DNA of 64,000 bases from the NCBI RefSeq assembly GCF_021560175.1, contig NZ_CP091110.1, positions 2,222,001-2,286,000 on the forward strand, in the 5' to 3' direction. The position numbers were made by a program, and so were the translations under genes. This document shows positions 1-64,000 of the stretch, piece by piece. The notes beneath the pieces are model-generated. The model saw nothing but the letters and a program-made list of their open reading frames with translations, ran no database searches and had not been told where the DNA came from. The DNA comes from Neobacillus drentensis (GTDB taxonomy: Bacteria > Bacillota > Bacilli > Bacillales > Cytobacillaceae). Each line of letters opens with the position of its first letter. Position 1 is the stretch's first letter.

Positions 1-1
1 T

Positions 2-862
2 GCCGGGAAAAAGGATATGAAACAGGCACTCGGGGTCGCTGTCCCGATTCTATCATCCAATATTTCAAATTTAATGATTGTCCAAACACAAAGAAGCGGC
101 CATGCAAAGGAGCTTTGTCAGCTGCATGGACCAGATGTTGATTTGGTCATTATCCTTGGTGGAGATGGTACTGTCCATGAATGTATAAACGGACTATCAA
201 ATCTGGACCATCGACCAATCATTGGCATATTACCTGCGGGCACGTGTAATGATTTTTCAAGGAGCTTATTGATTGAACAGGATATCGCCTTAGCTGCGAA
301 CCAAATTATCTCATGTGGAAGCATGCCAGTGGACGTTCTCAAAGTGGATGATCAGTACAGTTTAAACTTTTGGGGGACAGGATTAATCGCAGAAACTTCC
401 AATAATATTAGACCAACAGAAAAGGATCATTTTGGTAAAGTAGGTTATATGCTCAGTGCAATCAGAACGATGAATAATATGGATCAATTTAAATATGTAC
501 TAGATATTGATGGGGAGAAAATGGAAGGAGAGGCGCTCTTAATTATTGCAGCCAATGGGAATTATATAGGAACCAATAGGCTGCCTTTTAAAGCAATCAG
601 TTATCATGATGGACTCGCAGATGTCTTTATTATTAAACATACAAACTTAACGTTGTTGAAAGAACTGATTACGACAGATATTACGATTCAAGATAATGAA
701 TTAAGCCAGGAAATGGACCATTATTCTGGGAAATCAATCACCATTTATACAGAAGAGGACATGGATGCAGATATGGATGGGGAAGTGTATACCAGAACGC
801 CGAGTCATATTACCGTGCTCAAACATCATTTACAAATGGTAACGCCGAGTGGAAAATGGTAG
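2..862 (+). CDS. diacylglycerol kinase family lipid kinase (5' truncated by window edge)
   Basis: YegS/DgkB-like lipid kinase, which phosphorylates a lipid hydroxyl using ATP at the membrane. The reading frame is open from base 2, and its first residues (AGKKD) match the end of the family's N-terminal NPxAG nucleotide-binding motif. The true start therefore lies outside the window and the ATG at 17 is internal. Further support comes from the glycine-rich motif GGDGTVHECINGL and the PAGTCNDFSRSL motif (family form GTxNDFAR). The C-terminal half contains the DADMDGE stretch typical of these kinases (DGE). About 287 residues are visible against roughly 300 for the family. Which lipid is the substrate cannot be told. 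Family confident, exact role not. Confidence 0.88.
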   Translation, partial: AGKKDMKQALGVAVPILSSNISNLMIVQTQRSGHAKELCQLHGPDVDLVIILGGDGTVHECINGLSNLDHRPIIGILPAGTCNDFSRSLLIEQDIALAANQIISCGSMPVDVLKVDDQYSLNFWGTGLIAETSNNIRPTEKDHFGKVGYMLSAIRTMNNMDQFKYVLDIDGEKMEGEALLIIAANGNYIGTNRLPFKAISYHDGLADVFIIKHTNLTLLKELITTDITIQDNELSQEMDHYSGKSITIYTEEDMDADMDGEVYTRTPSHITVLKHHLQMVTPSGKW

Positions 863-895
863 ACGGCTTTTTAGACGTATATACTTTTTGGGCAT

Positions 896-930
896 AAAAA
901 AGGAGGTATCTTTTTGCTCATGATACCTCT
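896..930 (-). terminator. rho-independent terminator of the HExxH peptidase gene
   Basis: Stem GAGGTATC/GATACCTC around a short loop, followed on the minus strand by a run of six T. The stem includes the last codons and the stop codon (918-920) of the peptidase gene. Confidence 0.75.
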
Positions 931-1340
931 TCAAATTGAAAATACGTAAACAATTTCTCTTGTACATGCTGTTCCCACTCATCCAATGGGGCGTCTATCT
1001 CTTTGAGAAGCTGATAAGCATTGACCCATGCCTTCATTTCTGCATTGATACGATAGGGACGGTTCGAAATCCACTGGTCGTAGTCTAAGTTTCCTTCGAT
1101 GAAGTCGATGAGATGCCCAGTCTCATGTGCTAGGGCATAGAGGTTTTCTTGCTCTGCAATCGGCGGGATTGTGACCGTTAGATCGGGTCTAAAGCTTACC
1201 CGATTTTCGTGTGAAAAATGGACAGTTCCTCCCATTTGCTCTACTATATCTATTAAGCTGTTCATGTATTTAGTGATGTCAGCCCTGCCAAATAGACTTC
1301 GCATCTTTCTTTGCCACCCTTTTTCTCTTATTGATTTCAT
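918..1340 (-). CDS. small ImmA/IrrE-like zinc metallopeptidase domain protein
   Basis: A 140-residue protein with the zincin motif HETGH at residues 72-76, in the context YALAHETGHLIDF. About 25 residues later comes NAEMKAW, where Glu101 is in the right place for a third zinc ligand and the text resembles the E-x-x-A-N-x-F-A region of ImmA/IrrE peptidases. No helix-turn-helix domain, signal peptide or membrane segment is visible. ImmA-type proteases usually cleave a cognate phage or plasmid repressor, but no repressor or mobile element lies next to it, so the substrate is unknown. The start codon is not backed by a clear ribosome site. Confidence 0.72.
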   Translation of the reverse strand: MKSIREKGWQRKMRSLFGRADITKYMNSLIDIVEQMGGTVHFSHENRVSFRPDLTVTIPPIAEQENLYALAHETGHLIDFIEGNLDYDQWISNRPYRINAEMKAWVNAYQLLKEIDAPLDEWEQHVQEKLFTYFQFEEVS

Positions 1341-1488
1341 CTTATCACATTTTATCTTAAATTTTGAAAGTGGTATAAATAAAATTAAATTTAGCTAATC
1401 AATACACGCCACAAACCAAAAACAACTAGATGTACTATCATTTTAAGCTCAGATGACGAACGTTATGACACAATTATCGGTAAAATCA

Positions 1489-1545
1489 TAAAAAACAGCC
1501 CTCCTCATTGTTTGAATGCGTTTAACAATGAGGAGGGCTGTTCAT
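1489..1545 (-). terminator. strong terminator with a 19-bp perfect stem
   Basis: Arms at 1494-1512 and 1524-1542 are perfectly complementary over 19 bp with an 11-nt loop. On the minus strand they are followed by TTTTTTATGATTTT. It ends the transcript of the small gene at 1617-1763. Confidence 0.88.
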
Positions 1546-1616
1546 ATTTCAGTCGGCTGGATTAGAGGACCCGTACTTAGTTTATCAAGCTTACCGGTCA
1601 TAAGCCGGCTGCAAGT

Positions 1617-1763
1617 TCAACGGTTGCGTTCTGAATTTTTCTTACCTACATTATCGTTTGGTGAATCACCAGTTCCATTTTTGCTCTTACTATTAGGCGT
1701 TCCATAGATTTGATTATCCTGTGTTACTTTCGCGCCTTCTAGAAAATCATCCTTTGTTTTCAA
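1617..1763 (-). CDS. 48-residue hydrophilic small protein, function unknown
   Basis: Short gene starting with TTG at 1763, preceded at 5 nt by a textbook ribosome site AGGAGGTGAG (about 1767-1777). It encodes 48 residues beginning MKTKDDFLEGAKVTQDNQIY and ending KKNSERNR, and is very rich in Asn, Lys, Gly, Ser and Asp. There are no hydrophobic or membrane segments and no cysteine. It has its own strong downstream terminator, which argues for real expression. The composition recalls small hydrophilic spore-associated proteins of Bacillus, but I do not recognise the family, so that is only a suggestion. Confidence 0.68.
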   Translation of the reverse strand: MKTKDDFLEGAKVTQDNQIYGTPNSKSKNGTGDSPNDNVGKKNSERNR

Positions 1764-1878
1764 TCTTCTCACCTCCTGAATAGTCTACCTCCCATATTAT
1801 CTGTTAAGATAACTAGAAACATACAATAGGGGATTAGTTAAATAGGCTGTTAAATAGCAATAATTAAAAAAAGCTCAA

Positions 1879-1916
1879 CAAAAAAGGGCCTTCCCCAAAA
1901 AAGGGGCAGCCCTTGT
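1879..1916 (-). terminator. terminator of the Gfo/Idh-ThuA operon
   Basis: Bipartite stem AAGGGC...CCCC/GGGG...GCCCTT with a poly-A/T loop, followed on the minus strand by TTTTTTGTTG. It lies 28 bases past the stop codon of the last operon gene. Confidence 0.8.
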
Positions 1917-1943
1917 AAATTTAACTATGGATTGAAATCATAT

Positions 1944-3035
1944 TTATTTCTGTAATTCAAAAGACACGGATTCAGGACGCTCACAGGTACTTTCCATTAT
2001 ATAGTGGCTGCCGCTGTCCGAGGAATCATGGAAGCCATGCATCGCTTCTAAAACATGATACGCTAATTCCCCATTGGCTCGATATTGTCCGCCTTCGAGG
2101 ATGGCTTTGGCCATATCGGCAACACCTAGTCCTCGACTGTTTTGGGCGTGTCCGTAAGCAAGTGGAACCTCTTTAAATTCATCTTCGTCCCGTTTTCTTA
2201 CTTTGACAGGGCCGCCGAACGTGTTTGGATCTGGAACAAGTATCGTTCCTTCACTTCCATAAATTTCGATTGGAGGAAGGGTTGTACCGCCAAACGCATC
2301 AAAACTAGTAGTAATGTTTCCAATTACCCCCGATGCAAAGTCAATGACACCTGAGATATGAGTAGGAGTGGATACTTCAATTTTGGTACCTGCTTTTGGC
2401 TGGCTAAGTACTGTTCTTTCAGGATAACTAATCCGAGTGAAACCAGAAATTCGTTTAATTGGTCCTAGCAGAGCCACCAAAGCTGTTAAGTAGTAAGGTC
2501 CCATATCAAACATTGGTCCGCCGCCTAAATCATAATAAAAGGCAGGGTCTGGATGCCAATGTTCGTGCCCGCGGCAAATCATAAAGGCAGATGCACCAAT
2601 CGGTACACCAATTTCACCTTGTTCAATCAAATGGATGGCCGTTTGAATACCTGCACCTAGGAAGGTATCAGGTGCACTGCCAACAAGGAGATTTCGCTTC
2701 TTCGCTGTTTCTAAAATTTGTCTGCCTTCCTCGCGTGTAACAGCCAGTGGTTTTTCAGTATAAACATGTTTTCCTGCTTCAAGTGCCTGGATGCAAACGG
2801 AGGCATGTGCTTTAGGAATGGTTAAATTGATCACTAGTTCAATCTCTGGGTTAGACAGTAGTTCTTCTACAGAACAAGCGGTCGGAATAGCGTATTTCTC
2901 TGCTTGAGATTGGGCCCGCTGCACATCTAAATCTGCACAGGCAACCAGTTCGAGGTGGGGGAACTTCGGACAATTTTCCATATAAATTGAACTAATATTT
3001 CCACAGCCGATGATGCCAACTTTTAGTTTTTTCAA
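1944..3035 (-). CDS. Gfo/Idh/MocA family NAD(P)-dependent sugar oxidoreductase
   Basis: A 363-residue dehydrogenase of the glucose-fructose oxidoreductase/inositol dehydrogenase family. The N-terminal Rossmann motif is VGIIGCGNISSIY and the family EKP motif appears as YTEKPLAV; the C-terminal half is the alpha/beta substrate domain. A longer upstream frame exists, but the TTG at 3035 is preceded by AGGAGGAGCT and gives the normal family length. The longer version would also overlap the ThuA gene. It is the last gene of a three-gene operon with the ThuA protein and a second Gfo/Idh/MocA enzyme, so it probably oxidises a sugar or inositol derivative in the cytoplasm. The substrate cannot be named from sequence. 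Confidence 0.88.
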   Translation of the reverse strand: MKKLKVGIIGCGNISSIYMENCPKFPHLELVACADLDVQRAQSQAEKYAIPTACSVEELLSNPEIELVINLTIPKAHASVCIQALEAGKHVYTEKPLAVTREEGRQILETAKKRNLLVGSAPDTFLGAGIQTAIHLIEQGEIGVPIGASAFMICRGHEHWHPDPAFYYDLGGGPMFDMGPYYLTALVALLGPIKRISGFTRISYPERTVLSQPKAGTKIEVSTPTHISGVIDFASGVIGNITTSFDAFGGTTLPPIEIYGSEGTILVPDPNTFGGPVKVRKRDEDEFKEVPLAYGHAQNSRGLGVADMAKAILEGGQYRANGELAYHVLEAMHGFHDSSDSGSHYIMESTCERPESVSFELQK

Positions 3036-3063
3036 AATAGCTCCTCCTAGATTTTGACTGTTG

Positions 3064-3801
3064 TTATTGACTATCTCCCATACCCGTATAGGAACGTATA
3101 TTTCCATAAATAGAATCCACATCGAATTCTTCAGCCCGTTTCTTTCCCTCAGCGGCCCATAAAAATCCACGGCGCATAATAAGAGAAACTTCTGGCATCG
3201 CAACGATATTGGCCTGATGGCCTAATGAACTATAGAACACATTTCCAAGGCCCCAGCGTTTCGTCCAGACAACGGGCATATCCACTGCCTTGTTGGCAGA
3301 ATGCGGTCCATGAAACACAGGGAAGCGGGTAGTGGCTAAGACTTCCACGGACGGATCATAATGAAGGTAATATTGCTCACTTGCGACTTTAAAATCGGAG
3401 ATCCCTTCTAGTAGTGGACTGGAGGAATGTTTGATGTTTACGGTGTATTCCACCCCATCATTCCCTGGATGAGCAACCCAATTGCCGCCGGTGATAAATT
3501 GCCAGTCGACATTGTTACGGAACGAGTCACACATTCCACCGTGACAGCCGGCTAAGCCGACACCGGCTGCGACTGCTTCAGAGATATTGAGAACATACTT
3601 TCTTTCAATTTCACCCATCGTCCAGTGGGGAATGATCAAATCCGCTGATTTCAACTTTTCTTTATCAGCATACGTGTCAAGCGAATTGGATACCTCGACT
3701 TGGAAATTTTCCTCCTCAAGGATTCCTTTAAAAATGTCTGCAACTTGTTCAGGCTGATGTCCATCCCATCCACCCCACACGATTAATGCACTTTTTTTCA
3801 T
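3064..3801 (-). CDS. ThuA domain-containing protein
   Basis: A 245-residue protein with the ThuA (trehalose-utilisation) class I glutamine amidotransferase-like fold. It starts ALIVWGGWDGHQPEQ and contains AGCHGGMCDSFR, HPGNDGVEYTV and FYSSLGHQ, all typical of ThuA-type proteins. No signal peptide. The start at 3801 has AAGGAGTG upstream. ThuA proteins commonly sit beside Gfo/Idh/MocA dehydrogenases in sugar catabolic operons, as here on both sides, and some are linked to conversion of keto-sugars. The exact reaction is unknown. Confidence 0.87.
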   Translation of the reverse strand: MKKSALIVWGGWDGHQPEQVADIFKGILEEENFQVEVSNSLDTYADKEKLKSADLIIPHWTMGEIERKYVLNISEAVAAGVGLAGCHGGMCDSFRNNVDWQFITGGNWVAHPGNDGVEYTVNIKHSSSPLLEGISDFKVASEQYYLHYDPSVEVLATTRFPVFHGPHSANKAVDMPVVWTKRWGLGNVFYSSLGHQANIVAMPEVSLIMRRGFLWAAEGKKRAEEFDVDSIYGNIRSYTGMGDSQ

Positions 3802-3828
3802 GGTAAAAGCACTCCTTTATAGGTTTAA

Positions 3829-4989
3829 TTAAACGTCAGAAATCCGAATCCATTGGCGTTTCTCAATCGATAAATCCACCGCTTCCAAAACTTCTTGGCA
3901 CTTTACGCCGTCACGGAAGTTGGGAACTGGTTCACGCTCTTCACGGAAAGACTCCATAAGTTCCACTACTTCGTGAATAAACGTATGCTCATAGCCGATT
4001 GTATGTCCTGGCGGCCACCATGCTTCGGAGAAAGCGTGGGAAGGGTCAGTCGCTAATACGCGGCGGAAGCCTTGTACGTCATCTCTGTCATCCGTGAAGT
4101 AAACCTGGAGTTCATTCATGCGCTCAAAGTCGAAGATGACGCTGCCTTTACTGCCGTTAATTTCAAAAGAATTCGTACAGCGGTGGCCTGCAGCAAAACG
4201 TGTCGCTTCAAAGCTGCCTAATGCTCCGTTAGCAAATCGAGCCAAGAAAAGGGTAGCATCATCGACCGTCACTTCACCTTTTTCTCCACTATCGCTGCCT
4301 TTTGCCGATAAGCCGGTCATCTGAGAGGGAATGGGCCGTTCTTTAATAAAGGTATCGTTCATGCCAATAACTTCTGTCATATCACCAATTAGGTAGTGGG
4401 CCAAGTCAATCAGATGTGCCCCAAGGTCACCGTGAGAACCTGATCCTGCAATTTCCTTTTGAAGTCTCCAAGCTAGCGGGAAGTTGGGATCAATGAGCCA
4501 ATCCTGTAAGAACCAGGCGCGGAAATGATAGATTTTACCTAATTTGCCTTCATCCAGCAGCTTTTTCGCCAGCATAACAGCAGGGGCAAAGCGGTAGTTG
4601 AATCCAACCATATGTTTAACCCCAGCAGCCTCAACCACTTCAAGCATTTCTCTAGAATCTTTTAATATAAGCGCTAACGGTTTTTCGCAAAAAACATGCT
4701 TGCCTGCTTGTGCGGCAGCAATCGTGATTTCTTTATGTACATCACTCGGTGCATTGATATCAATTAAATCAATATCATCTCTTTCTAAGAGACTCTTCCA
4801 GTCTGTTGAATATTCCTGCCAGCCGAATTGCTTGGCAGCAGCAGCCACTGCGTTTTCATCACGGCCGCAAATAACCTTCATTTCAGGATGAACAGTGTTT
4901 GGAAAGAATAGAGGAAGGTCCCGGTAAGCATGGCTGTGTGCCTTACCCATAAATTTATAGCCGACCATGCCAATTCTAAGTTTTTCCAT
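3829..4989 (-). CDS. Gfo/Idh/MocA family oxidoreductase
   Basis: A 386-residue dehydrogenase and first gene of the operon. It begins with RIGMVGYKFMGKAHSHAY (Rossmann variant GYKFMGKAH, common in one sugar-dehydrogenase subgroup), followed by the EKP motif (FCEKPLAL) and the GDLGAHLIDLAHYL helix carrying the conserved D-x-x-x-H pair. The start has AAGGAGATTACT in front of ATG. It is divergent from an AraC regulator 246 bp away. Two non-identical Gfo/Idh/MocA enzymes in one operon are usual for multi-step inositol or sugar-acid interconversions, but the substrate is not deducible. Confidence 0.88.
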   Translation of the reverse strand: MEKLRIGMVGYKFMGKAHSHAYRDLPLFFPNTVHPEMKVICGRDENAVAAAAKQFGWQEYSTDWKSLLERDDIDLIDINAPSDVHKEITIAAAQAGKHVFCEKPLALILKDSREMLEVVEAAGVKHMVGFNYRFAPAVMLAKKLLDEGKLGKIYHFRAWFLQDWLIDPNFPLAWRLQKEIAGSGSHGDLGAHLIDLAHYLIGDMTEVIGMNDTFIKERPIPSQMTGLSAKGSDSGEKGEVTVDDATLFLARFANGALGSFEATRFAAGHRCTNSFEINGSKGSVIFDFERMNELQVYFTDDRDDVQGFRRVLATDPSHAFSEAWWPPGHTIGYEHTFIHEVVELMESFREEREPVPNFRDGVKCQEVLEAVDLSIEKRQWIRISDV

Positions 4990-5048
4990 AGTAATCTCCT
5001 TTTTTAAAAAATTAGATAGTTATAGATTTAAAAAAGAACTCTTGGATT

Positions 5049-5065
5049 CTAGTGTCGGATACTAG
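5049..5065. promoter_or_regulatory. 17-bp near-perfect palindrome in divergent promoter region
   Basis: CTAGTGTC-G-GATACTAG has one G/T deviation from perfect symmetry. It lies between the Gfo/Idh operon and the divergent araC-type gene, so it may be the site of a regulator of one or both. AraC proteins more often use direct repeats, so the identity of the binder is open. Confidence 0.4.
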
Positions 5066-5167
5066 ATAATTGAAACAAGAAGAAGTTTAAAAGTTGTCTC
5101 TAATGAAGTGGATACCTAGACTACGACAAATGTATATCTTCTATTGGTAAATGTATCATTTCTACGT

Positions 5168-5196
5168 TTGACACAACAAGATAAAACTTATATAAT
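5168..5196 (+). promoter_or_regulatory. consensus sigma-A promoter of the AraC regulator gene
   Basis: TTGACA at 5168-5173 and TATAAT at 5191-5196 with a 17-bp spacer, a full consensus match, 40 bp upstream of the gene start. Confidence 0.85.
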
Positions 5197-5235
5197 CCTA
5201 GACAAAATTTATCCTTTTTGAAAGGGTCAATCTAA

Positions 5236-6057
5236 ATGTTAATCTATGAACCCCACCATTTTGATTTGATTAAAAACTATGAGGTTATCAATTTAAACTT
5301 TCCAAGCCATCTCCATCGTTGTTATGAATTGATATTTGTCGTTGAGGGAGATATGGAAGTCATAATTGAACAGAGAAGTTGTGATTTACATACTGGACAA
5401 TACTTATTAATATTACCGAATGAAATTCATTCCATCGTGACAAAATCACAGGCTAGGGCTAAAATATGTATTTTTTCTCCAGATTATATTCCGACCTTTC
5501 AAAGGATGATCGAAAATCGTTCCCTTGAAAATCCTATTTTTTTCCTATCCTCAGAGGCAGAAAAGATTATTTCTAGAACCCTCTTTAAAAATGACACAAA
5601 TTTACTAGCACAAAAGGGAAGTCTCTATTTATTATTATCAGAACTAATGGTACAAACCACCTTCATTAAAGCAGAAAAAAAAGACTCAGAGCTGCTTCAT
5701 ACCCTGCTAACCTATATCCAAGAACACTTTACCGAAGCGATTTCGTTACACAGTATCGCCGTTACCCTTGGGTATAGTTATAATTATTTATCGAAATATT
5801 TTAATGCGAATGTTAAAACGACTTTTGCCGATTTTTTAAATGGGACTAGGATTAGCTATGCTTGTCATCTGCTGAGAACGACAGAAAAAAATATGACTGA
5901 GATTGCTTATCTTTGTGGTTATGATAACATTCGTTCATTCAATCGCAACTTTGTTAAGAAAACGTTATGTACACCTAAAGAATACCGTGAAAATATACCT
6001 CTGATGTATCTTGATTTGCACCCTGTCCACACTTCTTCAAAGGAATCCAATATATAG
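5236..6057 (+). CDS. AraC family transcriptional regulator
   Basis: A 273-residue regulator. Residues about 15-100 form a cupin-like sensing domain (FPSHLHRCYELIFVVEGDMEV... HTGQYLLILPNEIHS). Residues about 165-260 hold the two AraC helix-turn-helix motifs (ISLHSIAVTLGYSYNYLSKYF and MTEIAYLCGYDNIRSFNRNF). It is transcribed divergently from the Gfo/Idh-ThuA operon and probably activates it in response to the sugar. A perfect sigma-A promoter precedes it. The ribosome site (GAAAGGG) is moderate. Confidence 0.9.
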   Translation: MLIYEPHHFDLIKNYEVINLNFPSHLHRCYELIFVVEGDMEVIIEQRSCDLHTGQYLLILPNEIHSIVTKSQARAKICIFSPDYIPTFQRMIENRSLENPIFFLSSEAEKIISRTLFKNDTNLLAQKGSLYLLLSELMVQTTFIKAEKKDSELLHTLLTYIQEHFTEAISLHSIAVTLGYSYNYLSKYFNANVKTTFADFLNGTRISYACHLLRTTEKNMTEIAYLCGYDNIRSFNRNFVKKTLCTPKEYRENIPLMYLDLHPVHTSSKESNI

Positions 6058-6090
6058 GCCCTATCTCATTGAGGTGGGACCTTATTTTTG
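6054..6090 (+). terminator. terminator of the AraC regulator gene
   Basis: Imperfect 12-pair stem AGGCCCTATCTC / GAGGTGGGACCT with a 3-nt loop (wobbles included) followed by TATTTTTG. Confidence 0.7.
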
Positions 6091-6321
6091 TTAATTTAAG
6101 CCTCTTTTGCTATGGGAGAATCTCAATAAGCGAAGTAGGACTTCCTATAGGGTAAAATACAGGTATACGGAGATAGTTATTTTTTTATAGTGCCGGGTAA
6201 ACGATAGTAAATGTATCTAGGATTTGAAAAAGGGTAACAGAACATATTAGAATGGAGACAAACCATTTCAGGTAGAGATTAAAAAGAAAACTAGATTAAA
6301 CATCGAAAGTTGGAAACAAAA

Positions 6322-7101
6322 ATGACGAATCAAAGCATTATTTTTTTTGATATTGATGGAACGTTGCTTAACCATGATAAAAAATTGCCTCTCTCAACGA
6401 AAGAATCCATTTTTAAATTAAAGGAACTTGGACATGAAGTAGCGATTGCAACTGGTCGGGCTCCATTTATGTTCGAGGATTTACGAAAAGAATTAGATAT
6501 TAACACCTATGTTAGTTATAACGGGCAATACGTTGTATTAAAAGGGGAAGAATTATATCGAAATCCATTAAACATCACTTCTCTTGAAAAGTTAACAGAA
6601 GTGGCTTTACATAATAATCACCCTGTCGTCTTTATGGATCACGAGGATATGAGAGCGAATGTCCCAGAGCATGCGTATATTACTGAAAGTATAGCAACGT
6701 TAAAAATTAGCCGTTTTCCTACGCATGATCCACTTTATTACAAAGGGCGCGAGCTGTTTCAAACGCTTCTTTTTTGTCCAGAAGGGGAAGAAAAACAATA
6801 TGAACAGGATTTTCAGGATTTTGATTTTGTAAGATGGCATCCTGTTTCAGTTGATGTACTCCCAAGGGGAGGATCAAAGGCCCAAGGGATTAAAAAGATT
6901 GTTGAAAGTCTAGGTATTCCATCAGAACGGCACTATGCCTTTGGGGATGGACTCAATGATATGGAAATGCTCTCAACCGTACAAAATAGTGTGGCGATGG
7001 GAAATGGCGAAGAAATAGTAAAATCTGCGGCAAAATATGTAACAAAATCTGTTGAGGAAGATGGAATTCTCCATGGTCTTCAAATGGTAGGTCTTTTATA
7101 A
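6322..7101 (+). CDS. Cof-type HAD-IIB family hydrolase (phosphatase)
   Basis: Cytoplasmic phosphatase of the Cof/YidA subfamily, about 259 residues, which usually acts on sugar phosphates or other small phosphorylated metabolites. HAD motif I is FFDIDGTLLNHD at the very N-terminus, motif II is IATGR, motif III includes the Lys of GGSKAQGIKK, and motif IV is FGDGLNDMEML. A C2-type cap domain fills the middle. ATG at 6322 is chosen; an in-frame TTG at 6310 would add four residues, and neither has a strong ribosome site. It stands alone between two terminators, so its physiological substrate is not indicated. Confidence 0.88.
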   Translation: MTNQSIIFFDIDGTLLNHDKKLPLSTKESIFKLKELGHEVAIATGRAPFMFEDLRKELDINTYVSYNGQYVVLKGEELYRNPLNITSLEKLTEVALHNNHPVVFMDHEDMRANVPEHAYITESIATLKISRFPTHDPLYYKGRELFQTLLFCPEGEEKQYEQDFQDFDFVRWHPVSVDVLPRGGSKAQGIKKIVESLGIPSERHYAFGDGLNDMEMLSTVQNSVAMGNGEEIVKSAAKYVTKSVEEDGILHGLQMVGLL

Positions 7102-7121
7102 GTAGAAAACAAAAAACTTAA

Positions 7122-7176
7122 AAAGCCGAAAAAATAGAGTTTTTTAGTCAAAACTTTTTATTTTCGGTTTTTTTTG
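7122..7176 (+). terminator. terminator of the HAD phosphatase gene
   Basis: A/T-rich stem with the core CCGAAAA/TTTTCGG followed by eight T. Confidence 0.75.
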
Positions 7177-7247
7177 TTTATGGTCTTATTAAATAAATGG
7201 TAAAAAGAGGATTTAATAAACTATACTTTTGTAATGGAGTTGATCTT

Positions 7248-7673
7248 ATGTTTAATCGCATTCTTGTAGCAATAGATGGTTCTAAAATGAGTGAAAAAGC
7301 ATTAAGGGCGGCTTTGGATATAGCGAAGGAAAGATATTCTAAAATTTGCGTGATCCATGTTGAAAAGAATCTAAAAATTTCAGAAGGAATGCCGAATGCA
7401 ACAATCGACCTGCTCTATAAAGAACAAAACAATGAGAGCGAAGATTTATTAAAACATGCTGTTTCTCTTGCAGAGAGGGAAGGGATCGAAATAGAGGTCC
7501 AATCTGTCATGGGAGAACCGGCGATTCAAATCGTCAAGAAGGCAGAGGAAGGAAATTATCAAATGATCGTCATGGGCAGCAGAGGTCTAGGAAATCTTAA
7601 AGGCTTAATGCTTGGCAGTGTTAGCCAAAAAGTTTCTCAGCTATCGCATTGTCCTGTTTTGATTATTAAGTAA
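7248..7673 (+). CDS. universal stress protein (UspA family)
   Basis: A 141-residue UspA-domain protein. It starts MFNRILVAIDGSKMSEKAL and ends with the ATP-binding signature G-x-x-G-9x-G-S (GSRGLGNLKGLMLGS), so it belongs to the nucleotide-binding type. An upstream ATG at 7197 would add 17 residues, but the ATG at 7248 has a ribosome site (ATGGAGTTGATC) and gives the standard family length. It is a single gene with its own terminator. The role is general stress survival, with no specific partner visible. Confidence 0.88.
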   Translation: MFNRILVAIDGSKMSEKALRAALDIAKERYSKICVIHVEKNLKISEGMPNATIDLLYKEQNNESEDLLKHAVSLAEREGIEIEVQSVMGEPAIQIVKKAEEGNYQMIVMGSRGLGNLKGLMLGSVSQKVSQLSHCPVLIIK

Positions 7674-7696
7674 AATACAGCTTTATTAGAGGTAGG

Positions 7697-7730
7697 CATG
7701 GACTCGGTACTTACTGGGTTCATGTTTTTT
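7697..7730 (+). terminator. terminator of the universal stress protein gene
   Basis: Nine-pair stem CATGGACTC/GGGTTCATG with two G/T wobbles, a 10-nt loop, then TTTTTT. Confidence 0.75.
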
Positions 7731-7832
7731 ATGAAAAAAATATTTAATTTACAATAAGGATTTAGTGGTGATTTTTATTACTATGGTGTATTAAATAATA
7801 GAATATGAGGCATTTTTAGTATATATTACGCT

Positions 7833-8196
7833 ATAATCCCCCGAAGGAGAAAGCAGCCAGGAGCTACGGCAGATAAGAGGGGTTCATAACCCCCGAAGGA
7901 GAAAGCAGCCAAGAGCTAGAGCAGATAAGAACGGTTCATAACCCCCGAAGGAGAAAGCAGCCAGGAGCTACGGCAGATAAGAGGGGTTCATAACCCCTGA
8001 AGGAGAAAGCAACCAGGAGCTACGGCAGATAAGAGAGGTTCATAACCCCTGAAGGAGAAAGCAACCAGGAGCTACGGCAGATAAGAGGGGTTCATAACCC
8101 CTGAAGGAGAAAGCAGCCAAGAGCTACAGCAGATAAGAACGATTCATAACCCCCTAATGAGAAAAGAATCAGAATCTATAACAGATTAGAGGCATG
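7833..8196. repeat. intergenic tandem array, 52-bp period (array 1)
   Basis: Six near-identical units and a decayed seventh, with unit landmarks at 7843, 7895, 7947, 7999, 8051, 8103 and 8155, exactly 52 bp apart. Each unit reads ATAACCCCYGAAGGAGAAAG and continues through CAGCCAGGAGCTACGGCAG to AGAGGGGTTC. The junction of neighbouring units makes the inverted repeat GGGGTT-CAT-AACCCC. There are no spacers of variable sequence, so it is not a CRISPR array. It lies between the convergent universal stress protein and glutaminase genes. Two other arrays with the same period are at 24997-25380 and 47180-47625. Confidence 0.93.
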
Positions 8197-8219
8197 GATA
8201 AACATACCATGCCTTTTTC
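8191..8219 (+). terminator. terminator directly after array 1
   Basis: Stem GGCATGG/CCATGCC with a 9-nt loop, then TTTTT, oriented on the plus strand. The nearest plus-strand gene already ends at a terminator at 7697-7730. This one would therefore end either read-through or an RNA transcribed across the repeats. Confidence 0.75.
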
Positions 8220-8244
8220 TTGCAAATGGTTTTAGGAAAAAAAC

Positions 8245-9183
8245 CTAAAACATACTCAACCGATAATTTCTTGATAAAAGTTCCAAAAGTTTAATTCCCG
8301 CCACACTATTACCTTTTTCATCCAGCGCAGGACCAAAAATTCCGATTCCAAATTTACCTGGAACCGCGCCCATAATCCCGCCCGATACCCCACTTTTCGC
8401 CGGAATCCCGATTTTGATGGCAAATTCTCCAGATGCATTATACATACCGCATGTAACCATAAAGGTTTTGCAAATTCGGGCTACATCTTCAGGCATAATC
8501 CTTTTCCCATTAAGAGGATCCATTCCATCCATTGCAAAAATCATCCCGATGCGACCTAGATCCAAACAGTTCATTTCAATAGCACACTGTTTTGTATATA
8601 AATCCAATAATGCGTCGACATCCTCTGTGATGATATGATGCTGCTTAAGAAAATAACATAATGCCCGATTTAAATCAGCTGTTTCGAATTCGGATTGAGC
8701 TACTTGCTCACAATATCCAATGGAAGAGTCATCGGCCAATTCCCGAATAAAGCTTAATAAGCGATGAAACCGATCCGCTATAGAATCCCCTTTGATCATA
8801 TGCGTCACCACAAGTGCTCCTGCATTGATCATGGGGTTTAACGGTTTAGCAGGAGCCATTGTTTCCAATTTGGCAATTGAATTAAACGGGTCTCCTGTTG
8901 GTTCCATTCCCACCCGTTCAAATACATATTGAAATCCTCTTTCCATTAAAACGAGGGCTAAACTTATCACCTTTGAGATACTTTGCAGCGTAATCTTTTT
9001 ATCAATATCACCGGCCGAGATACATTTTCCATCCGGATAATGAATCGCAATGGACAAATCATCCCGATTTGCTTTCCCTAGCTCCGGTATATAGTCTGCA
9101 ACCTTGCCATCTTTTGTATAACGTTTTGCTTCTTCGACTAATAGCTTTAATTCGCTACTTTTTTGACATGGCATTTTCATCAC
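8245..9183 (-). CDS. glsA: glutaminase A
   Basis: Serine-dependent glutaminase (beta-lactamase-like fold) that hydrolyses L-glutamine to glutamate and ammonia in the cytoplasm. About 310 residues, the usual length. The catalytic S-x-x-K motif is SISK (residues 68-71, in [13 protein letters not shown]). Other family blocks present are [29 protein letters not shown] and [14 protein letters not shown]. The start is ambiguous between GTG 9183 and in-frame ATGs at 9180 and 9174. A perfect 10-bp palindrome GTGATATCAC at 9202-9211 lies just upstream and could be an operator. It is convergent with array 1. Confidence 0.93.
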
Positions 9184-9582
9184 CCATAGTAGTATAGGCC
9201 TGTGATATCACCCTCATTCATCAGCTATAATGGATCTTGTATAAAAATCGATTGGGAGTATGTGATTATGATGAATAACTGCTAATAATAGACAAATCCA
9301 TGTCAATTAACACATGTATGAACCATTGCCAAACATTCAGATAATCATAAATAATTTTACAAAAAATTTAGAAATTAGTGTTTCGAAGCTTTTTCCTTGA
9401 AAAAAGTACTCAATTACTCTATTATATTTCTTTGTTAATTAATTTTTTATAGTGTATATATTGTTTAATAAAAAAAGGCTCGTGGGAATATCAATTTTTA
9501 TAAAAAGTTGCTTTTTATAATTGTTATTAAAAATCGATCCACCTAAATAATCCATACCGGCCAATCGAAAGGGGAATTAGAG
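9184..9582. other. 399-bp AT-rich intergenic region
   Basis: The region between the divergent glutaminase and DUF1641 genes. No ORF is supported. It holds the GTGATATCAC palindrome near glsA, a promoter-like pair for the DUF1641-ndh operon (9432-9460) and a small hairpin TATAAAAAG-TTG-CTTTTTATA near 9499-9519. I looked for a Rex box, as known for B. subtilis ndh, and found no convincing one. Confidence 0.6.
9432..9460 (+). promoter_or_regulatory. putative sigma-A promoter of the DUF1641-ndh operon
   Basis: TTGTTA at 9432-9437 and TATATA at 9455-9460, 17-bp spacer, leaving a leader of about 115 nt. Confidence 0.5.
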
Positions 9583-9999
9583 ATGTTAGAAGTTATGGAA
9601 AAATCAAAGGAATTCAAAGCAGAACAACTGGATGTCCTTGACCAATTGTTAAAGCCAGAGGTTCAGGAGTCCTTGACTACTTTAGTGGAGCAGCTTCCAA
9701 AACTGACCGAACTTGTGAATATTTTAACAAAATCGTATGACTTTGCTCAGTCAGTTGCTACGGACGAAGTATTAAAAAACGATACAGTCGGTGCCATTAC
9801 AGAGATTGTTGAACCTATTAAAGATACAGTGAAAAGCGTTGCTGCAACAGTGATCGAAGCAAAAGATCGTGCAGAGGATAGTAATGAAGTGATTGGTTTA
9901 TTCGGACTTTTGAAAATGATTAAAGATCCTCAAGCTCAAAAGCTTTTCCGTTTCGTTAACGCATACCTTGAAGTTTCCGGAGAACGTTCAGCAAAATAA
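9583..9999 (+). CDS. yjlC: DUF1641 domain protein, YjlC-like
   Basis: A 138-residue soluble alpha-helical protein (EVQESLTTLVEQLPKLTELVNIL... IGLFGLLKMIKDPQAQKLFRFVNAYLE) of the DUF1641 family. It has no membrane segment, and AAAGGGG precedes the ATG. The downstream gene, 36 bp away, is a type II NADH dehydrogenase, reproducing the B. subtilis yjlC-ndh (yjlD) operon. The family also pairs with other oxidoreductases such as formate dehydrogenase-like proteins, so it is probably an accessory factor or regulator of its oxidoreductase partner. Its biochemical function is unknown. Confidence 0.85.
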   Translation: MLEVMEKSKEFKAEQLDVLDQLLKPEVQESLTTLVEQLPKLTELVNILTKSYDFAQSVATDEVLKNDTVGAITEIVEPIKDTVKSVAATVIEAKDRAEDSNEVIGLFGLLKMIKDPQAQKLFRFVNAYLEVSGERSAK

Positions 10000-10035
10000 T
10001 TATTACAATACATCCATAGAGACGGGGGAGAGACC

Positions 10036-11214
10036 ATGTCAAAAAAAGTTGTCATCTTAGGTGCCGGTTATGGCGGACTATTAGCTGCAATGAATATTCG
10101 TAAATATTTAAATAAAGATCAAGCACAAGTAACTGTGATTAATCAGTACCCTACACACCAAATTATCACAGAGCTTCACCGTTTGGCTGCAGGAAGTGTG
10201 GCAGAACAAGCTGTTGCGATGCCTTTAGCGAAGCTATTCAAAGGAAAAGATATTGATCTTAAAATCGCAAAGGTTGAATCTTTCTCTGCAGATCAGAAAG
10301 AAGTAAAACTATCAGATGGATCTTCTTTATCCTATGATGCGTTAGTCGTAGCATTGGGAAGCAAAACTGCTTACTTCGGTATTCCAGGGTTAGAAGAAAA
10401 CAGCATGGTGTTAAAATCAGCAGACGATGCCAATAAAATCTATCAACATATCGAAGAACGAATTGCTGAATATGCCAAAACTAAAAATGAAGCAGATGCA
10501 ACGATCCTTATTGGCGGCGGCGGTTTAACCGGCGTTGAGTTGGTAGGAGAAATTGCGGATATGATGCCTAAACTTGCGAGAAGCTATGGCGTAAATCCTA
10601 AAGAAGTTAAGCTGATGCTAGTTGAAGCAGGTCCTAGGATCTTACCAGTGTTACCAGCAGCTTTAATCGAACGTGCAACTGCAAGTCTAGAAGCTCGTGG
10701 TGTTCAGTTCTTAACAGGTCTTCCTGTAACAAACGTGGACGGAAATGTCATTGATTTAAAAGATGGACAAAAGATTACCGCTAATACTTTTGTTTGGACT
10801 GGCGGCGTACAAGGTAATCCACTAGTCGGTCAATCAGGCCTTGATGTGGATCGTGGACGCGCAACTGTAAATGAATATCTTCAATCTACTTCCCATAAAG
10901 ACGTATTTGTTGTCGGTGACAGTGCGGTTGTTTTTGGAGAAGATGGACGCCCATTACCTCCTACTGCCCAAATAGCTTGGCAAATGGGAGAGCAAACAGG
11001 CTACAATGTATTTGCTTTCTTGGAAAATAAATCATTTAAAGAGTTTACTCAAGTTAACTCTGGAACACTAGCAAGCTTGGGACGTAAAGATGCAGTTGCT
11101 TCCATTGGTGCTAACTCCATCCCACTTAAAGGACTTCCAGCTTCGTTAATGAAAGAAGCTAGTAATGTTCGATATTTATCACATATTAAAGCATTATATA
11201 GTTTAGCTTATTAA
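10036..11214 (+). CDS. ndh: type II NADH dehydrogenase (NADH:menaquinone oxidoreductase)
   Basis: A 392-residue flavoprotein that passes electrons from NADH to menaquinone at the membrane surface without proton pumping. The FAD-binding motif VILGAGYGGLLAAMN is at the N-terminus and the NADH-binding motif ILIGGGGLTGVELVGEIA is near residue 155. VFVVGDSAVVF is the second FAD motif, and the end (VRYLSHIKALYSLAY) is the amphipathic membrane-associating tail. The length agrees with B. subtilis YjlD/Ndh, and the DUF1641 gene upstream reproduces that operon. The ribosome site is GGGGGAGAGACC. Confidence 0.92.
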   Translation: MSKKVVILGAGYGGLLAAMNIRKYLNKDQAQVTVINQYPTHQIITELHRLAAGSVAEQAVAMPLAKLFKGKDIDLKIAKVESFSADQKEVKLSDGSSLSYDALVVALGSKTAYFGIPGLEENSMVLKSADDANKIYQHIEERIAEYAKTKNEADATILIGGGGLTGVELVGEIADMMPKLARSYGVNPKEVKLMLVEAGPRILPVLPAALIERATASLEARGVQFLTGLPVTNVDGNVIDLKDGQKITANTFVWTGGVQGNPLVGQSGLDVDRGRATVNEYLQSTSHKDVFVVGDSAVVFGEDGRPLPPTAQIAWQMGEQTGYNVFAFLENKSFKEFTQVNSGTLASLGRKDAVASIGANSIPLKGLPASLMKEASNVRYLSHIKALYSLAY

Positions 11215-11302
11215 TTCTATTGGTTTTAACGTTTTGTTCGGTCGGACATTATTTCTATCTTTCCATAATATTCTCTTTAGGGAGATTAGGCTTATTTATA
11301 GT

Positions 11303-11341
11303 AAAACCACGGCGTTCCATTAAATGCTGTGGTTTTATTAT
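11303..11341 (+). terminator. terminator of the DUF1641-ndh operon
   Basis: Eleven-pair stem AAAACCACGGC/GCTGTGGTTTT (one wobble), followed by ATTATTATTT. Confidence 0.75.
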
Positions 11342-11365
11342 TATTTAAAAAATAATATAAACATA

Positions 11366-11394
11366 TTGTCACATACCTACAATCGTGTTACTAT
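11366..11394 (+). promoter_or_regulatory. sigma-A promoter of the PyrR-type leader
   Basis: TTGTCA at 11366-11371 and TACTAT at 11389-11394, 17-bp spacer. Transcription would begin near 11401, just ahead of the PyrR-type stem-loop. Confidence 0.75.
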
Positions 11395-11409
11395 TAGATG
11401 AAATTAATT

Positions 11410-11513
11410 CCTTTAACTTGGTCCAGAGAGGCCAAAAAGGCAAAAGTAAACTTTATATATGTATTTATGTATATAATGCCCTTTTGTCCATTGGATAAAA
11501 GGGCTTTTATTTT
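11410..11513 (+). promoter_or_regulatory. PyrR-type transcription attenuator (leader RNA)
   Basis: Bases 11410-11440 form the anti-antiterminator stem-loop known from Bacillus pyr leaders. They hold the outer pair CCTTT/AAAGG, the inner pair TTGG/CCAA and the PyrR-recognised core TCCAGAGAGG. Bases 11478-11513 form a terminator (GCCCTTTTGTCC / GGATAAAAGGGC, then TTTTATTTT). The stretch GGCAAAAG at about 11439-11446 can instead pair with CTTTTGTCC in the terminator's 5' arm, giving the antiterminator. In the known mechanism, UMP-bound PyrR stabilises the first stem so that the terminator forms. The regulated gene is the MFS transporter starting 54 bp later. Confidence 0.87.
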
Positions 11514-11566
11514 GCCGACTATCTTTTAATCAAAGTCCCGTGAGGCTTGAAAGGAGAACGACAAAA

Positions 11567-12790
11567 ATGGATTATCGTAAAAAAACAGTAGTTGCATCAG
11601 TAGCAGGTTTAACACTTGAGGGTATGGATATTATGTTCATCTCCTTTGCCATGTCAATGATTATTGCCCAGTTTCATATTGATATGGTATCGGGAGGTCT
11701 TATTTCCTCCATTACAAACATAGGAATGCTAGCTGGAGGAATGATTTTCGGTATTTTGGCAGATAAATTCGGGAGAGTTCGAGTATTTACCTATACGATT
11801 CTACTATTTGCGATTGGAACAGCGTTAACAGGGCTGGCTCAAAATATTGAACAGGTTTACGCCTTTCGATTTATAGCGGGTTTAGGTGCAGGTGGAGAAT
11901 ATGGGATTGGTATGGCGCTTGTCGCGGAAGCATGGCCAAAGAATAAACAGGGGCGCGCTTCTTCCTACGTTAGTATCGGTGCTCAATACGGTGTGATCCT
12001 TGCAGCACTTCTAAGTGCCATGATTCTTCCTGCCTGGGGATGGAGAGGATTGTTTTTCGTCGGCTTGGTTCCAGTTATCTTCGCTTTTATCGTAAGAAGG
12101 AAATTAGACGAATCGCCTGTTTGGGTAGAGGCACAAAAGCAAAAACAACTTCTGCCTCGGCAAGGGAAATTAAAGCAATTGTTTGCTGATCCGAGAACTT
12201 CAGTCACAACGATTGCGTTAGCCATTATGGCTACTGTCCAAATTGCAGGTTATAATGGTTTGATGATTTGGCTGCCATCGATGCTTCAGCAATCTCAAGG
12301 ATTATCCGTATCTAATTCGGCTCTTTGGACGATTAGCACGGCTGTAGGGATGATTGCCGGAATGTTAACATTTGGCCAATTTATCGATCGATTCGGAATG
12401 AAGCGCTCATATGGAATGTTCCTTGCTGCTTCTGCTTTAGCGGTGTTCTTATATTCCTATGCATCAGGAAGTGCAGGCCTTTTAATCGGCGGGGCGCTTG
12501 TCGGATTTTTCTCAAATGGAATGTTTGCCGGATATGGTGCCTTAATCAGTAATTATTATCCAGTTGAAATTCGCAGCACAGCAACCAATACCATCTTTAA
12601 CTTTGGCAGAGCATTGGGCGGATTATCTCCCATTTTAGTTGGTTACATCCTGCAGCATACAAATGTAAAGGTCGCAATGGGCTATCTTGCCGTACTTTAC
12701 TGCATCTCCTTTATCGCTATGATTAGTTTGAAAAAAGGAAAAGGTTCTAAAAAACAGCTCCCTGTATTTTCTAAAGTGGAGTCCTTTTAA
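11567..12790 (+). CDS. MFS transporter (aromatic acid/H+ symporter-like) under PyrR-type control
   Basis: A 407-residue integral membrane transporter with about 12 hydrophobic segments. The loop 2-3 MFS motif is GILADKFGRVRV. LEGMDIMFISF at the start and GAGGEYGIGMALVAE in TM4 resemble the AAHS/sugar-porter-like group that carries organic acids with protons. ATG 11567 is chosen because AAAGGAGAACG precedes it; an in-frame GTG at 11540 lacks such a site. It stands alone between a PyrR-type attenuator and a terminator, so expression should rise when UMP is low. A pyrimidine precursor such as orotate, or another pyrimidine, is the inferred cargo. The fold is certain, the cargo is inference. Confidence 0.88.
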   Translation: MDYRKKTVVASVAGLTLEGMDIMFISFAMSMIIAQFHIDMVSGGLISSITNIGMLAGGMIFGILADKFGRVRVFTYTILLFAIGTALTGLAQNIEQVYAFRFIAGLGAGGEYGIGMALVAEAWPKNKQGRASSYVSIGAQYGVILAALLSAMILPAWGWRGLFFVGLVPVIFAFIVRRKLDESPVWVEAQKQKQLLPRQGKLKQLFADPRTSVTTIALAIMATVQIAGYNGLMIWLPSMLQQSQGLSVSNSALWTISTAVGMIAGMLTFGQFIDRFGMKRSYGMFLAASALAVFLYSYASGSAGLLIGGALVGFFSNGMFAGYGALISNYYPVEIRSTATNTIFNFGRALGGLSPILVGYILQHTNVKVAMGYLAVLYCISFIAMISLKKGKGSKKQLPVFSKVESF

Positions 12791-12791
12791 G

Positions 12792-12828
12792 AAAAAACCC
12801 AAGTGAATGTACTTCACTTGGGTTTTTT
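12792..12828. terminator. bidirectional-looking terminator after the MFS gene
   Basis: Perfect 15-bp stem AAAAAACCCAAGTGA/TCACTTGGGTTTTTT with a 7-nt loop. The T run lies within the 3' arm. Confidence 0.88.
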
Positions 12829-12928
12829 GTCTAGTTGGGAGATAATAATATAAGAGGGCATTTTAACTTATTTATATATTAAAAATGCGTATAAAGTTGA
12901 ATTAGGTATGTAGAAAGAAGTGAAAAGA

Positions 12929-14851
12929 ATGAAAGAAATCCCCTCGATCTCTTCATCGATTATTAAACAGGCTTTATCGGTTAATAAAAAGCCGTTCCCA
13001 TGGTTAAAGGCATTTTCGGCAGGGGTAGCTGCGTCTTTGCCTATTTTGATTGGCTTATTATTAGGCAATTTTAAATATGGGTTGATCGCTGGAATGGGTG
13101 GTTTCACCTATCTTTACGTATTTAATATTCCATATGCTCAGAGGGCTAAAAAAATATTTTTTGTCTTAGTTGCTTTGTCTGTACTAACTGCGTTAGGGAC
13201 ACTTGTTGCTCCATATCCAATGGCAATTGCCATTTTAATGGGGCTGATTGGAGCCGCAGCCATATTCTCTTTTGGAGCATTAAGAATTACAGGTCCTTCG
13301 GCCATCTTTTTTGTTCTGGTTTTTTCAATGACAACAGGTATGCCTGTTCAGCCAGAACTAGCCCTTGTTCGAGCAGGACTTGTTTTCCTTGGCGGGAGTC
13401 TGTCGTGGATCATTGCGATGCTTGGTTATTTTTTTGACCCGCATGGTCCAGAAAAGGGTGTAATGAAAAGGACCTTACTCGAGCTAGCAACATTTCTTGA
13501 TTCTGTCGGAACTGAACGTTTTAACGAGTCGAGACATCGTGTCATGTCAATATTGAATGAGGCCGAAGGAACACTTGCTTCGGGTTATATTTCCTGGAAT
13601 CAAACAGACTTTTTTAAAAGATTATATGTATTAAATAATTCGGCTCGTGCGTTATTCACGTACATACTTGAAAATTATTCCGAACATCCTGTCAAGTTAC
13701 CATCTGAATTAGGGCATTCGCTTCGGAAAATGACTTTATCGTTAGACACTAAAAGGAAGGGTCATTATTCCGAACAAAAAATTTTACAGCCGGATGTAAT
13801 GGATGATCAAATTGCTTACTTGTTTAAACTCATCTATGATGCAGATGCAATCTTTAACGAACCCGCTTCTAAAATTAATAAAGAAGTTGAATTTGCGAAG
13901 TCCTCCACAAAGACTGTGCTTGGGGGGGCATTTGACAAAAATTCGATTATTTTTATTTCAGCTTTAAGATTTGGTATTGTCACAACGATAGCGGCCATTA
14001 TCGCTTTTCAATTTGGACTTGTGCGGTCTTACTGGGTACCGTTATCCTGTGTAGCTGTTATGTCAGGATTCTCGATTGTGGCCACCTTTCATCGTGCTAT
14101 CCAAAGAGGAATTGGTACATTGCTAGGAATCTTAATCGCAAGTATCATACTTTCCTTTCATCCGAGTGGTTATTTAATTGCTATGCTTGTTTTATTATTA
14201 ACGTTTATAACAGAGCTGTTTATCGTGAAAAATTATGGATTAGCCGCACTGTTTTTTACACCGAACGCTTTACTTATGGCTGAAAGCACCAGTTTGGGGA
14301 ATTTTAACTTTACCTATTTTGCTTCTGCAAGAATGATGGATGTTTTAATTGGCAGTATCATTGGTCTCTTGGGAGTATGGTTAGTAGGGAGGAGGTCGGC
14401 CTCTAGTCGTATTCCTCACCTGATATCGAAAACGATTCGGAGTCAAGCACAATTGTTGATTATTCTATTCTCTGACCAAGGAAAAGGGTTAAAGTCGAGA
14501 GAAAACAGAGGGTTAAGCAAGATGAAAACGAATATCTATAATTTAAAAACCCTATATAATACAGCTTTAGGTGAAGTTCCTGCTGATCGAAAAGCGTTGG
14601 ATTATTACTGGACTGTGGTATTCTCCATCGAACATTTAGGCTATTTATTGGAAGATTGTGCTAAAACAGGTACCCGACGGCCCCTTTCGGATGAGATACT
14701 AGCCCAATTGCTTTATGTTTGTGAAACAATGGCCATCGCGGCAGATCTGAAAAGGTCGCCAACTATGAGAAGAGTTCCTGAAATAGAACCATTTCCAGGC
14801 ATCCAAAATGAGATTGTAAATTTACAAAAAGGACTTCAAACAAGCGACTAG
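12929..14851 (+). CDS. FUSC family membrane protein (aromatic acid exporter-like)
   Basis: A 640-residue membrane protein with the two-block architecture of FUSC/YccS/AaeB proteins. A first hydrophobic block of about six segments (residues about 20-165) precedes a soluble helical region of about 175 residues. A second block (residues about 340-485) contains the FUSC signature region YWVPLSCVAVMSGF... AIQRGIGTLLGILIA, and a soluble C-terminal tail follows. The family exports hydroxylated aromatic acids or related compounds. ATG 12929 is taken because AGAAAGAAG sits 8 nt upstream; GTG 12920 is the alternative. It precedes a MarR-regulated efflux set, but a hairpin separates them. Confidence 0.85.
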   Translation: MKEIPSISSSIIKQALSVNKKPFPWLKAFSAGVAASLPILIGLLLGNFKYGLIAGMGGFTYLYVFNIPYAQRAKKIFFVLVALSVLTALGTLVAPYPMAIAILMGLIGAAAIFSFGALRITGPSAIFFVLVFSMTTGMPVQPELALVRAGLVFLGGSLSWIIAMLGYFFDPHGPEKGVMKRTLLELATFLDSVGTERFNESRHRVMSILNEAEGTLASGYISWNQTDFFKRLYVLNNSARALFTYILENYSEHPVKLPSELGHSLRKMTLSLDTKRKGHYSEQKILQPDVMDDQIAYLFKLIYDADAIFNEPASKINKEVEFAKSSTKTVLGGAFDKNSIIFISALRFGIVTTIAAIIAFQFGLVRSYWVPLSCVAVMSGFSIVATFHRAIQRGIGTLLGILIASIILSFHPSGYLIAMLVLLLTFITELFIVKNYGLAALFFTPNALLMAESTSLGNFNFTYFASARMMDVLIGSIIGLLGVWLVGRRSASSRIPHLISKTIRSQAQLLIILFSDQGKGLKSRENRGLSKMKTNIYNLKTLYNTALGEVPADRKALDYYWTVVFSIEHLGYLLEDCAKTGTRRPLSDEILAQLLYVCETMAIAADLKRSPTMRRVPEIEPFPGIQNEIVNLQKGLQTSD

Positions 14852-14856
14852 TATGC

Positions 14857-14890
14857 AAAAAAGGCCCCTCATTGATGACGGGCCTTTGAT
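14857..14890 (+). terminator. terminator-like hairpin after the FUSC gene
   Basis: Stem AAAGGCCC/GGGCCTTT with a 12-nt loop, followed by GATTCTGTTCCTT, a weak T tract. Confidence 0.6.
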
Positions 14891-14922
14891 TCTGTTCCTT
14901 ACATTTATCTAGGTGCTTGCAT

Positions 14923-14951
14923 TTGCTTGTCCAGAACCCAAGTATTATACT
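14923..14951 (+). promoter_or_regulatory. sigma-A promoter of the MarR gene with overlapping palindrome
   Basis: TTGCTT at 14923-14928 and TATACT at 14946-14951 with a 17-bp spacer. The palindrome AGTAT-T-ATACT (14941-14951) covers the -10 box. It shares the 9-bp core GTATAATAC, in the opposite orientation, with the palindrome over the promoter of the downstream MFS gene. This is the expected pattern for autoregulation by the MarR protein. Confidence 0.7.
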
Positions 14952-15007
14952 AAAATCAGTTTGTTTACCATAAGAAGAACCGTTTGCTTTATAAGGGGGA
15001 AGGACTT

Positions 15008-15433
15008 TTGAATCGCGACTCACTCCAATCTATTGAATATGAAATTGCCTTGTTGGTTCGGCTTACAACAGCTTATAGTCCTAAATTAGGTGAATTGGAC
15101 CGTTCAGAGTATCTTATATTGAGTGAAATTAATGAAAATGGCCCGCTGGCGATTAATGTTATTGCTGAAAAACTAATGTTAAACATATCAACAGCGAGCA
15201 GGCAGGTTGGTACGTTAGAAACCAAAGAATATATTAAACGTTTTCCAGACCCAGGCAATGGCAGAATTAGTCTAATTGAAATGACCAATAAGGGAAAAGA
15301 GATCTTAAACATTGTTCAAACTGCTCGCTATAAGTTTTATTCCGAAGTACTTCAACATTGGTCGAAGACAGAATTAGAACAATTGGAGGATAACTTAGTT
15401 CGTTTAAATATGGATTTTAAAAAAAGGAAATGA
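15008..15433 (+). CDS. MarR family transcriptional regulator (YhbI-like)
   Basis: A 141-residue winged-helix regulator. The recognition region is PLAINVIAEKLMLNISTASRQVGTLETKEYI and the wing is RFPDPGNGRISLIEMTNKGKEIL, with helices for dimerisation at both ends. TTG at 15008 is chosen because AAGGGGGAAGGA precedes it; a TTG 24 bases upstream has no such site. It is followed by a DHA2 MFS pump and a fusion protein, like the B. subtilis yhbI-yhbJ-yhcA set but in a different order. It probably represses both itself and the pump through a shared palindrome overlapping both -10 boxes. Confidence 0.9.
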   Translation: MNRDSLQSIEYEIALLVRLTTAYSPKLGELDRSEYLILSEINENGPLAINVIAEKLMLNISTASRQVGTLETKEYIKRFPDPGNGRISLIEMTNKGKEILNIVQTARYKFYSEVLQHWSKTELEQLEDNLVRLNMDFKKRK

Positions 15434-15544
15434 TCCTATTTTTAATATTTCCCAAAAATTAAGAATAACTGTATATGGAGAAGGATTGTGACCTGTTGTC
15501 ACGATCTTTTTTGTTTTCACTATTGTATAAAATAAAGTTTATCA

Positions 15545-15576
15545 TTGATTTTTTTGTTATAAGTTGTATAATACAA
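15545..15576 (+). promoter_or_regulatory. sigma-A promoter of the efflux genes with MarR-type operator
   Basis: TTGATT at 15545-15550 and TATAAT at 15567-15572 with a 16-bp spacer. The palindrome TTGTAT-A-ATACAA (15564-15576) covers the -10 box and matches the core found over the MarR promoter. Confidence 0.75.
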
Positions 15577-15672
15577 GTTGCCGTATGCAATATAGATATG
15601 GTGATTATGTTGACAAGCATTATGAAACAAAACTATTACGAAATTTTTCAGATATTGAAAGGAGGAAAATTG

Positions 15673-17307
15673 ATGAGTCGACAAATCAATACGGCAGCTT
15701 CAGAGACTGAAAAAGTTGCTGTCCCACAATATTTGGTTATATCCATCTTGACAATCCTTGCGATTGGTTCACAGTATTTTTCTAATCTGTCCTACATCTT
15801 AAACCAAGGAATTATTCAAAACGGACTGGGGCTAGGTTCAAATCATTTGCTAATCCCATCTACATTATCGAATTTGGCATTTGCACTCGGTGTGCCACTG
15901 GGTTCAGTACTCACGAGGAAGTTTGGATTAAGAAAAAATTATTTAAGGTTTGTGTTTATCTTTTTATGTGGCTCCATTATTTCTGCTCTATCACCTGGAC
16001 TGATTATTTTAATTGTAGGTAGAATCATTCAAGGTTTAAGTGCAGGAATGCTTTTCTTAACCATTTTGCCAGTTAGTCTAAAATCCTTCCCAAACGCCAT
16101 CCGAAATACCTTTTTGTTTATGGTCATTACCGGATTATTTGGATCGAGTGCCATTGGAGCTTTATTCGGTTCGATTTCTTTAAGAGCTGATGCATGGCGT
16201 TGGTTATTTGTTTTAAATGTTATTGCATCAATATGCTGCTTAATAATTGGTTTTTTTGGTTTGCCTAAGCAAGAAGAGCCTGTTCATGATCATAGTCCCG
16301 TGGATAAAACAGGCGTATTTTTGTTAAGTCTTCTTATGATTGTACTAGCATTTCCACTATGTAATTTGTTAGAAAAAGGGTTTACTTCCTTATATGTTTG
16401 GCCCTTTCTACTTGCAGGGCTAATCTTGTTACTTTTGTTTATTTATGTGGACGTAAAAGCCGAAACACCCATCGTTCCGTTTCGGACCTTAAAGGCACCA
16501 AAACCTATTTCCGGAACCATTATGGCTGTCGCATCCCATGTTTCGCTTATCGTGGCCATTGCAGGGATAAACGGATTTTTAAGAAATAATTTGAACCTGC
16601 CATTTTTATATTTAAGCCATTTTTACTTTTGGTTTTTTGCAGGCATTTTGTTTACTGCCATATTCAAAACCCTATTTTATGACAAATGGGGGGCCGGCGT
16701 ACTTGGAATAATGGGCTCACTTATCGTTTTATATATAAGCATTAAGTGGAGAGTGATTGGTCCAGAAACAACTTTATCTTCATTATATTTTCAAGTTGCC
16801 TGTTTGGGCGCCGGGATCAGTATGACTCTCGTTTCAGGTGCACTTGGAACTGCATTAGCCGGAGATATTCATCAGGCATCTATGAGGTCCGTCACCTTGC
16901 ACTCTATTCGAAATTTTATTGGTGCAGTTATTTCACCAGTGATCGGCTGGTTTTTAACAAGACAAAACGCTCAAAACTATGAAGACATACGCGGACAAGT
17001 TGACCCAAATAGTTCAGAATTTAAATCGGAAATGACAAAATTAATTCGTTCCTTAATGGGGAAACACGTGTCTTTATCCGATGCAAAAAGTACAGCAGCT
17101 TATGAACTAGTCGCCAATTCTAAAAAATCAGCTATTTTGGGTGCCTATCATGATTTGTTTACGTTCTTACTTGTTCTCAGCATTATTATGCTGATTGGCT
17201 CAATAGGAAAAACTTTGACTGGCAAAGGACGGTCATTGGTTCAGAAACAGAAGAGAGTGCTCTTACCAGATAAAAAAGCGAAAGCTGGAATGGAGACATC
17301 TGTTTAA
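15673..17307 (+). CDS. DHA2-type MFS multidrug efflux pump (EmrB/YhcA-like)
   Basis: A 544-residue membrane protein with about 14 hydrophobic segments, the DHA2 size class. The MFS loop motif is GSVLTRKFGLRKNYLRF, the export motif C region is VITGLFGSSAIGALFGSISL, and GRIIQGLSAGMLF marks TM4. The start at 15673 has AAAGGAGGAAAATTG upstream. The longer open frame from 15475 runs through the promoter and is not coding. With the fusion protein 44 bp downstream it should form a drug or toxic-compound exporter, under the MarR regulator just upstream. The compound exported is unknown. Confidence 0.9.
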   Translation: MSRQINTAASETEKVAVPQYLVISILTILAIGSQYFSNLSYILNQGIIQNGLGLGSNHLLIPSTLSNLAFALGVPLGSVLTRKFGLRKNYLRFVFIFLCGSIISALSPGLIILIVGRIIQGLSAGMLFLTILPVSLKSFPNAIRNTFLFMVITGLFGSSAIGALFGSISLRADAWRWLFVLNVIASICCLIIGFFGLPKQEEPVHDHSPVDKTGVFLLSLLMIVLAFPLCNLLEKGFTSLYVWPFLLAGLILLLLFIYVDVKAETPIVPFRTLKAPKPISGTIMAVASHVSLIVAIAGINGFLRNNLNLPFLYLSHFYFWFFAGILFTAIFKTLFYDKWGAGVLGIMGSLIVLYISIKWRVIGPETTLSSLYFQVACLGAGISMTLVSGALGTALAGDIHQASMRSVTLHSIRNFIGAVISPVIGWFLTRQNAQNYEDIRGQVDPNSSEFKSEMTKLIRSLMGKHVSLSDAKSTAAYELVANSKKSAILGAYHDLFTFLLVLSIIMLIGSIGKTLTGKGRSLVQKQKRVLLPDKKAKAGMETSV

Positions 17308-17351
17308 ATTTACAAGGAAATTTTTAAAATATGTGAGGAGAGATTTCAAAC

Positions 17352-17987
17352 ATGAGTAAAGGTCGTTTATTACTGATTAATGTTGTGGGGATGATTGTTG
17401 TTTTGGCAGTAATTGCAGCAGGTGGAAACTTCTACTATGAAAATCAGAACTATGTAAAAACCGATGATGCGGTTGTATCAGCAGAAATTAATCAAATCGT
17501 CGCTACTAATTCAGGCTTACTGACCAATTGGACTGCGAAAGAGGGGGAAGTTGTCACTGGACATCAAGAAATTGGGAAAATCTCAACGGGACAACAAGCT
17601 CTTCCTGTGGATAGCATGGCTAAAGGAACCATCATCAAAAATGAAGCAAAAACAAATCAACTGGTACAGGCTGGTCAGGTTTTGGCTCAAACAGCGGATA
17701 TGGATCATTTATATATTACTGCCAACATTGATGAGGACCAATTAAACAATATTGAAGTAGGAGATACTGTCGATATTACGGTCGACGGGGATGCTGAAGC
17801 AACCTTTAATGGTCAGATTGAGGAAATTGGTTATGCGACCAATTCCGTATTTTCAGCTCTTCCGTCTCAAAACTCGAACGGCACCTATACAAAGGTAACT
17901 CAAAAAGTACCTGTGAAAATTTTAGTTGAAAATCCTTCAAGTAAGGTACTTCCAGGAATGAATGCCGAGGTCAAAATTTCTATTTAG
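17352..17987 (+). CDS. HlyD/EmrA-type membrane fusion protein, short form (YhbJ-like)
   Basis: A 211-residue protein with one N-terminal membrane anchor (LLLINVVGMIVVLAVIAAGG) and an outside domain. KTDDAVVSAEINQIVATNSGLLTNW is the first half of the biotinyl-lipoyl-like barrel and GTIIKNEAKTNQLVQAGQVLAQTAD the second. The long coiled-coil hairpin of EmrA proteins is missing, so it is about half the size of E. coli EmrA, as is usual in bacteria without an outer membrane (B. subtilis YhbJ is similar). It partners the upstream DHA2 pump. The ribosome site is GTGAGGAGAG. Confidence 0.88.
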   Translation: MSKGRLLLINVVGMIVVLAVIAAGGNFYYENQNYVKTDDAVVSAEINQIVATNSGLLTNWTAKEGEVVTGHQEIGKISTGQQALPVDSMAKGTIIKNEAKTNQLVQAGQVLAQTADMDHLYITANIDEDQLNNIEVGDTVDITVDGDAEATFNGQIEEIGYATNSVFSALPSQNSNGTYTKVTQKVPVKILVENPSSKVLPGMNAEVKISI

Positions 17988-18024
17988 TACTTTTCCAAAT
18001 TCTGTTTTGCTCAATAATAATGTA

Positions 18025-18071
18025 GAACAAAGCAAAGGCCCATCTAGTAAAGAGGGGCCTTTGTTTTGTTC
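18025..18071. terminator. bidirectional terminator between convergent efflux and subtilase genes
   Basis: Sixteen-pair stem GAACAAAGCAAAGGCC/GGCCTTTGTTTTGTTC (one wobble), 15-nt loop. It serves the plus-strand fusion protein gene and the minus-strand protease gene. Confidence 0.88.
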
Positions 18072-18073
18072 TA

Positions 18074-19564
18074 TTACTTACCGGTTAATGCTGTATAAGC
18101 ATTTGCTTCACCGGAACCAAAGTATGCATCATGACCTGGTTTTCCATAATCTAATGCGGTCTTTTCAATAAGTGCTTCCACCTGGGCTGGTTTGTAGTCC
18201 GGATGCGCCGCTTTGATGACTCCTGCAATACCGGCAACTTTTGGCGAAGCCATGGAAGTTCCGTGGAGGTAGGCGTAGCCTGGATGCTCTGGATGCTCTG
18301 GATCAATTGTGGTGAAATATGGAGCTAAATAGGTTGGCCAAGTCGACAAGGTACGGTAAGTAAAGTCACGATCGTTTAAATTTGCAGTCTCAGCATATTT
18401 AGGGCCATTGTCTCCGCCAGGTGCTGCTACCGTAATAAAGCTATTGCCATAGTTCGAGTAGAATGCCAGTTGATCTTTTGACCATTTGTTGGAAGAGGAT
18501 ACAGTAATAACACCCGGTAGGCCTCCTGGCGTTTCAATGGTGACTCCTTTATAGACAAGGTTCGTATCACCATAATTGGCATTCAAGTAGTCAGTAAGTG
18601 ATTTTTTATCTGCATAGTTTAATGACTCATTTCCAGCAGAAGTCACAATCGTGACATTATTATTGACAGCATATTTGATAGCACGCTTCCAGAGGAGAAC
18701 ATCTGCAATGTCGCTATATCTAGTTCCACTAAATTCATATTTTAGATTGTCATAGCCGCCAATCGACATATTGACAACATCGACTTTATCTTTTGCAGCT
18801 TGGATGATCGCTTCAACGATTGGGGCAGTTGGGGCGCTTCCAGAGCTGTCAAAAATACGATATGCCCTGATTCCTAGATTTGGGCCGACTCCCTTAATTT
18901 TTCCATTGCCTGCAATCGAACCGGCAACGTGTGTACCATGACCTTCACGATCTAGTACATCATTGGGATCGCCTGTTTCTTTCTTGTCATTTCCAGAATA
19001 ACCACCTGCAGGAACGAAGCTTTTCCCGCCAACATAGTTGGCTTCAAGATCTGGATGTTCAGCGTCAATACCTGTGTCGATGACTCCGACGATCGCCTTA
19101 TGGGTGACCTTACCATTTGATTCTGTACCACCTGACTCGATGCCAAATGATTTTCCATCATTAGTTAAATGCTGTATATCCCACTGTGAGCTCCAGTATG
19201 TACCATCTTGATCCGGAGTAAGTGTTACTGGCTTCCCATCCGCAGCTGCTGGTTGTTCGTCATCTAGTCTATATTTCATTTCTACGTTTGCCGCAATAAT
19301 ACTAGCATTGGATTTCAAGTTGCTGAGAAAATTAGGGTTCGAAGAGCGGACTTCTAAACCGCCAATTTCCGGAATAGCATTGATTACAACTCCTCCGGCA
19401 TTCTTAATGTCTGTTTGATAGGTTTTAGGTAATGAAGACTGGTTGTAGGCGATGAGGAAACTTTTAGTTGGTGATGTGGCCGAAGTGTGCAGATTGAAAG
19501 ATGATAGGGAGATTGCTAAGATACTGGTGGCTGCTAGAGCCATTGCTTTTTTTCTTTTTTTCAA
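18074..19564 (-). CDS. secreted subtilisin-like serine protease (peptidase S8)
   Basis: A 496-residue pre-pro-protease. The signal peptide is about residues 1-29 (KKRKK, then a hydrophobic core ending HTSA), and an inhibitor-I9-like propeptide runs to about residue 100. In the S8 catalytic domain the triad is Asp about 163 (GVIDTGID), His about 208 (GHGTHVAG) and Ser about 436 (GTSMASPKVAG). The oxyanion Asn is in TSAGNES. It is exported and self-processed and degrades extracellular protein. TTG at 19564 with AAGGAGG upstream is the start. The domain is larger than classical subtilisin, with insertions around residues 290-330 and 380-410. The ending GSGEANAYTALTGK shows no anchor. Confidence 0.92.
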   Translation of the reverse strand: MKKRKKAMALAATSILAISLSSFNLHTSATSPTKSFLIAYNQSSLPKTYQTDIKNAGGVVINAIPEIGGLEVRSSNPNFLSNLKSNASIIAANVEMKYRLDDEQPAAADGKPVTLTPDQDGTYWSSQWDIQHLTNDGKSFGIESGGTESNGKVTHKAIVGVIDTGIDAEHPDLEANYVGGKSFVPAGGYSGNDKKETGDPNDVLDREGHGTHVAGSIAGNGKIKGVGPNLGIRAYRIFDSSGSAPTAPIVEAIIQAAKDKVDVVNMSIGGYDNLKYEFSGTRYSDIADVLLWKRAIKYAVNNNVTIVTSAGNESLNYADKKSLTDYLNANYGDTNLVYKGVTIETPGGLPGVITVSSSNKWSKDQLAFYSNYGNSFITVAAPGGDNGPKYAETANLNDRDFTYRTLSTWPTYLAPYFTTIDPEHPEHPGYAYLHGTSMASPKVAGIAGVIKAAHPDYKPAQVEALIEKTALDYGKPGHDAYFGSGEANAYTALTGK

Positions 19565-19816
19565 TAGAAAAACCTCCTTAATAATGGATCTAACAGATTA
19601 ATTTTAGTCCAACTGCCACTACTTGGGAATAATAACCTCTCGATAAAGAACGACAAATTTAGTGGAATATGCGACTATTTTGTCTATTTAAACTATTAAT
19701 AGTCCTAACTTAGTCATAGGATCAATTTATTAGGAAGAAATAATAGAACTATTATAATGTATTTCCTATAAACAATTAGTCCTAAGGCAGGGAGCTTCTA
19801 AAGACTCTTTACTTAA

Positions 19817-19853
19817 TGCAAAAGGCCACCTCCGAGTAGGGAAGTGGCCTTTA
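19817..19853 (-). terminator. terminator-like hairpin after ndk
   Basis: Stem AAGGCCAC/GTGGCCTT with a 14-nt loop, and CTTTT at the minus-strand 3' side. Confidence 0.6.
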
Positions 19854-19858
19854 TGTAA

Positions 19859-20320
19859 TTACATAGATTGTCGATCCTCGAATGGAAAATCATCTCTTGA
19901 GATCCGTTTTTTCAGCAGGCCAAAGAAATTTTCAATTTCTCGTTCGGCACTTAAGAGAGAATCGGAGCCATGAATCACATTTTCTTCTTTTGAAAAGGCA
20001 AAGTCACCACGAATGGTGCCTGGCACTGCTTCCGACGGACTTGTCTTTCCAATCATGAGACGAGAAACTTCGATAATATTTTCTCCTTCCCAGACCATGG
20101 CGAAAACAGGATCTGAGGTAATGAAATCGACTAATTCTCCAAAAAACGGCTTTTCCTGATGTTCCATATAATGATATTCAGCTTTACTGCGGTCTACTGT
20201 CATTAGCTCGGCATTCAATAGGGTAAAGCCCTTTTGTTCAAAGCGGCGGATAACTTCTCCGATTAACCCGCGTTTCACCCCATCAGGTTTCACCATGATA
20301 AACGTGCGTTGTAAACTCAT
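19859..20320 (-). CDS. ndk: nucleoside diphosphate kinase
   Basis: A 153-residue kinase that exchanges the terminal phosphate between nucleoside triphosphates and diphosphates via a phospho-histidine. The active-site His is His117 in NVIHGSDS. The N-terminal strand with the ATP-contacting Lys is [16 protein letters not shown], and GTIRGDFA is conserved. The start at 20320 (MSLQRTF) has GAGGTGATC upstream; the longer open frame is not coding. It is slightly longer than typical (about 148-150) through its C-terminal tail ([12 protein letters not shown]). Single gene. Confidence 0.95.
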
Positions 20321-20588
20321 ATGATCACCTCGAAAAAAAATAGATAGTTTGATGAGAATCACCGGACAGCACATAGAATGCTAAATTTTTCAAAGGTGGA
20401 TTCTACACATATTTCATTATGGGAAAATAATATAGATTTCAAACTAAGAAAATAAAAATAGAACATGTCTATAGTATATTTGGAAAAAAATTACTTTCAG
20501 TTAACTAGGAGAGATATTTTTTGCATTCTCATGAACGATTTGAACAATAATAAATACTATATGATAAATTCCCGAGGAGTGGAACACA

Positions 20589-21410
20589 TTGTGTGTCGAC
20601 GGATTGAAACAAACCTACATGAAAGTAGATAATATTAATTTGTACTGTGAATACTTATTAAATGATAAACCACCGATTCTTCTGATCCACGGCTTCGCCT
20701 CTTCTACTTATACATTTCGTCGTATCATCCCTTTATTACAAGAGAAGTTTTCAATACTAGCCATTGATCTCCCCGGTTTTGGAAAAAGTGAGAAATCAAC
20801 CTCGTTTGTTTATAGTTTTGAAAACTATGCAAAGTTAATGATTGAATGTATCCACCATTTTGGATTTGCTAGGACCTGTATTGTTGCCCATTCGATGGGC
20901 GGTCAAATTGCTCTAAATATGGCGCGCATCGCTCCTGAGAAAATTAATAAACTAATTTTATTAAGTAGTTCAGGCTATTTAAAGCGTGCAAAAAAACTTC
21001 TCATTTGCAGTTCCTATTTACCATTCTTTGATAAAGTCATTCATTATTATATTGGAAGAAAAGATGTCAAATATCACTTGGGGAATGTTTTTTTTAATCA
21101 ATCCTTAATCAATGATGAATTGATTCGTGAATTTGGCAGACCGCTGGCGGAAAAAGGATTTTATAAAGCTTTAATCCGACTAATCCGTCACCGTGAGGGT
21201 GATTTGTTGCCACAACAACTAAAGGATATTCAAATTCCAACATTATTATTATGGGGAGAAGAAGATCGAGTGGTACCAGTGGAAGTGGGCAAAAGATTAG
21301 TTCAGGATTTACCAGATGCGAGATTAATTACTTATGAAGAAACAGGACATTTAATTACGGAGGAAAGACCAGAGTTTGTTTTTAGAAATATATTGATGCA
21401 TACAAACTAA
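20589..21410 (+). CDS. alpha/beta hydrolase
   Basis: A 273-residue alpha/beta-hydrolase-fold enzyme. The oxyanion motif is LLIHGFASS, the nucleophile elbow VAHSMGGQ (Ser), the acid WGEEDRVVP (Asp) and the catalytic His TGHLITEERPE. A cap region lies between. TTG at 20589 is favoured because GAGGAGTGG stands 6-9 nt upstream; ATG 20619 is the alternative. No signal peptide. It stands alone between ndk and an IclR locus, so no substrate is suggested. Families with this pattern include carboxylesterases and C-C bond hydrolases. Confidence 0.87.
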   Translation: MCVDGLKQTYMKVDNINLYCEYLLNDKPPILLIHGFASSTYTFRRIIPLLQEKFSILAIDLPGFGKSEKSTSFVYSFENYAKLMIECIHHFGFARTCIVAHSMGGQIALNMARIAPEKINKLILLSSSGYLKRAKKLLICSSYLPFFDKVIHYYIGRKDVKYHLGNVFFNQSLINDELIREFGRPLAEKGFYKALIRLIRHREGDLLPQQLKDIQIPTLLLWGEEDRVVPVEVGKRLVQDLPDARLITYEETGHLITEERPEFVFRNILMHTN

Positions 21411-21765
21411 CGCTAGTAACAAAATTTCATCGTTCTTCAAAAGAAAAAGGGGAAGCTGAATCAAAAAGTTGTGAATCAATGAGCTTATGAGTCAGCTTAT
21501 TTTTTTAAAAGAATAATGGAATTAGGAAAGTTGAACTTGTGGTTCTTCATAATATGGCTCTCCAACCTTCAAAATAAATTGTAATCCCTTTATCATACTA
21601 GACCATTAGGCGTTATCTTCTTAAGATACCGTTAAAAATAGGTAAAGATTATGTAAGGATTGATGGGGAACAATGGTATCTCTTCATTATTCCCACCCTT
21701 TATATGTGTTTTACTTAGATAAATAAGAACTATTTAATCCCATCAACGATTAATTAAACAAGACA
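21411..21765. other. intergenic region with one terminator
   Basis: Convergent region of about 355 bp. Apart from the hairpin at 21453-21506 I see no gene, repeat or clear regulatory site. No terminator for the IclR gene is obvious. Confidence 0.5.
21453..21506 (+). terminator. terminator of the alpha/beta hydrolase gene
   Basis: Outer stem AAGCTGA/TCAGCTT enclosing a long loop of 32 nt, followed by ATTTTTTT. Confidence 0.6.
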
Positions 21766-22536
21766 TTAGTTTAGTTCAAAGTGCCGGCTGATCGCTTGGC
21801 AAGTATGATTCAGGGCCGCAGCTAGTCTTTCTTCATGGCCATAAAAACGAGTGGATGGCAGCGGAATCGAAACAGCGCTTATATTCCCCATGCGATCAAC
21901 AACCGATGCTCCCACTGCACAAATCCCTAGAATATGCTCTTCCCTTACAAAACTGACTCCTTTTATCCGAACTTGTTCTAACTCCCTTAACAGCTCTGCC
22001 CGGCTTGTAATTGTATGTTCCGTATACTGTTGCAGGTGTTCAGGCAACAAATTTTCTACCTTAGCTAATGGCAGAGAGGCGAGGATGGCCTTCCCGTTTG
22101 CTGTACAATGCAGTGGAAAAGACGCCCCAGGCTGTGAAGTTGCTTGCAATGGATGTGGCGCAATAATCTGATCAACAAAAAGCACCTTACCATTATCCAG
22201 TACAGAGAGGTCTACTGTTTCATTAATTTGATTGGATAATTCTATTAAAAATGGCCTGATTTCTTCTCGTAAATCACTATGAACAGCACCTGCAAGCATC
22301 GCGATCTCAGGTCCAAGGCGGAAACCGCCATTTACAGACGCGGAAGCAATAAACCTTTCCTGTTCGAGTGTGGTAACAATTCTTTGAACCGTTGATCTGG
22401 CCATGCCTACTTCTTTCGCAATTTGCGATAAGCTTAATCCTTTTGGATGAGCTCTAAGAGTCCTCAAGATTTTAGCAGCACGAGAAATAACTTGTACATT
22501 AGCTGCCTTAGATTGATCCTGGTTATCGTTTGTCAT
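21766..22536 (-). CDS. IclR family transcriptional regulator
   Basis: A 256-residue regulator. The N-terminal winged helix-turn-helix is VISRAAKILRTLRAHPKGLSLSQIAKEVGMARSTVQRIVTTLEQERF (about residues 17-65). The C-terminal IclR effector domain (about 80-255) includes VDLSVLDNGKVLFVDQI and PLHCTANGKAILASLP. ATG 22536 is preferred (AGAAAGGA upstream) to a longer frame starting at 22584. It is divergent from two Gfo/Idh/MocA genes, and a 40-bp palindrome at the start of their transcript is the likely operator. It probably represses them until a sugar-derived ligand binds. Confidence 0.9.
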   Translation of the reverse strand: MTNDNQDQSKAANVQVISRAAKILRTLRAHPKGLSLSQIAKEVGMARSTVQRIVTTLEQERFIASASVNGGFRLGPEIAMLAGAVHSDLREEIRPFLIELSNQINETVDLSVLDNGKVLFVDQIIAPHPLQATSQPGASFPLHCTANGKAILASLPLAKVENLLPEHLQQYTEHTITSRAELLRELEQVRIKGVSFVREEHILGICAVGASVVDRMGNISAVSIPLPSTRFYGHEERLAAALNHTCQAISRHFELN

Positions 22537-22626
22537 ACGTATGTTTTCCTTTCTCTTATATATCCTTTTTTCTATCCATTCCATTTTATACTAATACCTG
22601 TATGAGGGAAGAATAATACATAGTTA

Positions 22627-22656
22627 TTGACTTGTATTTTAACTTTTCATTATAAT
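22627..22656 (+). promoter_or_regulatory. sigma-A promoter of the IclR-linked dehydrogenase operon
   Basis: TTGACT at 22627-22632 and TATAAT at 22651-22656 with an 18-bp spacer. Transcription would start inside the palindrome that follows. Confidence 0.75.
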
Positions 22657-22660
22657 AAGA

Positions 22661-22700
22661 TTAACCATTATGTGATACAACTGTACTACAATGTGGTTAA
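22661..22700. promoter_or_regulatory. 40-bp imperfect palindrome, candidate IclR operator
   Basis: Perfect outer arms TTAACCA/TGGTTAA enclose inner matching blocks TGT/ACA and TACA/TGTA. About 28 of 40 positions are symmetric. It starts 5 bp after the -10 box, a repressing position, in the intergenic region shared with the IclR gene. Confidence 0.65.
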
Positions 22701-22807
22701 TAATAAAAATTTTTCAATTAATGTCTCCATTTAAGATTATTTTTTTGGGATGATTTACTAGATTTATATATTGTGGCAACCATAATTCTTAAAAAGAAGG
22801 AATTTAG

Positions 22808-23971
22808 ATGAGTATTGTTAAAATCGGTGTGATTGGAATTGGGAATATGGGCAGCTCACATGTGCAAATGTTAAGCGAAGGACAAATTAAAGGAGCACAG
22901 TTGACTGCCGTTTGCAGCAGCAATGATAGCCGAATAGACTGGGTAATGAACCATACAAAGGGTGATGTACGGGTTTTTAAAGATGTCGAGTCTTTTTTTA
23001 ATGAAACAGCAATTGATGCTGTCCTCATTGCAACCCCGCACTACAGTCATCCGGAGCTAGCTATAAAAGCCTTTGCAAAAGGAAAACATGTGATGATTGA
23101 AAAACCAGCTGGGGTTTATACCAAAAATGTGCTGGAAATGAATGCTGCAGCATTAAAAAGTGGAAAAGTATTCAGTATCATGTATAACCAAAGGGCTAAT
23201 CCACTTTATCAAAAAGTACGTGAGCTTATTCAAACAGATCAACTGGGTGAAATTAAGCGGACCAATTGGATCGTTACCGATTCGTACCGTCCACAAAGTT
23301 ATTATGATTCAAGTAAATGGAGAGCTACCTGGAAAGGTGAAGGTGGCGGGGTCCTCTTAAATCAGGCCCTTCACCAATTAGATCTTTGGCAGTGGACGAC
23401 AGGTTATATGCCAAAGCGCATTCGTGCCATAACCAGTCTAGGAAAATATCATGATATTGAAGTGGAAGATGATGTAACTGCCTATGTGGAATATGAAAAT
23501 GGGGCGACGGGTGTGTTTATTGCATCGACAGGAGAAGCACCGGGTACAAACCGTTTTGAGATTGTTGGAGATCGTGGGAAAATAGTGATTGAAAATGAAG
23601 AACTTATCTTTTACCAATTAAGCGAATCAGAACGTGAATTTAATACTTCGTACACTGGCGGATTTGGTCAGCCGCCATGTGAAAAAATTAAAATTCCCGT
23701 CAAATGTGATAATGGTAATCATGCTGCCATTGTTCAAAACTGGATTGATGCCATTCTTAATGGTTCACCATTACTTTCACCTGGGGAAGACGGTGTCAAG
23801 GCGTTAGAATTTTCAAATGGTATCTACTTATCTTCATGGTTAAACGAAACGGTTGATTTGCCCGTAGACGCAGACCTTTATTATGAAAAATTACAAGAGA
23901 AAATTCATTCTTCCACATTTAAGAAAAAGCATGTCACGAATACGATATTAGATGTCAGCGGGACGCATTAA
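22808..23971 (+). CDS. Gfo/Idh/MocA family oxidoreductase
   Basis: A 387-residue dehydrogenase. The Rossmann motif is IGVIGIGNMGSSHVQML, the EKP motif MIEKPAGVY, and GVLLNQALHQLDLWQW is the substrate-domain helix. The start has AAAAGAAGGAATTTAG in front of ATG. It is first of a two-gene operon with another member of the same family, divergent from an IclR regulator. The MEKP/GGG-x-LLNQ-x-x-H pattern is common in enzymes for sugar or inositol oxidation, but the substrate is unknown. Confidence 0.88.
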   Translation: MSIVKIGVIGIGNMGSSHVQMLSEGQIKGAQLTAVCSSNDSRIDWVMNHTKGDVRVFKDVESFFNETAIDAVLIATPHYSHPELAIKAFAKGKHVMIEKPAGVYTKNVLEMNAAALKSGKVFSIMYNQRANPLYQKVRELIQTDQLGEIKRTNWIVTDSYRPQSYYDSSKWRATWKGEGGGVLLNQALHQLDLWQWTTGYMPKRIRAITSLGKYHDIEVEDDVTAYVEYENGATGVFIASTGEAPGTNRFEIVGDRGKIVIENEELIFYQLSESEREFNTSYTGGFGQPPCEKIKIPVKCDNGNHAAIVQNWIDAILNGSPLLSPGEDGVKALEFSNGIYLSSWLNETVDLPVDADLYYEKLQEKIHSSTFKKKHVTNTILDVSGTH

Positions 23972-24013
23972 GATGAAAGATATAGAATTATACGAGAGAA
24001 GGGGAATATATTT

Positions 24014-24991
24014 ATGAAATTTGAAAAAGTACGTTGGGGAATTATTGGATGCGGTGATGTAACGGAAGTGAAAAGTGGACCAGCATTCCAAAAAATCAGT
24101 CATTCAGAGTTGGTCGCCGTGATGAGGAGAACTAGTAAACTTGCAAAAGACTATGCGGAAAGACACCATGTTCCAAAATGGTATGATGATGCTGATGCGC
24201 TTATTAACGATCCAGATGTGGATGCTGTCTATGTCGCGACACCACCAAGTTCACATAAAGAATATGCAATAAAAGCTGCAAAAGCCGGCAAACCGGTTTA
24301 TGTAGAAAAGCCAATGGCACTTAATTTTGCTGAGTGTAATGAAATGATTGCTGCTTGCAAGATGGCTGGTGTTCCTTTATATGTAGCTTACTACCGCAGA
24401 GCGCTGCCTCGTTTTGTAAAAATAAAAGAGTTGTTGGAAACGAAAGCAATTGGAGATGTTCGTTTTGTATCGACAACACAATATCAAACAGCATCTGAAA
24501 ATGTAAAGGATTCACAGGCTCTTCCATGGAGGGTTCAGCCTGAATTGTCAGGAGGAGGGCTATTTTTTGATTTGGCAAGTCATACACTCGATTTATTAGA
24601 TTTCTTACTGGGGCCAATTAAGGAGGCACAAGGTTTTACTTCCAATCAAGCAGGTTATTATCATGCCGAAGATATCGTCACAGGGACGTATCGATTTGAA
24701 TCCGGAGTCCACGGTGTTGGAAATTGGTGTTTTTCTGCGTTTGAAGATGTAGATGTGAATGAAATCGTCGGCAGTGAAGGAAAAATTACCTTTTCCACTT
24801 TTGGAAACGAGCCCATTGTGTTAACGACAGCTAGTGGAACAGAGCAATGGAGTTTTGAACCGCCGATGCATGTCCATCAATACCTTGTAGAAACCATTGT
24901 GGCTGAATTATCAGGAGAGAGCAAAGAGTGCCCAAGTACGGGAGTGTCCGGTGCAAGAACCAATTGGGTGATGGGTGAGATTGCTTACTAG
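24014..24991 (+). CDS. Gfo/Idh/MocA family oxidoreductase
   Basis: A 325-residue dehydrogenase with WGIIGCGDVTEVKSGPAF, EKPMALNFAECNEM and GGGLFFDLASHTLDLLDFLLG. The GDVTEVKSGPAFQK start is characteristic of one conserved subgroup. AGAGAAGGGGAATA precedes ATG. It lies 42 bp after the first dehydrogenase and is presumably co-transcribed and IclR-controlled. The stop codon is followed within 6 bp by a 52-bp repeat array whose last unit supplies the terminator hairpin. Substrate unknown. Confidence 0.88.
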   Translation: MKFEKVRWGIIGCGDVTEVKSGPAFQKISHSELVAVMRRTSKLAKDYAERHHVPKWYDDADALINDPDVDAVYVATPPSSHKEYAIKAAKAGKPVYVEKPMALNFAECNEMIAACKMAGVPLYVAYYRRALPRFVKIKELLETKAIGDVRFVSTTQYQTASENVKDSQALPWRVQPELSGGGLFFDLASHTLDLLDFLLGPIKEAQGFTSNQAGYYHAEDIVTGTYRFESGVHGVGNWCFSAFEDVDVNEIVGSEGKITFSTFGNEPIVLTTASGTEQWSFEPPMHVHQYLVETIVAELSGESKECPSTGVSGARTNWVMGEIAY

Positions 24992-24996
24992 TTACT

Positions 24997-25380
24997 TGCT
25001 CTATTGATGACTCTGATGAGTTATTTTTGAGGTAGAAGATCGACAATAAGAGCTCTTGACGACGCTGCTGAATTATTTTGAGGAATACGGTAGTCAATAG
25101 GCACTCTTGACGACCCAGATGAATTATTTTTGAGGAGGACGGTCGCCAATAGGTGGTATTGACGACCCAGATGGATTATTTTTGAGGAGGACGGTCGCCA
25201 ATAGGTGGTATTGACGACCCAGATGGATTATTTTTGAGGAGGACGGTCGCCAATAGGAGCTCTTGACGACCCAGATGGATTATTTTTGAGAAAGACGGTC
25301 GCCAATAGGTACTCTTGACGACCCAGATGAATTATTTTTGAGCCAGAGAGTCGTCAATAAGCTCTATTGACGACTCTAAT
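24997..25380. repeat. intergenic tandem array, 52-bp period (array 2)
   Basis: About seven units with landmarks (GACGACCC or variant) at 25006, 25058, 25109, 25161, 25213, 25265, 25317 and 25369. Steps are 52 bp apart from one of 51. The consensus runs GACGACCCAGATGGATTATT, then TTTGAGGAGGACGGTCGCC, then AATAGGTGGTATT. Each unit junction forms the inverted repeat GGTCGCCAATA/TATTGACGACC with one mismatch, which on the minus strand is a G-U pair, so the stem would be 11 pairs. It fills the gap between convergent genes. Its sequence differs from arrays 1 and 3 but the period is the same. Confidence 0.92.
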
Positions 25381-25384
25381 TTTT
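25347..25384 (+). terminator. terminator formed by the last unit of array 2
   Basis: Perfect 11-bp stem AGAGTCGTCAA/TTGACGACTCT with a 9-nt loop, then AATTTTTA. The repeat hairpin has acquired perfect pairing and a T tract only in this final unit. Confidence 0.75.
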
Positions 25385-25389
25385 ATTCA

Positions 25390-25809
25390 TCATTTAAGGT
25401 TAAAAAACAAAACAAAGTCACCAGGGCCAATGAGCGCTACTCCAATAACAGCAGCAATTAATACAAGATTATATTCAAATCCATTGTTGGTCATCCAGTA
25501 GCCATTTTTGCCATGAACAGTAAAAATAGCATCAATCATCACAATTACAATCATGATTGCACCAAGCCAAGTAAGAAAACCAGCAGCAAAAAGTAATCCG
25601 CCTATCAACTCAAATAGGCCTGCAAGAGTCGCCCAAACCTTGGCTCCCTTTTCAAGGCCGAGTGTTTCAAGCCAGTTTCCCATACCCGCTATACCAGGGC
25701 CGCCAAACCAGCCAAATAACTTTTGTGCGCCATGCCCAAAAAAAGTTAGCCCGATCACGAGCCGAATAAGTAACAGCCCGATATTAACCAGTGCCATATT
25801 TTCAGTCAT
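25390..25809 (-). CDS. DoxX family membrane protein
   Basis: A 139-residue protein with four membrane segments (about residues 9-27, 57-75, 80-98 and 112-132). It has the DoxX signature GLTFFGHGAQKLFGWFGGPGIAGMGNWLETLGL. DoxX-type proteins are related to a thiosulfate:quinone oxidoreductase subunit, but most Bacillus members (YfiD/YodP-like context) have no proven reaction and some are linked to redox stress. AGAAGG lies upstream of ATG. It is a single gene, and no terminator is visible. Confidence 0.88.
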   Translation of the reverse strand: MTENMALVNIGLLLIRLVIGLTFFGHGAQKLFGWFGGPGIAGMGNWLETLGLEKGAKVWATLAGLFELIGGLLFAAGFLTWLGAIMIVIVMIDAIFTVHGKNGYWMTNNGFEYNLVLIAAVIGVALIGPGDFVLFFNLK

Positions 25810-25978
25810 ATTATACCTTCTTCCACCTTATGTAATTTCAAAAAAAGTGTCGAAAAGAAATGGATATCTTATTTTGGCTAATTAATCCAATTCTTATTCT
25901 AGTCTAGTTGTTAGATTACTATTTAATCAACCAAAAGACTAGAGTAAAAAGACCTCATCTTTACCCAATTAATTACAT

Positions 25979-26010
25979 GAAAAAAGGTCTGCCGCACTTG
26001 GCAGACCTCT
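25979..26010 (-). terminator. terminator of the amylopullulanase gene
   Basis: Perfect stem AGGTCTGCC/GGCAGACCT with a 6-nt loop, then TTTTTT on the minus strand. Confidence 0.88.
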
Positions 26011-26017
26011 TTCTATC

Positions 26018-29000
26018 CTAATTTTTCACTTCACTTATTGTTTTTCCTGAGACATCAATCAAATAGTCCTTAGTATTTTTATTAATGGATCCGCCATCAC
26101 CTTTAAAAATTGTCGACTTTGTTTCGGTAGAAGGCTCGATGTGAACAGGTACAGAAGTTTGACCTGCTTGGAGTGTGAAGGATTGTGTGAACTTCATATC
26201 CTTGCCCACTGCTACTTTCTCTCCATTGATAGTCAAGTCTGCGCCTTTAATTGCATTTCCAGTTACCGTCATCGTTGAACCATTCACATTCATTTGACTC
26301 ACGACTAATGGCATATCAATCCAGCGCAGGATGGTGTCCTGGACAACCATTTTATTGTTGCCTTGATTGGTAATGACAATCTTCATATCCGTTCCTTGGG
26401 CACCATACCCATAGTAACTAATATCGTCATCCGTAGAATCGTTTGGAGTATGGTCTGTTAAACCTTCCTGATCCCAAGAATTGTTTTTTACATATTTATA
26501 AGTGAGTTCGGTTCCTTCTTCTAACTCCATCGTATATTCCCAATCCGGTGTAACGGCACCATTGCGGCTCATCGACCAAGCGCCTGTATTCCATCCATTT
26601 AGGCTGCCAGGTATATTGACTTGAGCGGACAAAGGAGTGTAATCCGGTGCATGCACCTTAAAGCTCACTTGAACCATGACAATTTCCGGTGTCACACTAA
26701 CGGTGTTTGAATCTACATAATTACCAGCCTGGTCAAAGACACGGATTTGGTACTTATAGGCCGTGCCATTTGCTACCTGATAATCACGGAAAGAGGTAAC
26801 ATCCCCATTTAATGTGGTTAGAACTTGGCCGTCTCGGTAGATGAGCGTTTTAAATGGCTGATCAGGCTCCGACAGTTTCCATGTTAGATTAACCTGACCG
26901 GACTCTTTTACTGGTGTATCCAATACAATTTGTTTAGCAGGTGGAGTGGTATCAGTCGTATTTTGAGTATAGGTCACTTCTCCTGTTGAGGAGTATACCA
27001 AGGTCGTTCCTAGATCCGGCGTAAAGGCCATCCGGTATTCATACGTGCCCGCTTCAAATGCCGTGAAGTTTCCTTTAAATTCATTTGACGCGCCATCTTG
27101 TGTCTGGCCATTATATAGGGCAGGGGAGGATTGCCATTCTGTTTGTCCTTTTAGCCTTACTTGAAGCTCAGCTGTCACTCCTTCTGCTGCTCCTGTTTCT
27201 GTGGCGCTAGACAAGTAAAAAGTTGCTTTTACAGTTGAGGCTTGAGCAAGATTCAGTTCACTGTTATCTAATCTAGTCAGATCTTTGATGCTGGCCTTCG
27301 ATACATCGTAGTGAGGGACTAATCCAGAAGTGGCAACAGGGACAGATTCATTCCCATTCTCATCCACAGATGTAACAGCAAAATAATAGGTTCGGCCATT
27401 ATCTAAGTTAGAAATGGTGACAGATGGATCAGTTGTTTCTTGTACTTTTGTCCATAAGCCGCCAGATACTGTAGATTGATAAACAGTGTAGTTGGCACTA
27501 GTTCCTGACCAGGTTAACATCACCTTTTTTGAACCTGCTGTTCCGGTTAGAGCTTTTACGGAAACTGGCTTCTTGACTTCATTAACTGATACTAGCATAC
27601 GGCCTGATTCAGCCGGTACAGTTAAGCTCAATTTTCCATCCTTTGTAGCAGCTTGATATTTCTTATCTAATTGATCAACAAAACGAAGACCATTCCCTAG
27701 CAGTTCTTTTGTATCGATCTCGACCGTTTGAGCGTTTTTCCCTCTATTAATGATGACAAGGCCGGATTTTGCTCCTTTTGTCCGGACATAGGCTAATATA
27801 TCGCCTTTAGCATAAATGTGGTGTAAATCCCCATAAGCAAATAGGTCGGCATTTTCTTTCCGGATTTGACCAATTTTTTGATAATGGGCAATGAGGGACT
27901 TATCTTCCCTGCCCCAAGGGTAGGTCCTGCGGTCGTCTGGATCCTTCGATCCTGTCTGGCCTGCTTCATCTCCATAATAAATAGTCGGTGCTCCTGGATA
28001 GCCCATTTGAAGTATGGAAGCCAGCTTCAGTCGCTTAACACCTTCATTATAATTATAGTTCGGGTCTTGTTCTGCCCGGTAATACGTATCTGTTCCATTG
28101 CCTAACAGAAAAATAGCCCGAGCTGTATCATGTGATCCCATTAGGTTCATAAGGGCATAAAACGCTTCTTTAGGATAATCCTCTTGTACAGCTAGGAGGG
28201 TGTTCTCCGCATTAGCGGCATTACCGTTTTTTAAGTAATCCAAAATGGCCCCGCGAAACCGATAGTTCATAACTGAATCATATTGATCTCCCAAGAAATA
28301 CTTGGATGCATCATCCCAAATTTCACCTAAAATAAGGGGTTCTTCCTCTTTTTGAAGTGTTTTTCCCGCACCGGTCATCGCCTTGGATTTCATTTGCTTG
28401 CGGAATTCTTGCCAGAAGGAGCTGTCCACTTCATTGGCTACATCGAGACGCCAGCCAGAGGAACCTTGATCAATCCACGATTTTGCTACGGAATCTTTGT
28501 CATAAAAAATATAATTCGCTAATTGTGTATTGTTTAGCTCACTTGGGTGGTCGACCTTCGTACCATCCACTGATTTAAACACAGGCAGACTGTCATATCC
28601 CCACCAGTCATCATATTTATAATGCTGACCTGTTGAAACGCCGTTAACTTTTTCGTTGTCTACCTTTTCATTTTTGATATCGAACCAGTTTTCAAAGCCG
28701 TAGGGACTAAAGGATTGGCCTTCGGCTAGAAATTGCTTCTTAGCTTTATCTTTGGCTGCTGTTTCGGTCAACTTTTCTTGATTCATCAAGTCATAAATAC
28801 GGGACCAATATTCATATGCACCTACGGTTTTATATTTGTTGTAGCGGTCAAAATAGATGGAATCGTCGGAAACATGGTTAAAGACCCCGTCTAAAATAAG
28901 ATGCATATGACGTTTTGATAATTCCTTTGCAAAATCTGCGAATTCTTTCTGCGTCCCAAACATTGGATCGACCTGTTTATAGTCAGTAGCATCGTATTTA

Positions 29001-30442
29001 TGGTTGGATGGTGCAAGTGCGATTGGATTTAAATACAGGGTATTAACGCCAAGAGACTGCAGATAATCAAGCTTCGCTTTAATACCGGCAAGATCGCCGC
29101 CAAAAAAGTCATTGGTGAACTCTCCATCCCCCGTATAGGATCCAGTACCTTGTTCATATGGATTATCCGGCAATGAGCTCCAAGAAGCTGGATGTTCGAT
29201 TGGCTGGCTGCCACGTGCGCCAATTTTGTCCTTAACATGATCGTTCGCTTTGTTTCCATTATTAAATCGGTCCGGAAAGATTTGATAAACAACAGCTTCT
29301 TTCATCCAATCTGGTGTTTTATAGGCAGGGTCGTAAACGGTCAATTGGAATAATCCTGCATTTTTATCTTCTGCTTTTCCAGTGTGGCCTTCCTGTGTAT
29401 CTTCACCATATTCGGCAGTAGCATCTTGATCCCCAACAATGAATTTGTACCCATAGATGCCTTTTTCAGAAGGGGTGAATGAGGCTTCCCAAAACTCAAG
29501 AGGACCTTTGTCGGTTTTATCGGTCCAGCCGGCACTCTTCATAGAAATGACATTTGATGTTCCTGTATTGTAGTTTTTTACATACAAACTGGCCCTCGTC
29601 AGGTCACCCTTCTTAGCGGATACGCTTAGTGTTACAGGTTGTTGTGCAGGTACTGCTCCGAAAGGCGTCCGGTAGACTTTGTCCCATGAATCATGATATA
29701 GTGCAGACTTATCAATTAAACCATCAGACCCAGCTGGTCTGTAATCTGTATACACCTCATTTGTTTGCTGATTATAAAAAAAGGTGATCGTAGTATCTGC
29801 AAGGACATTTAGTTTTTCATTGGAAGATGGGTAGGACTCTGTCCAGTCCTTGCCCAAAACAATCTTGTATTCATAGCTGCCTCTGGGTACTTTTGTGGTG
29901 AAAGAGTAGACATTGTTAAAATGATCATCTGATAGCAATGCAGTTGATTCGGCAGGGCTCCATGCTGAACCGGCTTGAATGGCAGGCTGGATGGTGCCGG
30001 CAATACGAGGCTGTTTGTCTCCTGTTAATGGAGTGTAATGGCTGCTGTCGGCAATGGAGTGAGTGTTATCATTGTAGTAGAATGTTACTTCTTTTTGTTC
30101 AGTGAGAGATAGTTTGATATTGTTCCCGCCTGGAGTGCCTCCTTCTCCGTAATTCTCATTCCAGCTGCCGCCGATGGCGATCTTGTACTCATATGTACCG
30201 GCTGGTAATGTCCCAGTTAATGTATAGAGACCATTTCCTTTGTCGGTCATTTTGGTAATGGTGGATGATGGATCCCAATCCCCAGAATTTCCTAGAGCGG
30301 TTTGCAGGTTCCCAACAAGTACAACCTGCTTAACTGACGTTTCTGCTGCCTTTACAGTTCCGCTTGAGAGACCTGTTAACAGCTGGAGTATTAATCCGGT
30401 AATGGTGACAAGCGACAGCAGTGTGCGCTGCTTCTTTTTCAT
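26018..30442 (-). CDS. secreted amylopullulanase (GH13, multidomain)
   Basis: A 1474-residue exported enzyme that cleaves alpha-1,4 and probably alpha-1,6 bonds of starch and pullulan. ATG 30442 opens a signal peptide (MKKKQRTLLSLVTITGLI... VKAAE), with AAAGGGG upstream. Two pullulanase-type starch-binding modules cover about 35-235 and a CBM34-like module about 240-380. In the GH13 domain (about 385-930), region I is DGVFNH near 517, region II GWRLDVANE (nucleophile Asp near 667), region III LGEIWDD (acid Glu near 707) and region IV GSHDTA near 772. Fibronectin-III-like repeats follow at about 1015-1095 and 1205-1295. A CBM20-like module (PGSLNGWNTGAW) and a further beta domain end the protein. 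No surface anchor is seen. Confidence 0.93.
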   Translation of the reverse strand: MKKKQRTLLSLVTITGLILQLLTGLSSGTVKAAETSVKQVVLVGNLQTALGNSGDWDPSSTITKMTDKGNGLYTLTGTLPAGTYEYKIAIGGSWNENYGEGGTPGGNNIKLSLTEQKEVTFYYNDNTHSIADSSHYTPLTGDKQPRIAGTIQPAIQAGSAWSPAESTALLSDDHFNNVYSFTTKVPRGSYEYKIVLGKDWTESYPSSNEKLNVLADTTITFFYNQQTNEVYTDYRPAGSDGLIDKSALYHDSWDKVYRTPFGAVPAQQPVTLSVSAKKGDLTRASLYVKNYNTGTSNVISMKSAGWTDKTDKGPLEFWEASFTPSEKGIYGYKFIVGDQDATAEYGEDTQEGHTGKAEDKNAGLFQLTVYDPAYKTPDWMKEAVVYQIFPDRFNNGNKANDHVKDKIGARGSQPIEHPASWSSLPDNPYEQGTGSYTGDGEFTNDFFGGDLAGIKAKLDYLQSLGVNTLYLNPIALAPSNHKYDATDYKQVDPMFGTQKEFADFAKELSKRHMHLILDGVFNHVSDDSIYFDRYNKYKTVGAYEYWSRIYDLMNQEKLTETAAKDKAKKQFLAEGQSFSPYGFENWFDIKNEKVDNEKVNGVSTGQHYKYDDWWGYDSLPVFKSVDGTKVDHPSELNNTQLANYIFYDKDSVAKSWIDQGSSGWRLDVANEVDSSFWQEFRKQMKSKAMTGAGKTLQKEEEPLILGEIWDDASKYFLGDQYDSVMNYRFRGAILDYLKNGNAANAENTLLAVQEDYPKEAFYALMNLMGSHDTARAIFLLGNGTDTYYRAEQDPNYNYNEGVKRLKLASILQMGYPGAPTIYYGDEAGQTGSKDPDDRRTYPWGREDKSLIAHYQKIGQIRKENADLFAYGDLHHIYAKGDILAYVRTKGAKSGLVIINRGKNAQTVEIDTKELLGNGLRFVDQLDKKYQAATKDGKLSLTVPAESGRMLVSVNEVKKPVSVKALTGTAGSKKVMLTWSGTSANYTVYQSTVSGGLWTKVQETTDPSVTISNLDNGRTYYFAVTSVDENGNESVPVATSGLVPHYDVSKASIKDLTRLDNSELNLAQASTVKATFYLSSATETGAAEGVTAELQVRLKGQTEWQSSPALYNGQTQDGASNEFKGNFTAFEAGTYEYRMAFTPDLGTTLVYSSTGEVTYTQNTTDTTPPAKQIVLDTPVKESGQVNLTWKLSEPDQPFKTLIYRDGQVLTTLNGDVTSFRDYQVANGTAYKYQIRVFDQAGNYVDSNTVSVTPEIVMVQVSFKVHAPDYTPLSAQVNIPGSLNGWNTGAWSMSRNGAVTPDWEYTMELEEGTELTYKYVKNNSWDQEGLTDHTPNDSTDDDISYYGYGAQGTDMKIVITNQGNNKMVVQDTILRWIDMPLVVSQMNVNGSTMTVTGNAIKGADLTINGEKVAVGKDMKFTQSFTLQAGQTSVPVHIEPSTETKSTIFKGDGGSINKNTKDYLIDVSGKTISEVKN

Positions 30443-30477
30443 AAAAAAACCCCTTTCCCCTTTGTTCGATTGTTTTG

Positions 30478-30495
30478 TGAAATCGTTTGCGCAAA
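30478..30495. promoter_or_regulatory. LacI-type operator candidate in the amylopullulanase leader
   Basis: Contains the perfect palindrome TTTGCGCAAA (30486-30495). On the minus strand GCGCAAACGATTTCA matches the cre consensus at 13 of 15 positions. It lies about 35-50 bp upstream of the amylopullulanase start codon, and the divergent gene encodes a LacI-family regulator. Either that protein or CcpA could bind. Confidence 0.5.
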
Positions 30496-30504
30496 ATGTG
30501 ATAG

Positions 30505-30539
30505 AAAGATCCTCCTGAGATGAATATAGGAGGATCTTT
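30505..30539. repeat. perfect 11-bp inverted repeat in the amylopullulanase leader
   Basis: AAAGATCCTCC (30505-30515) and GGAGGATCTTT (30529-30539) with a 13-nt loop. It sits inside the predicted 5' untranslated region, between promoter and ribosome site, and no T run follows on either strand. It may be an operator or an mRNA 5' stabilising hairpin. Confidence 0.7.
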
Positions 30540-30556
30540 ACAATTTTAAAAAGTAA

Positions 30557-30571
30557 TGCAACCGTTTTCAT
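30557..30571 (-). promoter_or_regulatory. perfect CcpA cre box at the amylopullulanase transcription start
   Basis: On the minus strand ATGAAAACGGTTGCA satisfies every position of the WTGNAANCGNWNNCW consensus. It lies just after the -10 box, so CcpA binding should block initiation when preferred sugars are present. Confidence 0.85.
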
Positions 30572-30577
30572 ATACAA

Positions 30578-30606
30578 ATAATACTATTTTTGGAGGGTTA
30601 ATTCAA
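30578..30606 (-). promoter_or_regulatory. sigma-A promoter of the amylopullulanase gene
   Basis: On the minus strand TTGAAT (30601-30606), 17-bp spacer, TATTAT (30578-30583). Confidence 0.72.
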
Positions 30607-30773
30607 TAGAAAATTAGTTTAATAGACGAAAATTTCTGTGAAATGCTGGTGATTTGTTTTTAAAAGGGGATTCTTACGAAACCCAATATGCCTGGTCTTT
30701 TTATGGTGCTACCAAAGTACTATTTCTGTTATGATAAAATTAAATAAAATCCCTATTAAGAAGGGTGAAAAAT

Positions 30774-31808
30774 ATGACAGTAACAATAAAAGATGTCGCA
30801 AAGCTTGCAAATGTTGCCCCTTCTACGGTTTCAAGAGTAATTGCTAATAATCCGAGAATTAGTGAAGCAACGAAACGAAAAGTCAAACAAGTGATGGAGG
30901 AGCTGGGGTACCATCCTAACCTAAATGCAAGAAGTCTATCTAGTAAAACAACCCAGACCATTGGGCTTGTAATGCCAAGCTCTGGAGATGTTGTTTTCCA
31001 AAATCCTTTTTTTTCGACGGTGTTGCAGGGGATTAGCGAAGGGGCACACGAAAAAAAGTATGCCTTGCAAATGACAACAGGAAGATCAGAACAAGAAACC
31101 TTTGAAGCAGTCATTGAAATGGTCCAAGGAAAACGAGTAGATGGGATGATTCTCTTACATTCTAAGGTGGAGGATCAGGTCATCATGTACTTAAGAAAAA
31201 TGGATTTTCCGTTTGTTGTGATTGGAAAACCAGCTAAATATACAGAAGAAATTGCACATGTTGATAATGATAATGTTGGTGCCATGAAAGAGGCGACCGA
31301 TTACCTGATTAAACTGGGACACCAGCAAATTGCTTTTATTGGCGGCAGCACGGAACTTATGGTAACCGTAGATCGTCTAAATGGCTATAAACAAGCTTTA
31401 GAGGAAGCATACATTCCGATAAATGAGGAATATATCAAACATGAGGAATTCTTAAGGGAAGGGGGTCAAGAAGCAGTTAGTGAGTTAATGGCACTTCCAC
31501 AACGGCCTACCTCTCTTTTAGTAGTTGATGATTTTATGGCGCTGGGCGTCCTTAATAAGTTAGATGAATTAGGAATCAAAGTTCCAGAGGATATCTCAGT
31601 TGTTAGCTTTAATAATATCCTGTTGTCAGAAATGTCAAAGCCGCCTTTAACTTCCATGGATATCAATATTTTAAAGCTTGGAGTTGAAGCATCAAGGAGC
31701 TTAATCAAAAAAATAGAAAATAGTTCAGAACCTACTAAACGCATTATTGTTTCACATAAATTGGTAGAACGCTCATCATGCAGCCCTCTCAATATTTCAA
31801 ACAATTAA
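30774..31808 (+). CDS. LacI family transcriptional regulator (MalR-like)
   Basis: A 344-residue regulator. The LacI helix-turn-helix is TIKDVAKLANVAPSTVSRVIANNPRIS (about residues 3-30), with the hinge helix at NARSLSS. The periplasmic-binding-protein-like sugar domain runs about 60-330, with IGLVMPSSGDVVF, HVDNDNVGAMKEATDYLIKLGH and DDFMALGVLNKL. ATG 30774 has AAGAAGGGTG upstream; GTG 30765 is less likely. It is divergent from the amylopullulanase gene, so it probably represses starch or maltodextrin use and is released by a malto-oligosaccharide. That assignment rests on position. Confidence 0.9.
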   Translation: MTVTIKDVAKLANVAPSTVSRVIANNPRISEATKRKVKQVMEELGYHPNLNARSLSSKTTQTIGLVMPSSGDVVFQNPFFSTVLQGISEGAHEKKYALQMTTGRSEQETFEAVIEMVQGKRVDGMILLHSKVEDQVIMYLRKMDFPFVVIGKPAKYTEEIAHVDNDNVGAMKEATDYLIKLGHQQIAFIGGSTELMVTVDRLNGYKQALEEAYIPINEEYIKHEEFLREGGQEAVSELMALPQRPTSLLVVDDFMALGVLNKLDELGIKVPEDISVVSFNNILLSEMSKPPLTSMDINILKLGVEASRSLIKKIENSSEPTKRIIVSHKLVERSSCSPLNISNN

Positions 31809-31812
31809 AAAA

Positions 31813-31875
31813 TAGAGGTTTCCATCCAACACACCGTTATAGTCACGGGATTAGAAGGAACCTCTAATTTTTTTT
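31813..31875. terminator. terminator between the LacI gene and thiF (likely bidirectional)
   Basis: Stem TAGAGGTTTCC/GGAACCTCTA with a long loop, followed by a run of more than eight T on the plus strand. On the minus strand CTATTTTTT follows. It separates two convergent genes. Confidence 0.78.
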
Positions 31876-31882
31876 TTGTTTT

Positions 31883-32902
31883 TTAGCCTAAATATCTATG
31901 ATATAGCGCCTTTGCTTCCGATATATCCTTCGTTCCGTGTATTAAAACTCGACCATCTTTAAAAACGACCAATCTGTAAGGATTTACATTAAACGATAGG
32001 AGGTAAGGATTTCGCTGGACAATTCCCCCTTGATTCATTAATACTTTTTCTAATACCTCTAAATCCCAGCGATTGGAAAGGGCAGGGCGTATCTGAACGG
32101 AATCTCTGCCACACAATACCGCTGTTTTTGTTTGATTCTCAAACGACAAATAGGGATAGGAGCGGTGTTGCCCACAAGAAGGACAGTCCTCTTTTTTTAA
32201 TTTATCTACTTTTATGGCACTATGTTGATTTTTCCACAAATCAAAAGAAACCAGTTTGTTCCGTAAGGACTCCAGGTCGCCAACCAAAATTTTTAAAGCT
32301 TCACTGATTTGGTATGAAACAACCATGCTCACAGCTGGACTGATAATTCCTGCGGTATCACAGGTTAATCCTCCTAATGGAACTGTTTCTAATAAACAAG
32401 TTAGGCAAGGAGTTTTTTCAGGAATAATGGTGTAGGAGATGCCATAGCTCCCCACGCAAGCACCGTAAATCCATGGAACTCCAAGCTTTTGCGAAACATC
32501 ATTAATCATCATTCTGGTTTCAAAATTATCCGTTGCATCGATAATAAGATCGACTTGTTTAGCCCATTCTTCAAGCTCTAAGACAGAGGCATCAGCAATA
32601 ACAGCCTCAATGGCCACAGAAGAGTTAATCGCTGTTAATCGATTTTTAGCAGCAATGACTTTGGGTAATCTATTTTCTGCCTCTTCTTCTGTATACAATT
32701 GCTGCCGTTGTAAATTGGACCATTCAACATAGTCCCGGTCAACGATGGTTAACTGACCAATTCCGGAACGCACAAGTGCTTCGGCACATGCGGATCCAAG
32801 AGCCCCAGCTCCAATGACGAGAACATGTTTCGTTGAAATTTTTTCCTGTCCGCTTTTTCCGATTGGAGGGAAAAGTTCTTGGCGTGAGTACCGATTATTC
32901 AC
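31883..32902 (-). CDS. thiF: sulfur carrier protein adenylyltransferase ThiF
   Basis: A 339-residue E1-like enzyme that adenylates the C-terminal glycine of ThiS so that sulfur can be loaded. The ATP-binding motif is [42 protein letters not shown], and the zinc site uses two CxxC pairs (CLTCLLE and CPSCGQ). A C-terminal extension of about 90 residues follows, as in Bacillus ThiF. Its start overlaps the end of thiG by 4 bp. It is the last gene of the riboswitch-controlled operon; no thiD follows here, unlike B. subtilis. Confidence 0.93.
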
Positions 32903-33666
32903 CCGATACTCATTCCTTCTTTTGGACTGCTGGCAGCAGCGTACCGCTTTTTCTCGATTCGTCCAGCTTCATAGCCTAAGCGTCCAGCTTCAATCGCTAA
33001 ACGCATCGCTTTGGCCATTTTTAGAGGGTCTTTTGCGGCTGAAACAGCTGTATTTAATAAGACACCATCGGCTCCTAATTCCATGGCCAATGCAGCATCG
33101 GCAGGGGAACCAACACCAGCATCAACAATAACCGGCACCACTGCTTGTTCGATAATAAAACAAAGGTTTACTGGATTGATGATTCCCTGACCAGAACCAA
33201 TTGGGGAGGCTCCTGGCATAACCGCATGACAACCAGCTTCTTGTAGTTTCCTTGCTAAGACGACATCATCAGAAGTATAAGGGAGGACAATAAATCCTTC
33301 TTTTACTAACTCTTCCGTAGCTTTAAGAGTTTCGATTGGATCAGGAAGCAATGTTTTATCACAGCCAATAACCTCGACTTTAATCATGTCACAGAGACCG
33401 GAAGCTTTTGCTAGCTTAGCAATTCGCACGGCCTCTGCGGCAGTCTTTGCCCCAGCTGTATTCGGCAGCAAAGTATATTTATTGGTGTCCAGCTGCTCTA
33501 AAAAATTAGGCTGGCTTGGTTCAAAGATATTCATTCGCCGCACAGCAAACGTTAGAATCTCAGCTTTAGAAACATCAACCGCTTCTTTTTGGATTTCAAA
33601 GCTTGGGTACTTCCCAGTTCCTAGTAATAAACGAGAATTAAATGATAATGGACCTATTTTTAACAT
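32899..33666 (-). CDS. thiG: thiazole synthase ThiG
   Basis: A 255-residue (beta/alpha)8 enzyme that builds the thiazole phosphate from deoxyxylulose phosphate, dehydroglycine and ThiS thiocarboxylate. The active-site Lys lies in [17 protein letters not shown]. Other family blocks are [38 protein letters not shown] and [25 protein letters not shown]. It sits between thiS (1-bp gap) and thiF (4-bp overlap), which indicates translational coupling. Confidence 0.96.
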
Positions 33667-33667
33667 T

Positions 33668-33871
33668 TCAACCGCCTCCTACAAAATGGACAATTTCGAT
33701 TCGATCTTTATCTGATAATCTAGTACATTGGTGATGTTCACTAGTTAAAATTTCCCCGTTCACTTCGACGACAACGACTTTATCATGGACTTTATAATGT
33801 GCAAGTAAATCGGAAACTGAAACAATGTCATCTGGTAATGTAATAAACTCTCCATTTAATAAAACGTTCAT
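33668..33871 (-). CDS. thiS: sulfur carrier protein ThiS
   Basis: A 67-residue ubiquitin-like protein that carries sulfur as a C-terminal thiocarboxylate for thiazole synthesis. It ends in the required Gly-Gly (HFVGGG) and has the beta-grasp pattern [26 protein letters not shown]... [13 protein letters not shown] 33871 follows AGGGGGTTAAAC. The longer open frame to 33949 overlaps thiO and is not coding. Confidence 0.94.
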
Positions 33872-33881
33872 GTTTAACCCC

Positions 33882-35009
33882 CTAATGCACCCATGTTTTA
33901 TGTCGGTCGATTCGGAAAGCTGAAAGCAGGTTTTCATCTGGTCTGCCATCCAATAAATCAGCCATAAGCATACCTGTAACCGGGCTTAGTAAAATTCCGT
34001 TCCGGTAATGTCCGGCTGCAATGAACAATCCTTTCCATAATGGATGTTCACCCAAATAAGGGAGGCCATCTCCAGTTTGGGGTCTAAGACCAGCCCAAAC
34101 CCGCTCCCAAGGGGCATCCTTGATTTGTGGAACCAATTGACTGGCTCTTTCCACTAATGTAGCAATTCCGCTTGGTGTCACTCTTTTATCAAATGTGTGA
34201 TCAATTTGGGTAGCACCAATTAAGATTTCACCATTGCGTTTTGGGACCAAGTAACATCGCTTATCCGAAAAAATAGTTCTGTTTATAATCGGTATATCTG
34301 TCTTAACAGAAAAGCATTCCCCTTTGACCGGATAAACTGAAAGATCCAGCCCGGTTTCACGCATTAGCTTTGAAGCCCATGCCCCGGTGGCAAGGACAAC
34401 CTGGTTACAATCGATATTTCCTATAGTGGTTTTAACCCCGTTGACTCGGTCATTTTCATAGTTGAATGAAAATACCTCTGTGTTTTTCAGAATGGTCGCC
34501 CCAAATTGTTCAGCGGCCTTTGCATAAGCGCTTGATAATTTAGCAGGCTGGACATGACCATCGTTAGGGATGAACATCCCGCCAGCAACGTCTGGGGAGA
34601 GGGAGGGTTCCAATTCTCGTATACTTTGAGAATCGAGCCATTCTATTTCCGGATCCCAAAGTCGTTGAAACGCTGCTTGTTGTCTAACTTCTTTTGCTAT
34701 TTCTTCTGTTTCAGCAATTTTAATCATGCCTTTACGAACAAACTCAATATCGATTCCGGTAATCTCAAATAACTCGTTTGAGAGGGAAGAAAACATTGCC
34801 TGGCTTTTTAAAGCTAATTGAAAAAAGGGACCATCGTCTTCAATCTCTGCTTGTGCTGCCAGCATTCCGGCAGCGGCACTGGATGCTTCACAAGCCAAAT
34901 GGTTCTTCTCAATCATAACCACTTTTTTCCCAAGCTTTGAAAGTTGATAGGCAATGGAACTCCCGTTTATTCCGCCGCCAATAATGGCAACATCAAATGA
35001 TTTTTTCAC
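33882..35009 (-). CDS. thiO: glycine oxidase ThiO
   Basis: A 375-residue FAD enzyme of the D-amino-acid-oxidase group that oxidises glycine to the imine used by ThiG. The FAD motif is VAIIGGGINGSSIAYQLSKLGKKVVMIEK. SAAAGMLAAQAE follows, and RVWAGLRPQTGDGLPYLGEH and GHYRNGILLSPVTG form the C-terminal FAD and substrate region with the conserved Arg. It overlaps tenI by 4 bp. Use of ThiO rather than the radical-SAM ThiH fits an aerobic Bacillus. Confidence 0.94.
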   Translation of the reverse strand: MKKSFDVAIIGGGINGSSIAYQLSKLGKKVVMIEKNHLACEASSAAAGMLAAQAEIEDDGPFFQLALKSQAMFSSLSNELFEITGIDIEFVRKGMIKIAETEEIAKEVRQQAAFQRLWDPEIEWLDSQSIRELEPSLSPDVAGGMFIPNDGHVQPAKLSSAYAKAAEQFGATILKNTEVFSFNYENDRVNGVKTTIGNIDCNQVVLATGAWASKLMRETGLDLSVYPVKGECFSVKTDIPIINRTIFSDKRCYLVPKRNGEILIGATQIDHTFDKRVTPSGIATLVERASQLVPQIKDAPWERVWAGLRPQTGDGLPYLGEHPLWKGLFIAAGHYRNGILLSPVTGMLMADLLDGRPDENLLSAFRIDRHKTWVH

Positions 35010-35653
35010 CTTTTACCATCTCCATCTTTTAATGCATGTACATATGCTTTTACTGCCGATACAGGATCGCTTGAATCTAAGACACCTGACATAACCGCGA
35101 TACCATTTACACCGGCTTGAATGACTGGTTTCGTATTTTCAGGTGTGATCCCGCCAATGGCAATGACCGGAATAGGCAGTCTAGCTACCCTTGATAATTC
35201 TTCTATACCTTTTGGAGTCTTGCCCGGTTTAGAGAGGGAAGGGTAGACGTGGCCGAACAGAACGTAATCTGCACCATCCCGCAGAGCATTTTCTCCATCT
35301 TGAAAAGAGTGAATGGAACTTCCTACTCTTAAACTTGGAAACTCTTTTTTTACAATCGCTTGATCCAAACTATGATAGGCTAATTGGACCCCTGCGACTT
35401 TTGCAGCGAAAGCAACATCCACCCTGTCATTTAACATTATTTTTGAAAGAGGGATGTCCCTAGAAAGCAAATCTACCGCTTGAAAAAGTTCCCGTGCCGT
35501 TTTTTGCTTTTCCCTTAGGTGGATCGACGTTACATAAGGGTGAATATCGATTAAAATCTCTCGTAACTGCTCGATTGGCATCTTACCGTTCGAAATGATA
35601 TGTAATTCGTTAAGCTTTGTTAAAATTCGCGTCACCTCTTTAGAAGATTCCAC
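35006..35653 (-). CDS. tenI: thiazole tautomerase TenI
   Basis: A ThiE-like TIM-barrel protein (about 206-215 residues) that aromatises the thiazole carboxylate tautomer. It is assigned TenI rather than ThiE because MLNDRVDVAFAAKVAGVQL, LRVGSSIHS and YVLFGHVYPS follow B. subtilis TenI closely and the operon order is the same. The start is unclear. GTG 35653 has no ribosome site. The good site AGAGGTGA (about 35632-35639) instead points to an ATT codon at 35626, which would give 206 residues, the TenI length. It is the first gene after the TPP riboswitch and its terminator. Confidence 0.88.
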   Translation of the reverse strand: MESSKEVTRILTKLNELHIISNGKMPIEQLREILIDIHPYVTSIHLREKQKTARELFQAVDLLSRDIPLSKIMLNDRVDVAFAAKVAGVQLAYHSLDQAIVKKEFPSLRVGSSIHSFQDGENALRDGADYVLFGHVYPSLSKPGKTPKGIEELSRVARLPIPVIAIGGITPENTKPVIQAGVNGIAVMSGVLDSSDPVSAVKAYVHALKDGDGKR

Positions 35654-35668
35654 TAATGAAACAAGTGA

Positions 35669-35709
35669 AAAACAAAAAAACCACTTTCCGATGTTTAGAA
35701 AGTGGTTTG
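35669..35709 (-). terminator. riboswitch expression-platform terminator
   Basis: Stem AAACCACTTTC/GAAAGTGGTTT with a 9-nt loop, followed on the minus strand by TTTTTTTGTTTTT. It sits between the TPP aptamer and tenI, as expected for premature termination when TPP is bound. Confidence 0.88.
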
Positions 35710-35747
35710 ATTATTTGAAAGAGAAAAGGACGCATTCAAATAGCCTG

Positions 35748-35843
35748 TTTTCCACTTCCCTACGCTGGTATAACCCAGATCAGGTTCATAGAGTCCCGAA
35801 GTAGTACTTCAATCTCAGCCCTTTAAAAAGGCACCTCTAGCGG
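35748..35843 (-). promoter_or_regulatory. TPP riboswitch (THI element)
   Basis: On the minus strand the conserved blocks appear in order: AGAGGTGCC, GGGCTGAGA, GGGACTCTATGAACCTGATC, TGGGTTATACCAGCGTAGGGA. These make up the pyrimidine-binding CUGAGA loop and the pyrophosphate-binding ACCUGAUCUGG helix. It controls the tenI-thiO-thiS-thiG-thiF operon through the downstream terminator. Confidence 0.96.
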
Positions 35844-35886
35844 ATATATTTTCCATATAAATTTGTAATCATTACCTGCATGTATA

Positions 35887-35914
35887 ATATTATCAACATT
35901 GTTTGAAATGTCAA
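35887..35914 (-). promoter_or_regulatory. sigma-A promoter of the thiazole operon
   Basis: On the minus strand TTGACA (35909-35914), 16-bp spacer, TAATAT (35887-35892), about 45 bp ahead of the TPP aptamer. Confidence 0.7.
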
Positions 35915-36130
35915 ATAATTTTATTTAGTAATAAGTCTGTATCTTTTGCTGTCATCGGTTAAGCTTTTTTCAGAATTAGCGTATAATGAATAGATAATGG
36001 CTCCATCTTCGCCATTATCATGATAGCCACTCATATAAGATTCCGCTTATTTGCAGAAATTTAACAAGGATATTTTTCATTTTTAACAAATTATATACGT
36101 ATGTATTTATAAGGGGAAGGAGTGGAAAGA

Positions 36131-36340
36131 ATGAAACATCAGAAAACTTTTTTTGTAATCGACGACCTGATTTTTGAAGTCGTGAAGCCAGAAATAACTT
36201 TAAAGAAAATTAGAGTAACACAGGTGAAATTTGAAAATGAGGAGTATAAATTACTTAGAAAAAAGTTTGATGAAAATTTGTTTCATATTGAAAGAAAACC
36301 TGATGGATGGTTTATAACAGAGAAAGATAAGCCTTTTTAA
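36131..36340 (+). CDS. 69-residue conserved-looking small protein, function unknown
   Basis: Encodes MKHQKTFFVIDDLIFEVVKP followed by a basic stretch and ending WFITEKDKPF, 69 residues with alternating strand-like and charged segments and no membrane helix or cysteine. ATG 36131 has GGAAGGAG 8 nt upstream, which favours it over GTG 36122. It ends 14 bp before the 3-methyladenine glycosylase gene, so the two are probably co-transcribed. I do not recognise the family. Confidence 0.65.
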   Translation: MKHQKTFFVIDDLIFEVVKPEITLKKIRVTQVKFENEEYKLLRKKFDENLFHIERKPDGWFITEKDKPF

Positions 36341-36354
36341 GGAGTGATCAAGGC

Positions 36355-36966
36355 GTGGAAGATACGTTAATGGAAATTAATCCGTTACCCTCGGAGTTTT
36401 ATGACCAGCCAACTCTTGAACTGGCAAGGGCATTACTCGGCTGCCTGCTTGTAAAAGAAACACCAGAAGGAATGACGGCAGGTTATATTGTCGAGACAGA
36501 GGCTTACATAGGACCTGGAGACAGGGCTGCCCACAGCTATCAAAACAGGCGTACGAAAAGAACCGAAGTCATGTTCCAGCGTTCGGGTCTTGCCTATACG
36601 TATTTAATGCATACCCACTGCCTTTTCAACGTGGTTAGCGGCGGTGAAGAAAAACCTGAAGCAGTCTTGGTCCGGGCACTTGAACCTGTGGCTGGTATCG
36701 AGCTTATGAAAAGAAGAAGAGGAATTGAGGTCCTGACCAATCTGACAAATGGCCCCGGAAAATTGACTAAATCAATGGGTATTACAATCGAGGACTATGG
36801 CCACACCCTGACTTCTTCCCCTTTATTTATTGCTAAGGGCATCTGTCCGGAAAGTATATCAGCTGGAAAAAGGATTGGAATTAACAATTCTGGTGAAGCA
36901 AAGGACTATCCATGGCGGTTCTGGGTGACGAAAAATAAATATGTTTCAAGACATCAAAAAGCCTGA
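36355..36966 (+). CDS. DNA-3-methyladenine glycosylase (AAG/MPG family)
   Basis: A 203-residue monofunctional glycosylase that removes 3-methyladenine and other alkylated purines by base flipping. The catalytic Glu is in IVETEAYIGPGDRAAHSYQNRRT. Other family blocks are AYTYLMHTHCLFNVV and LTNGPGKLTKSMGI. The family is typified by human MPG and B. subtilis YxlJ (Aag), and the length fits. GTG 36355 is preceded by AAGGAGTGATC; ATG 36370 is possible. Confidence 0.92.
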   Translation: MEDTLMEINPLPSEFYDQPTLELARALLGCLLVKETPEGMTAGYIVETEAYIGPGDRAAHSYQNRRTKRTEVMFQRSGLAYTYLMHTHCLFNVVSGGEEKPEAVLVRALEPVAGIELMKRRRGIEVLTNLTNGPGKLTKSMGITIEDYGHTLTSSPLFIAKGICPESISAGKRIGINNSGEAKDYPWRFWVTKNKYVSRHQKA

Positions 36967-37002
36967 TCCTTTCGGTACATCGAATAGGGATTAGGTTTTT
37001 TT
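36959..37002 (+). terminator. terminator of the glycosylase gene
   Basis: Eleven-pair stem AAGCCTGATCC/GGATTAGGTTT with wobbles, then TTTTTTT. The 5' arm begins inside the last codons of the gene. Confidence 0.8.
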
Positions 37003-37151
37003 GTTCTAAAATGTATCCGTTTACATAAATTTCAATGTGAGCTTTTATTTCAAAGTGATGGATTAGTTTAAACACTCTAAGGATAATTAGGCTAACGAGC
37101 TAGTTAAGGCACAAGTGAGATGCATTCACTACTATTGAACAGAAGGTGATA

Positions 37152-38486
37152 ATGATCAAACTGACAGTAGTTATTGTCGGACCAGAACCGTTAGTTCATA
37201 AAATAAGCAAGATTGCCTCAGAATTTCATGAACTTAAAACAAAATCACTTTTCTATGAAAAGGTAGAGGAATCAGCAAAATTAGTTCGGGAACTCCAAGA
37301 ACCGAAGGATATTTATATTTTTGCTGGTCCAACACCTTTTTTTATTGCAAAAGAGACGATCCCCTTGGATGTAATCTCCTATTATATTCCTTTTGAGGGC
37401 TCGGATATCTATCGCCTTTTATTAGAGGTTTTTGAGATGTACCATCACTATCCAATCATTAGTTATGATATTGTCGAACCCCATTACTTAGAAGAAATCT
37501 ATGAGGAAATGGGGATCACTAGCATCCCCTATCAATTAATCACCTTTAACGAAGATCCAGTGGATAGTGATGGATTAGCAAACTATCACTTGAACTTATG
37601 GAAAGAAGGAAAAGTACAGGTGATTGCTACTACGCTAAATTCTGTCTATGAAAGATTAACATTCCTAAATATACCCGTTTTTTTAATCAAACACACAAAT
37701 GCTAATATCCGAGATACATTACGCAAAGCGGTGCTAAGTGGGCTGAATCAGAAACAAGAGGAGGCTCAAATTACGGTCCTTCAATTTCAGATGATCCTAG
37801 ACGAGAGTGAACGAAATGACCGATTACAACAAGAATGTCTTTTTATAAAAGAAAGAATCGTAGAATTTGGTAACTTGCTTTTTTCAAGCACGAATTTATC
37901 GGATAGCGAGGTCATTACCCTTTATACAACCCGCGGTGTTTTTGAAAAAGTAACGAAGAAATGGAGCGATTTCTCCTTTTTAAAAGAATTAAATGAACTT
38001 TTTACCGTTACGGTTAATCTTGGAATTGGCTATGGAAATACGGCTGAAAGTGCTGCTTACAATGCAAGAAATGCCCTTGAATTTTCACTCAGAGAGAAGA
38101 GAGGGAGCAGTTTTTTAATTGATGCAGACAAAAGAATTTACGGACCACTTGGAACGGAAGAAACAGTGAATTATCCCTTACAAAAATCTAACGATAATCA
38201 GCAAAATTCATTAACAGTTCGTAAATTTTATGCATGGTTGTCAATGATGCAAAAAAAAGAAGTTACCACAAGGGAATTAAGTATCGGGATGAATACAAGT
38301 GAACGCCATGCAGCAAGAATTTTAAAAAATTTATGTGAAAAGAAGATTGCTAACATCATAGGGAAAGAGTCTTTACATCAAAAAGGACGGCCACGGATTG
38401 TGTACGAAATTGATTTTACAGAATTAGCAAAACTAGTGAATGAAGAAGGAAAGCCAAATCTTGATCCATACTTGTTAACACCTTAA
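37152..38486 (+). CDS. putative regulator of pyrimidine degradation with GGDEF-like and C-terminal HTH regions
   Basis: A 444-residue cytoplasmic protein. There is no signal or membrane segment. The first 200 or so residues resemble a ligand-sensing domain (KLTVVIVGPEPLVHKISKIA... YIFAGPTPFF). Residues about 290-340 (TVTVNLGIGYGNTAESAAYNARNALEFSL) look like the degenerate GGDEF-like module of some Bacillota regulators. The end (about 350-435, TRELSIGMNTSERHAARILKNLCEKKIANIIG) is a winged helix-turn-helix. ATG 37152 follows AGAAGGTGATA. It immediately precedes the pyrimidine catabolic operon in the same direction, so it is probably its regulator. The family has no name I am sure of. Confidence 0.7.
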   Translation: MIKLTVVIVGPEPLVHKISKIASEFHELKTKSLFYEKVEESAKLVRELQEPKDIYIFAGPTPFFIAKETIPLDVISYYIPFEGSDIYRLLLEVFEMYHHYPIISYDIVEPHYLEEIYEEMGITSIPYQLITFNEDPVDSDGLANYHLNLWKEGKVQVIATTLNSVYERLTFLNIPVFLIKHTNANIRDTLRKAVLSGLNQKQEEAQITVLQFQMILDESERNDRLQQECLFIKERIVEFGNLLFSSTNLSDSEVITLYTTRGVFEKVTKKWSDFSFLKELNELFTVTVNLGIGYGNTAESAAYNARNALEFSLREKRGSSFLIDADKRIYGPLGTEETVNYPLQKSNDNQQNSLTVRKFYAWLSMMQKKEVTTRELSIGMNTSERHAARILKNLCEKKIANIIGKESLHQKGRPRIVYEIDFTELAKLVNEEGKPNLDPYLLTP

Positions 38487-38736
38487 CCATTTACTGGGAT
38501 GAGCCAAATAAAGGGCGCCATCATTGCAGGCGTTATCGTAAATTATTATATAAGATTACCTTACCAGATAATGGAATGCATTTCCTATAAGGAAGATAAT
38601 CAATCTTGAACGTAAATTAAAGACATATAAAAGACATTAGGTTAAAGCATAGCAAATAGGAGGAAATCTCAGATAAAGAAAATAGGAGAAAAAAGCCTTT
38701 GCAGACAGCTAGTGAGAGGAAAGGGGCAGAAATAAG
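38487..38736 (+). promoter_or_regulatory. 250-bp leader and promoter region of the pyrimidine catabolic operon
   Basis: No ORF. It contains a direct repeat AAAGACAT at 38619-38626 and 38630-38637 (11-bp step, one helical turn) that could bind the upstream regulator. It also holds a purine-rich stretch before the first gene. No sigma-54, cre or riboswitch signature was found, and no confident -35/-10 pair. Confidence 0.4.
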
Positions 38737-39963
38737 ATGAAGGAACAACAAAAAATGTTAATCAGTGCCGAACGATTACAATCCACGCTTGAGCAATTTG
38801 CTAATTTCGGCCGTACCGAAAACAATGGCGTAACTCGTTTAGCCCTATCGGAGGAGGATCGTTTAGCGAGAGATTACTTTATTTCATGCTGTAAAAAGTT
38901 AGGGATGATGGTTGAAATTGACGATATGGGGAATATTTATGCGACATTAGCAGGGATTGAAGACATGCCGCCGCTTGTCATTGGCTCGCATTTAGATTCG
39001 GTCAAAAAAGGCGGACGGTTTGATGGCGTATTAGGGGTAGTCGCTGGTTTAGAAGTGGCCCGCGCGTTGGTTGAAAATAATGTTAAGCCCCAGATTCCGC
39101 TTGTCATTGCCGATATCACAAACGAAGAAGGAGCCAGATTTGAACCATCGATGATGGCATCTGGAGTATTGTCGGGTAAATTCGATAAAGCCGCTATGCA
39201 CCAGAAAAAGGATGTCGATGGTATCACGTTTAAAGACGCATTACAGTCGATTGGCTATGTTGGTAAGGAGGAATCTCGTTTAAAGAAAGCTGCGGCCTTT
39301 TTAGAATTACATATCGAACAAGGACCGATCCTTGAACGGGAATCTTTCTCAATCGGGGTAGTGGAATGTGTACTGGGAATGGTTTGTTATGAAATCACGG
39401 TAACAGGGGAATCGGACCATGCCGGAACCACTCCAATGGATATGAGAAAGGATGCACTCTTTGCGGCAAATAACTTAATTACGGAAGCCCGCCAAAAGCT
39501 TGGGGCTGTAGATAAGGATTTAGTTTTCACGATGGGACGGATGAATGTTCTGCCAAACATTCACACCGTTATCCCTAATAAAGTAGTTTTTTCACTAGAG
39601 GCCAGACACAAAGATCCAGCGGTAATTCAGCGAGTAGAAGAGATAATCGTTGGTCTAACCCAATCCACGGCAAATGAAGGCTGTGATATTCAAACCGAGA
39701 AATTATGGGATCGTTCAACTGTATTATTTGATGATGATCTATGCGATTTATTAGAGAATGCTGCTAAGTCATTAAACTACTCGTATAAACGAATGGATAG
39801 CGGCGCCGGTCATGACGCTCAATTTCTAGCAAGTTATATTCCAACGGCGATGATCTTTGTTCCAAGTATCAATGGAAAGAGTCATTGTGAAGAAGAGCTG
39901 ACTACTTGGGAGGATTGTGCCAAGGGAGTAAATGTCCTGTTGGAAACGGTTTTGTCGTTTTAA
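38737..39963 (+). CDS. M20 family Zn-dependent hydrolase, likely beta-ureidopropionase (N-carbamoyl-beta-alanine amidohydrolase)
   Basis: A 408-residue binuclear-metal amidohydrolase of the allantoate amidohydrolase/N-carbamoyl amino acid hydrolase group. Metal and catalytic motifs are GSHLDSVKKGGRFDGVLG, NEEGARF, LELHIEQGP, SDHAGTTPMDMRKDA and the C-terminal GAGHDAQF. It lies beside PreT/PreA and dihydropyrimidinase, which points to N-carbamoyl-beta-alanine as substrate, giving beta-alanine, CO2 and ammonia. A hydantoinase-linked N-carbamoyl amino acid hydrolase is the alternative. GAGAGGAAAGGGG lies upstream of ATG. Confidence 0.88.
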   Translation: MKEQQKMLISAERLQSTLEQFANFGRTENNGVTRLALSEEDRLARDYFISCCKKLGMMVEIDDMGNIYATLAGIEDMPPLVIGSHLDSVKKGGRFDGVLGVVAGLEVARALVENNVKPQIPLVIADITNEEGARFEPSMMASGVLSGKFDKAAMHQKKDVDGITFKDALQSIGYVGKEESRLKKAAAFLELHIEQGPILERESFSIGVVECVLGMVCYEITVTGESDHAGTTPMDMRKDALFAANNLITEARQKLGAVDKDLVFTMGRMNVLPNIHTVIPNKVVFSLEARHKDPAVIQRVEEIIVGLTQSTANEGCDIQTEKLWDRSTVLFDDDLCDLLENAAKSLNYSYKRMDSGAGHDAQFLASYIPTAMIFVPSINGKSHCEEELTTWEDCAKGVNVLLETVLSF

Positions 39964-39992
39964 CCAAAGATCTTTAAAGGAGGTTTTGGCAA

Positions 39993-41369
39993 TTGGGTGT
40001 TATCAATCATTCGAACATCTCATCTGAAGATTTAAGTCTGAATTTTCAAGAAATAGTTCCTGAACTAACCAAGCAGGAAGCAGTGGAAGAGGCGAATCGA
40101 TGTCTCTACTGCTACGATGCACCATGTATAAAAGCATGTCCAACAGGAATTGATATCCCGTCGTTTATTAAGAAAATCGTTTCTGGGAATTTAAAAGGAT
40201 CTGCCAAAACGATTCTAACGGCAAATCCGATTGGTGCTAGTTGTTCACGCGTTTGTCCAACAGAGGAATTATGTGAGGGCGCCTGTGTCTTGAACCATTC
40301 CACCAAGCCCATTATGATTGGGAACCTGCAGCGTTATGCGACCGATTGGGCGATCCAGAATGAACAATCCTTGTTTACAGCTGGACAGAAAAATGGAAAA
40401 TCCGTGGCGATTGTCGGCGGGGGGCCAGCAGGGTTGTCTGCTGCAAGGGAACTAGCACTGCTTGGGTTTAAGGTTACTATTTTTGAAGCAGAAGAAAAGG
40501 CCGGTGGATTAAACACCTATGGAATTGTGCCATTCCGACTGCCGCTTACCATCTCCTCCTGGGAAGTAAAGCAGATTGAGAGCTTAAATGTTGAGATCCG
40601 CACCGGCACAAGAGTTGGGCAAGATATAGCAGTTGAAGAAATAATGAATCACTATGATGCTATTATCCTCGCGATTGGTATGTCCAAAGTTCCGGAATTG
40701 GGGATAATTGGTGAGGATTTAACCGGAGTGTTTGACGCGATTGAATTTGTTAAAGAAACGAAAACCAAACCACTTACTACGCAGCTTCTAGGAAAAAAGG
40801 TTGCCGTAATTGGCGCAGGAAACACCGCCATTGATGCAGCAACCAATTCCATTCGCCTCGGTGCTGACAATGTCAAAATCCTTTATAGACGAACAAGAGA
40901 GGAAATGACTGCTTATCAATTCGAATATGAATTCGCTAAACAAGATGGCGTCGAATTTCGTTGGCTTACGGCGCCAGTTAGGATTTTAGGTGATAAGCAA
41001 GGAAATGTAATCGGGATTGAATGTATCCGCATGGAGCTGACAGAACCAGGAGAGGATGGCCGCCGCCAGCCTGTTCCAATCAAAGGAACTGAATTTATCC
41101 TTGAAGTCGATACAGTCATTAAAGCAAATGGCCAATCCAGATATGTGGAACTAATCGAACAGTTTCATTTAGAACATAACGGAGGCGTAGTCAAGATTCA
41201 TCCCACTACCTATCAAACCTCCAATCAGAAGGTATTTGCTTGTGGCGATGTTATTTATGGAAAGGGACTACAGGGGGATGCGATGGTCGTAACGGCTGTT
41301 CAACAAGGGAAAGAGAGTGCTTATGCCATTCATCAATTACTGAAGTCTTCAGTTGTTGAAACAGAATAG
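39993..41369 (+). CDS. preT: dihydropyrimidine dehydrogenase subunit PreT (FAD/NAD, iron-sulfur)
   Basis: A 458-residue electron-input subunit. The N-terminal cysteine clusters for two 4Fe-4S centres are CLYCYDAPCIKACPT and CSRVCPTEELCEGAC. The FAD motif is VAIVGGGPAGLSAARELALLGFKVTIFEAE and the NAD(P)H motif KVAVIGAGNTAIDAATNSIRLGA. It is related to the GltB-type glutamate synthase small subunit, but the following PreA gene (32 bp away) settles the role. TTG 39993 follows AAAGGAGGTTTTGG. Together with PreA it reduces uracil or thymine to the 5,6-dihydro form. Confidence 0.92.
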   Translation: MGVINHSNISSEDLSLNFQEIVPELTKQEAVEEANRCLYCYDAPCIKACPTGIDIPSFIKKIVSGNLKGSAKTILTANPIGASCSRVCPTEELCEGACVLNHSTKPIMIGNLQRYATDWAIQNEQSLFTAGQKNGKSVAIVGGGPAGLSAARELALLGFKVTIFEAEEKAGGLNTYGIVPFRLPLTISSWEVKQIESLNVEIRTGTRVGQDIAVEEIMNHYDAIILAIGMSKVPELGIIGEDLTGVFDAIEFVKETKTKPLTTQLLGKKVAVIGAGNTAIDAATNSIRLGADNVKILYRRTREEMTAYQFEYEFAKQDGVEFRWLTAPVRILGDKQGNVIGIECIRMELTEPGEDGRRQPVPIKGTEFILEVDTVIKANGQSRYVELIEQFHLEHNGGVVKIHPTTYQTSNQKVFACGDVIYGKGLQGDAMVVTAVQQGKESAYAIHQLLKSSVVETE

Positions 41370-41401
41370 GCTTACGGATAAAGAATAAAAGGAGGTAGTT
41401 T

Positions 41402-42688
41402 ATGGCAGATTTAAGGATTAATTTAGCTGGAATAACTTCACCAAATCCATTTTGGCTTGCCTCAGCACCCCCAACAAACTCAGGATATCAAGTCCAACGT
41501 GCATTTGAGGCCGGCTGGGGCGGTGCCGTTTGGAAGACATTGGGAGAGCCTATTATCAATACGTCTTCCCGATTTGCAGCCGTCAGCTTTAACGGACAAA
41601 AAGTAGCCGGCTTTAACAATATTGAACTGATTACGGATCGCCCGCTAGAGGTGAACCTGAAAGAAATAGCCGAAACGAAGAAGCGTTTCCCCAATCACGC
41701 CATCATCGCCTCGTTAATGGTCGAGCCGAAGCAAGAAAAATGGCATGAGATCGTAAAAAAAGTAGAAGCAGTTGGTGTCGATGGTCTTGAATTAAACTTT
41801 GGGTGCCCACATGGAATGGCAGAACGAGGGATGGGATCGGCATCAGGCCAAGTACCAGCCCTAGTTGAACAACAAACCTATTGGGTAAAAGAAGTAGCGA
41901 AGACTCCGGTCATTGTAAAACTGACACCGAATATAACCGATATTACGGCAACGGCTGAGGCTGCGGTAAAGGGTGGTGCGGATGCCGTTAGTATGATTAA
42001 TACGATTAATAGTTTAGCAGGGGTAGATCTTGATACCTGGAACACGATTCCACATGTGGCCGGGAAAGGGGCACATGGAGGTTACTGCGGGCCGGCCGTT
42101 AAACCGATTGCGTTACATATGGTAGGGGAGTGTGCCCGAAATCCTAGGATTAATATCCCAATCTCTGGAATCGGTGGAATCTCAAACTGGCAAAACGCTG
42201 TCGAATTCATGTTGATGGGTGCAAGCGGGGTCCAAGTTTGTACAGCAGCTATGCATCATGGCTTTAGAATCGTTGAGGATATGATTGAAGGATTAAATAA
42301 TTATTTAGATGATAAGGGCATCGCCTCTGTCATGGATTTAATTGGTAAAGCAGTACCGAAATATTCTGACTGGGGCAATCTTGATTTGAACTATAGTGTG
42401 GTTGCTAAAATCAATAATGATGTTTGCATTCATTGCAATAAATGCCATATTGCCTGTGAGGACACCTCCCATCAATGCATCGATATGCTGAAGGATGAAC
42501 ATGGAAACAGCATCCTCAAAGTAAGGGAAGAAGACTGTGTCGGCTGTAATTTATGTTCCATCGTCTGCCCGGTAGAAGGTGCAATTGATATGATTGAAGT
42601 ACCAAGTGGACTGCCGCCAATGACATGGAATGAACGCCAGGCAGCACTCGGGGCGCTTTCGTTTAAAACGGATATTGTTAAAAAATAA
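41402..42688 (+). CDS. preA: NAD-dependent dihydropyrimidine dehydrogenase subunit PreA
   Basis: A 428-residue catalytic subunit. The FMN-binding dihydroorotate-dehydrogenase-like barrel starts LRINLAGITSPNPFWLASAPPTNSGYQVQRAF. It contains LNFGCPHGMAERGMGSASGQ with the active-site loop and ISGIGGISNWQNAVEFMLMGASGVQVCTA for FMN phosphate. The C-terminal ferredoxin domain holds two 4Fe-4S motifs (CIHCNKCHIAC and CVGCNLCSIVCPVEG). AAAGGAGGTAG lies upstream. Its partner is PreT. It catalyses the first step of reductive uracil and thymine degradation. Confidence 0.95.
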   Translation: MADLRINLAGITSPNPFWLASAPPTNSGYQVQRAFEAGWGGAVWKTLGEPIINTSSRFAAVSFNGQKVAGFNNIELITDRPLEVNLKEIAETKKRFPNHAIIASLMVEPKQEKWHEIVKKVEAVGVDGLELNFGCPHGMAERGMGSASGQVPALVEQQTYWVKEVAKTPVIVKLTPNITDITATAEAAVKGGADAVSMINTINSLAGVDLDTWNTIPHVAGKGAHGGYCGPAVKPIALHMVGECARNPRINIPISGIGGISNWQNAVEFMLMGASGVQVCTAAMHHGFRIVEDMIEGLNNYLDDKGIASVMDLIGKAVPKYSDWGNLDLNYSVVAKINNDVCIHCNKCHIACEDTSHQCIDMLKDEHGNSILKVREEDCVGCNLCSIVCPVEGAIDMIEVPSGLPPMTWNERQAALGALSFKTDIVKK

Positions 42689-42727
42689 TAGACTCAATTT
42701 CTACTAAAACAGGGAGGGTCATTCATT

Positions 42728-44146
42728 ATGAAAAAAGTGATTAAAAATGGAACCGTCGTGACGGCAGCGGATACCTATCGAGCCGATGTCTGTATTGAAA
42801 ATGGAGTCGTTACGCAAATTGGCGAGAATTTATCCACTGTTGGTGCAGAGGTTATTGATGCAAAAGGCTGTTACCTGTTTCCTGGCGGAATTGATCCCCA
42901 TACCCATCTCGATATGCCGTTTGGCGGAACAGTTACAAAAGATGATTTTGAAACCGGTACGATGGCAGCCGCTTTTGGTGGAACAACCACCATCATTGAT
43001 TTCTGCTTAACGACCAAAGGGGCAACATTGAAAAGTGCCGTCGATGCCTGGCATGCCAAATCAAAAGATAAGGCCGTCATTGATTATGGATTTCACCTGC
43101 AAATTGTTGAAATGAACAATGAAAAGCTAGCCGAGCTGCCTAAAATGATTGAAGAAGAGGGCATCACCTCCCTTAAGGTATTTATGGCCTATAAAAATCA
43201 GTTTCAAGCTGATGATGAAACCCTTTTTAAAACATTGATTGCTGCAAGGGACCTTGGCGCCCTCGTCATGGTTCATGCGGAAAATGGCGATGTGATTGAT
43301 TATTTAGTGAAAAAAGCCTTAGAAGAAGGGAATACGGATCCCATTTATCATGCGCTGACAAGGCCGCCGGAAGTAGAAGCGGAAGCAACTGGCCGAGCGG
43401 CAACCTTAACCAAATTAGCAAATTCTCAACTATATGTTGTCCATGTTTCTTGTGCCGAAGCTGCCCGGAAGATTGCCGAAGCGAGGAGCAAAGGCGCCGA
43501 TATCTGGGGAGAAACGTGCCCGCAGTATTTAGTATTGGACCAATCTTACTTAGAAAAGCCAAATTTTGAAGGAGCAAAATACGTTTGGTCGCCTCCGTTA
43601 CGTGAAAAATGGAATCAAGCTGAGTTATGGAATGCTTTAAAAACAGGACAGCTGCAAACCGTGGGCTCTGATCAATGCTCCTTTGACTTTGTCGGTCAAA
43701 AGGACCTTGGGAAAGGTGATTTTTCAAAAATTCCAAACGGTGGACCAATTATTGAGGACCGCGTAAGTATTTTGTTCTCCGAAGGGGTTAAGAAAGGAAG
43801 AATTTCCATTAACCAGTTTGTTGAAATTACCTCAACAAAGGCGGCAAAATTATTTGGTTTGTATCCAAAAAAAGGAACGATTGCCATAGGAGCTGATGCT
43901 GATATTGTCATTTTTGATCCAAATGTGGAACGGGTCATTTCAGCTGAAACGCACCATATGGCTGTTGATTATAATGCATTCGAAGGGTTCAAGGTTACTG
44001 GTGAGCCTGTATCTGTCCTTTCACGTGGTGATTTTGTGATCCGTGATAAACAGTTTGTTGGTAAACCAGGTGCAGGACAGTTTTTAAAACGAGAGAAATA
44101 CGGTTCAAATCAAAAAGCAGAATCGGAAAAAACGGTAACATTGTAA
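42728..44146 (+). CDS. hydA: dihydropyrimidinase (D-hydantoinase)
   Basis: A 472-residue amidohydrolase that opens dihydrouracil to N-carbamoyl-beta-alanine. The binuclear metal site is GGIDPHTHLDMPFGG, the carboxylated bridging Lys is in TSLKVFMAYKNQF, and HAENGD and VVHVSCAEA supply further His ligands. The last metal ligand Asp is in GSDQCSFDF. CPQYL and the C-terminal KGTIAIGADADIVIFDP are typical. AGGGAGGGTC lies upstream. A hairpin (AAAGGGTTAAG/CTTAACCCTTT, about 44163-44194) without a T run follows and may lower downstream expression or protect the mRNA. Confidence 0.95.
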   Translation: MKKVIKNGTVVTAADTYRADVCIENGVVTQIGENLSTVGAEVIDAKGCYLFPGGIDPHTHLDMPFGGTVTKDDFETGTMAAAFGGTTTIIDFCLTTKGATLKSAVDAWHAKSKDKAVIDYGFHLQIVEMNNEKLAELPKMIEEEGITSLKVFMAYKNQFQADDETLFKTLIAARDLGALVMVHAENGDVIDYLVKKALEEGNTDPIYHALTRPPEVEAEATGRAATLTKLANSQLYVVHVSCAEAARKIAEARSKGADIWGETCPQYLVLDQSYLEKPNFEGAKYVWSPPLREKWNQAELWNALKTGQLQTVGSDQCSFDFVGQKDLGKGDFSKIPNGGPIIEDRVSILFSEGVKKGRISINQFVEITSTKAAKLFGLYPKKGTIAIGADADIVIFDPNVERVISAETHHMAVDYNAFEGFKVTGEPVSVLSRGDFVIRDKQFVGKPGAGQFLKREKYGSNQKAESEKTVTL

Positions 44147-44227
44147 GAGATTGTATAGGGAAAAAGGGTTAAGGATTAAGATTCTTAACCCTTTGCCGAG
44201 TGGAAGCAAAATAAAGGGAGGAGAAAA

Positions 44228-44473
44228 ATGTCTGACTATCAACAGTATTTAAAAGAACGGGATCTTGTGGATTATTACCTTCAAAAGGGGTACCTAATTA
44301 AAAATAGTACCGAAAATTTAAGCGGAGCCTTTGTTCTTTTTGAGAAAAAAAACAGCAATGGTGAAATGGAAAGGGAAACGATCCAACTATTAACTCCTGC
44401 GGCTCGGAAGTATTTTTCCGTGAGAGTGATTCAACAACAAAACGCTCAACCAGAAAGGGATGTAGGAGCATGA
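44228..44473 (+). CDS. 81-residue small protein of the pyrimidine operon, function unknown
   Basis: Encodes an 81-residue soluble protein beginning [20 protein letters not shown] and ending [10 protein letters not shown]. It has helix-strand-helix character with no membrane segment, cysteines or known motif. AAAGGGAGGAG lies upstream, and the gene overlaps the ald start by ATGA (4 bp), so it is translated and coupled to ald. Its position between dihydropyrimidinase and alanine dehydrogenase suggests an accessory role, for example a small partner subunit. I do not recognise the family. Confidence 0.72.
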
Positions 44474-45603
44474 TTATCGGCATACCCAAAGAGATTAAAA
44501 ACAATGAGAATCGAGTGGGAATAACACCTGGAGGAGTATTTGAATTTATTGCCAATGGGAATGAAATTTGGATTGAAAACCATGCGGGAATGGGCAGTGG
44601 TTTCCCGAACGAGGAATACATGGCTGCCGGTGCCAAAATCGTTCAGACTGCGAAAGAAGCATGGTCAGCCGATATGGTTATGAAAGTAAAAGAGCCGCTG
44701 CCAGAAGAATTTCAATATTTTCGGGAAGGATTAATCTTATTTACTTATCTCCATCTGGCCCCGGAATATGATCTGACGAAAGCTCTTATGGAAAAGAAAG
44801 TAATCGCGATTGCTTACGAAACCATTCAACTCGAAAATGGATTACTCCCATTGTTGATGCCGATGAGTGAAGTAGCGGGCAGAATGTCGATCCAAATCGG
44901 TGCCCAATTTTTAGAAAAGCCGAAAGGTGGTAAAGGAGTTCTACTTGGAGGTGTTCCTGGTGTTGCTCCGGCTGAGGTTGTCATTATCGGCGGCGGGATA
45001 GTCGGAACGAATGCAGCTAAAATGGCGCTTGGCCTTGGTGCTAAAGTAACCATCCTGGATATTAATGCAAACCGTTTAAGAGAAATAGATGACTTATTTC
45101 AAGGACGGTTAACGACACTTATGTCCAATCCTTATAATCTTACTGAAGTGATAAAAAAAGCAGATCTAGTGGTTGGTGCGGTTCTTATTCCTGGGGCACG
45201 GGCACCGAGACTTGTCACGGAGGACATGATAAAAACGATGCAGCCCGGTTCTGTTGTGGTCGATGTGGCAATTGATCAAGGCGGCTCCATAGAAACAATT
45301 GATCGGATTACCACTCACACAAACCCAACCTATGAAAAGCATGGCGTAGTTCATTACGCGGTTGCCAACATGCCAGGTGCTGTCCCTCGTACAGCGACCA
45401 TCGCCTTAACAAATGTAACCGTTCCATACGGTATTGAGATTGCCAACAAAGGTTTAAATCTTGCTGCACGTTCCAAACCTGCTTTATTGAAAGGAATCAA
45501 TGTGATCGGTGGAAAAGTTACCTTTAAAGCAGTGGCAGATGCCCATGGATTTAGTTATACCAAGATCGAACAAATGATTAATAATGATAGTCTATCAGTT
45601 TAG
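44470..45603 (+). CDS. ald: alanine dehydrogenase
   Basis: A 377-residue NAD-dependent enzyme converting L-alanine to pyruvate and ammonia. It begins [22 protein letters not shown], the substrate Lys is in [12 protein letters not shown], the NAD motif is [28 protein letters not shown], and [14 protein letters not shown] is near the end. The length is standard. It overlaps the 81-residue gene by 4 bp. In this operon it would recycle the alanine made by the beta-alanine:pyruvate aminotransferase, keeping pyruvate available and releasing nitrogen. Confidence 0.95.
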
Positions 45604-45660
45604 TAAGGACCATCGGGGAATCGAACATACAACCTTATATATCAAAAGGAGACCGTTTGA

Positions 45661-47127
45661 ATGACAATTTTTACACAAGGAATCAAGCATTTAAAAAACT
45701 ATATTGGGGGAGAATGGGTTGACTCAAAATCTGATAAAACGGAACTTGTTGTCAATCCAGCAACAGGGCAAGCAATTGCTGAGATACCGCTATCTACCAA
45801 AGAAGATGTTGATCATGCCGTTGCTGTTGCGAAGGTGGCCTTTAAAATATGGTCACAGACACCTGTTCCTAAGCGGGCCCGAATCCTATTTAAGTATCAG
45901 CAGCTGCTTGTGGAAAATTCAGATGAATTGGCGAGGCTGGTCACTATAGAAAATGGGAAGGCTCTATCGGAAGCAGCGGGTGAGGTACAGCGTGGAATTG
46001 AGTGTGTTGAATTTGCTGCTGGTGCCCCTTCTTTCATGATGGGTAAACAGCTGCCCGATATTGCCACCAATCTTGAATCCGGGATGTATCGCTATCCTCT
46101 TGGAGTGGTAGGTGGGATTACACCATTTAATTTTCCGATGATGGTTCCGTGCTGGATGTTCCCGATCGCGATTGCTTGCGGAAATACATTCGTATTAAAG
46201 CCATCCGAAAGGACACCAGTTCTTGCGGCACGTCTTGCAGAATTAATGACAGAAGCCGGATTACCAAGTGGAGTCCTAAATATTGTCAATGGTGCGCATG
46301 ATGTAGTCAATGGGCTGCTCGAACATAAAGACGTAAAAGCAATCTCATTTGTCGGTTCACAGCCTGTTGCCGAATATGTCTATAAAAAAGGAACAGCCAA
46401 CTTGAAGCGGGTCCAAGCACTTTCTGGTGCCAAAAATCATTCCATCGTCTTAAAAGATGCAAACTTAGAGCTTGCGGCAAGAGAAATTACGAACGCTGCC
46501 TTTGGCTCCGCAGGCGAACGCTGTATGGCAGCGGCCGTAGTTGCTGTCGAAGAAAGTATTGCTGATGAATTAGTCCAGCGTTTATCAATTTTGGCTGATG
46601 ACATCAAAATAGGGAATGGACTTACCGAGGGGGTTTTCCTTGGACCAGTCATTCGTGAAGGAAATAAGACGCGTACGATCGAGTATATCGAGTCAGGTAT
46701 TACTCAAGGTGCTACACTGGTGCGGGATGGACGAAAGGATGAAGCGGTTAACGGTCCCGGCTATTTCGTTGGACCAACGATTTTCGATCATGTTACGAAA
46801 GAAATGAAAATCTGGCAGGATGAACTTTTTGCACCGGTTCTCTCGATTGTTAGAGTCAAAGATTTGGCAGAAGCGATTGATGTGGCAAATGCCTCACCAT
46901 TTGCGAACGGTGCCTGCTTATTTACTGATCGTGCTTCCGCCGTGCGTCAGTTCCGGGAAACGATTGATGCAGGAATGCTCGGAGTCAATGTTGGGGTGCC
47001 AGCTCCAATGGCTTTCTTCCCATTTTCCGGGTACAAGGATTCGTTCTATGGGGATTTACATGCAAATGGCACAGACGGATTTGACTTTTATACAAGAAAG
47101 AAAATGGTGACAGCTCGATATCAATAG
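45661..47127 (+). CDS. mmsA: CoA-acylating (methyl)malonate-semialdehyde dehydrogenase
   Basis: A 488-residue aldehyde dehydrogenase of the MmsA/IolA type. It turns malonate semialdehyde to acetyl-CoA plus CO2, or the methyl form to propionyl-CoA, with NAD and CoA. Support: [30 protein letters not shown], the loop [14 protein letters not shown] and the catalytic Cys in [21 protein letters not shown] lies upstream. B. subtilis IolA works on inositol; the neighbours here fix the substrate as the product of beta-alanine transamination. The 52-bp array 3 follows it. Confidence 0.93.
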
Positions 47128-47179
47128 GATGAGAGACAGTGTTGCTTTTTCTTTAAGGATCTTCAACTTGATGTTGATT

Positions 47180-47625
47180 GCATTCAAGGTCAGTGAGAGA
47201 GCGGTTCATTGCCCGAAGAAAGGAAGAAGAGCCCTTCAAGGTCAATGAGAGAGCGGTTCATTGCCCAAAAAAAGGTAGTAGAGCCATTCTGGGTCAATGA
47301 AAGAGCGGTTCATTGCCCGAAGAAAGGAAAAAGAGCCCTTCAAGGTCAATAAAAGAGTGGTTCATTGCCCGAAAAAAGGAAATAGAGCCATTCTGGGTGA
47401 ATGAGAGAGAGGTTCATTGCCCGAAAAAAGGTAGTAGAGCCATTCTGGGTAAATGAAAGAGTGGTTCATTACCCGAAGAAAGGAAAAGGAGCCCTTCCAA
47501 GGTCAATGAGAGAGGGGTTCATTGCCCGAAGAAAGGAAAAGGAGCCCTTCAAGGTAAATGAAAGGGCGGTTCATAGAACGATATGAAAAATGGCTACCCC
47601 AGGGTTAATGAAAGACTGGTACACC
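47180..47625. repeat. intergenic tandem array, 52-bp period (array 3)
   Basis: About eight units, with GGTTCAT landmarks at 47203, 47255, 47307, 47359, 47411, 47463, 47516 and 47568: 52 bp apart except one 53-bp step. The unit contains AGAGCGGTTCATTGCCCGAA and a stretch AGAGCCCTTCAAGGTCAATG. Most units carry the inverted repeat CAATGA-N9-TCATTG. Two sub-types alternate, CCT-TCA-AGG and CCA-TTC-TGG, keeping the short pairing. The core resembles array 1. The array lies inside the presumed pyrimidine operon, between two co-directional genes. Short frames through it are repeat translations, not genes. Confidence 0.92.
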
Positions 47626-47710
47626 CTATATATTTAACGGAAAAAACGTTCCCGTTTTCAATAATTTTAAACAAAAGCCTGAAATTTCTAAAACAGGAAG
47701 GACAATGTGC

Positions 47711-49063
47711 ATGACCAAAAATAAAGCAGAGGAAATCCTCGAAAAAGACCGGCAGTATTTATGGCATCATATGACCCCCTATAAAGAAAAAGCCTCACCA
47801 ACTGTTGCTGTTGAAGGAAAAGGATCGTGGATTACGGATATCCATGGCAATAAATATCTAGATGCTATGTCAGGATTATGGTGTGTGAACGTTGGATACG
47901 GAAGAGAAGAGTTAGCCCAGGCCGCATATGAACAACTAAAAAGCATGCCCTATTTTCCACTTTCACAAAGTCATATTCCGGCCATCCAGCTAGCCGAAAA
48001 ATTGAACGAGTGGCTAGAAGGAGAGTATGTGATTTTTTTCTCGAACAGCGGTTCGGAAGCAAATGAAACTGCCTTTAAAATAGCCCGTCAGTACCACCAG
48101 CAAAATGGAGAACCCAATCGTTATAAATTTATTTCGCGTTATCGAGCGTATCATGGGAATTCAATGGGGGCTTTAGCTGCGACAGGCCAGGCTGTACGGA
48201 AATTTAATTATGAACCACTGGCTCCAGGCTTTATTCATGTCAGCCCGCCCGATAGTTATCGCCGTCCAGAAGGGCAAAAGATCGAACATTTTAATCTGCA
48301 ATGCGCCTTAGAAATAGAAAAAACCATCATTTGGGAAGGCAAGGAATCGATTGCTGCGGTCATAATGGAACCCGCTATCACTGGGGGAGGTGTTCTAGTT
48401 CCGGAGCCAATTTATATGGAAAAGGTTAAGGAAATCTGCCAAAAGTATGGCATCCTCTTCATTATAGATGAGGTCATTTGCGGCTTTGGACGAACTGGGA
48501 AAAAATTTGGTCACATGCATTTTGACATCAAACCTGATATAGTCACCATGGCGAAGGGGCTAACGAGCGGATATCTTCCTTTATCAGCTACTGCCGTTCG
48601 TCGTGAGTTATACGACAAATTCAAGAGTTCAGATGAATATGGTTTTTTCAGACATGTAAATACCTTTGGTGGAAACCCTGCAGCTTGCGCAGTCGCCTTA
48701 AAAAATATCGAAATTTACGAAAAAGAAAATTTAGTGGAGCGTGCTCAACAATTAGGTAAACAGTTGAGACAAGAACTGAATGAACTCATGGATCATCCAC
48801 TTGTTGGTGATATCCGTAGTTTTGGTTTCTTGCTCGGTATAGAACTGGTTGAAAACAAACAAACGAAGGAACCAATTTCGCCTGTAATAATTGATCAAAT
48901 CATTGCTGAATGTAAAAGTAAGAGATTGATTATTGGTAAAAATGGGGCTACGGTTGCGGGGTTTAATAATATTCTTACGCTTTCTCCACCATTATCCTCA
49001 ACAGATCAAGATTTGGCGTTTATTGTAAAAACGTTAAAGGATGTTTTCAGGAAAATCGTATAA
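47711..49063 (+). CDS. class III aminotransferase, likely beta-alanine:pyruvate transaminase
   Basis: A 450-residue PLP enzyme of the omega-aminotransferase group. It has FSNSGSEANETAFKIARQYH, RYRAYHGNSMGALAATGQ and FIIDEVICGFGRTGKKFGHMHF (Asp for the pyridine N). The PLP Lys is in VTMAKGLTSGYLPLSA, with HVNTFGGNPAACAVALKN near the end. ATG 47711 has AGGAAGG 9 nt upstream; ATG 47705 is too close. In the cluster it would move the amino group of beta-alanine (or beta-aminoisobutyrate) to pyruvate, giving malonate semialdehyde and alanine for MmsA and Ald. It may have its own promoter after array 3. Confidence 0.9.
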   Translation: MTKNKAEEILEKDRQYLWHHMTPYKEKASPTVAVEGKGSWITDIHGNKYLDAMSGLWCVNVGYGREELAQAAYEQLKSMPYFPLSQSHIPAIQLAEKLNEWLEGEYVIFFSNSGSEANETAFKIARQYHQQNGEPNRYKFISRYRAYHGNSMGALAATGQAVRKFNYEPLAPGFIHVSPPDSYRRPEGQKIEHFNLQCALEIEKTIIWEGKESIAAVIMEPAITGGGVLVPEPIYMEKVKEICQKYGILFIIDEVICGFGRTGKKFGHMHFDIKPDIVTMAKGLTSGYLPLSATAVRRELYDKFKSSDEYGFFRHVNTFGGNPAACAVALKNIEIYEKENLVERAQQLGKQLRQELNELMDHPLVGDIRSFGFLLGIELVENKQTKEPISPVIIDQIIAECKSKRLIIGKNGATVAGFNNILTLSPPLSSTDQDLAFIVKTLKDVFRKIV

Positions 49064-49121
49064 GTAATAAACGAAAACAGCTACTTGCCGAGATTAGTTC
49101 AATTAAATAGGATTTTCAACT

Positions 49122-49158
49122 ACCTGTATAGAATTAATTCTATACGGGTTTATCTTTT
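49122..49158 (+). terminator. terminator of the pyrimidine catabolic cluster
   Basis: Twelve-pair stem ACCTGTATAGAA/TTCTATACGGGT (one wobble), 4-nt loop, then TTATCTTTT. Confidence 0.85.
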
Positions 49159-49227
49159 GGTGAATTTAATTTATTGATTTAAATCTTTTTGTTCCTTATA
49201 AACAAAAAAGTATAAGGGGTGGTCATT

Positions 49228-51162
49228 ATGACGAACATTAATGAGTTATTACTATCAAATGCCTTCATTCTTAACGCACAAAGGTCAGATTCCACTTTTT
49301 CAAACATTATTCACCAATCATTAATGCGATCAAGAGAAAACAAAATCGATCCCAATAGGAAAAAAGGTAAGGTTAATAAAGAACTGTGGCAAAGAAGTAT
49401 TCTACATAATGAGGAGTTATTTCATACCACACTGCCATTAATGAAGGATATATTCCAATTAGTTGCAGGTACAGGGTTCATGGTGGTGATTTGTGATAAA
49501 AATGGATTATTACTGAAAACAATTGGGGATGAAGACACCCTGCAAAAGGCTCGGGAAATCTCTTTTATTGAAGGTGCCGATTGGAGTGAAGAAACCGTTG
49601 GCACTAATGCAATCGGTACATGTATTAAAGAACAAATCCCACTTCAAGTATTTCATGATGAGCATTACATGAAAATTTGCCAGGAATGGACTTGTTCAGC
49701 CTCACCGATTTTTGGAAATGATGGAAAATTATTAGGTGTCTTAAACGTTTCAGGTCCGTATGAGAAAGTACATCAACACACGCTGGGAATGGTGGTTTCC
49801 ACTGCAAGGGCCGTAGAAAATCTGATGAAATTGCAAGATAAGATTAATAGAAATGAATTAATGAAGAGTTACCTAGAAGCAACCATGAATACACTTACCT
49901 CAGGCATTATCCTCGTAAACCATCAGGGAGAAATCATACAGGCTAATAAAACCTTGCTCGATATGCTTCAGCTAGAAGAGGATATAATCGACAAAAAAAT
50001 TTATGAGCTGTTTGCGAACCAAATTTTCCAGGATGGTAACTATGCGATAAAAATAAAAGATAAAGATATCCACTTAAAATTAAAAAGAGGTAATTCAAAG
50101 CATGTGGTGTTAAATAGTCAATCTGTCTATCAAGGAGAGAAACAGATTGGATCTCTGCTGACTTTACAGGAAATTCAAAAAGTTCGGCAAATGGTTAACC
50201 GTTTTACTGGAAACCGAGCCAATATTACTTTTAAGGAAATAATTGGTGAAAATGAGTTGTTTTTAACTAGTCTAAGAGAAGCCAAGTCCGCTTCTAATTC
50301 ACCATCAAATGTTTTGCTTTTAGGTGAAAGCGGGACGGGGAAAGACTTGTTTGCGCAGGCAATCCACAATGAAAGTGATCGTCGTAAAATGCCTTTCATT
50401 GCCATAAATTGTGGAGCTATTCCCAGGGATTTACTAGGAAGCGAATTATTCGGTTACGTAGATGGGGCCTTTACTGGTGCAAGAAAAGGTGGTAGTTCAG
50501 GAAAGTTTGAGCTGGCCGATGGTGGAACCATTTTTCTTGATGAAATCGGAGAAATGTCTTTAGATATGCAAGTCTTGCTTTTAAGAGTTCTTCAAAACCG
50601 GGAAATTAATAGAATTGGGGACCATAAGGTAATTCCTGTAGATGTAAGAATTATTGCTGCTACTAATAAAAATTTGAAAGACGAGGTTCGGAAAGGGAAT
50701 TTTCGAGAAGATCTTTATTTTCGCCTTAATGTCCTCCCCATTCATATCCCAGGTTTACGTTATCGGGAAGAGGATATCTCTCTACTAGCCTCTCATTTTG
50801 TCAAACATTATAACCAAAAAATTCCTAAACAGATCGAAACCATTTCACCGTCCTACATGAAGGCAATTGAAAAATATAACTGGCCTGGAAATGTCCGCGA
50901 ACTACAAAATGTAATTGAAAGATCACTGAATCGGTGTACTACAGAGGTTCTCTCTATAGAGTGTCTGCCTGATGAAATCCAGACCGTTAATATTGACACA
51001 CCATCTGACCAAAATCTTGTGAGTAGAAAAGACGTTCTGCAAAAACAGGCTTTACTTGAAGTGATAATGAATTGTGACTATAACTATAGTAAAGCTGCGA
51101 AGAAATTAAACATTTCAAGAAGCACCTTATACAGAAGGCTGGAACGTTTCAACCTGAGATAG
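49228..51162 (+). CDS. acoR: sigma-54-dependent activator AcoR-like
   Basis: A 644-residue enhancer-binding protein. The N-terminal GAF-type sensor is about residues 60-190 (SFIEGADWSEETVGTNAIGTCIKEQIPLQVFHDEHY, typical of AcoR) and a PAS domain lies at about 215-300. The AAA+ domain at about 340-560 has Walker A GESGTGKD (near 366), the sigma-54 contact loop GAFTGA (near 415) and Walker B GGTIFLDEIGEMS. A Fis-type helix-turn-helix ends it (NYSKAAKKLNISRSTLYRRL). ATG 49228 follows AAGGGGTGG. The aco genes downstream have a -24/-12 promoter, so it should activate them on acetoin. Confidence 0.93.
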   Translation: MTNINELLLSNAFILNAQRSDSTFSNIIHQSLMRSRENKIDPNRKKGKVNKELWQRSILHNEELFHTTLPLMKDIFQLVAGTGFMVVICDKNGLLLKTIGDEDTLQKAREISFIEGADWSEETVGTNAIGTCIKEQIPLQVFHDEHYMKICQEWTCSASPIFGNDGKLLGVLNVSGPYEKVHQHTLGMVVSTARAVENLMKLQDKINRNELMKSYLEATMNTLTSGIILVNHQGEIIQANKTLLDMLQLEEDIIDKKIYELFANQIFQDGNYAIKIKDKDIHLKLKRGNSKHVVLNSQSVYQGEKQIGSLLTLQEIQKVRQMVNRFTGNRANITFKEIIGENELFLTSLREAKSASNSPSNVLLLGESGTGKDLFAQAIHNESDRRKMPFIAINCGAIPRDLLGSELFGYVDGAFTGARKGGSSGKFELADGGTIFLDEIGEMSLDMQVLLLRVLQNREINRIGDHKVIPVDVRIIAATNKNLKDEVRKGNFREDLYFRLNVLPIHIPGLRYREEDISLLASHFVKHYNQKIPKQIETISPSYMKAIEKYNWPGNVRELQNVIERSLNRCTTEVLSIECLPDEIQTVNIDTPSDQNLVSRKDVLQKQALLEVIMNCDYNYSKAAKKLNISRSTLYRRLERFNLR

Positions 51163-51240
51163 AAGTGTCTCGTTTTGTGTCAGTGTATCAAATTAAATGA
51201 TACACTTTGATACAAAATGGGACACTTTTATTTGATCATT
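51163..51240 (+). terminator. acoR terminator hairpin doubling as candidate AcoR upstream activating sequence
   Basis: A long nested hairpin. The inner perfect repeat is GTGTATCA-N7-TGATACAC (about 51184-51206), and the outer arms AAGTGTCTCGTTTTG and CAAAATGGGACACTT pair with wobbles. TTATTTGATC follows. It can end acoR mRNA. It also lies about 130-200 bp upstream of the sigma-54 promoter, where enhancer sites are expected, and its dyads are of enhancer-protein type. Confidence 0.6.
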
Positions 51241-51343
51241 ACCATTCAAAAGTTTATTTTACGGTTAGGGGCGTTAAAAAAAAGTAGTTTTTACTATATA
51301 TTACAAGTGCTTAAGGCTTTTCCTATTATTTTTTTACCTACTA

Positions 51344-51358
51344 ATGAAAACGCTGCCA
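51344..51358 (+). promoter_or_regulatory. perfect CcpA cre box in the aco promoter region
   Basis: ATGAAAACGCTGCCA meets every position of WTGNAANCGNWNNCW. It ends 5 bp upstream of the -24 element, between it and the upstream dyads, so CcpA could block activation when glucose is present. Confidence 0.82.
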
Positions 51359-51362
51359 AAAT

Positions 51363-51378
51363 TGGCATGGTTCTTGCA
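51363..51378 (+). promoter_or_regulatory. sigma-54 (-24/-12) promoter of the aco operon
   Basis: TGGCATGGTTCTTGCA matches the TGGCAYRN4TTGCW consensus, about 45 bp upstream of the E1 alpha start codon and directly downstream of a gene for a sigma-54 activator. Confidence 0.9.
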
Positions 51379-51422
51379 ACTAAAGGAAAGTGAGCATTTA
51401 TTTAGCAAAAGGAGGATCTATC

Positions 51423-52412
51423 ATGTCAATCCCTAAGGAAAAGTTGCTTTGGATGTATGAAACAATGGTGAAAAGCCGCTATTACGAGGAGATGCTTGTC
51501 GAGGCTTATGCTGAAGGGAAAAAACCGGTTTTTAATATTGGGGCGGGCCCTGTTCCTGGAGAAATGCACCTTTCTAATGGTCAGGAACCAGCAGCTGTTG
51601 GAATCTGTGCCCATTTGACAAAAGATGATACAGTTGCATCACCGCACCGTCCTCACCATCATGCAATTGCTAAAGGTGTGAATTTAAACCGTATGACTGC
51701 TGAAATCTTTGGGAAAGAGACAGGTCTTGGAAAAGGGAAAGGCGGTCATATGCATTTATTCGACCCAGAAGTGAAATTTTCATGTGGCGGTATAGTTGCT
51801 GCCGGAATACCCCAAGCGGCAGGAGCAGCACTTGCGGCAAAGCAAAAAGGGGAAGACTGGGTAGCTGTTGCCTTTATCGGTGAAGGAGCAGCGAATGCGG
51901 GTGCCTTTCATGAAACACTTAATATGGCAGCGCTCTGGAAACTTCCACTAATAGTTGTTGTAGAAAATAATTCTTGGGGTATTTCTGTTCCAAAGACGGC
52001 TTCAACGGCCATTGCTTCGAATGATAAGAGAGCAGCAGGTTACGACAATACAATGGGTTACCATGTAAAAGATAATGATCCTCTTGAAATGTACCGCGTT
52101 TCCCAACAAGCAGTGGAAAGAGCACGGCGTGGAGAAGGACCTTCCATTATTGAAATCGAAACATATCGGTTTTTAGGCCACTTCCAAGGAGACCCTGAAT
52201 TGTATCGTGAAAAAGAAGAAGTTCCATCATTACGTGAAAGAGATCCAATTGATAGATTAAGAATTAACATCCTTTCTGAAGGAATCGCCTCTGAAAATGA
52301 TATAAATCTGCTAGAGAACAAGGCAAAAAGTGAGGTGGATTCAGCTTTCCAATTTGCCAGGGAAAGCGAATACCCTCGTCCAGAAGCCGCACTTGAAGAC
52401 CTATTTTGTTAA
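51423..52412 (+). CDS. acoA: acetoin dehydrogenase E1 component alpha subunit
   Basis: A 329-residue subunit of the TPP-dependent E1 that cleaves acetoin. The TPP/Mg motif is IGEGAANAGAFHETLNMAALWKLPLIVVVENN, with SPHRPHHHAIAKG and GLGKGKGGHMHLFD as in AcoA. ATG 51423 follows AAAAGGAGGATC; the frame open from 51390 has no such site. Pyruvate or branched-chain E1 alpha proteins are similar, but the AcoR-like gene and sigma-54 promoter immediately upstream support acetoin. Confidence 0.9.
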   Translation: MSIPKEKLLWMYETMVKSRYYEEMLVEAYAEGKKPVFNIGAGPVPGEMHLSNGQEPAAVGICAHLTKDDTVASPHRPHHHAIAKGVNLNRMTAEIFGKETGLGKGKGGHMHLFDPEVKFSCGGIVAAGIPQAAGAALAAKQKGEDWVAVAFIGEGAANAGAFHETLNMAALWKLPLIVVVENNSWGISVPKTASTAIASNDKRAAGYDNTMGYHVKDNDPLEMYRVSQQAVERARRGEGPSIIEIETYRFLGHFQGDPELYREKEEVPSLRERDPIDRLRINILSEGIASENDINLLENKAKSEVDSAFQFARESEYPRPEAALEDLFC

Positions 52413-52436
52413 TTTACTAGATGGGAGATGAATGAG

Positions 52437-53453
52437 ATGCAAACAACTAAACGTATGCTCACAGGGAACAAAGCGTTAGCAGAAGCGATAGCTCAAGAGA
52501 TGGAACGAGATTCAGGTGTATTTGTCCTGGGTGAGGATGTTGGAAAATATGGCGGCATATTTGGAGCCACTCAAGGATTGATTGAGAAATTTGGCGATAG
52601 ACGAGTGCTGGATACACCAATTTCCGAAACTGCCTTCATCGGTGCAGCCATTGGCGCTGCGGCAGAGGGTATGAGACCGGTTGTTGAACTTATGTTTGTT
52701 GATTTCTTTGGTGTGTGCATGGATCAAATTTATAACCATATGGCAAAAATCCCCTATATGTCAGGCGGATCGGTCAAATTGCCAATGGTCTTAATGACGG
52801 GCGTTGGCGGTGGATACAGTGATGCTGCACAGCATTCACAAACTCTTTACGGAACCTTTGCCCATTTACCTGGAATGAAAGTAGTTGCACCATCTACTCC
52901 ATATGACCTCAAAGGAATGATGACGTCAGCGATTCGAGACGATAACCCAGTCGTGTTTATGTTCCATAAAACATTGCAAGGGTTAGGCTGGATGGATCAG
53001 ATTGATGAGTCGGTGGGGGAAGTACCGGAGGAGTCTTATACCGTTCCGCTTGGAAAAGCTAAAGTGGTACGGGAAGGAGCGGATGTAACGATTGTAGGTA
53101 TCCAGATGATGACCCACCAAGCAGTATCCGCTGCGAAAATGCTAGAAAGTCAGGGGATCAGCGCGGAGGTAATTGATATCCGTTCGCTTGTCCCGCTTGA
53201 TAAAGAAACTATTTTAAATTCTGTTCGCAAAACACATCGCATAGTGGTGGTGGACGAAGATTATCTGTCGTTTGGGTTTACTTCTGAAATTGCTGCAATC
53301 GTTGCTGAAGAAGCACTCTATGAATTGGAGGCTCCGATCAAGAGGCTTGCGATTCCCAATGTACCAATCCCATATAGCCGTGATCTCGAAAAATATGTGA
53401 TACCAAACGCACAAAAAATTGCCGATGCAGTCATGCAATTAATGGAAGAGTAG
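52437..53453 (+). CDS. acoB: acetoin dehydrogenase E1 component beta subunit
   Basis: A 338-residue transketolase-like beta subunit. It has ALAEAIAQEMERDSGVFVLGEDVGKYGGIFGATQGL, DTPISETAFIGAAIGAAAEGMRPVVELMFVDF and the C-terminal IDIRSLVPLDKETI. It forms the alpha2beta2 E1 with the preceding gene, 24 bp away. ATG 52437 has GGGAG 9 nt upstream; the in-frame ATG at 52428 is too close to it. A terminator-like hairpin separates it from the E2 gene. Confidence 0.92.
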   Translation: MQTTKRMLTGNKALAEAIAQEMERDSGVFVLGEDVGKYGGIFGATQGLIEKFGDRRVLDTPISETAFIGAAIGAAAEGMRPVVELMFVDFFGVCMDQIYNHMAKIPYMSGGSVKLPMVLMTGVGGGYSDAAQHSQTLYGTFAHLPGMKVVAPSTPYDLKGMMTSAIRDDNPVVFMFHKTLQGLGWMDQIDESVGEVPEESYTVPLGKAKVVREGADVTIVGIQMMTHQAVSAAKMLESQGISAEVIDIRSLVPLDKETILNSVRKTHRIVVVDEDYLSFGFTSEIAAIVAEEALYELEAPIKRLAIPNVPIPYSRDLEKYVIPNAQKIADAVMQLMEE

Positions 53454-53471
53454 AAGTTTGATATTTAGCAG

Positions 53472-53505
53472 GCGGCTGTTCGGGATCAGAATAGCCGCTT
53501 TCTTA
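53472..53505 (+). terminator. intercistronic hairpin between E1 beta and E2 genes
   Basis: Ten-pair stem GCGGCTGTTC/GAATAGCCGC (one wobble), 7-nt loop, then TTTCTT. A weak T tract suggests partial termination or mRNA end protection rather than full stop, since the E2 gene follows 30 bp later with no promoter seen. Confidence 0.6.
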
Positions 53506-53528
53506 TGATTTTATTAGGAGGGATTGAA

Positions 53529-54938
53529 ATGCAAGACACAAAAACCTTACGTGAGATCAAATTACCTCGTTTGTCTGATGCGGATGAAGAAAGTCTTATT
53601 ACCTTTTGGCATAAATCAGAAGGGGACTTTGTAAAAAAAGGAGAGGTTCTGGTTGAGGTTCAGACCGAAAAGGCTGTTTCGGAAATCGAATCCGATACGG
53701 ATGGTGTCATTGTTACCATCCACAAAAAAAGAGGGGAAGTGATATCAGTTGGTGATGCCCTTGTTAGCATAGCGGAAGAAGATGGAGATATACCTAATTC
53801 TATTAAAAAACAATCCAGCTCTACTTCTATAGAAATTAAAAATGAAAACCAGCAAACTCATAAATCATTTGTTAAGGCATCTCCAAGAGTACGTAAAATG
53901 GCAAAAGATTTAGGGGTTGATTTAGCTGCTGTTTCTGGATCAGGTAAAAAGGGGGAAATATCGGTCGAAGATGTACAAAAAGCTGCAAACGGACAACTTA
54001 GTATTGAAAGGCCTCATGTAAATCCTTTAAGTGAGAAACCCAGGGTAATCGCATCCCCTTCTGTAAGAAAGCTAGCCAGGGAGAAAGGGATAAATCTTGA
54101 AGAATTACATGAAAAAATAAATCGGAAAATTCAACGTGAAGATGTTTTAAGTTTTGCCGGAGAACAGGAACAGGATAAGAATGTGGTGAAGGAAGAAAAA
54201 GCTCCTGCCGAGAAAATGCCATCTGAGACCCTTCATGAAGTTGAAATAGTAAAACTTGGGGGGATTCGTAAAGCAATTGCCAAAGCAATGACACATTCAA
54301 AACAAACGATTCCTCATGTCACCCATTTTGCTGAGGCGGATGTTACAGCGTTGGTGCTTCATAGAGACAGGTTAAAAGAAATCGCGAAGTCAAAGCAAAT
54401 TAAACTAACATTCCTTCCCTATGTCATAAAAGCTCTGATAAGTGCTTTAAAAGGTTTTAAAGAATTAAATGCATTCATAGATGAAGCGGAAGAGAACATT
54501 TATTATAAAAAGTTTTATAATATTGGAATCGCTGTTCAAACAACTAATGGTCTAATTGTCCCTGTTATTAAGAATGCAGACCAGAAAAATATCTCAGGAC
54601 TCGCAAAAGAAATTGAATTACTGACAAATACTGCTAGAGAAAACAAATTAACGATGGAGCAAATAAAAGAGGGGACTTGTACGATTTCAAACATCGGCTC
54701 GGCTGGTGGACAATGGTTTACCCCGATTATAAACCATCCTGAAACCTCGATCCTGGGATTTGGTGAAATTATCGAAAAACCGGTCGTTAGAAATGGTGAA
54801 ATTACAATTGGAAAGACACTCCCTCTTTCCCTCAGCTATGATCATCGTGTCATTGATGGGGTCATCGCCCAAAATGCATTAAACCAGATAAAAAAATTAT
54901 TAGAGGACCCTGAACTTCTTTTATTGGAATTAGAATAA
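53529..54938 (+). CDS. acoC: dihydrolipoamide acetyltransferase E2 of acetoin dehydrogenase, with two peripheral-subunit-binding domains
   Basis: A 469-residue E2 core subunit that takes the acetyl group from E1 on its lipoyl arm and gives it to CoA. The lipoyl domain is residues about 5-80 (lipoyl Lys in QTEKAVSEIE). A linker leads to two consecutive E3/E1-binding domains (ASPRVRKMAKDLGVDLAAV and ASPSVRKLAREKGINLEEL, about 118-155 and 178-215). The catalytic domain is about 240-469, with SYDHRVIDGV. ATG 53529 follows TAGGAGGG. Having two binding domains is unusual. No E3 (acoL) gene follows. Confidence 0.9.
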   Translation: MQDTKTLREIKLPRLSDADEESLITFWHKSEGDFVKKGEVLVEVQTEKAVSEIESDTDGVIVTIHKKRGEVISVGDALVSIAEEDGDIPNSIKKQSSSTSIEIKNENQQTHKSFVKASPRVRKMAKDLGVDLAAVSGSGKKGEISVEDVQKAANGQLSIERPHVNPLSEKPRVIASPSVRKLAREKGINLEELHEKINRKIQREDVLSFAGEQEQDKNVVKEEKAPAEKMPSETLHEVEIVKLGGIRKAIAKAMTHSKQTIPHVTHFAEADVTALVLHRDRLKEIAKSKQIKLTFLPYVIKALISALKGFKELNAFIDEAEENIYYKKFYNIGIAVQTTNGLIVPVIKNADQKNISGLAKEIELLTNTARENKLTMEQIKEGTCTISNIGSAGGQWFTPIINHPETSILGFGEIIEKPVVRNGEITIGKTLPLSLSYDHRVIDGVIAQNALNQIKKLLEDPELLLLELE

Positions 54939-54954
54939 AATAATCTTAAATGTG

Positions 54955-54985
54955 AAAAGACTTAACCCCCGTGGTTAAGTCTTTT
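54955..54985 (+). terminator. terminator of the aco operon
   Basis: Stem GAAAAGACTTAACC/GGTTAAGTCTTTT with a 4-6-nt loop, the T tract being part of the 3' arm. Confidence 0.83.
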
Positions 54986-55128
54986 GCGTATAGTAACGTT
55001 ATTCTATTAAAAGTCAGCGATATATCCTTTCCTTAATATTTTTTCCATCGAAACGGATTATCCTTTTAATCCGTTTGTTTCGATAGATACTAATATGAAG
55101 TTGTGGAATCCATCATGGACAAACCTAT

Positions 55129-55827
55129 TCACCACCCCCTCTTGATTAAGATTGTTTGGTTCTGATCACCCGGACCGATAAAATCTAATGCGGCAGGAGA
55201 AAATACGGCAACTTTTCTTTTAACTCCCTCCAATAGAATTCGGATTGGCTCTCTAACTAGTTGATCCTGAAAGAGATGGCCTCCTGAGATCATTATCTGT
55301 TTGGCTCTCCTAGCTAAGCCAGTCTTAATTATTTTACGTTCCATGATAGAGTTGACCGTTTCGACCGCTTTCTCTTTATGATGCATTGAATCTTTCACTG
55401 GCTGTAATCCTTCTGCTTCAACTGAAGCAACTAAACCAATTTCACGATTATTTAATACTAGGACGAAGTTATACCCTGTGTCCGTTTTCTTTTGGACAAT
55501 TTCTACTTCATCCGTAATAACCGTGACAAATTCATCAGGTTCTTTCAAGTGTGAGTCTTGAGAATTCTCTTTTTGCTTGATGACTCGGTAAGATGCTTTT
55601 GCTCCAATTCCTTCAGCTGTGAAGTCGAACGGTTTTATACTTTGAGTGCGGACAAAGTATAATTGATTCAGCTTTTCTTTACTGTCTAATTGGACACATA
55701 AAGCAACATCCTCTTTCACCGCCTTTCCCTCACCGTTCGAGAGCATGGGGACATTCATTTTCATTCCTGGAAATTGAACGAAGATGTAGCTAAAGTTTTT
55801 CTTAGGCAGTACATCTGAAAGTCTCAT
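55129..55827 (-). CDS. unrecognised 232-residue cytoplasmic protein
   Basis: Starts MRLSDVLPKKNFSYIFVQFP at ATG 55827, preceded by AGAAAGGTTGTGAG. The frame is open for 20 more residues upstream, but without a ribosome site. It is soluble, rich in Lys, Val and Glu, with no signal peptide, membrane helix, metal motif or cysteine cluster apart from one Cys. A patterned region (TVITDEVEIVQKKTDTGYNFVLVLNNREIG) looks like beta strands. It is a single gene, divergent from threonine synthase with a 354-bp gap. I do not recognise the family and assign no function. Confidence 0.65.
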   Translation of the reverse strand: MRLSDVLPKKNFSYIFVQFPGMKMNVPMLSNGEGKAVKEDVALCVQLDSKEKLNQLYFVRTQSIKPFDFTAEGIGAKASYRVIKQKENSQDSHLKEPDEFVTVITDEVEIVQKKTDTGYNFVLVLNNREIGLVASVEAEGLQPVKDSMHHKEKAVETVNSIMERKIIKTGLARRAKQIMISGGHLFQDQLVREPIRILLEGVKRKVAVFSPAALDFIGPGDQNQTILIKRGW

Positions 55828-56181
55828 AAACTCACAACCTTTCTGATTTGTTTCAAGGTTATTTTCCTTGTAAAAGTATAATTCCATATAAAATCTTTTC
55901 TTCCTGTATGGGTATGAAGAGTTTTCATCGTCACTTTCTTATGAAATGTGAGGGTTCCTCCTATTTGTTGAGTAATTATGAGGAAATCTACTATCGAAAA
56001 ATGTAAATCGTCAAAAAATTTTCTATCTAAAACAAAATTTATAGACTATTCGCTAAATTATGTATTAAAATAAACGTTATATATTTTAATTCAAAAAAAG
56101 AATATAGTAATCTTATGATATAAAAATTGAACAAGTATGATAATCAAGACTTACAACTTTAATATAAACCTGGAGGGCGCT
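55828..56181. other. 354-bp AT-rich divergent intergenic region
   Basis: Lies between the unrecognised gene and thrC. I looked for a T-box (amino-acid tRNA-sensing leader) and a CodY box, both plausible for thrC, and saw no T-box GGTGG core, no terminator and only a poor CodY-like AATTTTC. It presumably holds the two promoters. Confidence 0.5.
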
Positions 56182-57585
56182 ATGAACTTTGTTAGTACAC
56201 GAGGAAAAGTAAATAAAATTGGATTTATTGAGACAGTCTTAATGGGACTGGCAAATGATGGGGGACTATTAGTACCGGAGAACATCCCGCATATTCCTGC
56301 CGAAAAGTTAGAAGCAATGTCAAAGTTAACGTATCAAGAATTGGCCTACGAAATTTTTTCCTATTATGTGGATGGTGAAATTCCAGGCAATGAGCTAAAG
56401 GCATTAATCGAGAAAAGCTATGCTACCTTCCGCCACCCGGAAGTAACGCCCGTACAAAAAGTAAAAGATAATCTGTATGTGCTGGAACTGTTCCATGGTC
56501 CAACCTTTGCTTTTAAAGATATTGCACTGCAATTTTTAGGGAATTTATATTCCTATGTATCAAAGAAAACAGGTGAAACGATTCATATTCTCGGAGCAAC
56601 TTCTGGTGATACGGGTGCATCTGCCATTGAAGGTGTTAGAGGAAAAGAAGGCATTCGCATTTGTATCTTGCATCCGCATGGAAAAGTAAGTAAGGTACAA
56701 GAATTGCAGATGACGACTGTTGCGGATAAAAGTGTGTTGAATTTAGCCATAAAAGGAACATTTGATGATGGTCAGAGAATCATTAAGGAATTGTTCGCAG
56801 ATGTAGACCTTAAAAACAAGTATCATCTTCGCGCGATTAATTCTATTAACTTTGTACGTATCCTGGCGCAAACCGTTTATTATTTTTATGCGTATTTCCA
56901 AGTGAAAAAAGAGAATGACCTTATGAATGTTAACTTTAGCGTACCGACAGGAAACTTTGGTGATATCTTTGCTGGTTATCTTGCTAAGAAAATGGGTCTT
57001 CCTGTAGGTAAACTGATTGTCGCAACCAATGAGAATAATATATTAGAAAGCTTTATCCAGGATGGTGTGTACATGCCTGGTGAATTCCGAAGTACCTACA
57101 GCCCTTCGATGGATATCCAAGTAGCCAGCAATTTTGAGCGGTACCTGTACTACTTGCTTGGCGAAGATCCACAAGCAGTGTCCGACTTAATGGCCAAATT
57201 TAAGGCAGAAGGAAAAATTGTTGTGAACGAAGAACAGCTCCAACAGGTTCAAAAGGATTTTGCAGCACATGGAGTGGAAGGGGAAGAATGTTTGCAGACG
57301 ATCAGTAAATATTATAATGAAACAAGTTATTTATTAGATCCACACACTGCCTGCGGTGTCGCTGCTTACGAAAAATGTAATCATTCGAATGAGGTGTGTG
57401 TAACACTGGCAACAGCCCATCCGGCGAAGTTTAATGAATCGATTGAGCTTTGTGATATTAAGCAGACATACCCTGAGGAAATCAATCAATTGTTTAATAA
57501 ACCACAGTATTTAGAAGTGGTTGAAGCGGATAATAATGAAGTGGTTCGCAATTTAGAAAAGCTTTTTAGTTTTTCTGCTAACTAA
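56182..57585 (+). CDS. thrC: threonine synthase
   Basis: A 467-residue PLP enzyme that converts O-phospho-homoserine to threonine. It begins with the long-type N-terminal domain MNFVSTRGKVNKIGFIETVLMGLANDGGLLVPE. The PLP Lys is in GPTFAFKDIALQFLGNL and the phosphate loop in ILGATSGDTGASAIEGVRG. The length places it in the fungal/E. coli-like long class, not the 350-residue ThrC of B. subtilis. ATG 56182 follows CTGGAGGGCGC. It is isolated from hom and thrB, and no amino-acid leader was seen. Confidence 0.93.
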   Translation: MNFVSTRGKVNKIGFIETVLMGLANDGGLLVPENIPHIPAEKLEAMSKLTYQELAYEIFSYYVDGEIPGNELKALIEKSYATFRHPEVTPVQKVKDNLYVLELFHGPTFAFKDIALQFLGNLYSYVSKKTGETIHILGATSGDTGASAIEGVRGKEGIRICILHPHGKVSKVQELQMTTVADKSVLNLAIKGTFDDGQRIIKELFADVDLKNKYHLRAINSINFVRILAQTVYYFYAYFQVKKENDLMNVNFSVPTGNFGDIFAGYLAKKMGLPVGKLIVATNENNILESFIQDGVYMPGEFRSTYSPSMDIQVASNFERYLYYLLGEDPQAVSDLMAKFKAEGKIVVNEEQLQQVQKDFAAHGVEGEECLQTISKYYNETSYLLDPHTACGVAAYEKCNHSNEVCVTLATAHPAKFNESIELCDIKQTYPEEINQLFNKPQYLEVVEADNNEVVRNLEKLFSFSAN

Positions 57586-57604
57586 ATTTTATATAAAGTC
57601 GATG

Positions 57605-57638
57605 AAAAGGAGTAAGAGTTTTACTCCTTTTTAATTTT
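57605..57638 (+). terminator. terminator of thrC
   Basis: Perfect 11-bp stem AAAAGGAGTAA/TTACTCCTTTT with a 5-nt loop, then TTAATTTT. Confidence 0.85.
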
Positions 57639-57688
57639 GATATAATTAATTTTGTACTTACTATCCTCTTAGAAAAGGAAAGAGCGCT

Positions 57689-59494
57689 ATGTTGAAAATT
57701 ACACGGCTCCCTATAAGGATACGGAATTTCCAGCAAAAAATTCTTCGTAAACTTGCGGGAAATATCCGCTATAAATTAATGTTCCTGCTGTTATCTGTCA
57801 TGATCGTCCCATTACTGATCCTCATTATTTTTTCAATCAATGTATCGCAACGAAATTATGAAAAAGAAATCATCAGTTCAAATGAGTCAAGGATCGTTTT
57901 AGCTGGAAAGTATGTAGATGAAAAATTAAAAGAAAGTGACAAAATCCTTTTTTCTAGTTTACTTGACGAAAAATTAATACCCAGTATAAGTCAAACCAGT
58001 GATGAAACTACTCCATTAAATTTTAGTACACTAAACTACATAAAAGACAAATTATATTCCATTTATTATCGAAATGAAAACCTTGATCGTTTTTCCATCT
58101 ATTCCAAAGAAAAAGGCACCGTTTATTCTTTGACAGCAGAAGATTTCAAAGTTTCAAAGATAGCCAATCTTTCGGGAACCAACTGGGCTAAATTAGGTGT
58201 CAATCCCCATTATATTTTTGATAGTAAAAATTCAAAACAAAGTTTTTCACTAACAAGAAGTATTATTCGGTTTGAGGACCGAAAAATAGTGGGCGGGGTA
58301 TCCATTGATGTGAATTGGAATGTGGTCGACAATGTCATTGAGATGCTGGAATCAGAAAAAGAAAGCTCTGTTTATCTACTAAATAACAGAGGGCAAATCA
58401 TATACAATCCAAACCATACTAAAACTCCATCCGTTGATTTCCAAAAAATAATAAAGCAAATCAACAATAGTAAGAAGGATGTTTACTATCTTAATGATAA
58501 AAGTGGATATATTTTCTTTCAAAAGGCATTTAACCAAAAAGTGGTCATTGTGAAAGTTATCCCTAAAACACTCATCATGAATGGTGTAACGAAGACATTG
58601 ATCTACGCCATTATCATCGGTGTTTTTTCTATCATTCTAACCATATTTTTATCTATTATTATTTCTTTAAGAACGACAAAACCCATTATTCATTTAGTGG
58701 ATGCGATGCAAAAAGTGGAAGAAAACAACTTTGATGTAAGAATTGAAACCGAACGATCTGATGAGATTGGCCTGCTTGAAAAAAGATTTACATCTATGGT
58801 TTATCAAATAAATGAATTGATAGAAAAAGAATACAAAAGTGAAATTGCTACAAAAGAGGCTCAATTTAAGGCACTGCAAGCACAAATCAATCCTCATTTT
58901 TTATACAATACCCTTCAGTTAGTTGGGGGAATGGCAGTCGCTCATAATGCTGAGCGGATATATAGGGTGATAAGTGCACTAAGTGATATGTTCCGCTATA
59001 TTACAGGGAAGCAAGGAGACATGGTTAAGATCGAAGATGAAATCGAACATATAAAAAATTACCTCTATATTCAAAATCAACGTTTTGATGGAAAAATAGA
59101 AACGGATATTTATATAGAAGAAGGTACTGAAAGGTACGAAATTCCTATGTTAACGATACAGCCTTTGGTAGAGAATGCATTTAATCATGGGTTTGAACAA
59201 AAAGTGGGTCTATGGAAACTCACTGTAGAGGTGCAGAAAGTCTTTGATGATATTGAGATAACCATTACAGACAATGGCGTAGGAATACCTGAGGAGAAAC
59301 TGAGAACACTCATAAGTCAAATTAACGATATATCGCAGCCCTTGAATACTAAAGGAAGTATTGGAATTAAAAATGTCGCCGCTAGAATTGGATTGTACTT
59401 TGGTAAAGAATACGGTCTTGATATCTCAAGCGGAGTGGATCATGGAACACAAATTGTAATTACAATCCCTGCAAGGATGCTATTGGAGGTATAA
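57689..59494 (+). CDS. YesM-type sensor histidine kinase
   Basis: A 601-residue membrane sensor. TM1 is about residues 35-56 (YKLMFLLLSVMIVPLLILIIFSI), an extracellular Cache-like domain runs about 57-300, and TM2 is about 305-328. A HAMP domain covers about 330-380 (RTTKPIIHLVDAMQKVEENNFDVRIE). The His_kinase domain (PF06580) has the phosphorylated His403 in QINPHFLYNTLQ. The ATPase domain has PLVENAFNHGF and ITDNGVGIP. It is followed at once by an AraC-type response regulator and a sugar ABC transporter, so it probably senses an oligosaccharide outside the cell. AAAGGAAAG lies upstream. Confidence 0.93.
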   Translation: MLKITRLPIRIRNFQQKILRKLAGNIRYKLMFLLLSVMIVPLLILIIFSINVSQRNYEKEIISSNESRIVLAGKYVDEKLKESDKILFSSLLDEKLIPSISQTSDETTPLNFSTLNYIKDKLYSIYYRNENLDRFSIYSKEKGTVYSLTAEDFKVSKIANLSGTNWAKLGVNPHYIFDSKNSKQSFSLTRSIIRFEDRKIVGGVSIDVNWNVVDNVIEMLESEKESSVYLLNNRGQIIYNPNHTKTPSVDFQKIIKQINNSKKDVYYLNDKSGYIFFQKAFNQKVVIVKVIPKTLIMNGVTKTLIYAIIIGVFSIILTIFLSIIISLRTTKPIIHLVDAMQKVEENNFDVRIETERSDEIGLLEKRFTSMVYQINELIEKEYKSEIATKEAQFKALQAQINPHFLYNTLQLVGGMAVAHNAERIYRVISALSDMFRYITGKQGDMVKIEDEIEHIKNYLYIQNQRFDGKIETDIYIEEGTERYEIPMLTIQPLVENAFNHGFEQKVGLWKLTVEVQKVFDDIEITITDNGVGIPEEKLRTLISQINDISQPLNTKGSIGIKNVAARIGLYFGKEYGLDISSGVDHGTQIVITIPARMLLEV

Positions 59495-59495
59495 C

Positions 59496-60563
59496 ATGAT
59501 AAAAACATTACTTGTTGACGATGAAAAATGGACAAGAGAGACGATTAAACAGTTTGGAAAATGGCAGGAATATGGCATTGAAGCCATTGAGGAGGCTGCT
59601 GATGGACAAGAGGGGTTAAAATTAATCGAACAATGGTCCCCGGACATTGTGATTACCGACATGAAAATGCCTGGTGTGGACGGCATGGAATTACTTCGGA
59701 TTGTAGCTGAACGTTTCCCTCAGATTAAGTTGATCGTAGCCAGCGGCTATGATGACTTTCATTATATGCGCCAGGCGATTCGCTCAAAAGCCAATGAGTA
59801 TCTGCTTAAACCAATCAATGCAAACGAATTAAACCTAACTTTAGAAAAATGTGTAAAAGAGATTCACCATCAATCCAGGCAGCAGTTAACGCCTTTTTCT
59901 TTTTTAAATAAAGATATCTCTACGTTACTAATGGATTATAAAAAACCTATCATCTCTTTTTTGGATGAATTAAATACAGAGGGCTTTGAAAATGCCATGG
60001 AGCGTTTTTTTAATGAATTAAAGGAAGTCGATGGGATTGACAACCATGCTCTAGCTAAAATTGAACACGAGTTTATTCTGATTTTAGAAGCGCAAATGAT
60101 TAAAAATGATTGCAATGTCCAAGAAGTGTATAAAAATGAAGAATTAAGCTATGATAGCGGCTTGTCCCTTGAGTTAATCATGAAGAAACATCAAGATCTA
60201 GGGAAGCGTTATGTGGAATATATGCTCCAGGTTAAGAAACGAAAGGGCAGAGTAGATCTCCAAGAAATAAAAGAATACATAGAACGGAATTTTACAGAAT
60301 CCCATCTTTCTTTGGATGTATTAGCCAACAAGTTTTTCGTTAGTAAAGAATACTTAAGCAAAGCATTTAAAGCTATGTACGAATGTAATATCACAGAGTA
60401 TATTGTCAGCAGACGAATGGAATATGCGAAAAAATTAATTGAAGCAAATGAACTTCAAATTAAAAGCATTGCCCAAATGGCGGGGTATGAAGATCTGTCG
60501 TATTTTTATCGTGTTTTTAAAAAGTACTTTAAAATTTCTCCGGGAGAAATGAGGCAAGGTTAA
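59496..60563 (+). CDS. YesN-type response regulator with AraC DNA-binding domain
   Basis: A 355-residue regulator. The receiver domain (about 1-120) has the acidic pair DDE at 8-10, phosphorylated Asp55 in VITDMKMPGVDG and Lys in LLKPIN. A helical linker follows. The C-terminal AraC domain (about 255-352) has LSLDVLANKFFVSKEYLSKAFK and IKSIAQMAGYEDLSYFYRVFKKYF. It begins 1 bp after the kinase stop (TTGGAGGTATAAC is its ribosome site), so it is its partner. It should activate the ABC transporter and galactosidase genes downstream. Confidence 0.94.
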   Translation: MIKTLLVDDEKWTRETIKQFGKWQEYGIEAIEEAADGQEGLKLIEQWSPDIVITDMKMPGVDGMELLRIVAERFPQIKLIVASGYDDFHYMRQAIRSKANEYLLKPINANELNLTLEKCVKEIHHQSRQQLTPFSFLNKDISTLLMDYKKPIISFLDELNTEGFENAMERFFNELKEVDGIDNHALAKIEHEFILILEAQMIKNDCNVQEVYKNEELSYDSGLSLELIMKKHQDLGKRYVEYMLQVKKRKGRVDLQEIKEYIERNFTESHLSLDVLANKFFVSKEYLSKAFKAMYECNITEYIVSRRMEYAKKLIEANELQIKSIAQMAGYEDLSYFYRVFKKYFKISPGEMRQG

Positions 60564-60574
60564 AAAAGTCCAAA

Positions 60575-60588
60575 TGTAAGCGCTAATA
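60575..60588 (+). promoter_or_regulatory. near-perfect cre box upstream of the sugar ABC operon
   Basis: TGTAAGCGCTAATA has one mismatch (T for C near the 3' end) to the CcpA consensus. It lies 12 bp after the response regulator stop and upstream of the likely promoter (-10 TATGAT at 60619-60624). Confidence 0.68.
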
Positions 60589-60663
60589 TTTTCAATATTC
60601 GAATACGCGTGAAATGTTTATGATAAGAGTGTAAGTTAAAACTTTATCAGGGGGCCACAAAAG

Positions 60664-61944
60664 ATGAAGAAAGCGATTTCAACAGCACTTAGCTTGATTC
60701 TTGGGATTGGTTTGTTAGCAGGTTGTAGTTCAAATGATACTGCTTCAGGCCAAAATGACACAAAGGCGTCAAAACAAGTTGAACTTAAAGTTTTTATTGG
60801 ACAACCACGATTTAAGACACAATATGAAACGTATTTTGATCAGTTTGTCAAAAAGGAGAAACAGGATAAAAACATTGATGTCAAAATCAAATTGGAATTA
60901 CCAAATGTAAATCAGGCATCCCAGCTATTAAAAACAAGATTAGCTTCAGGTGATAGCCCCGATATTTTCAGTCTTCATGCGATAAATGATATCCCTCTTT
61001 TTAATAAGGCCGGTTATCTAGAAGATTTATCAAAGGAACCGTTTGCTGATAAGTTGTATGACACGGTTAAACCAGCTGTCACCACAACCGATGGTAAAGT
61101 CGTAGCAGTTCCATTAGAGACTCTTCAATGGGGATACTTATACAATAAGAAAATCTTTAGTGACTTAGGATTAAAATTACCACAGACGATGTCTGAAATG
61201 AAAGAAACGATTAAAGTATTAAAACAACATAAGATCACACCATTTTTACTAACTTATAAAGATGCATACATCCCGCAATTATTTTTACCACTTACTGTAG
61301 GTGGGGACGTCAGTACAACGACTCCAGACTTTATTAAGAGCATGAATGAAGGCAAAGGTTCGTTTAAAGATGTTAAAGACTTGTTTAATGTCATGGATTT
61401 AGTAAACTCCAATGGAACACCACGTGCCTTTGAAAATGGACAAGATCAAGGTGCTTCTGATTTTGCAAATGGCAAAGCTGCGATGTGGGTACAAGGACCA
61501 TGGATGGCAGATTCCATCGTAAGTGCGAATAAAGACTTTGAATTTGGGGTTGCACCACTGCCTATTAATGATGATCCAAAAGCAACTTTATTGAATTTGA
61601 GTACATCAACATCGCTTGCTGTTTCCAAAATGAGTAAAAACAAAGCAGTGGCAAAAGATCTCATTAATTATATCCTTGATGATAAAGATTCTAGTGATTT
61701 CTATAAAAGCCTTGGATTTAATCCAATCTCAAAAGTTCATACGTTTGCACCATTTCCATGGTTAAAAGAATCATCGGAGTATGTTTCAAAAGGAAGAGCT
61801 TATCAGGATCCTGCCATTCCATCTGCTGTGAAAGACGAGTCACAAAAATTATTCCAGAGTTATCTTGCAGGTGATGCATCCAAAGCTGAGGTCATCAAAG
61901 GGTTGGATCGAGCCTGGGATCAATTCAATAAAAACAATAAGTAA
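60664..61944 (+). CDS. sugar ABC transporter substrate-binding lipoprotein
   Basis: A 426-residue extracellular solute-binding protein of family 1. The lipoprotein signal is MKKAISTALSLILGIGLLAGC, with the lipobox LLAGC and acylated Cys21. Binding-protein features are RLASGDSPDIFSLHAIND, PLETLQWGYLYNKKIF, FANGKAAMWVQGPWMADSI and the C-terminal helical lobe. It delivers a sugar, probably a galactose-containing oligosaccharide given the GH42 gene, to the two permeases downstream. AGGGGGCCAC lies upstream. No ATPase subunit is in the window, so a shared MsmX-type ATPase is likely. Confidence 0.93.
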   Translation: MKKAISTALSLILGIGLLAGCSSNDTASGQNDTKASKQVELKVFIGQPRFKTQYETYFDQFVKKEKQDKNIDVKIKLELPNVNQASQLLKTRLASGDSPDIFSLHAINDIPLFNKAGYLEDLSKEPFADKLYDTVKPAVTTTDGKVVAVPLETLQWGYLYNKKIFSDLGLKLPQTMSEMKETIKVLKQHKITPFLLTYKDAYIPQLFLPLTVGGDVSTTTPDFIKSMNEGKGSFKDVKDLFNVMDLVNSNGTPRAFENGQDQGASDFANGKAAMWVQGPWMADSIVSANKDFEFGVAPLPINDDPKATLLNLSTSTSLAVSKMSKNKAVAKDLINYILDDKDSSDFYKSLGFNPISKVHTFAPFPWLKESSEYVSKGRAYQDPAIPSAVKDESQKLFQSYLAGDASKAEVIKGLDRAWDQFNKNNK

Positions 61945-61966
61945 TTTGATTATGATCAGACAACGA

Positions 61967-61997
61967 TAAAGGCAGCTCTACACAGCTGTCTTTATCA
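61967..61997 (+). other. intercistronic stem-loop after the binding-protein gene
   Basis: Thirteen-pair stem GATAAAGGCAGCT/AGCTGTCTTTATC (one wobble) with a short loop and no T tract. Hairpins in this position often protect the upstream mRNA so that binding protein is made in excess over permeases. Confidence 0.7.
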
Positions 61998-62031
61998 TTA
62001 TCAAAAATTAACTGTCAGTGGGGTGGGGGCA

Positions 62032-62991
62032 ATGCCACAGTTAGGAAAACAAAGCAATCAAATCGCTATCAACCAAGTTCAACCGAAAATAAGCTCTAAA
62101 AGCAGCTTAAGTTTGAAAAAACAAAAAGGTACTCTTAGTTTACTATTATTTGTTCTTCCGGCCTTTATCTTTTATTTTGTATTTTTATTGATTCCAACGA
62201 TTGGCGCAGGTTTTTATAGCTTTACCGATTGGAATGCCTTAGCGCAAACTTTTCATTTTGTTGGTTTTAGTAACTATATTGAAGCATTTAAAGATGACCC
62301 TGATTTTCGTCATTCCTTTTTCTTCACTTTAAAATATACGGCTTTCATGTTTGTTTTCCAGAATGTGATCGCGTTACTTCTAGCACTTTTTATTGAAACC
62401 AGGGTGAGGACGAAAGGCTTTTTTCGAACCCTATTCTTTATGCCAAATATGTTAAGTTTAATCATTAGTGCATTGATGTTTTCGTTTATTTTCTCGAATG
62501 TACTTCCTGAACTTTCGAAAAAAGCAATTTTTCATCTGCTAGACCAGCCATGGATTGGGGATGCAAAAGTTTCTTTCTATTCCATTCTTATCGTGTCATT
62601 GTGGCATGGTATTGGCTATATGATGGTCATTTATATGGCAGCACTGCAAGGTGTTCCATCACATCTTAAAGAGGCAGCCATGATTGATGGGGCAAATCCG
62701 TTTCAACGACTTATTCATATAACGATTCCAATGATTATGCACGCCATTACCATTTGTGCTTTCCTAACATTGAATGGTGCCTTTAAAGTGTTTGATGTTG
62801 TTTATGCACTCACTGCAGGCGGACCGGGGAGATCGACACAGGTGATGGCCCTAAATATTTATGAAGAGGCATTTTCCAATAATTTTAGATATGGTTATGC
62901 CAATGCAAAAGCAATGATACTCTTTCTCATTGTTCTAGTGATTACCTTGATCCAAGTGAAAGTGTTGAAAAAGAAAGAGGTGGAAGCATAA
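62032..62991 (+). CDS. sugar ABC transporter permease (MalF/LacF type)
   Basis: A 319-residue inner membrane protein with six main hydrophobic segments after a polar N-terminus of about 35 residues. The ATPase-contacting EAA loop is LKEAAMIDGANPFQRLIHITIPM. ALTAGGPGRSTQVMALNIYEEAF is typical of MalF-like permeases. ATG 62032 is chosen over GTG 62023, with GGGGTGGGGG upstream. Its stop overlaps the start of the next permease (TAATG), so the two are translationally coupled. Confidence 0.93.
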   Translation: MPQLGKQSNQIAINQVQPKISSKSSLSLKKQKGTLSLLLFVLPAFIFYFVFLLIPTIGAGFYSFTDWNALAQTFHFVGFSNYIEAFKDDPDFRHSFFFTLKYTAFMFVFQNVIALLLALFIETRVRTKGFFRTLFFMPNMLSLIISALMFSFIFSNVLPELSKKAIFHLLDQPWIGDAKVSFYSILIVSLWHGIGYMMVIYMAALQGVPSHLKEAAMIDGANPFQRLIHITIPMIMHAITICAFLTLNGAFKVFDVVYALTAGGPGRSTQVMALNIYEEAFSNNFRYGYANAKAMILFLIVLVITLIQVKVLKKKEVEA

Positions 62992-63809
62992 TGAAAAAAC
63001 TATACGGGGCAGCAGCTACTCTTATTCTAGCAATCTTTGCGGCCATATCGTTTTTCCCCATTTACATGGCTTTTATTAATTCCTTTAAAACACAAGGGGA
63101 AATTTTTAAATCCGTTTTAAAACTGCCGACAAAATTACATTTTGAAAATTATACGGGTGTGTTTGAACAGCTAAATTTATTTCATAGTGCCTGGAATACG
63201 GTCCTAGTCACGGTAATAGGATTAGCAGGTATTGTTATTTGCGGTTCACTGGCCGGTTATAAATTAGCTAGGACTCCAGGGAAACTAAGCAATTTTATCT
63301 TTACGCTATTCTTAGCTTCAATGCTTGTACCTTTTCATTCCATCATGATTACCTTGACCAAGGTAGCCAAGGGGTTACATGTACAGGGGTCGATTTATGG
63401 GTTAGGACTCATTTATATTGGACTTGGGGTAAACATGGCCATCTTTCTATATCATGGTTTTGTGAAAACCATCCCTAAAGAGCTCGAGGAAGCGGCAAGA
63501 ATTGATGGATGTAATGACCTACAAATCTTCACAAAAATTATTTTTCCTCTTCTAAAACCAATCACAGCCACAATTCTAATTTTAGATATTTTATGGTTGT
63601 GGAATGACTTCTTATTGCCTTTGATCATGTTGACTGATGTGAATAATTATACTCTGATGTTGTCGGTTAACATGTTATTCGGGGAATACAACAGCGATTG
63701 GCCAAAGATCCTCTCAGGACTTATTATTACGGCTCTGCCTGTGGTTGTGTTTTATGCGATTTTTCAAAAATACATTCTTAAGGGAATTGCAGATGGCGCG
63801 ATTAAATAA
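62991..63809 (+). CDS. sugar ABC transporter permease (MalG type)
   Basis: A 272-residue membrane protein with six hydrophobic segments. It has FPIYMAFINSFKTQGEIF at the N-terminus and the EAA loop LEEAARIDGCNDLQIFTKIIFPLLKP, and ends FQKYILKGIADGAIK, the usual end of MalG-type permeases. It pairs with the preceding permease through overlapping stop and start codons and carries the same sugar. Confidence 0.94.
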   Translation: MKKLYGAAATLILAIFAAISFFPIYMAFINSFKTQGEIFKSVLKLPTKLHFENYTGVFEQLNLFHSAWNTVLVTVIGLAGIVICGSLAGYKLARTPGKLSNFIFTLFLASMLVPFHSIMITLTKVAKGLHVQGSIYGLGLIYIGLGVNMAIFLYHGFVKTIPKELEEAARIDGCNDLQIFTKIIFPLLKPITATILILDILWLWNDFLLPLIMLTDVNNYTLMLSVNMLFGEYNSDWPKILSGLIITALPVVVFYAIFQKYILKGIADGAIK

Positions 63810-63845
63810 GCTAGTGGCTTAACAGACTAGGAAGGTGAAAATGTA

Positions 63846-64000
63846 ATGAAACAGTTGTTATACGGTGTAGCATACTATGATGAATATATGCCCTATGAAC
63901 GATTAGAAAAAGATATCGTGATGATGAAGGATGCGGGTATAAATGTGGTTCGAATCGCAGAATCGACGTGGAGCACCCATGAACCGCAAAATGGCGTTTT
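63846..64000 (+). CDS. GH42 beta-galactosidase, 5' part (cut by window end)
   Basis: Only 51 codons are visible: MKQLLYGVAYYDEYMPYERL, then a stretch ending MMKDAGINVVRIAESTWSTHEP. This matches the beginning of glycoside hydrolase family 42 beta-galactosidases (G-x-x-Y-x-E-x-P... D... M-K-x-A-G-x-N-x-V-R-x-x-E-x-x-W). There is no signal peptide, so it is cytoplasmic and would split imported galactosides. AGGAAGGTGAAAATGTA lies upstream. Catalytic residues are outside the window. Confidence 0.85.
   Translation, partial: MKQLLYGVAYYDEYMPYERLEKDIVMMKDAGINVVRIAESTWSTHEPQNGV

Follow-up and report, generated by a model that had tools for sequence, protein, structure and literature searches.

Tandem arrays of units near 52 bp, three of which lie in the window (the whole stretch of 64,000 nucleotides of Neobacillus drentensis DNA that was analysed), may be DNA-level, replication-polar chromosome elements with a constrained register, a reading that we hold to be somewhat short of probable. 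A first-pass annotation, whose interpretation as a whole is partly supported here, had described three arrays of 52-bp period that fill intergenic gaps, and both points were borne out for all three (Table 1): Tandem Repeats Finder returned 52 for each, and 18 of the 21 steps between anchor positions are exactly 52 bp (six of 52 in array 1; 52, 51 and then five of 52 in array 2; five of 52 followed by 53, 52 and 50 in array 3). The two 1-bp exceptions that had been listed were found again, together with a further 2-bp one, which is the step into the decayed last unit of array 3. The inverted repeat that had been reported for every unit is visible in all three arrays, but when dyads were searched for automatically in the unit consensus, with bulges disallowed, the outcome was clear for array 2 only (0 of 60 shuffles) and fell short of significance for arrays 3 (p 0.08) and 1 (p 0.10). 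As to the differences between the units, array 2 has no other match in its own genome at E <= 0.001, and its stem is shared by one array at 645,223. The families of arrays 1 and 3 intergrade; these two arrays are therefore not independent units, and part of the shared period reflects common ancestry.

Table 1. Arrays, hairpins and flanking genes, with positions counted from the first letter of the window
Feature	Position	Strand	Description
Universal stress protein gene	7197..7673	+	PF00582; left flank of array 1
Array 1	7833..8196	+	About 7 units of 52 bp; Tandem Repeats Finder period 52 at 7833-8164; dyad GGGGTTcatAACCCC; motif strand +; family 1, core AGA-NN-GGTTCATAAC
Hairpin directly after array 1	8191..8218	+	Terminator-like, GGCATGG/CCATGCC plus T run; seen by eye; absent from the list of the terminator scan, which permits loops of <=8
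Glutaminase gene	8245..9183	-	PF04960; right flank of array 1, convergent
Gfo/Idh/MocA oxidoreductase gene	24014..24991	+	PF01408; left flank of array 2
Array 2	24997..25380	+	About 7-8 units; Tandem Repeats Finder period 52 at 25004-25374; dyad GGTCGCCAATA/TATTGACGACC
Last dyad of array 2	25347..25377	+	13-pair hairpin, then AATTTTTATT; intrinsic-terminator-like
DoxX gene	25390..25809	-	PF07681; right flank of array 2, convergent
Aldehyde dehydrogenase gene	45661..47127	+	PF00171; presumably mmsA; left flank of array 3
Array 3	47180..47625	+	About 8-9 units; Tandem Repeats Finder period 52 at 47183-47574; family 3; left arm about GGTCAATGA, right arm TTCATTGCCCG; last unit decayed; between two + genes
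Class-III aminotransferase gene	47705..49063	+	PF00202; right flank of array 3

Periods were collected from 800 kb of the same genome and 80 loci of related bacteria in a scan that treated all lags from 12 to 240 alike, and 39 rows were reduced by hand to 31 non-coding tandem arrays by removing one tRNA cluster (verified by Rfam search), one 8-mer and six rows that we took to be CRISPR-like. Thirteen of the 31 have a period of 51-52 bp or its double, nine have about 21 bp or multiples of it and nine have other periods, and no class at three helical turns was seen; the thirteen include L106, a weak 103-bp row of L055 and two orthologues of array 3 (L072 and L074), L124 is counted under other periods, and a 51-bp array (L097), spanned by an open frame of 95 codons, is absent from the rows. 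The first-pass annotation had named a broad spread of periods as a result that would speak against it, which was looked for and did not appear, and had mentioned the expansion of unrelated seeds by slippage, a process with no preference for any length. Near-identical units are abundant in the arrays, but the periods are strongly peaked despite the even scan of lags, and the dyad, polarity and indel results given below also stand against such slippage; we have set it aside because of the peaked distribution, which largely refutes it, and consider it scarcely credible.

Arrays of the class are scattered across the chromosome in our family searches, so that the spacing of 17-22 kb remarked upon earlier carries no weight. 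As these searches scored the best 4 to 12 candidates per genome, presence counts are lower bounds, and matches near E 1e-4 may in some cases have arisen by chance. Among 97 overlapping loci that surround family matches, 87 contain an array, with a step near the match of 51-53 bp or about double, and the copies in a row range from several to more than 20. Arrays of other sequence share the 51-52 bp step in Oceanobacillus, Ammoniphilus and Lederbergia, and Paenibacillus has them at 101-102 bp. Unit sequences vary between arrays and genera, the common plan being an imperfect dyad accompanied by a linker and a loop rich in A and G. In a companion class the step is 21 bp, and a core recurs at fixed spacing between variable spacers, a pattern consistent with phasing by whole helical turns. 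No description of such arrays was found in the titles and abstracts returned by searches of the open-access PubMed Central literature; the TAACTGA heptamer repeats of PMC4679880 are not the same as the 52-bp arrays.

Within the units, variation is lowest in the arms (5.9%), intermediate in the loops (9.1%) and highest in the linkers (11.8%), and the arms are less variable than the linkers in 32 of 38 arrays, a count restricted to arrays with more than 100 arm positions. A dyad was detected at p <= 0.05 in only 60 of 108 arrays; those above this threshold were left out of the arm and G-U counts, which kept 59, and the 8-mer of L131, L124, one array in L192 and L106 (period 101-102) were dropped when dyad variation, indels, G-U pairs and distances were counted. 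Covariation in the dyads, which the first-pass annotation had suggested checking, was found for family 3, whose arms covary above all 500 shuffles, but not for family 4, which did not exceed its shuffles; the units of family 3 were chosen by their likeness to a perfect-dyad reference, which biases the test toward pairing. Since family 4 gave no covariation and family 3 retains conserved mismatches, there is no requirement for a perfect hairpin.

The step itself also seems to be held. Eight orthologous arrays of our genome and G012 differ by 10 small indels and 295 substitutions, against 13 indels and 116 substitutions in the adjacent intergenic DNA (p 0.008; 0.02-0.04 with poorly aligned spots excluded), so that indels per substitution run at about one third of the intergenic rate, this orthologue count covering eight distinct arrays and omitting gaps of more than 20 bp and duplicate repeat rows; the same two species, aligned over longer intergenic stretches, gave 33 indels and 273 substitutions. 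A ninth array of G012 (L267) had only a weak match in our genome, and the place that it matched carries no array. Substitution is about twice as fast in the arrays (11.1% versus 5.9%). Within arrays, compared with the consensus of each, 194 indels stand beside 2892 substitutions. This ratio of 0.067 is roughly half that of intergenic DNA (p 0.005), and it rises to 0.125 in the least regular arrays, of which there are 16; an alternative earlier count was 253 to 3352. A constraint on spacing, first proposed as selection, has in its favour a period that is peaked across families and genera, the shortage of indels and the less variable dyads, but gene conversion between units or slippage on one strand could suppress indels as well.

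The arrays might instead be functionless products of a mutational ruler, in which folding of the dyads on a single one of the template strands at the fork drives slippage in steps of about 52, and the arrays grow and are homogenised, gene 3' ends being merely sites where they do little harm. We regard this as rather doubtful. It would agree with the orientation with replication described below, with the best unit-to-unit identity, which is often 90-100%, with the 16 gaps of more than 20 bp between the eight orthologous arrays, which resemble gained or lost units, with what resembles a remnant in N. cucumis, with the occupation of the same gap by different families in different genera, and with a within-array indel ratio lowered only to about half that of intergenic DNA. 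Taken alone, however, it leaves unexplained both the twofold conservation of arms over linkers and the purine-rich linkers, and recent slippage would not yield the 21-bp class, where core and spacing are kept and spacers vary.

The arrays lie at gene 3' ends, and divergent gaps are rare (3 of 95, one of which, L191, is an IS artefact); the start of array 2, in a convergent gap, is at most about 10 bp from a stop codon. Orientation could be assigned in two related families, 1 and 3, where 64 of 67 arrays point in the direction of replication, with the leading strand inferred from local GC skew, itself partly set by gene direction. All 27 arrays of these families in convergent gaps are oriented with the leading strand, as is array 1, itself in a convergent gap, 27 of 27 being an upper figure because the 67 arrays include orthologous pairs and arrays split by IS21; 13 of the convergent arrays are nearer the leading-strand gene and 14 nearer the other. 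Two disagreeing arrays (G029:C90, skew 0.005, and G048:C82, skew 0.013) have almost no skew, one clear exception lies at 4,921,847 of our own genome, and G021 has one single family-1 match on the opposite strand. Four arrays were classed between lagging-strand genes, three of which follow replication (one of them, L194, is an IS artefact), the fourth being G029:C90. In the calibration, overall skew agreed in 39 of 40 samples, which expresses consistency rather than independent accuracy as the terminus was placed by the same GC skew. A third-codon-position test of the leading strand, which agreed in only 33 of 40 samples, was dropped.

Composition follows the same polarity. The leading-strand purine fraction is 0.616 in the arrays and 0.51-0.52 in other intergenic DNA, and the bias is present in 96% of 80 arrays, mostly from stretches around families 1 and 3 and with a skew that included the array itself; the lagging-sense strand has 15.6 YC dinucleotides per 100 nt, compared with 8.5. 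Rho favours C-rich, G-poor RNA, and a transcription-level element is conceivable that is C/T-rich on transcripts opposing replication and serves Rho-dependent or multi-hairpin termination of head-on or antisense transcription, some dyads being terminators themselves. The placement at 3' ends, the rarity of divergent gaps and the YC excess all speak for it, as do the terminator-like last dyad of array 2, the one site found there by the terminator scan (shuffles mean 0.4), and three weak sites in array 1, all on the minus strand, among four in its region (shuffles mean 1.3); array 3 has two minus-strand sites (shuffles mean 1.2). Such an element nevertheless gives no reason for a step near 52, most dyads have no T tail and no G-U excess is seen in them, and arrays in codirectional gaps are nearer the 3' end of the upstream gene in just 37 of 58 cases, so that we consider it unlikely.

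A processed RNA, also proposed in the first-pass annotation, is less likely because there is neither a G-U excess nor an Rfam family and because orientation tracks replication even in convergent gaps. Among the dyad mismatches of the 59 arrays, 226 are GT and 290 AC, GT exceeding AC in 18 arrays and AC exceeding GT in 33. Over the arrays of the window there was no Rfam match at the gathering score, and at five array loci the matches in or touching arrays were far below the cut-off (E 0.2 and 0.97), which argues against a structured RNA family. Folding z-scores of stretches of 145-148 nt (plus/minus strand) were +0.33/-0.71 for array 1, +0.42/-3.32 for array 2 and -3.62/-4.52 for array 3, a mixed result that singles out no strand. 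A T run after the stem of each unit was not found in the scan of arrays 1-3.

Under the replication-polar reading, each unit of 51-52 bp would combine an imperfect dyad, whose arms are about 9-12 bp long, with a linker and a loop rich in A and G, the purine-rich sequence of the unit standing on the leading strand, that is, on the lagging-strand template. In tandem copies, successive dyads would be separated by about five helical turns and would lie on the same side of the double helix, a phasing that we infer from length alone, the period of families 1 and 3 being partly inherited since they intergrade. On a single-stranded lagging template, a hairpin could form every 52 bases with purine-rich stretches between. 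A putative factor might read the phased dyads during or behind replication, relying on shape and register over exact sequence, and the arrays may persist since register matters while unequal exchange and conversion keep renewing their sequence. Beyond this, it is possible, if less than likely, that they represent a previously undescribed Bacillales-wide class of elements that keep a plan (a dyad, a linker rich in purines, a step of whole turns and an orientation along replication) and are free in sequence, with two-turn (about 21 bp) and five-turn (about 52 bp) forms sensed for register and polarity by a putative factor at or behind the fork. The usual explanations for intergenic repeats of bacteria are selfish elements and RNA hairpins; free sequence with a fixed step, dyad and direction would suggest either a factor on the chromosome that responds to DNA register or an error of replication that carries its own ruler.

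Several known systems resemble these arrays in part. REP/BIME elements are extragenic palindromic repeats whose units alternate in orientation. The present arrays are likewise intergenic, palindromic, located at gene 3' ends and present in many copies, with IS insertions within arrays of one genome, but they consist of direct tandem units with a 51-52 bp step, oriented with replication, and of several sequence families under one plan; no alternation was seen, the units being direct in the arrays inspected and in the pattern matches of each place. Dispersal of a REP/BIME-like element by a RAYT (Y1 transposase), to which the extragenic palindromes at 3' ends would conform, as would the fact that 57 of 60 Neobacillus genomes have a Y1_Tnp match, is very unlikely: besides the direct units, G018 and G020 carry family-3 arrays without a Y1_Tnp match, and of 30 Y1_Tnp loci inspected to about 1.5 kb, none is near an array of 51-52 bp and one is near an array of 60 bp. 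A phage or plasmid origin was also rejected, one array having been compared with each collection: searches of the plasmid set with array 3 and of the phage set with array 1 gave no matches. CRISPR arrays share palindromic repeats at regular spacing, but the linkers of the 52-bp arrays are repeated and not unique, and the CRISPR-like arrays of L140 and L144 have steps mostly of 65-67. Iteron-like or operator arrays are phased on DNA turns, and the step near whole helical turns and the conserved core with variable spacer of the 21-bp class recall them; the present arrays differ in lying at gene 3' ends chromosome-wide, and no initiator or partition gene is among the identified flanking genes of the window. 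KOPS and the SpoIIIE SRS, whose octamer is GAGAAGGG, are strand-polar chromosome motifs, a polarity matched here by an orientation that tracks replication (by the GC-skew proxy), but our elements are long tandem arrays; GAGAAGGG as a shared component was rejected, with only 6 of 80 arrays carrying it forward and 1 in reverse. With intrinsic terminators, finally, they share a hairpin at gene 3' ends, as in the terminator-like last dyad of array 2, but the orientation of the arrays tracks replication and not one gene.

The 52-bp step that the first-pass annotation had described for three intergenic arrays (listed in the table) was confirmed, being exactly 52 bp in 18 of 21 steps and 51, 53 and, leading into a decayed last unit, 50 bp in the others. 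The chromosome is a single contig of 6,255,529 bp (window at 2,222,001-2,286,000), in which the GC skew switches sign at 3.14-3.30 Mb. Provided that the contig starts near the origin, the window therefore lies on the left replichore and the + strand is its leading strand. The aldehyde-dehydrogenase gene adjoining array 3 is 97% identical to one in Bacillus sp. ISL-18 and 90% identical to one in Neobacillus cucumis, a species with an apparent array remnant; by these identities the genome belongs in Neobacillus or close to it.

The 52-bp arrays are a class and not three isolated oddities. Grouped by unit sequence, array 1 (family 1) has relatives in at least nine further places of its own genome and array 3 (family 3) in at least four, and two further families occupy at least 11 and at least three places, the query's own included. 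With scoring limited to the top few candidates in each genome, families 1, 3, 4 and 5 are present in at least 12, 22, 11 and 2 of 60 Neobacillus genomes respectively, own genome included; families 1 and 3 intergrade. The array 3 sequence was not found beyond the genus: searched for in 150 genomes from the same order, with up to four candidates scored in each, it matched one, its own. Arrays of 51-52 bp with different sequences occur in Oceanobacillus, Ammoniphilus, Lederbergia and a Bacillus sp., as does one of 101-102 bp, again different in sequence, in Paenibacillus. In 6 of 80 loci, an array of the 52-bp or the 21-bp class sits in the gap behind the aldehyde-dehydrogenase gene. In one related genome (G021), an IS21-type element (a 443-aa transposase-like protein with IstB, 251 aa) lies inside 52-bp arrays at L189, L191 and L194, at differing points of the unit and with apparent 7-bp target repeats, as read by eye; another copy adjoins the array in L186.

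Tandem arrays and other features (window, positions in the stretch; L-numbers, fetched loci of own or related genomes)
Feature	Location	Setting or type
Array 1	window 7833-8196	convergent gap, stress-protein and glutaminase genes
PyrR binding site	window 11406-11511 (+)	
Array 2	window 24997-25380	convergent gap, oxidoreductase and DoxX genes
TPP riboswitch	window 35740-35848 (-)	
Array 3	window 47180-47625	between two same-strand genes
Family-4 array	L234; own genome 183-185 kb	immediately downstream of 23S-5S-tRNA gene cluster
Array in aldehyde-dehydrogenase gap	L072	family 3
Array in aldehyde-dehydrogenase gap	L074	family 3
Array in aldehyde-dehydrogenase gap	L076 (N. niacini)	family other than family 3
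Array in aldehyde-dehydrogenase gap	L097	a third family
Array in aldehyde-dehydrogenase gap	L101	a third family
Array in aldehyde-dehydrogenase gap	L147 (Bhargavaea)	21-bp array
21-bp class	L049:6350-7111	
21-bp class	L070:5040-5428	
21-bp class	L090:9707-9965	
21-bp class	L090:16577-16792	
21-bp class	L110:5234-5373	
21-bp class	L147:11484-11605	
21-bp class	L147:18615-18768	
21-bp class	L202:3987-4164	
21-bp class	L340:19170-19288	
21-bp class	L355:12451-12603	
21-bp class	L363:5973-6098	
39-bp array, near-perfect	L367:2963-3220	intergenic; neither main class
Four near-palindromic GGAACCGGTTCC-like sites	L034:8780-8990	steps of ~44-52 bp; resembles a multi-operator region

Periods were tabulated at every lag from 12 to 240 over 2.46 Mb, made up of 80 related loci and a sample of the own genome (40 segments of 20 kb at even spacing). 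From the 39 non-coding rows, a tRNA cluster, an 8-mer and six CRISPR-like rows were removed by hand. The 31 arrays left bear out the shared period proposed at first reading: it is 51-52 bp or double in 13 (two of these 13 are array 3 orthologues, as the 80 loci were picked via the gene beside array 3), about 21 bp or multiples in nine, and elsewhere in nine. The second class, also intergenic and found in own and related genomes, repeats a conserved core of ~8-11 bp at intervals of 20.5-21 bp, the spacers between cores being variable. At ~10.4 bp per turn, two turns of DNA fit the 21-bp class and five the 52-bp class, a purely numerical fit which hints that the step is perhaps a property of duplex DNA.

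Eight arrays differ from their orthologues in ISL-18 by 295 substitutions and 10 small indels, whereas the intergenic DNA next to them has 116 substitutions and 13 indels (p 0.008; 0.02-0.04 once poorly aligned spots are omitted), and longer intergenic alignments of the same genomes gave 273 and 33. Arrays are substituted about twice as fast (11.1% versus 5.9%). Within arrays, compared with their own consensus, 2892 substitutions and 194 indels give a ratio of 0.067, roughly half that of intergenic DNA (p 0.005); among the 16 arrays of lowest regularity it is 0.125, not below the intergenic value. Indel depletion is thus real yet moderate, and may owe something to exchange between units. A mutational ruler is a serious rival account of the arrays, though we hold it to be somewhat unlikely.

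The array strand of families 1 and 3 was set by homology and the leading strand judged from local GC skew around the array; in 39 of 40 samples this proxy agrees with a single-terminus split of the own chromosome, the terminus being set by the same skew. By this proxy, 64 of 67 arrays run with the leading strand; only one of the three disagreements is clear (own genome 4,921,847), the other two lying where skew is almost absent. Of the 116 family-1 pattern matches in G021, 115 lie on one strand and, among the matches listed, all are beyond 2.7 Mb of the 4.83-Mb chromosome. On the leading strand, 96% of 80 arrays (mostly families 1 and 3) show purine enrichment, the purine fraction being 0.616 compared with 0.51-0.52 for intergenic DNA elsewhere; in the 21-bp class this bias is weaker and non-uniform (0.46 to 0.67).

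Among 95 arrays with both flanks, 34 lie in convergent, 58 in codirectional and 3 in divergent gaps; by length, gaps of 150 bp or more in the genome sample are 17% convergent, 64% codirectional and 19% divergent. From an array, the closest 3' end is a median of 22.5 bp away and the closest 5' end 106 bp, and 37 of the 58 codirectional arrays are closer to the upstream gene's 3' end. Termination of head-on transcripts is a serious rival, albeit an unlikely one: the final dyad of array 2 itself resembles a terminator, and YC dinucleotides abound on the lagging-sense strand. In convergent gaps all 27 family-1/3 arrays agree with the leading strand, and gene direction gives no preference there, the array lying closer to the leading-strand gene in 13 cases and to the other gene in 14. 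Four arrays were classed between lagging-strand genes; three agree with replication (one an IS artefact) and the fourth has a skew of 0.005.

Consensus units carry an imperfect dyad with a median arm of 11 bp, at p <= 0.05 in 60 of 108 arrays by a test that disallows bulges. Variation is 5.9% in arms, 9.1% in loops and 11.8% in linkers, and in 32 of 38 arrays the arms are less variable than the linkers. Purines make up 77% of linkers and 75% of loops in the oriented families. The covariation sought in the dyads appeared in part. Watson-Crick pairs fill 77.5% of arm cells across 34 distinct family-3-like consensus units, a share that none of 500 shuffles reaches (mean 71.5%), and double changes number 18 where shuffles average 7.4, the units being aligned to a perfect-dyad reference and kinship alone being able to beat shuffles without structure; family 4 shows no excess (255 of 500 shuffles reach the observed value). 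Since family 4 lacks this excess and family 3 conserves mismatches close to the CCG end, the dyad cannot be described as just a perfect hairpin. The earlier suggestion of a processed RNA became less likely: mismatches in 59 arrays (226 G-T versus 290 A-C) give no RNA-stem signature, and an Rfam identity was rejected, as no array in the window or in five further array loci reached the cut-off of a family. The best-supported reading, which we put forward tentatively, is that of a DNA-level, replication-polar element with constrained register.

As far as tested (array 1 against phages, array 3 against plasmids), phage and plasmid collections gave no array matches, and we found no description of comparable arrays in the open-access literature, to which the search was confined. 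Matches to Y1_Tnp (RAYT-like or IS200-like) occur in 57 of 60 Neobacillus genomes, 1 to 8 in each. No association was found with RAYT, the Y1 transposase of REP/BIME-type repeats, no 51-52 bp array adjoining the 30 Y1_Tnp loci examined. A CRISPR identity was rejected because, in contrast to CRISPR, the linkers of the 52-bp arrays are themselves repeated.
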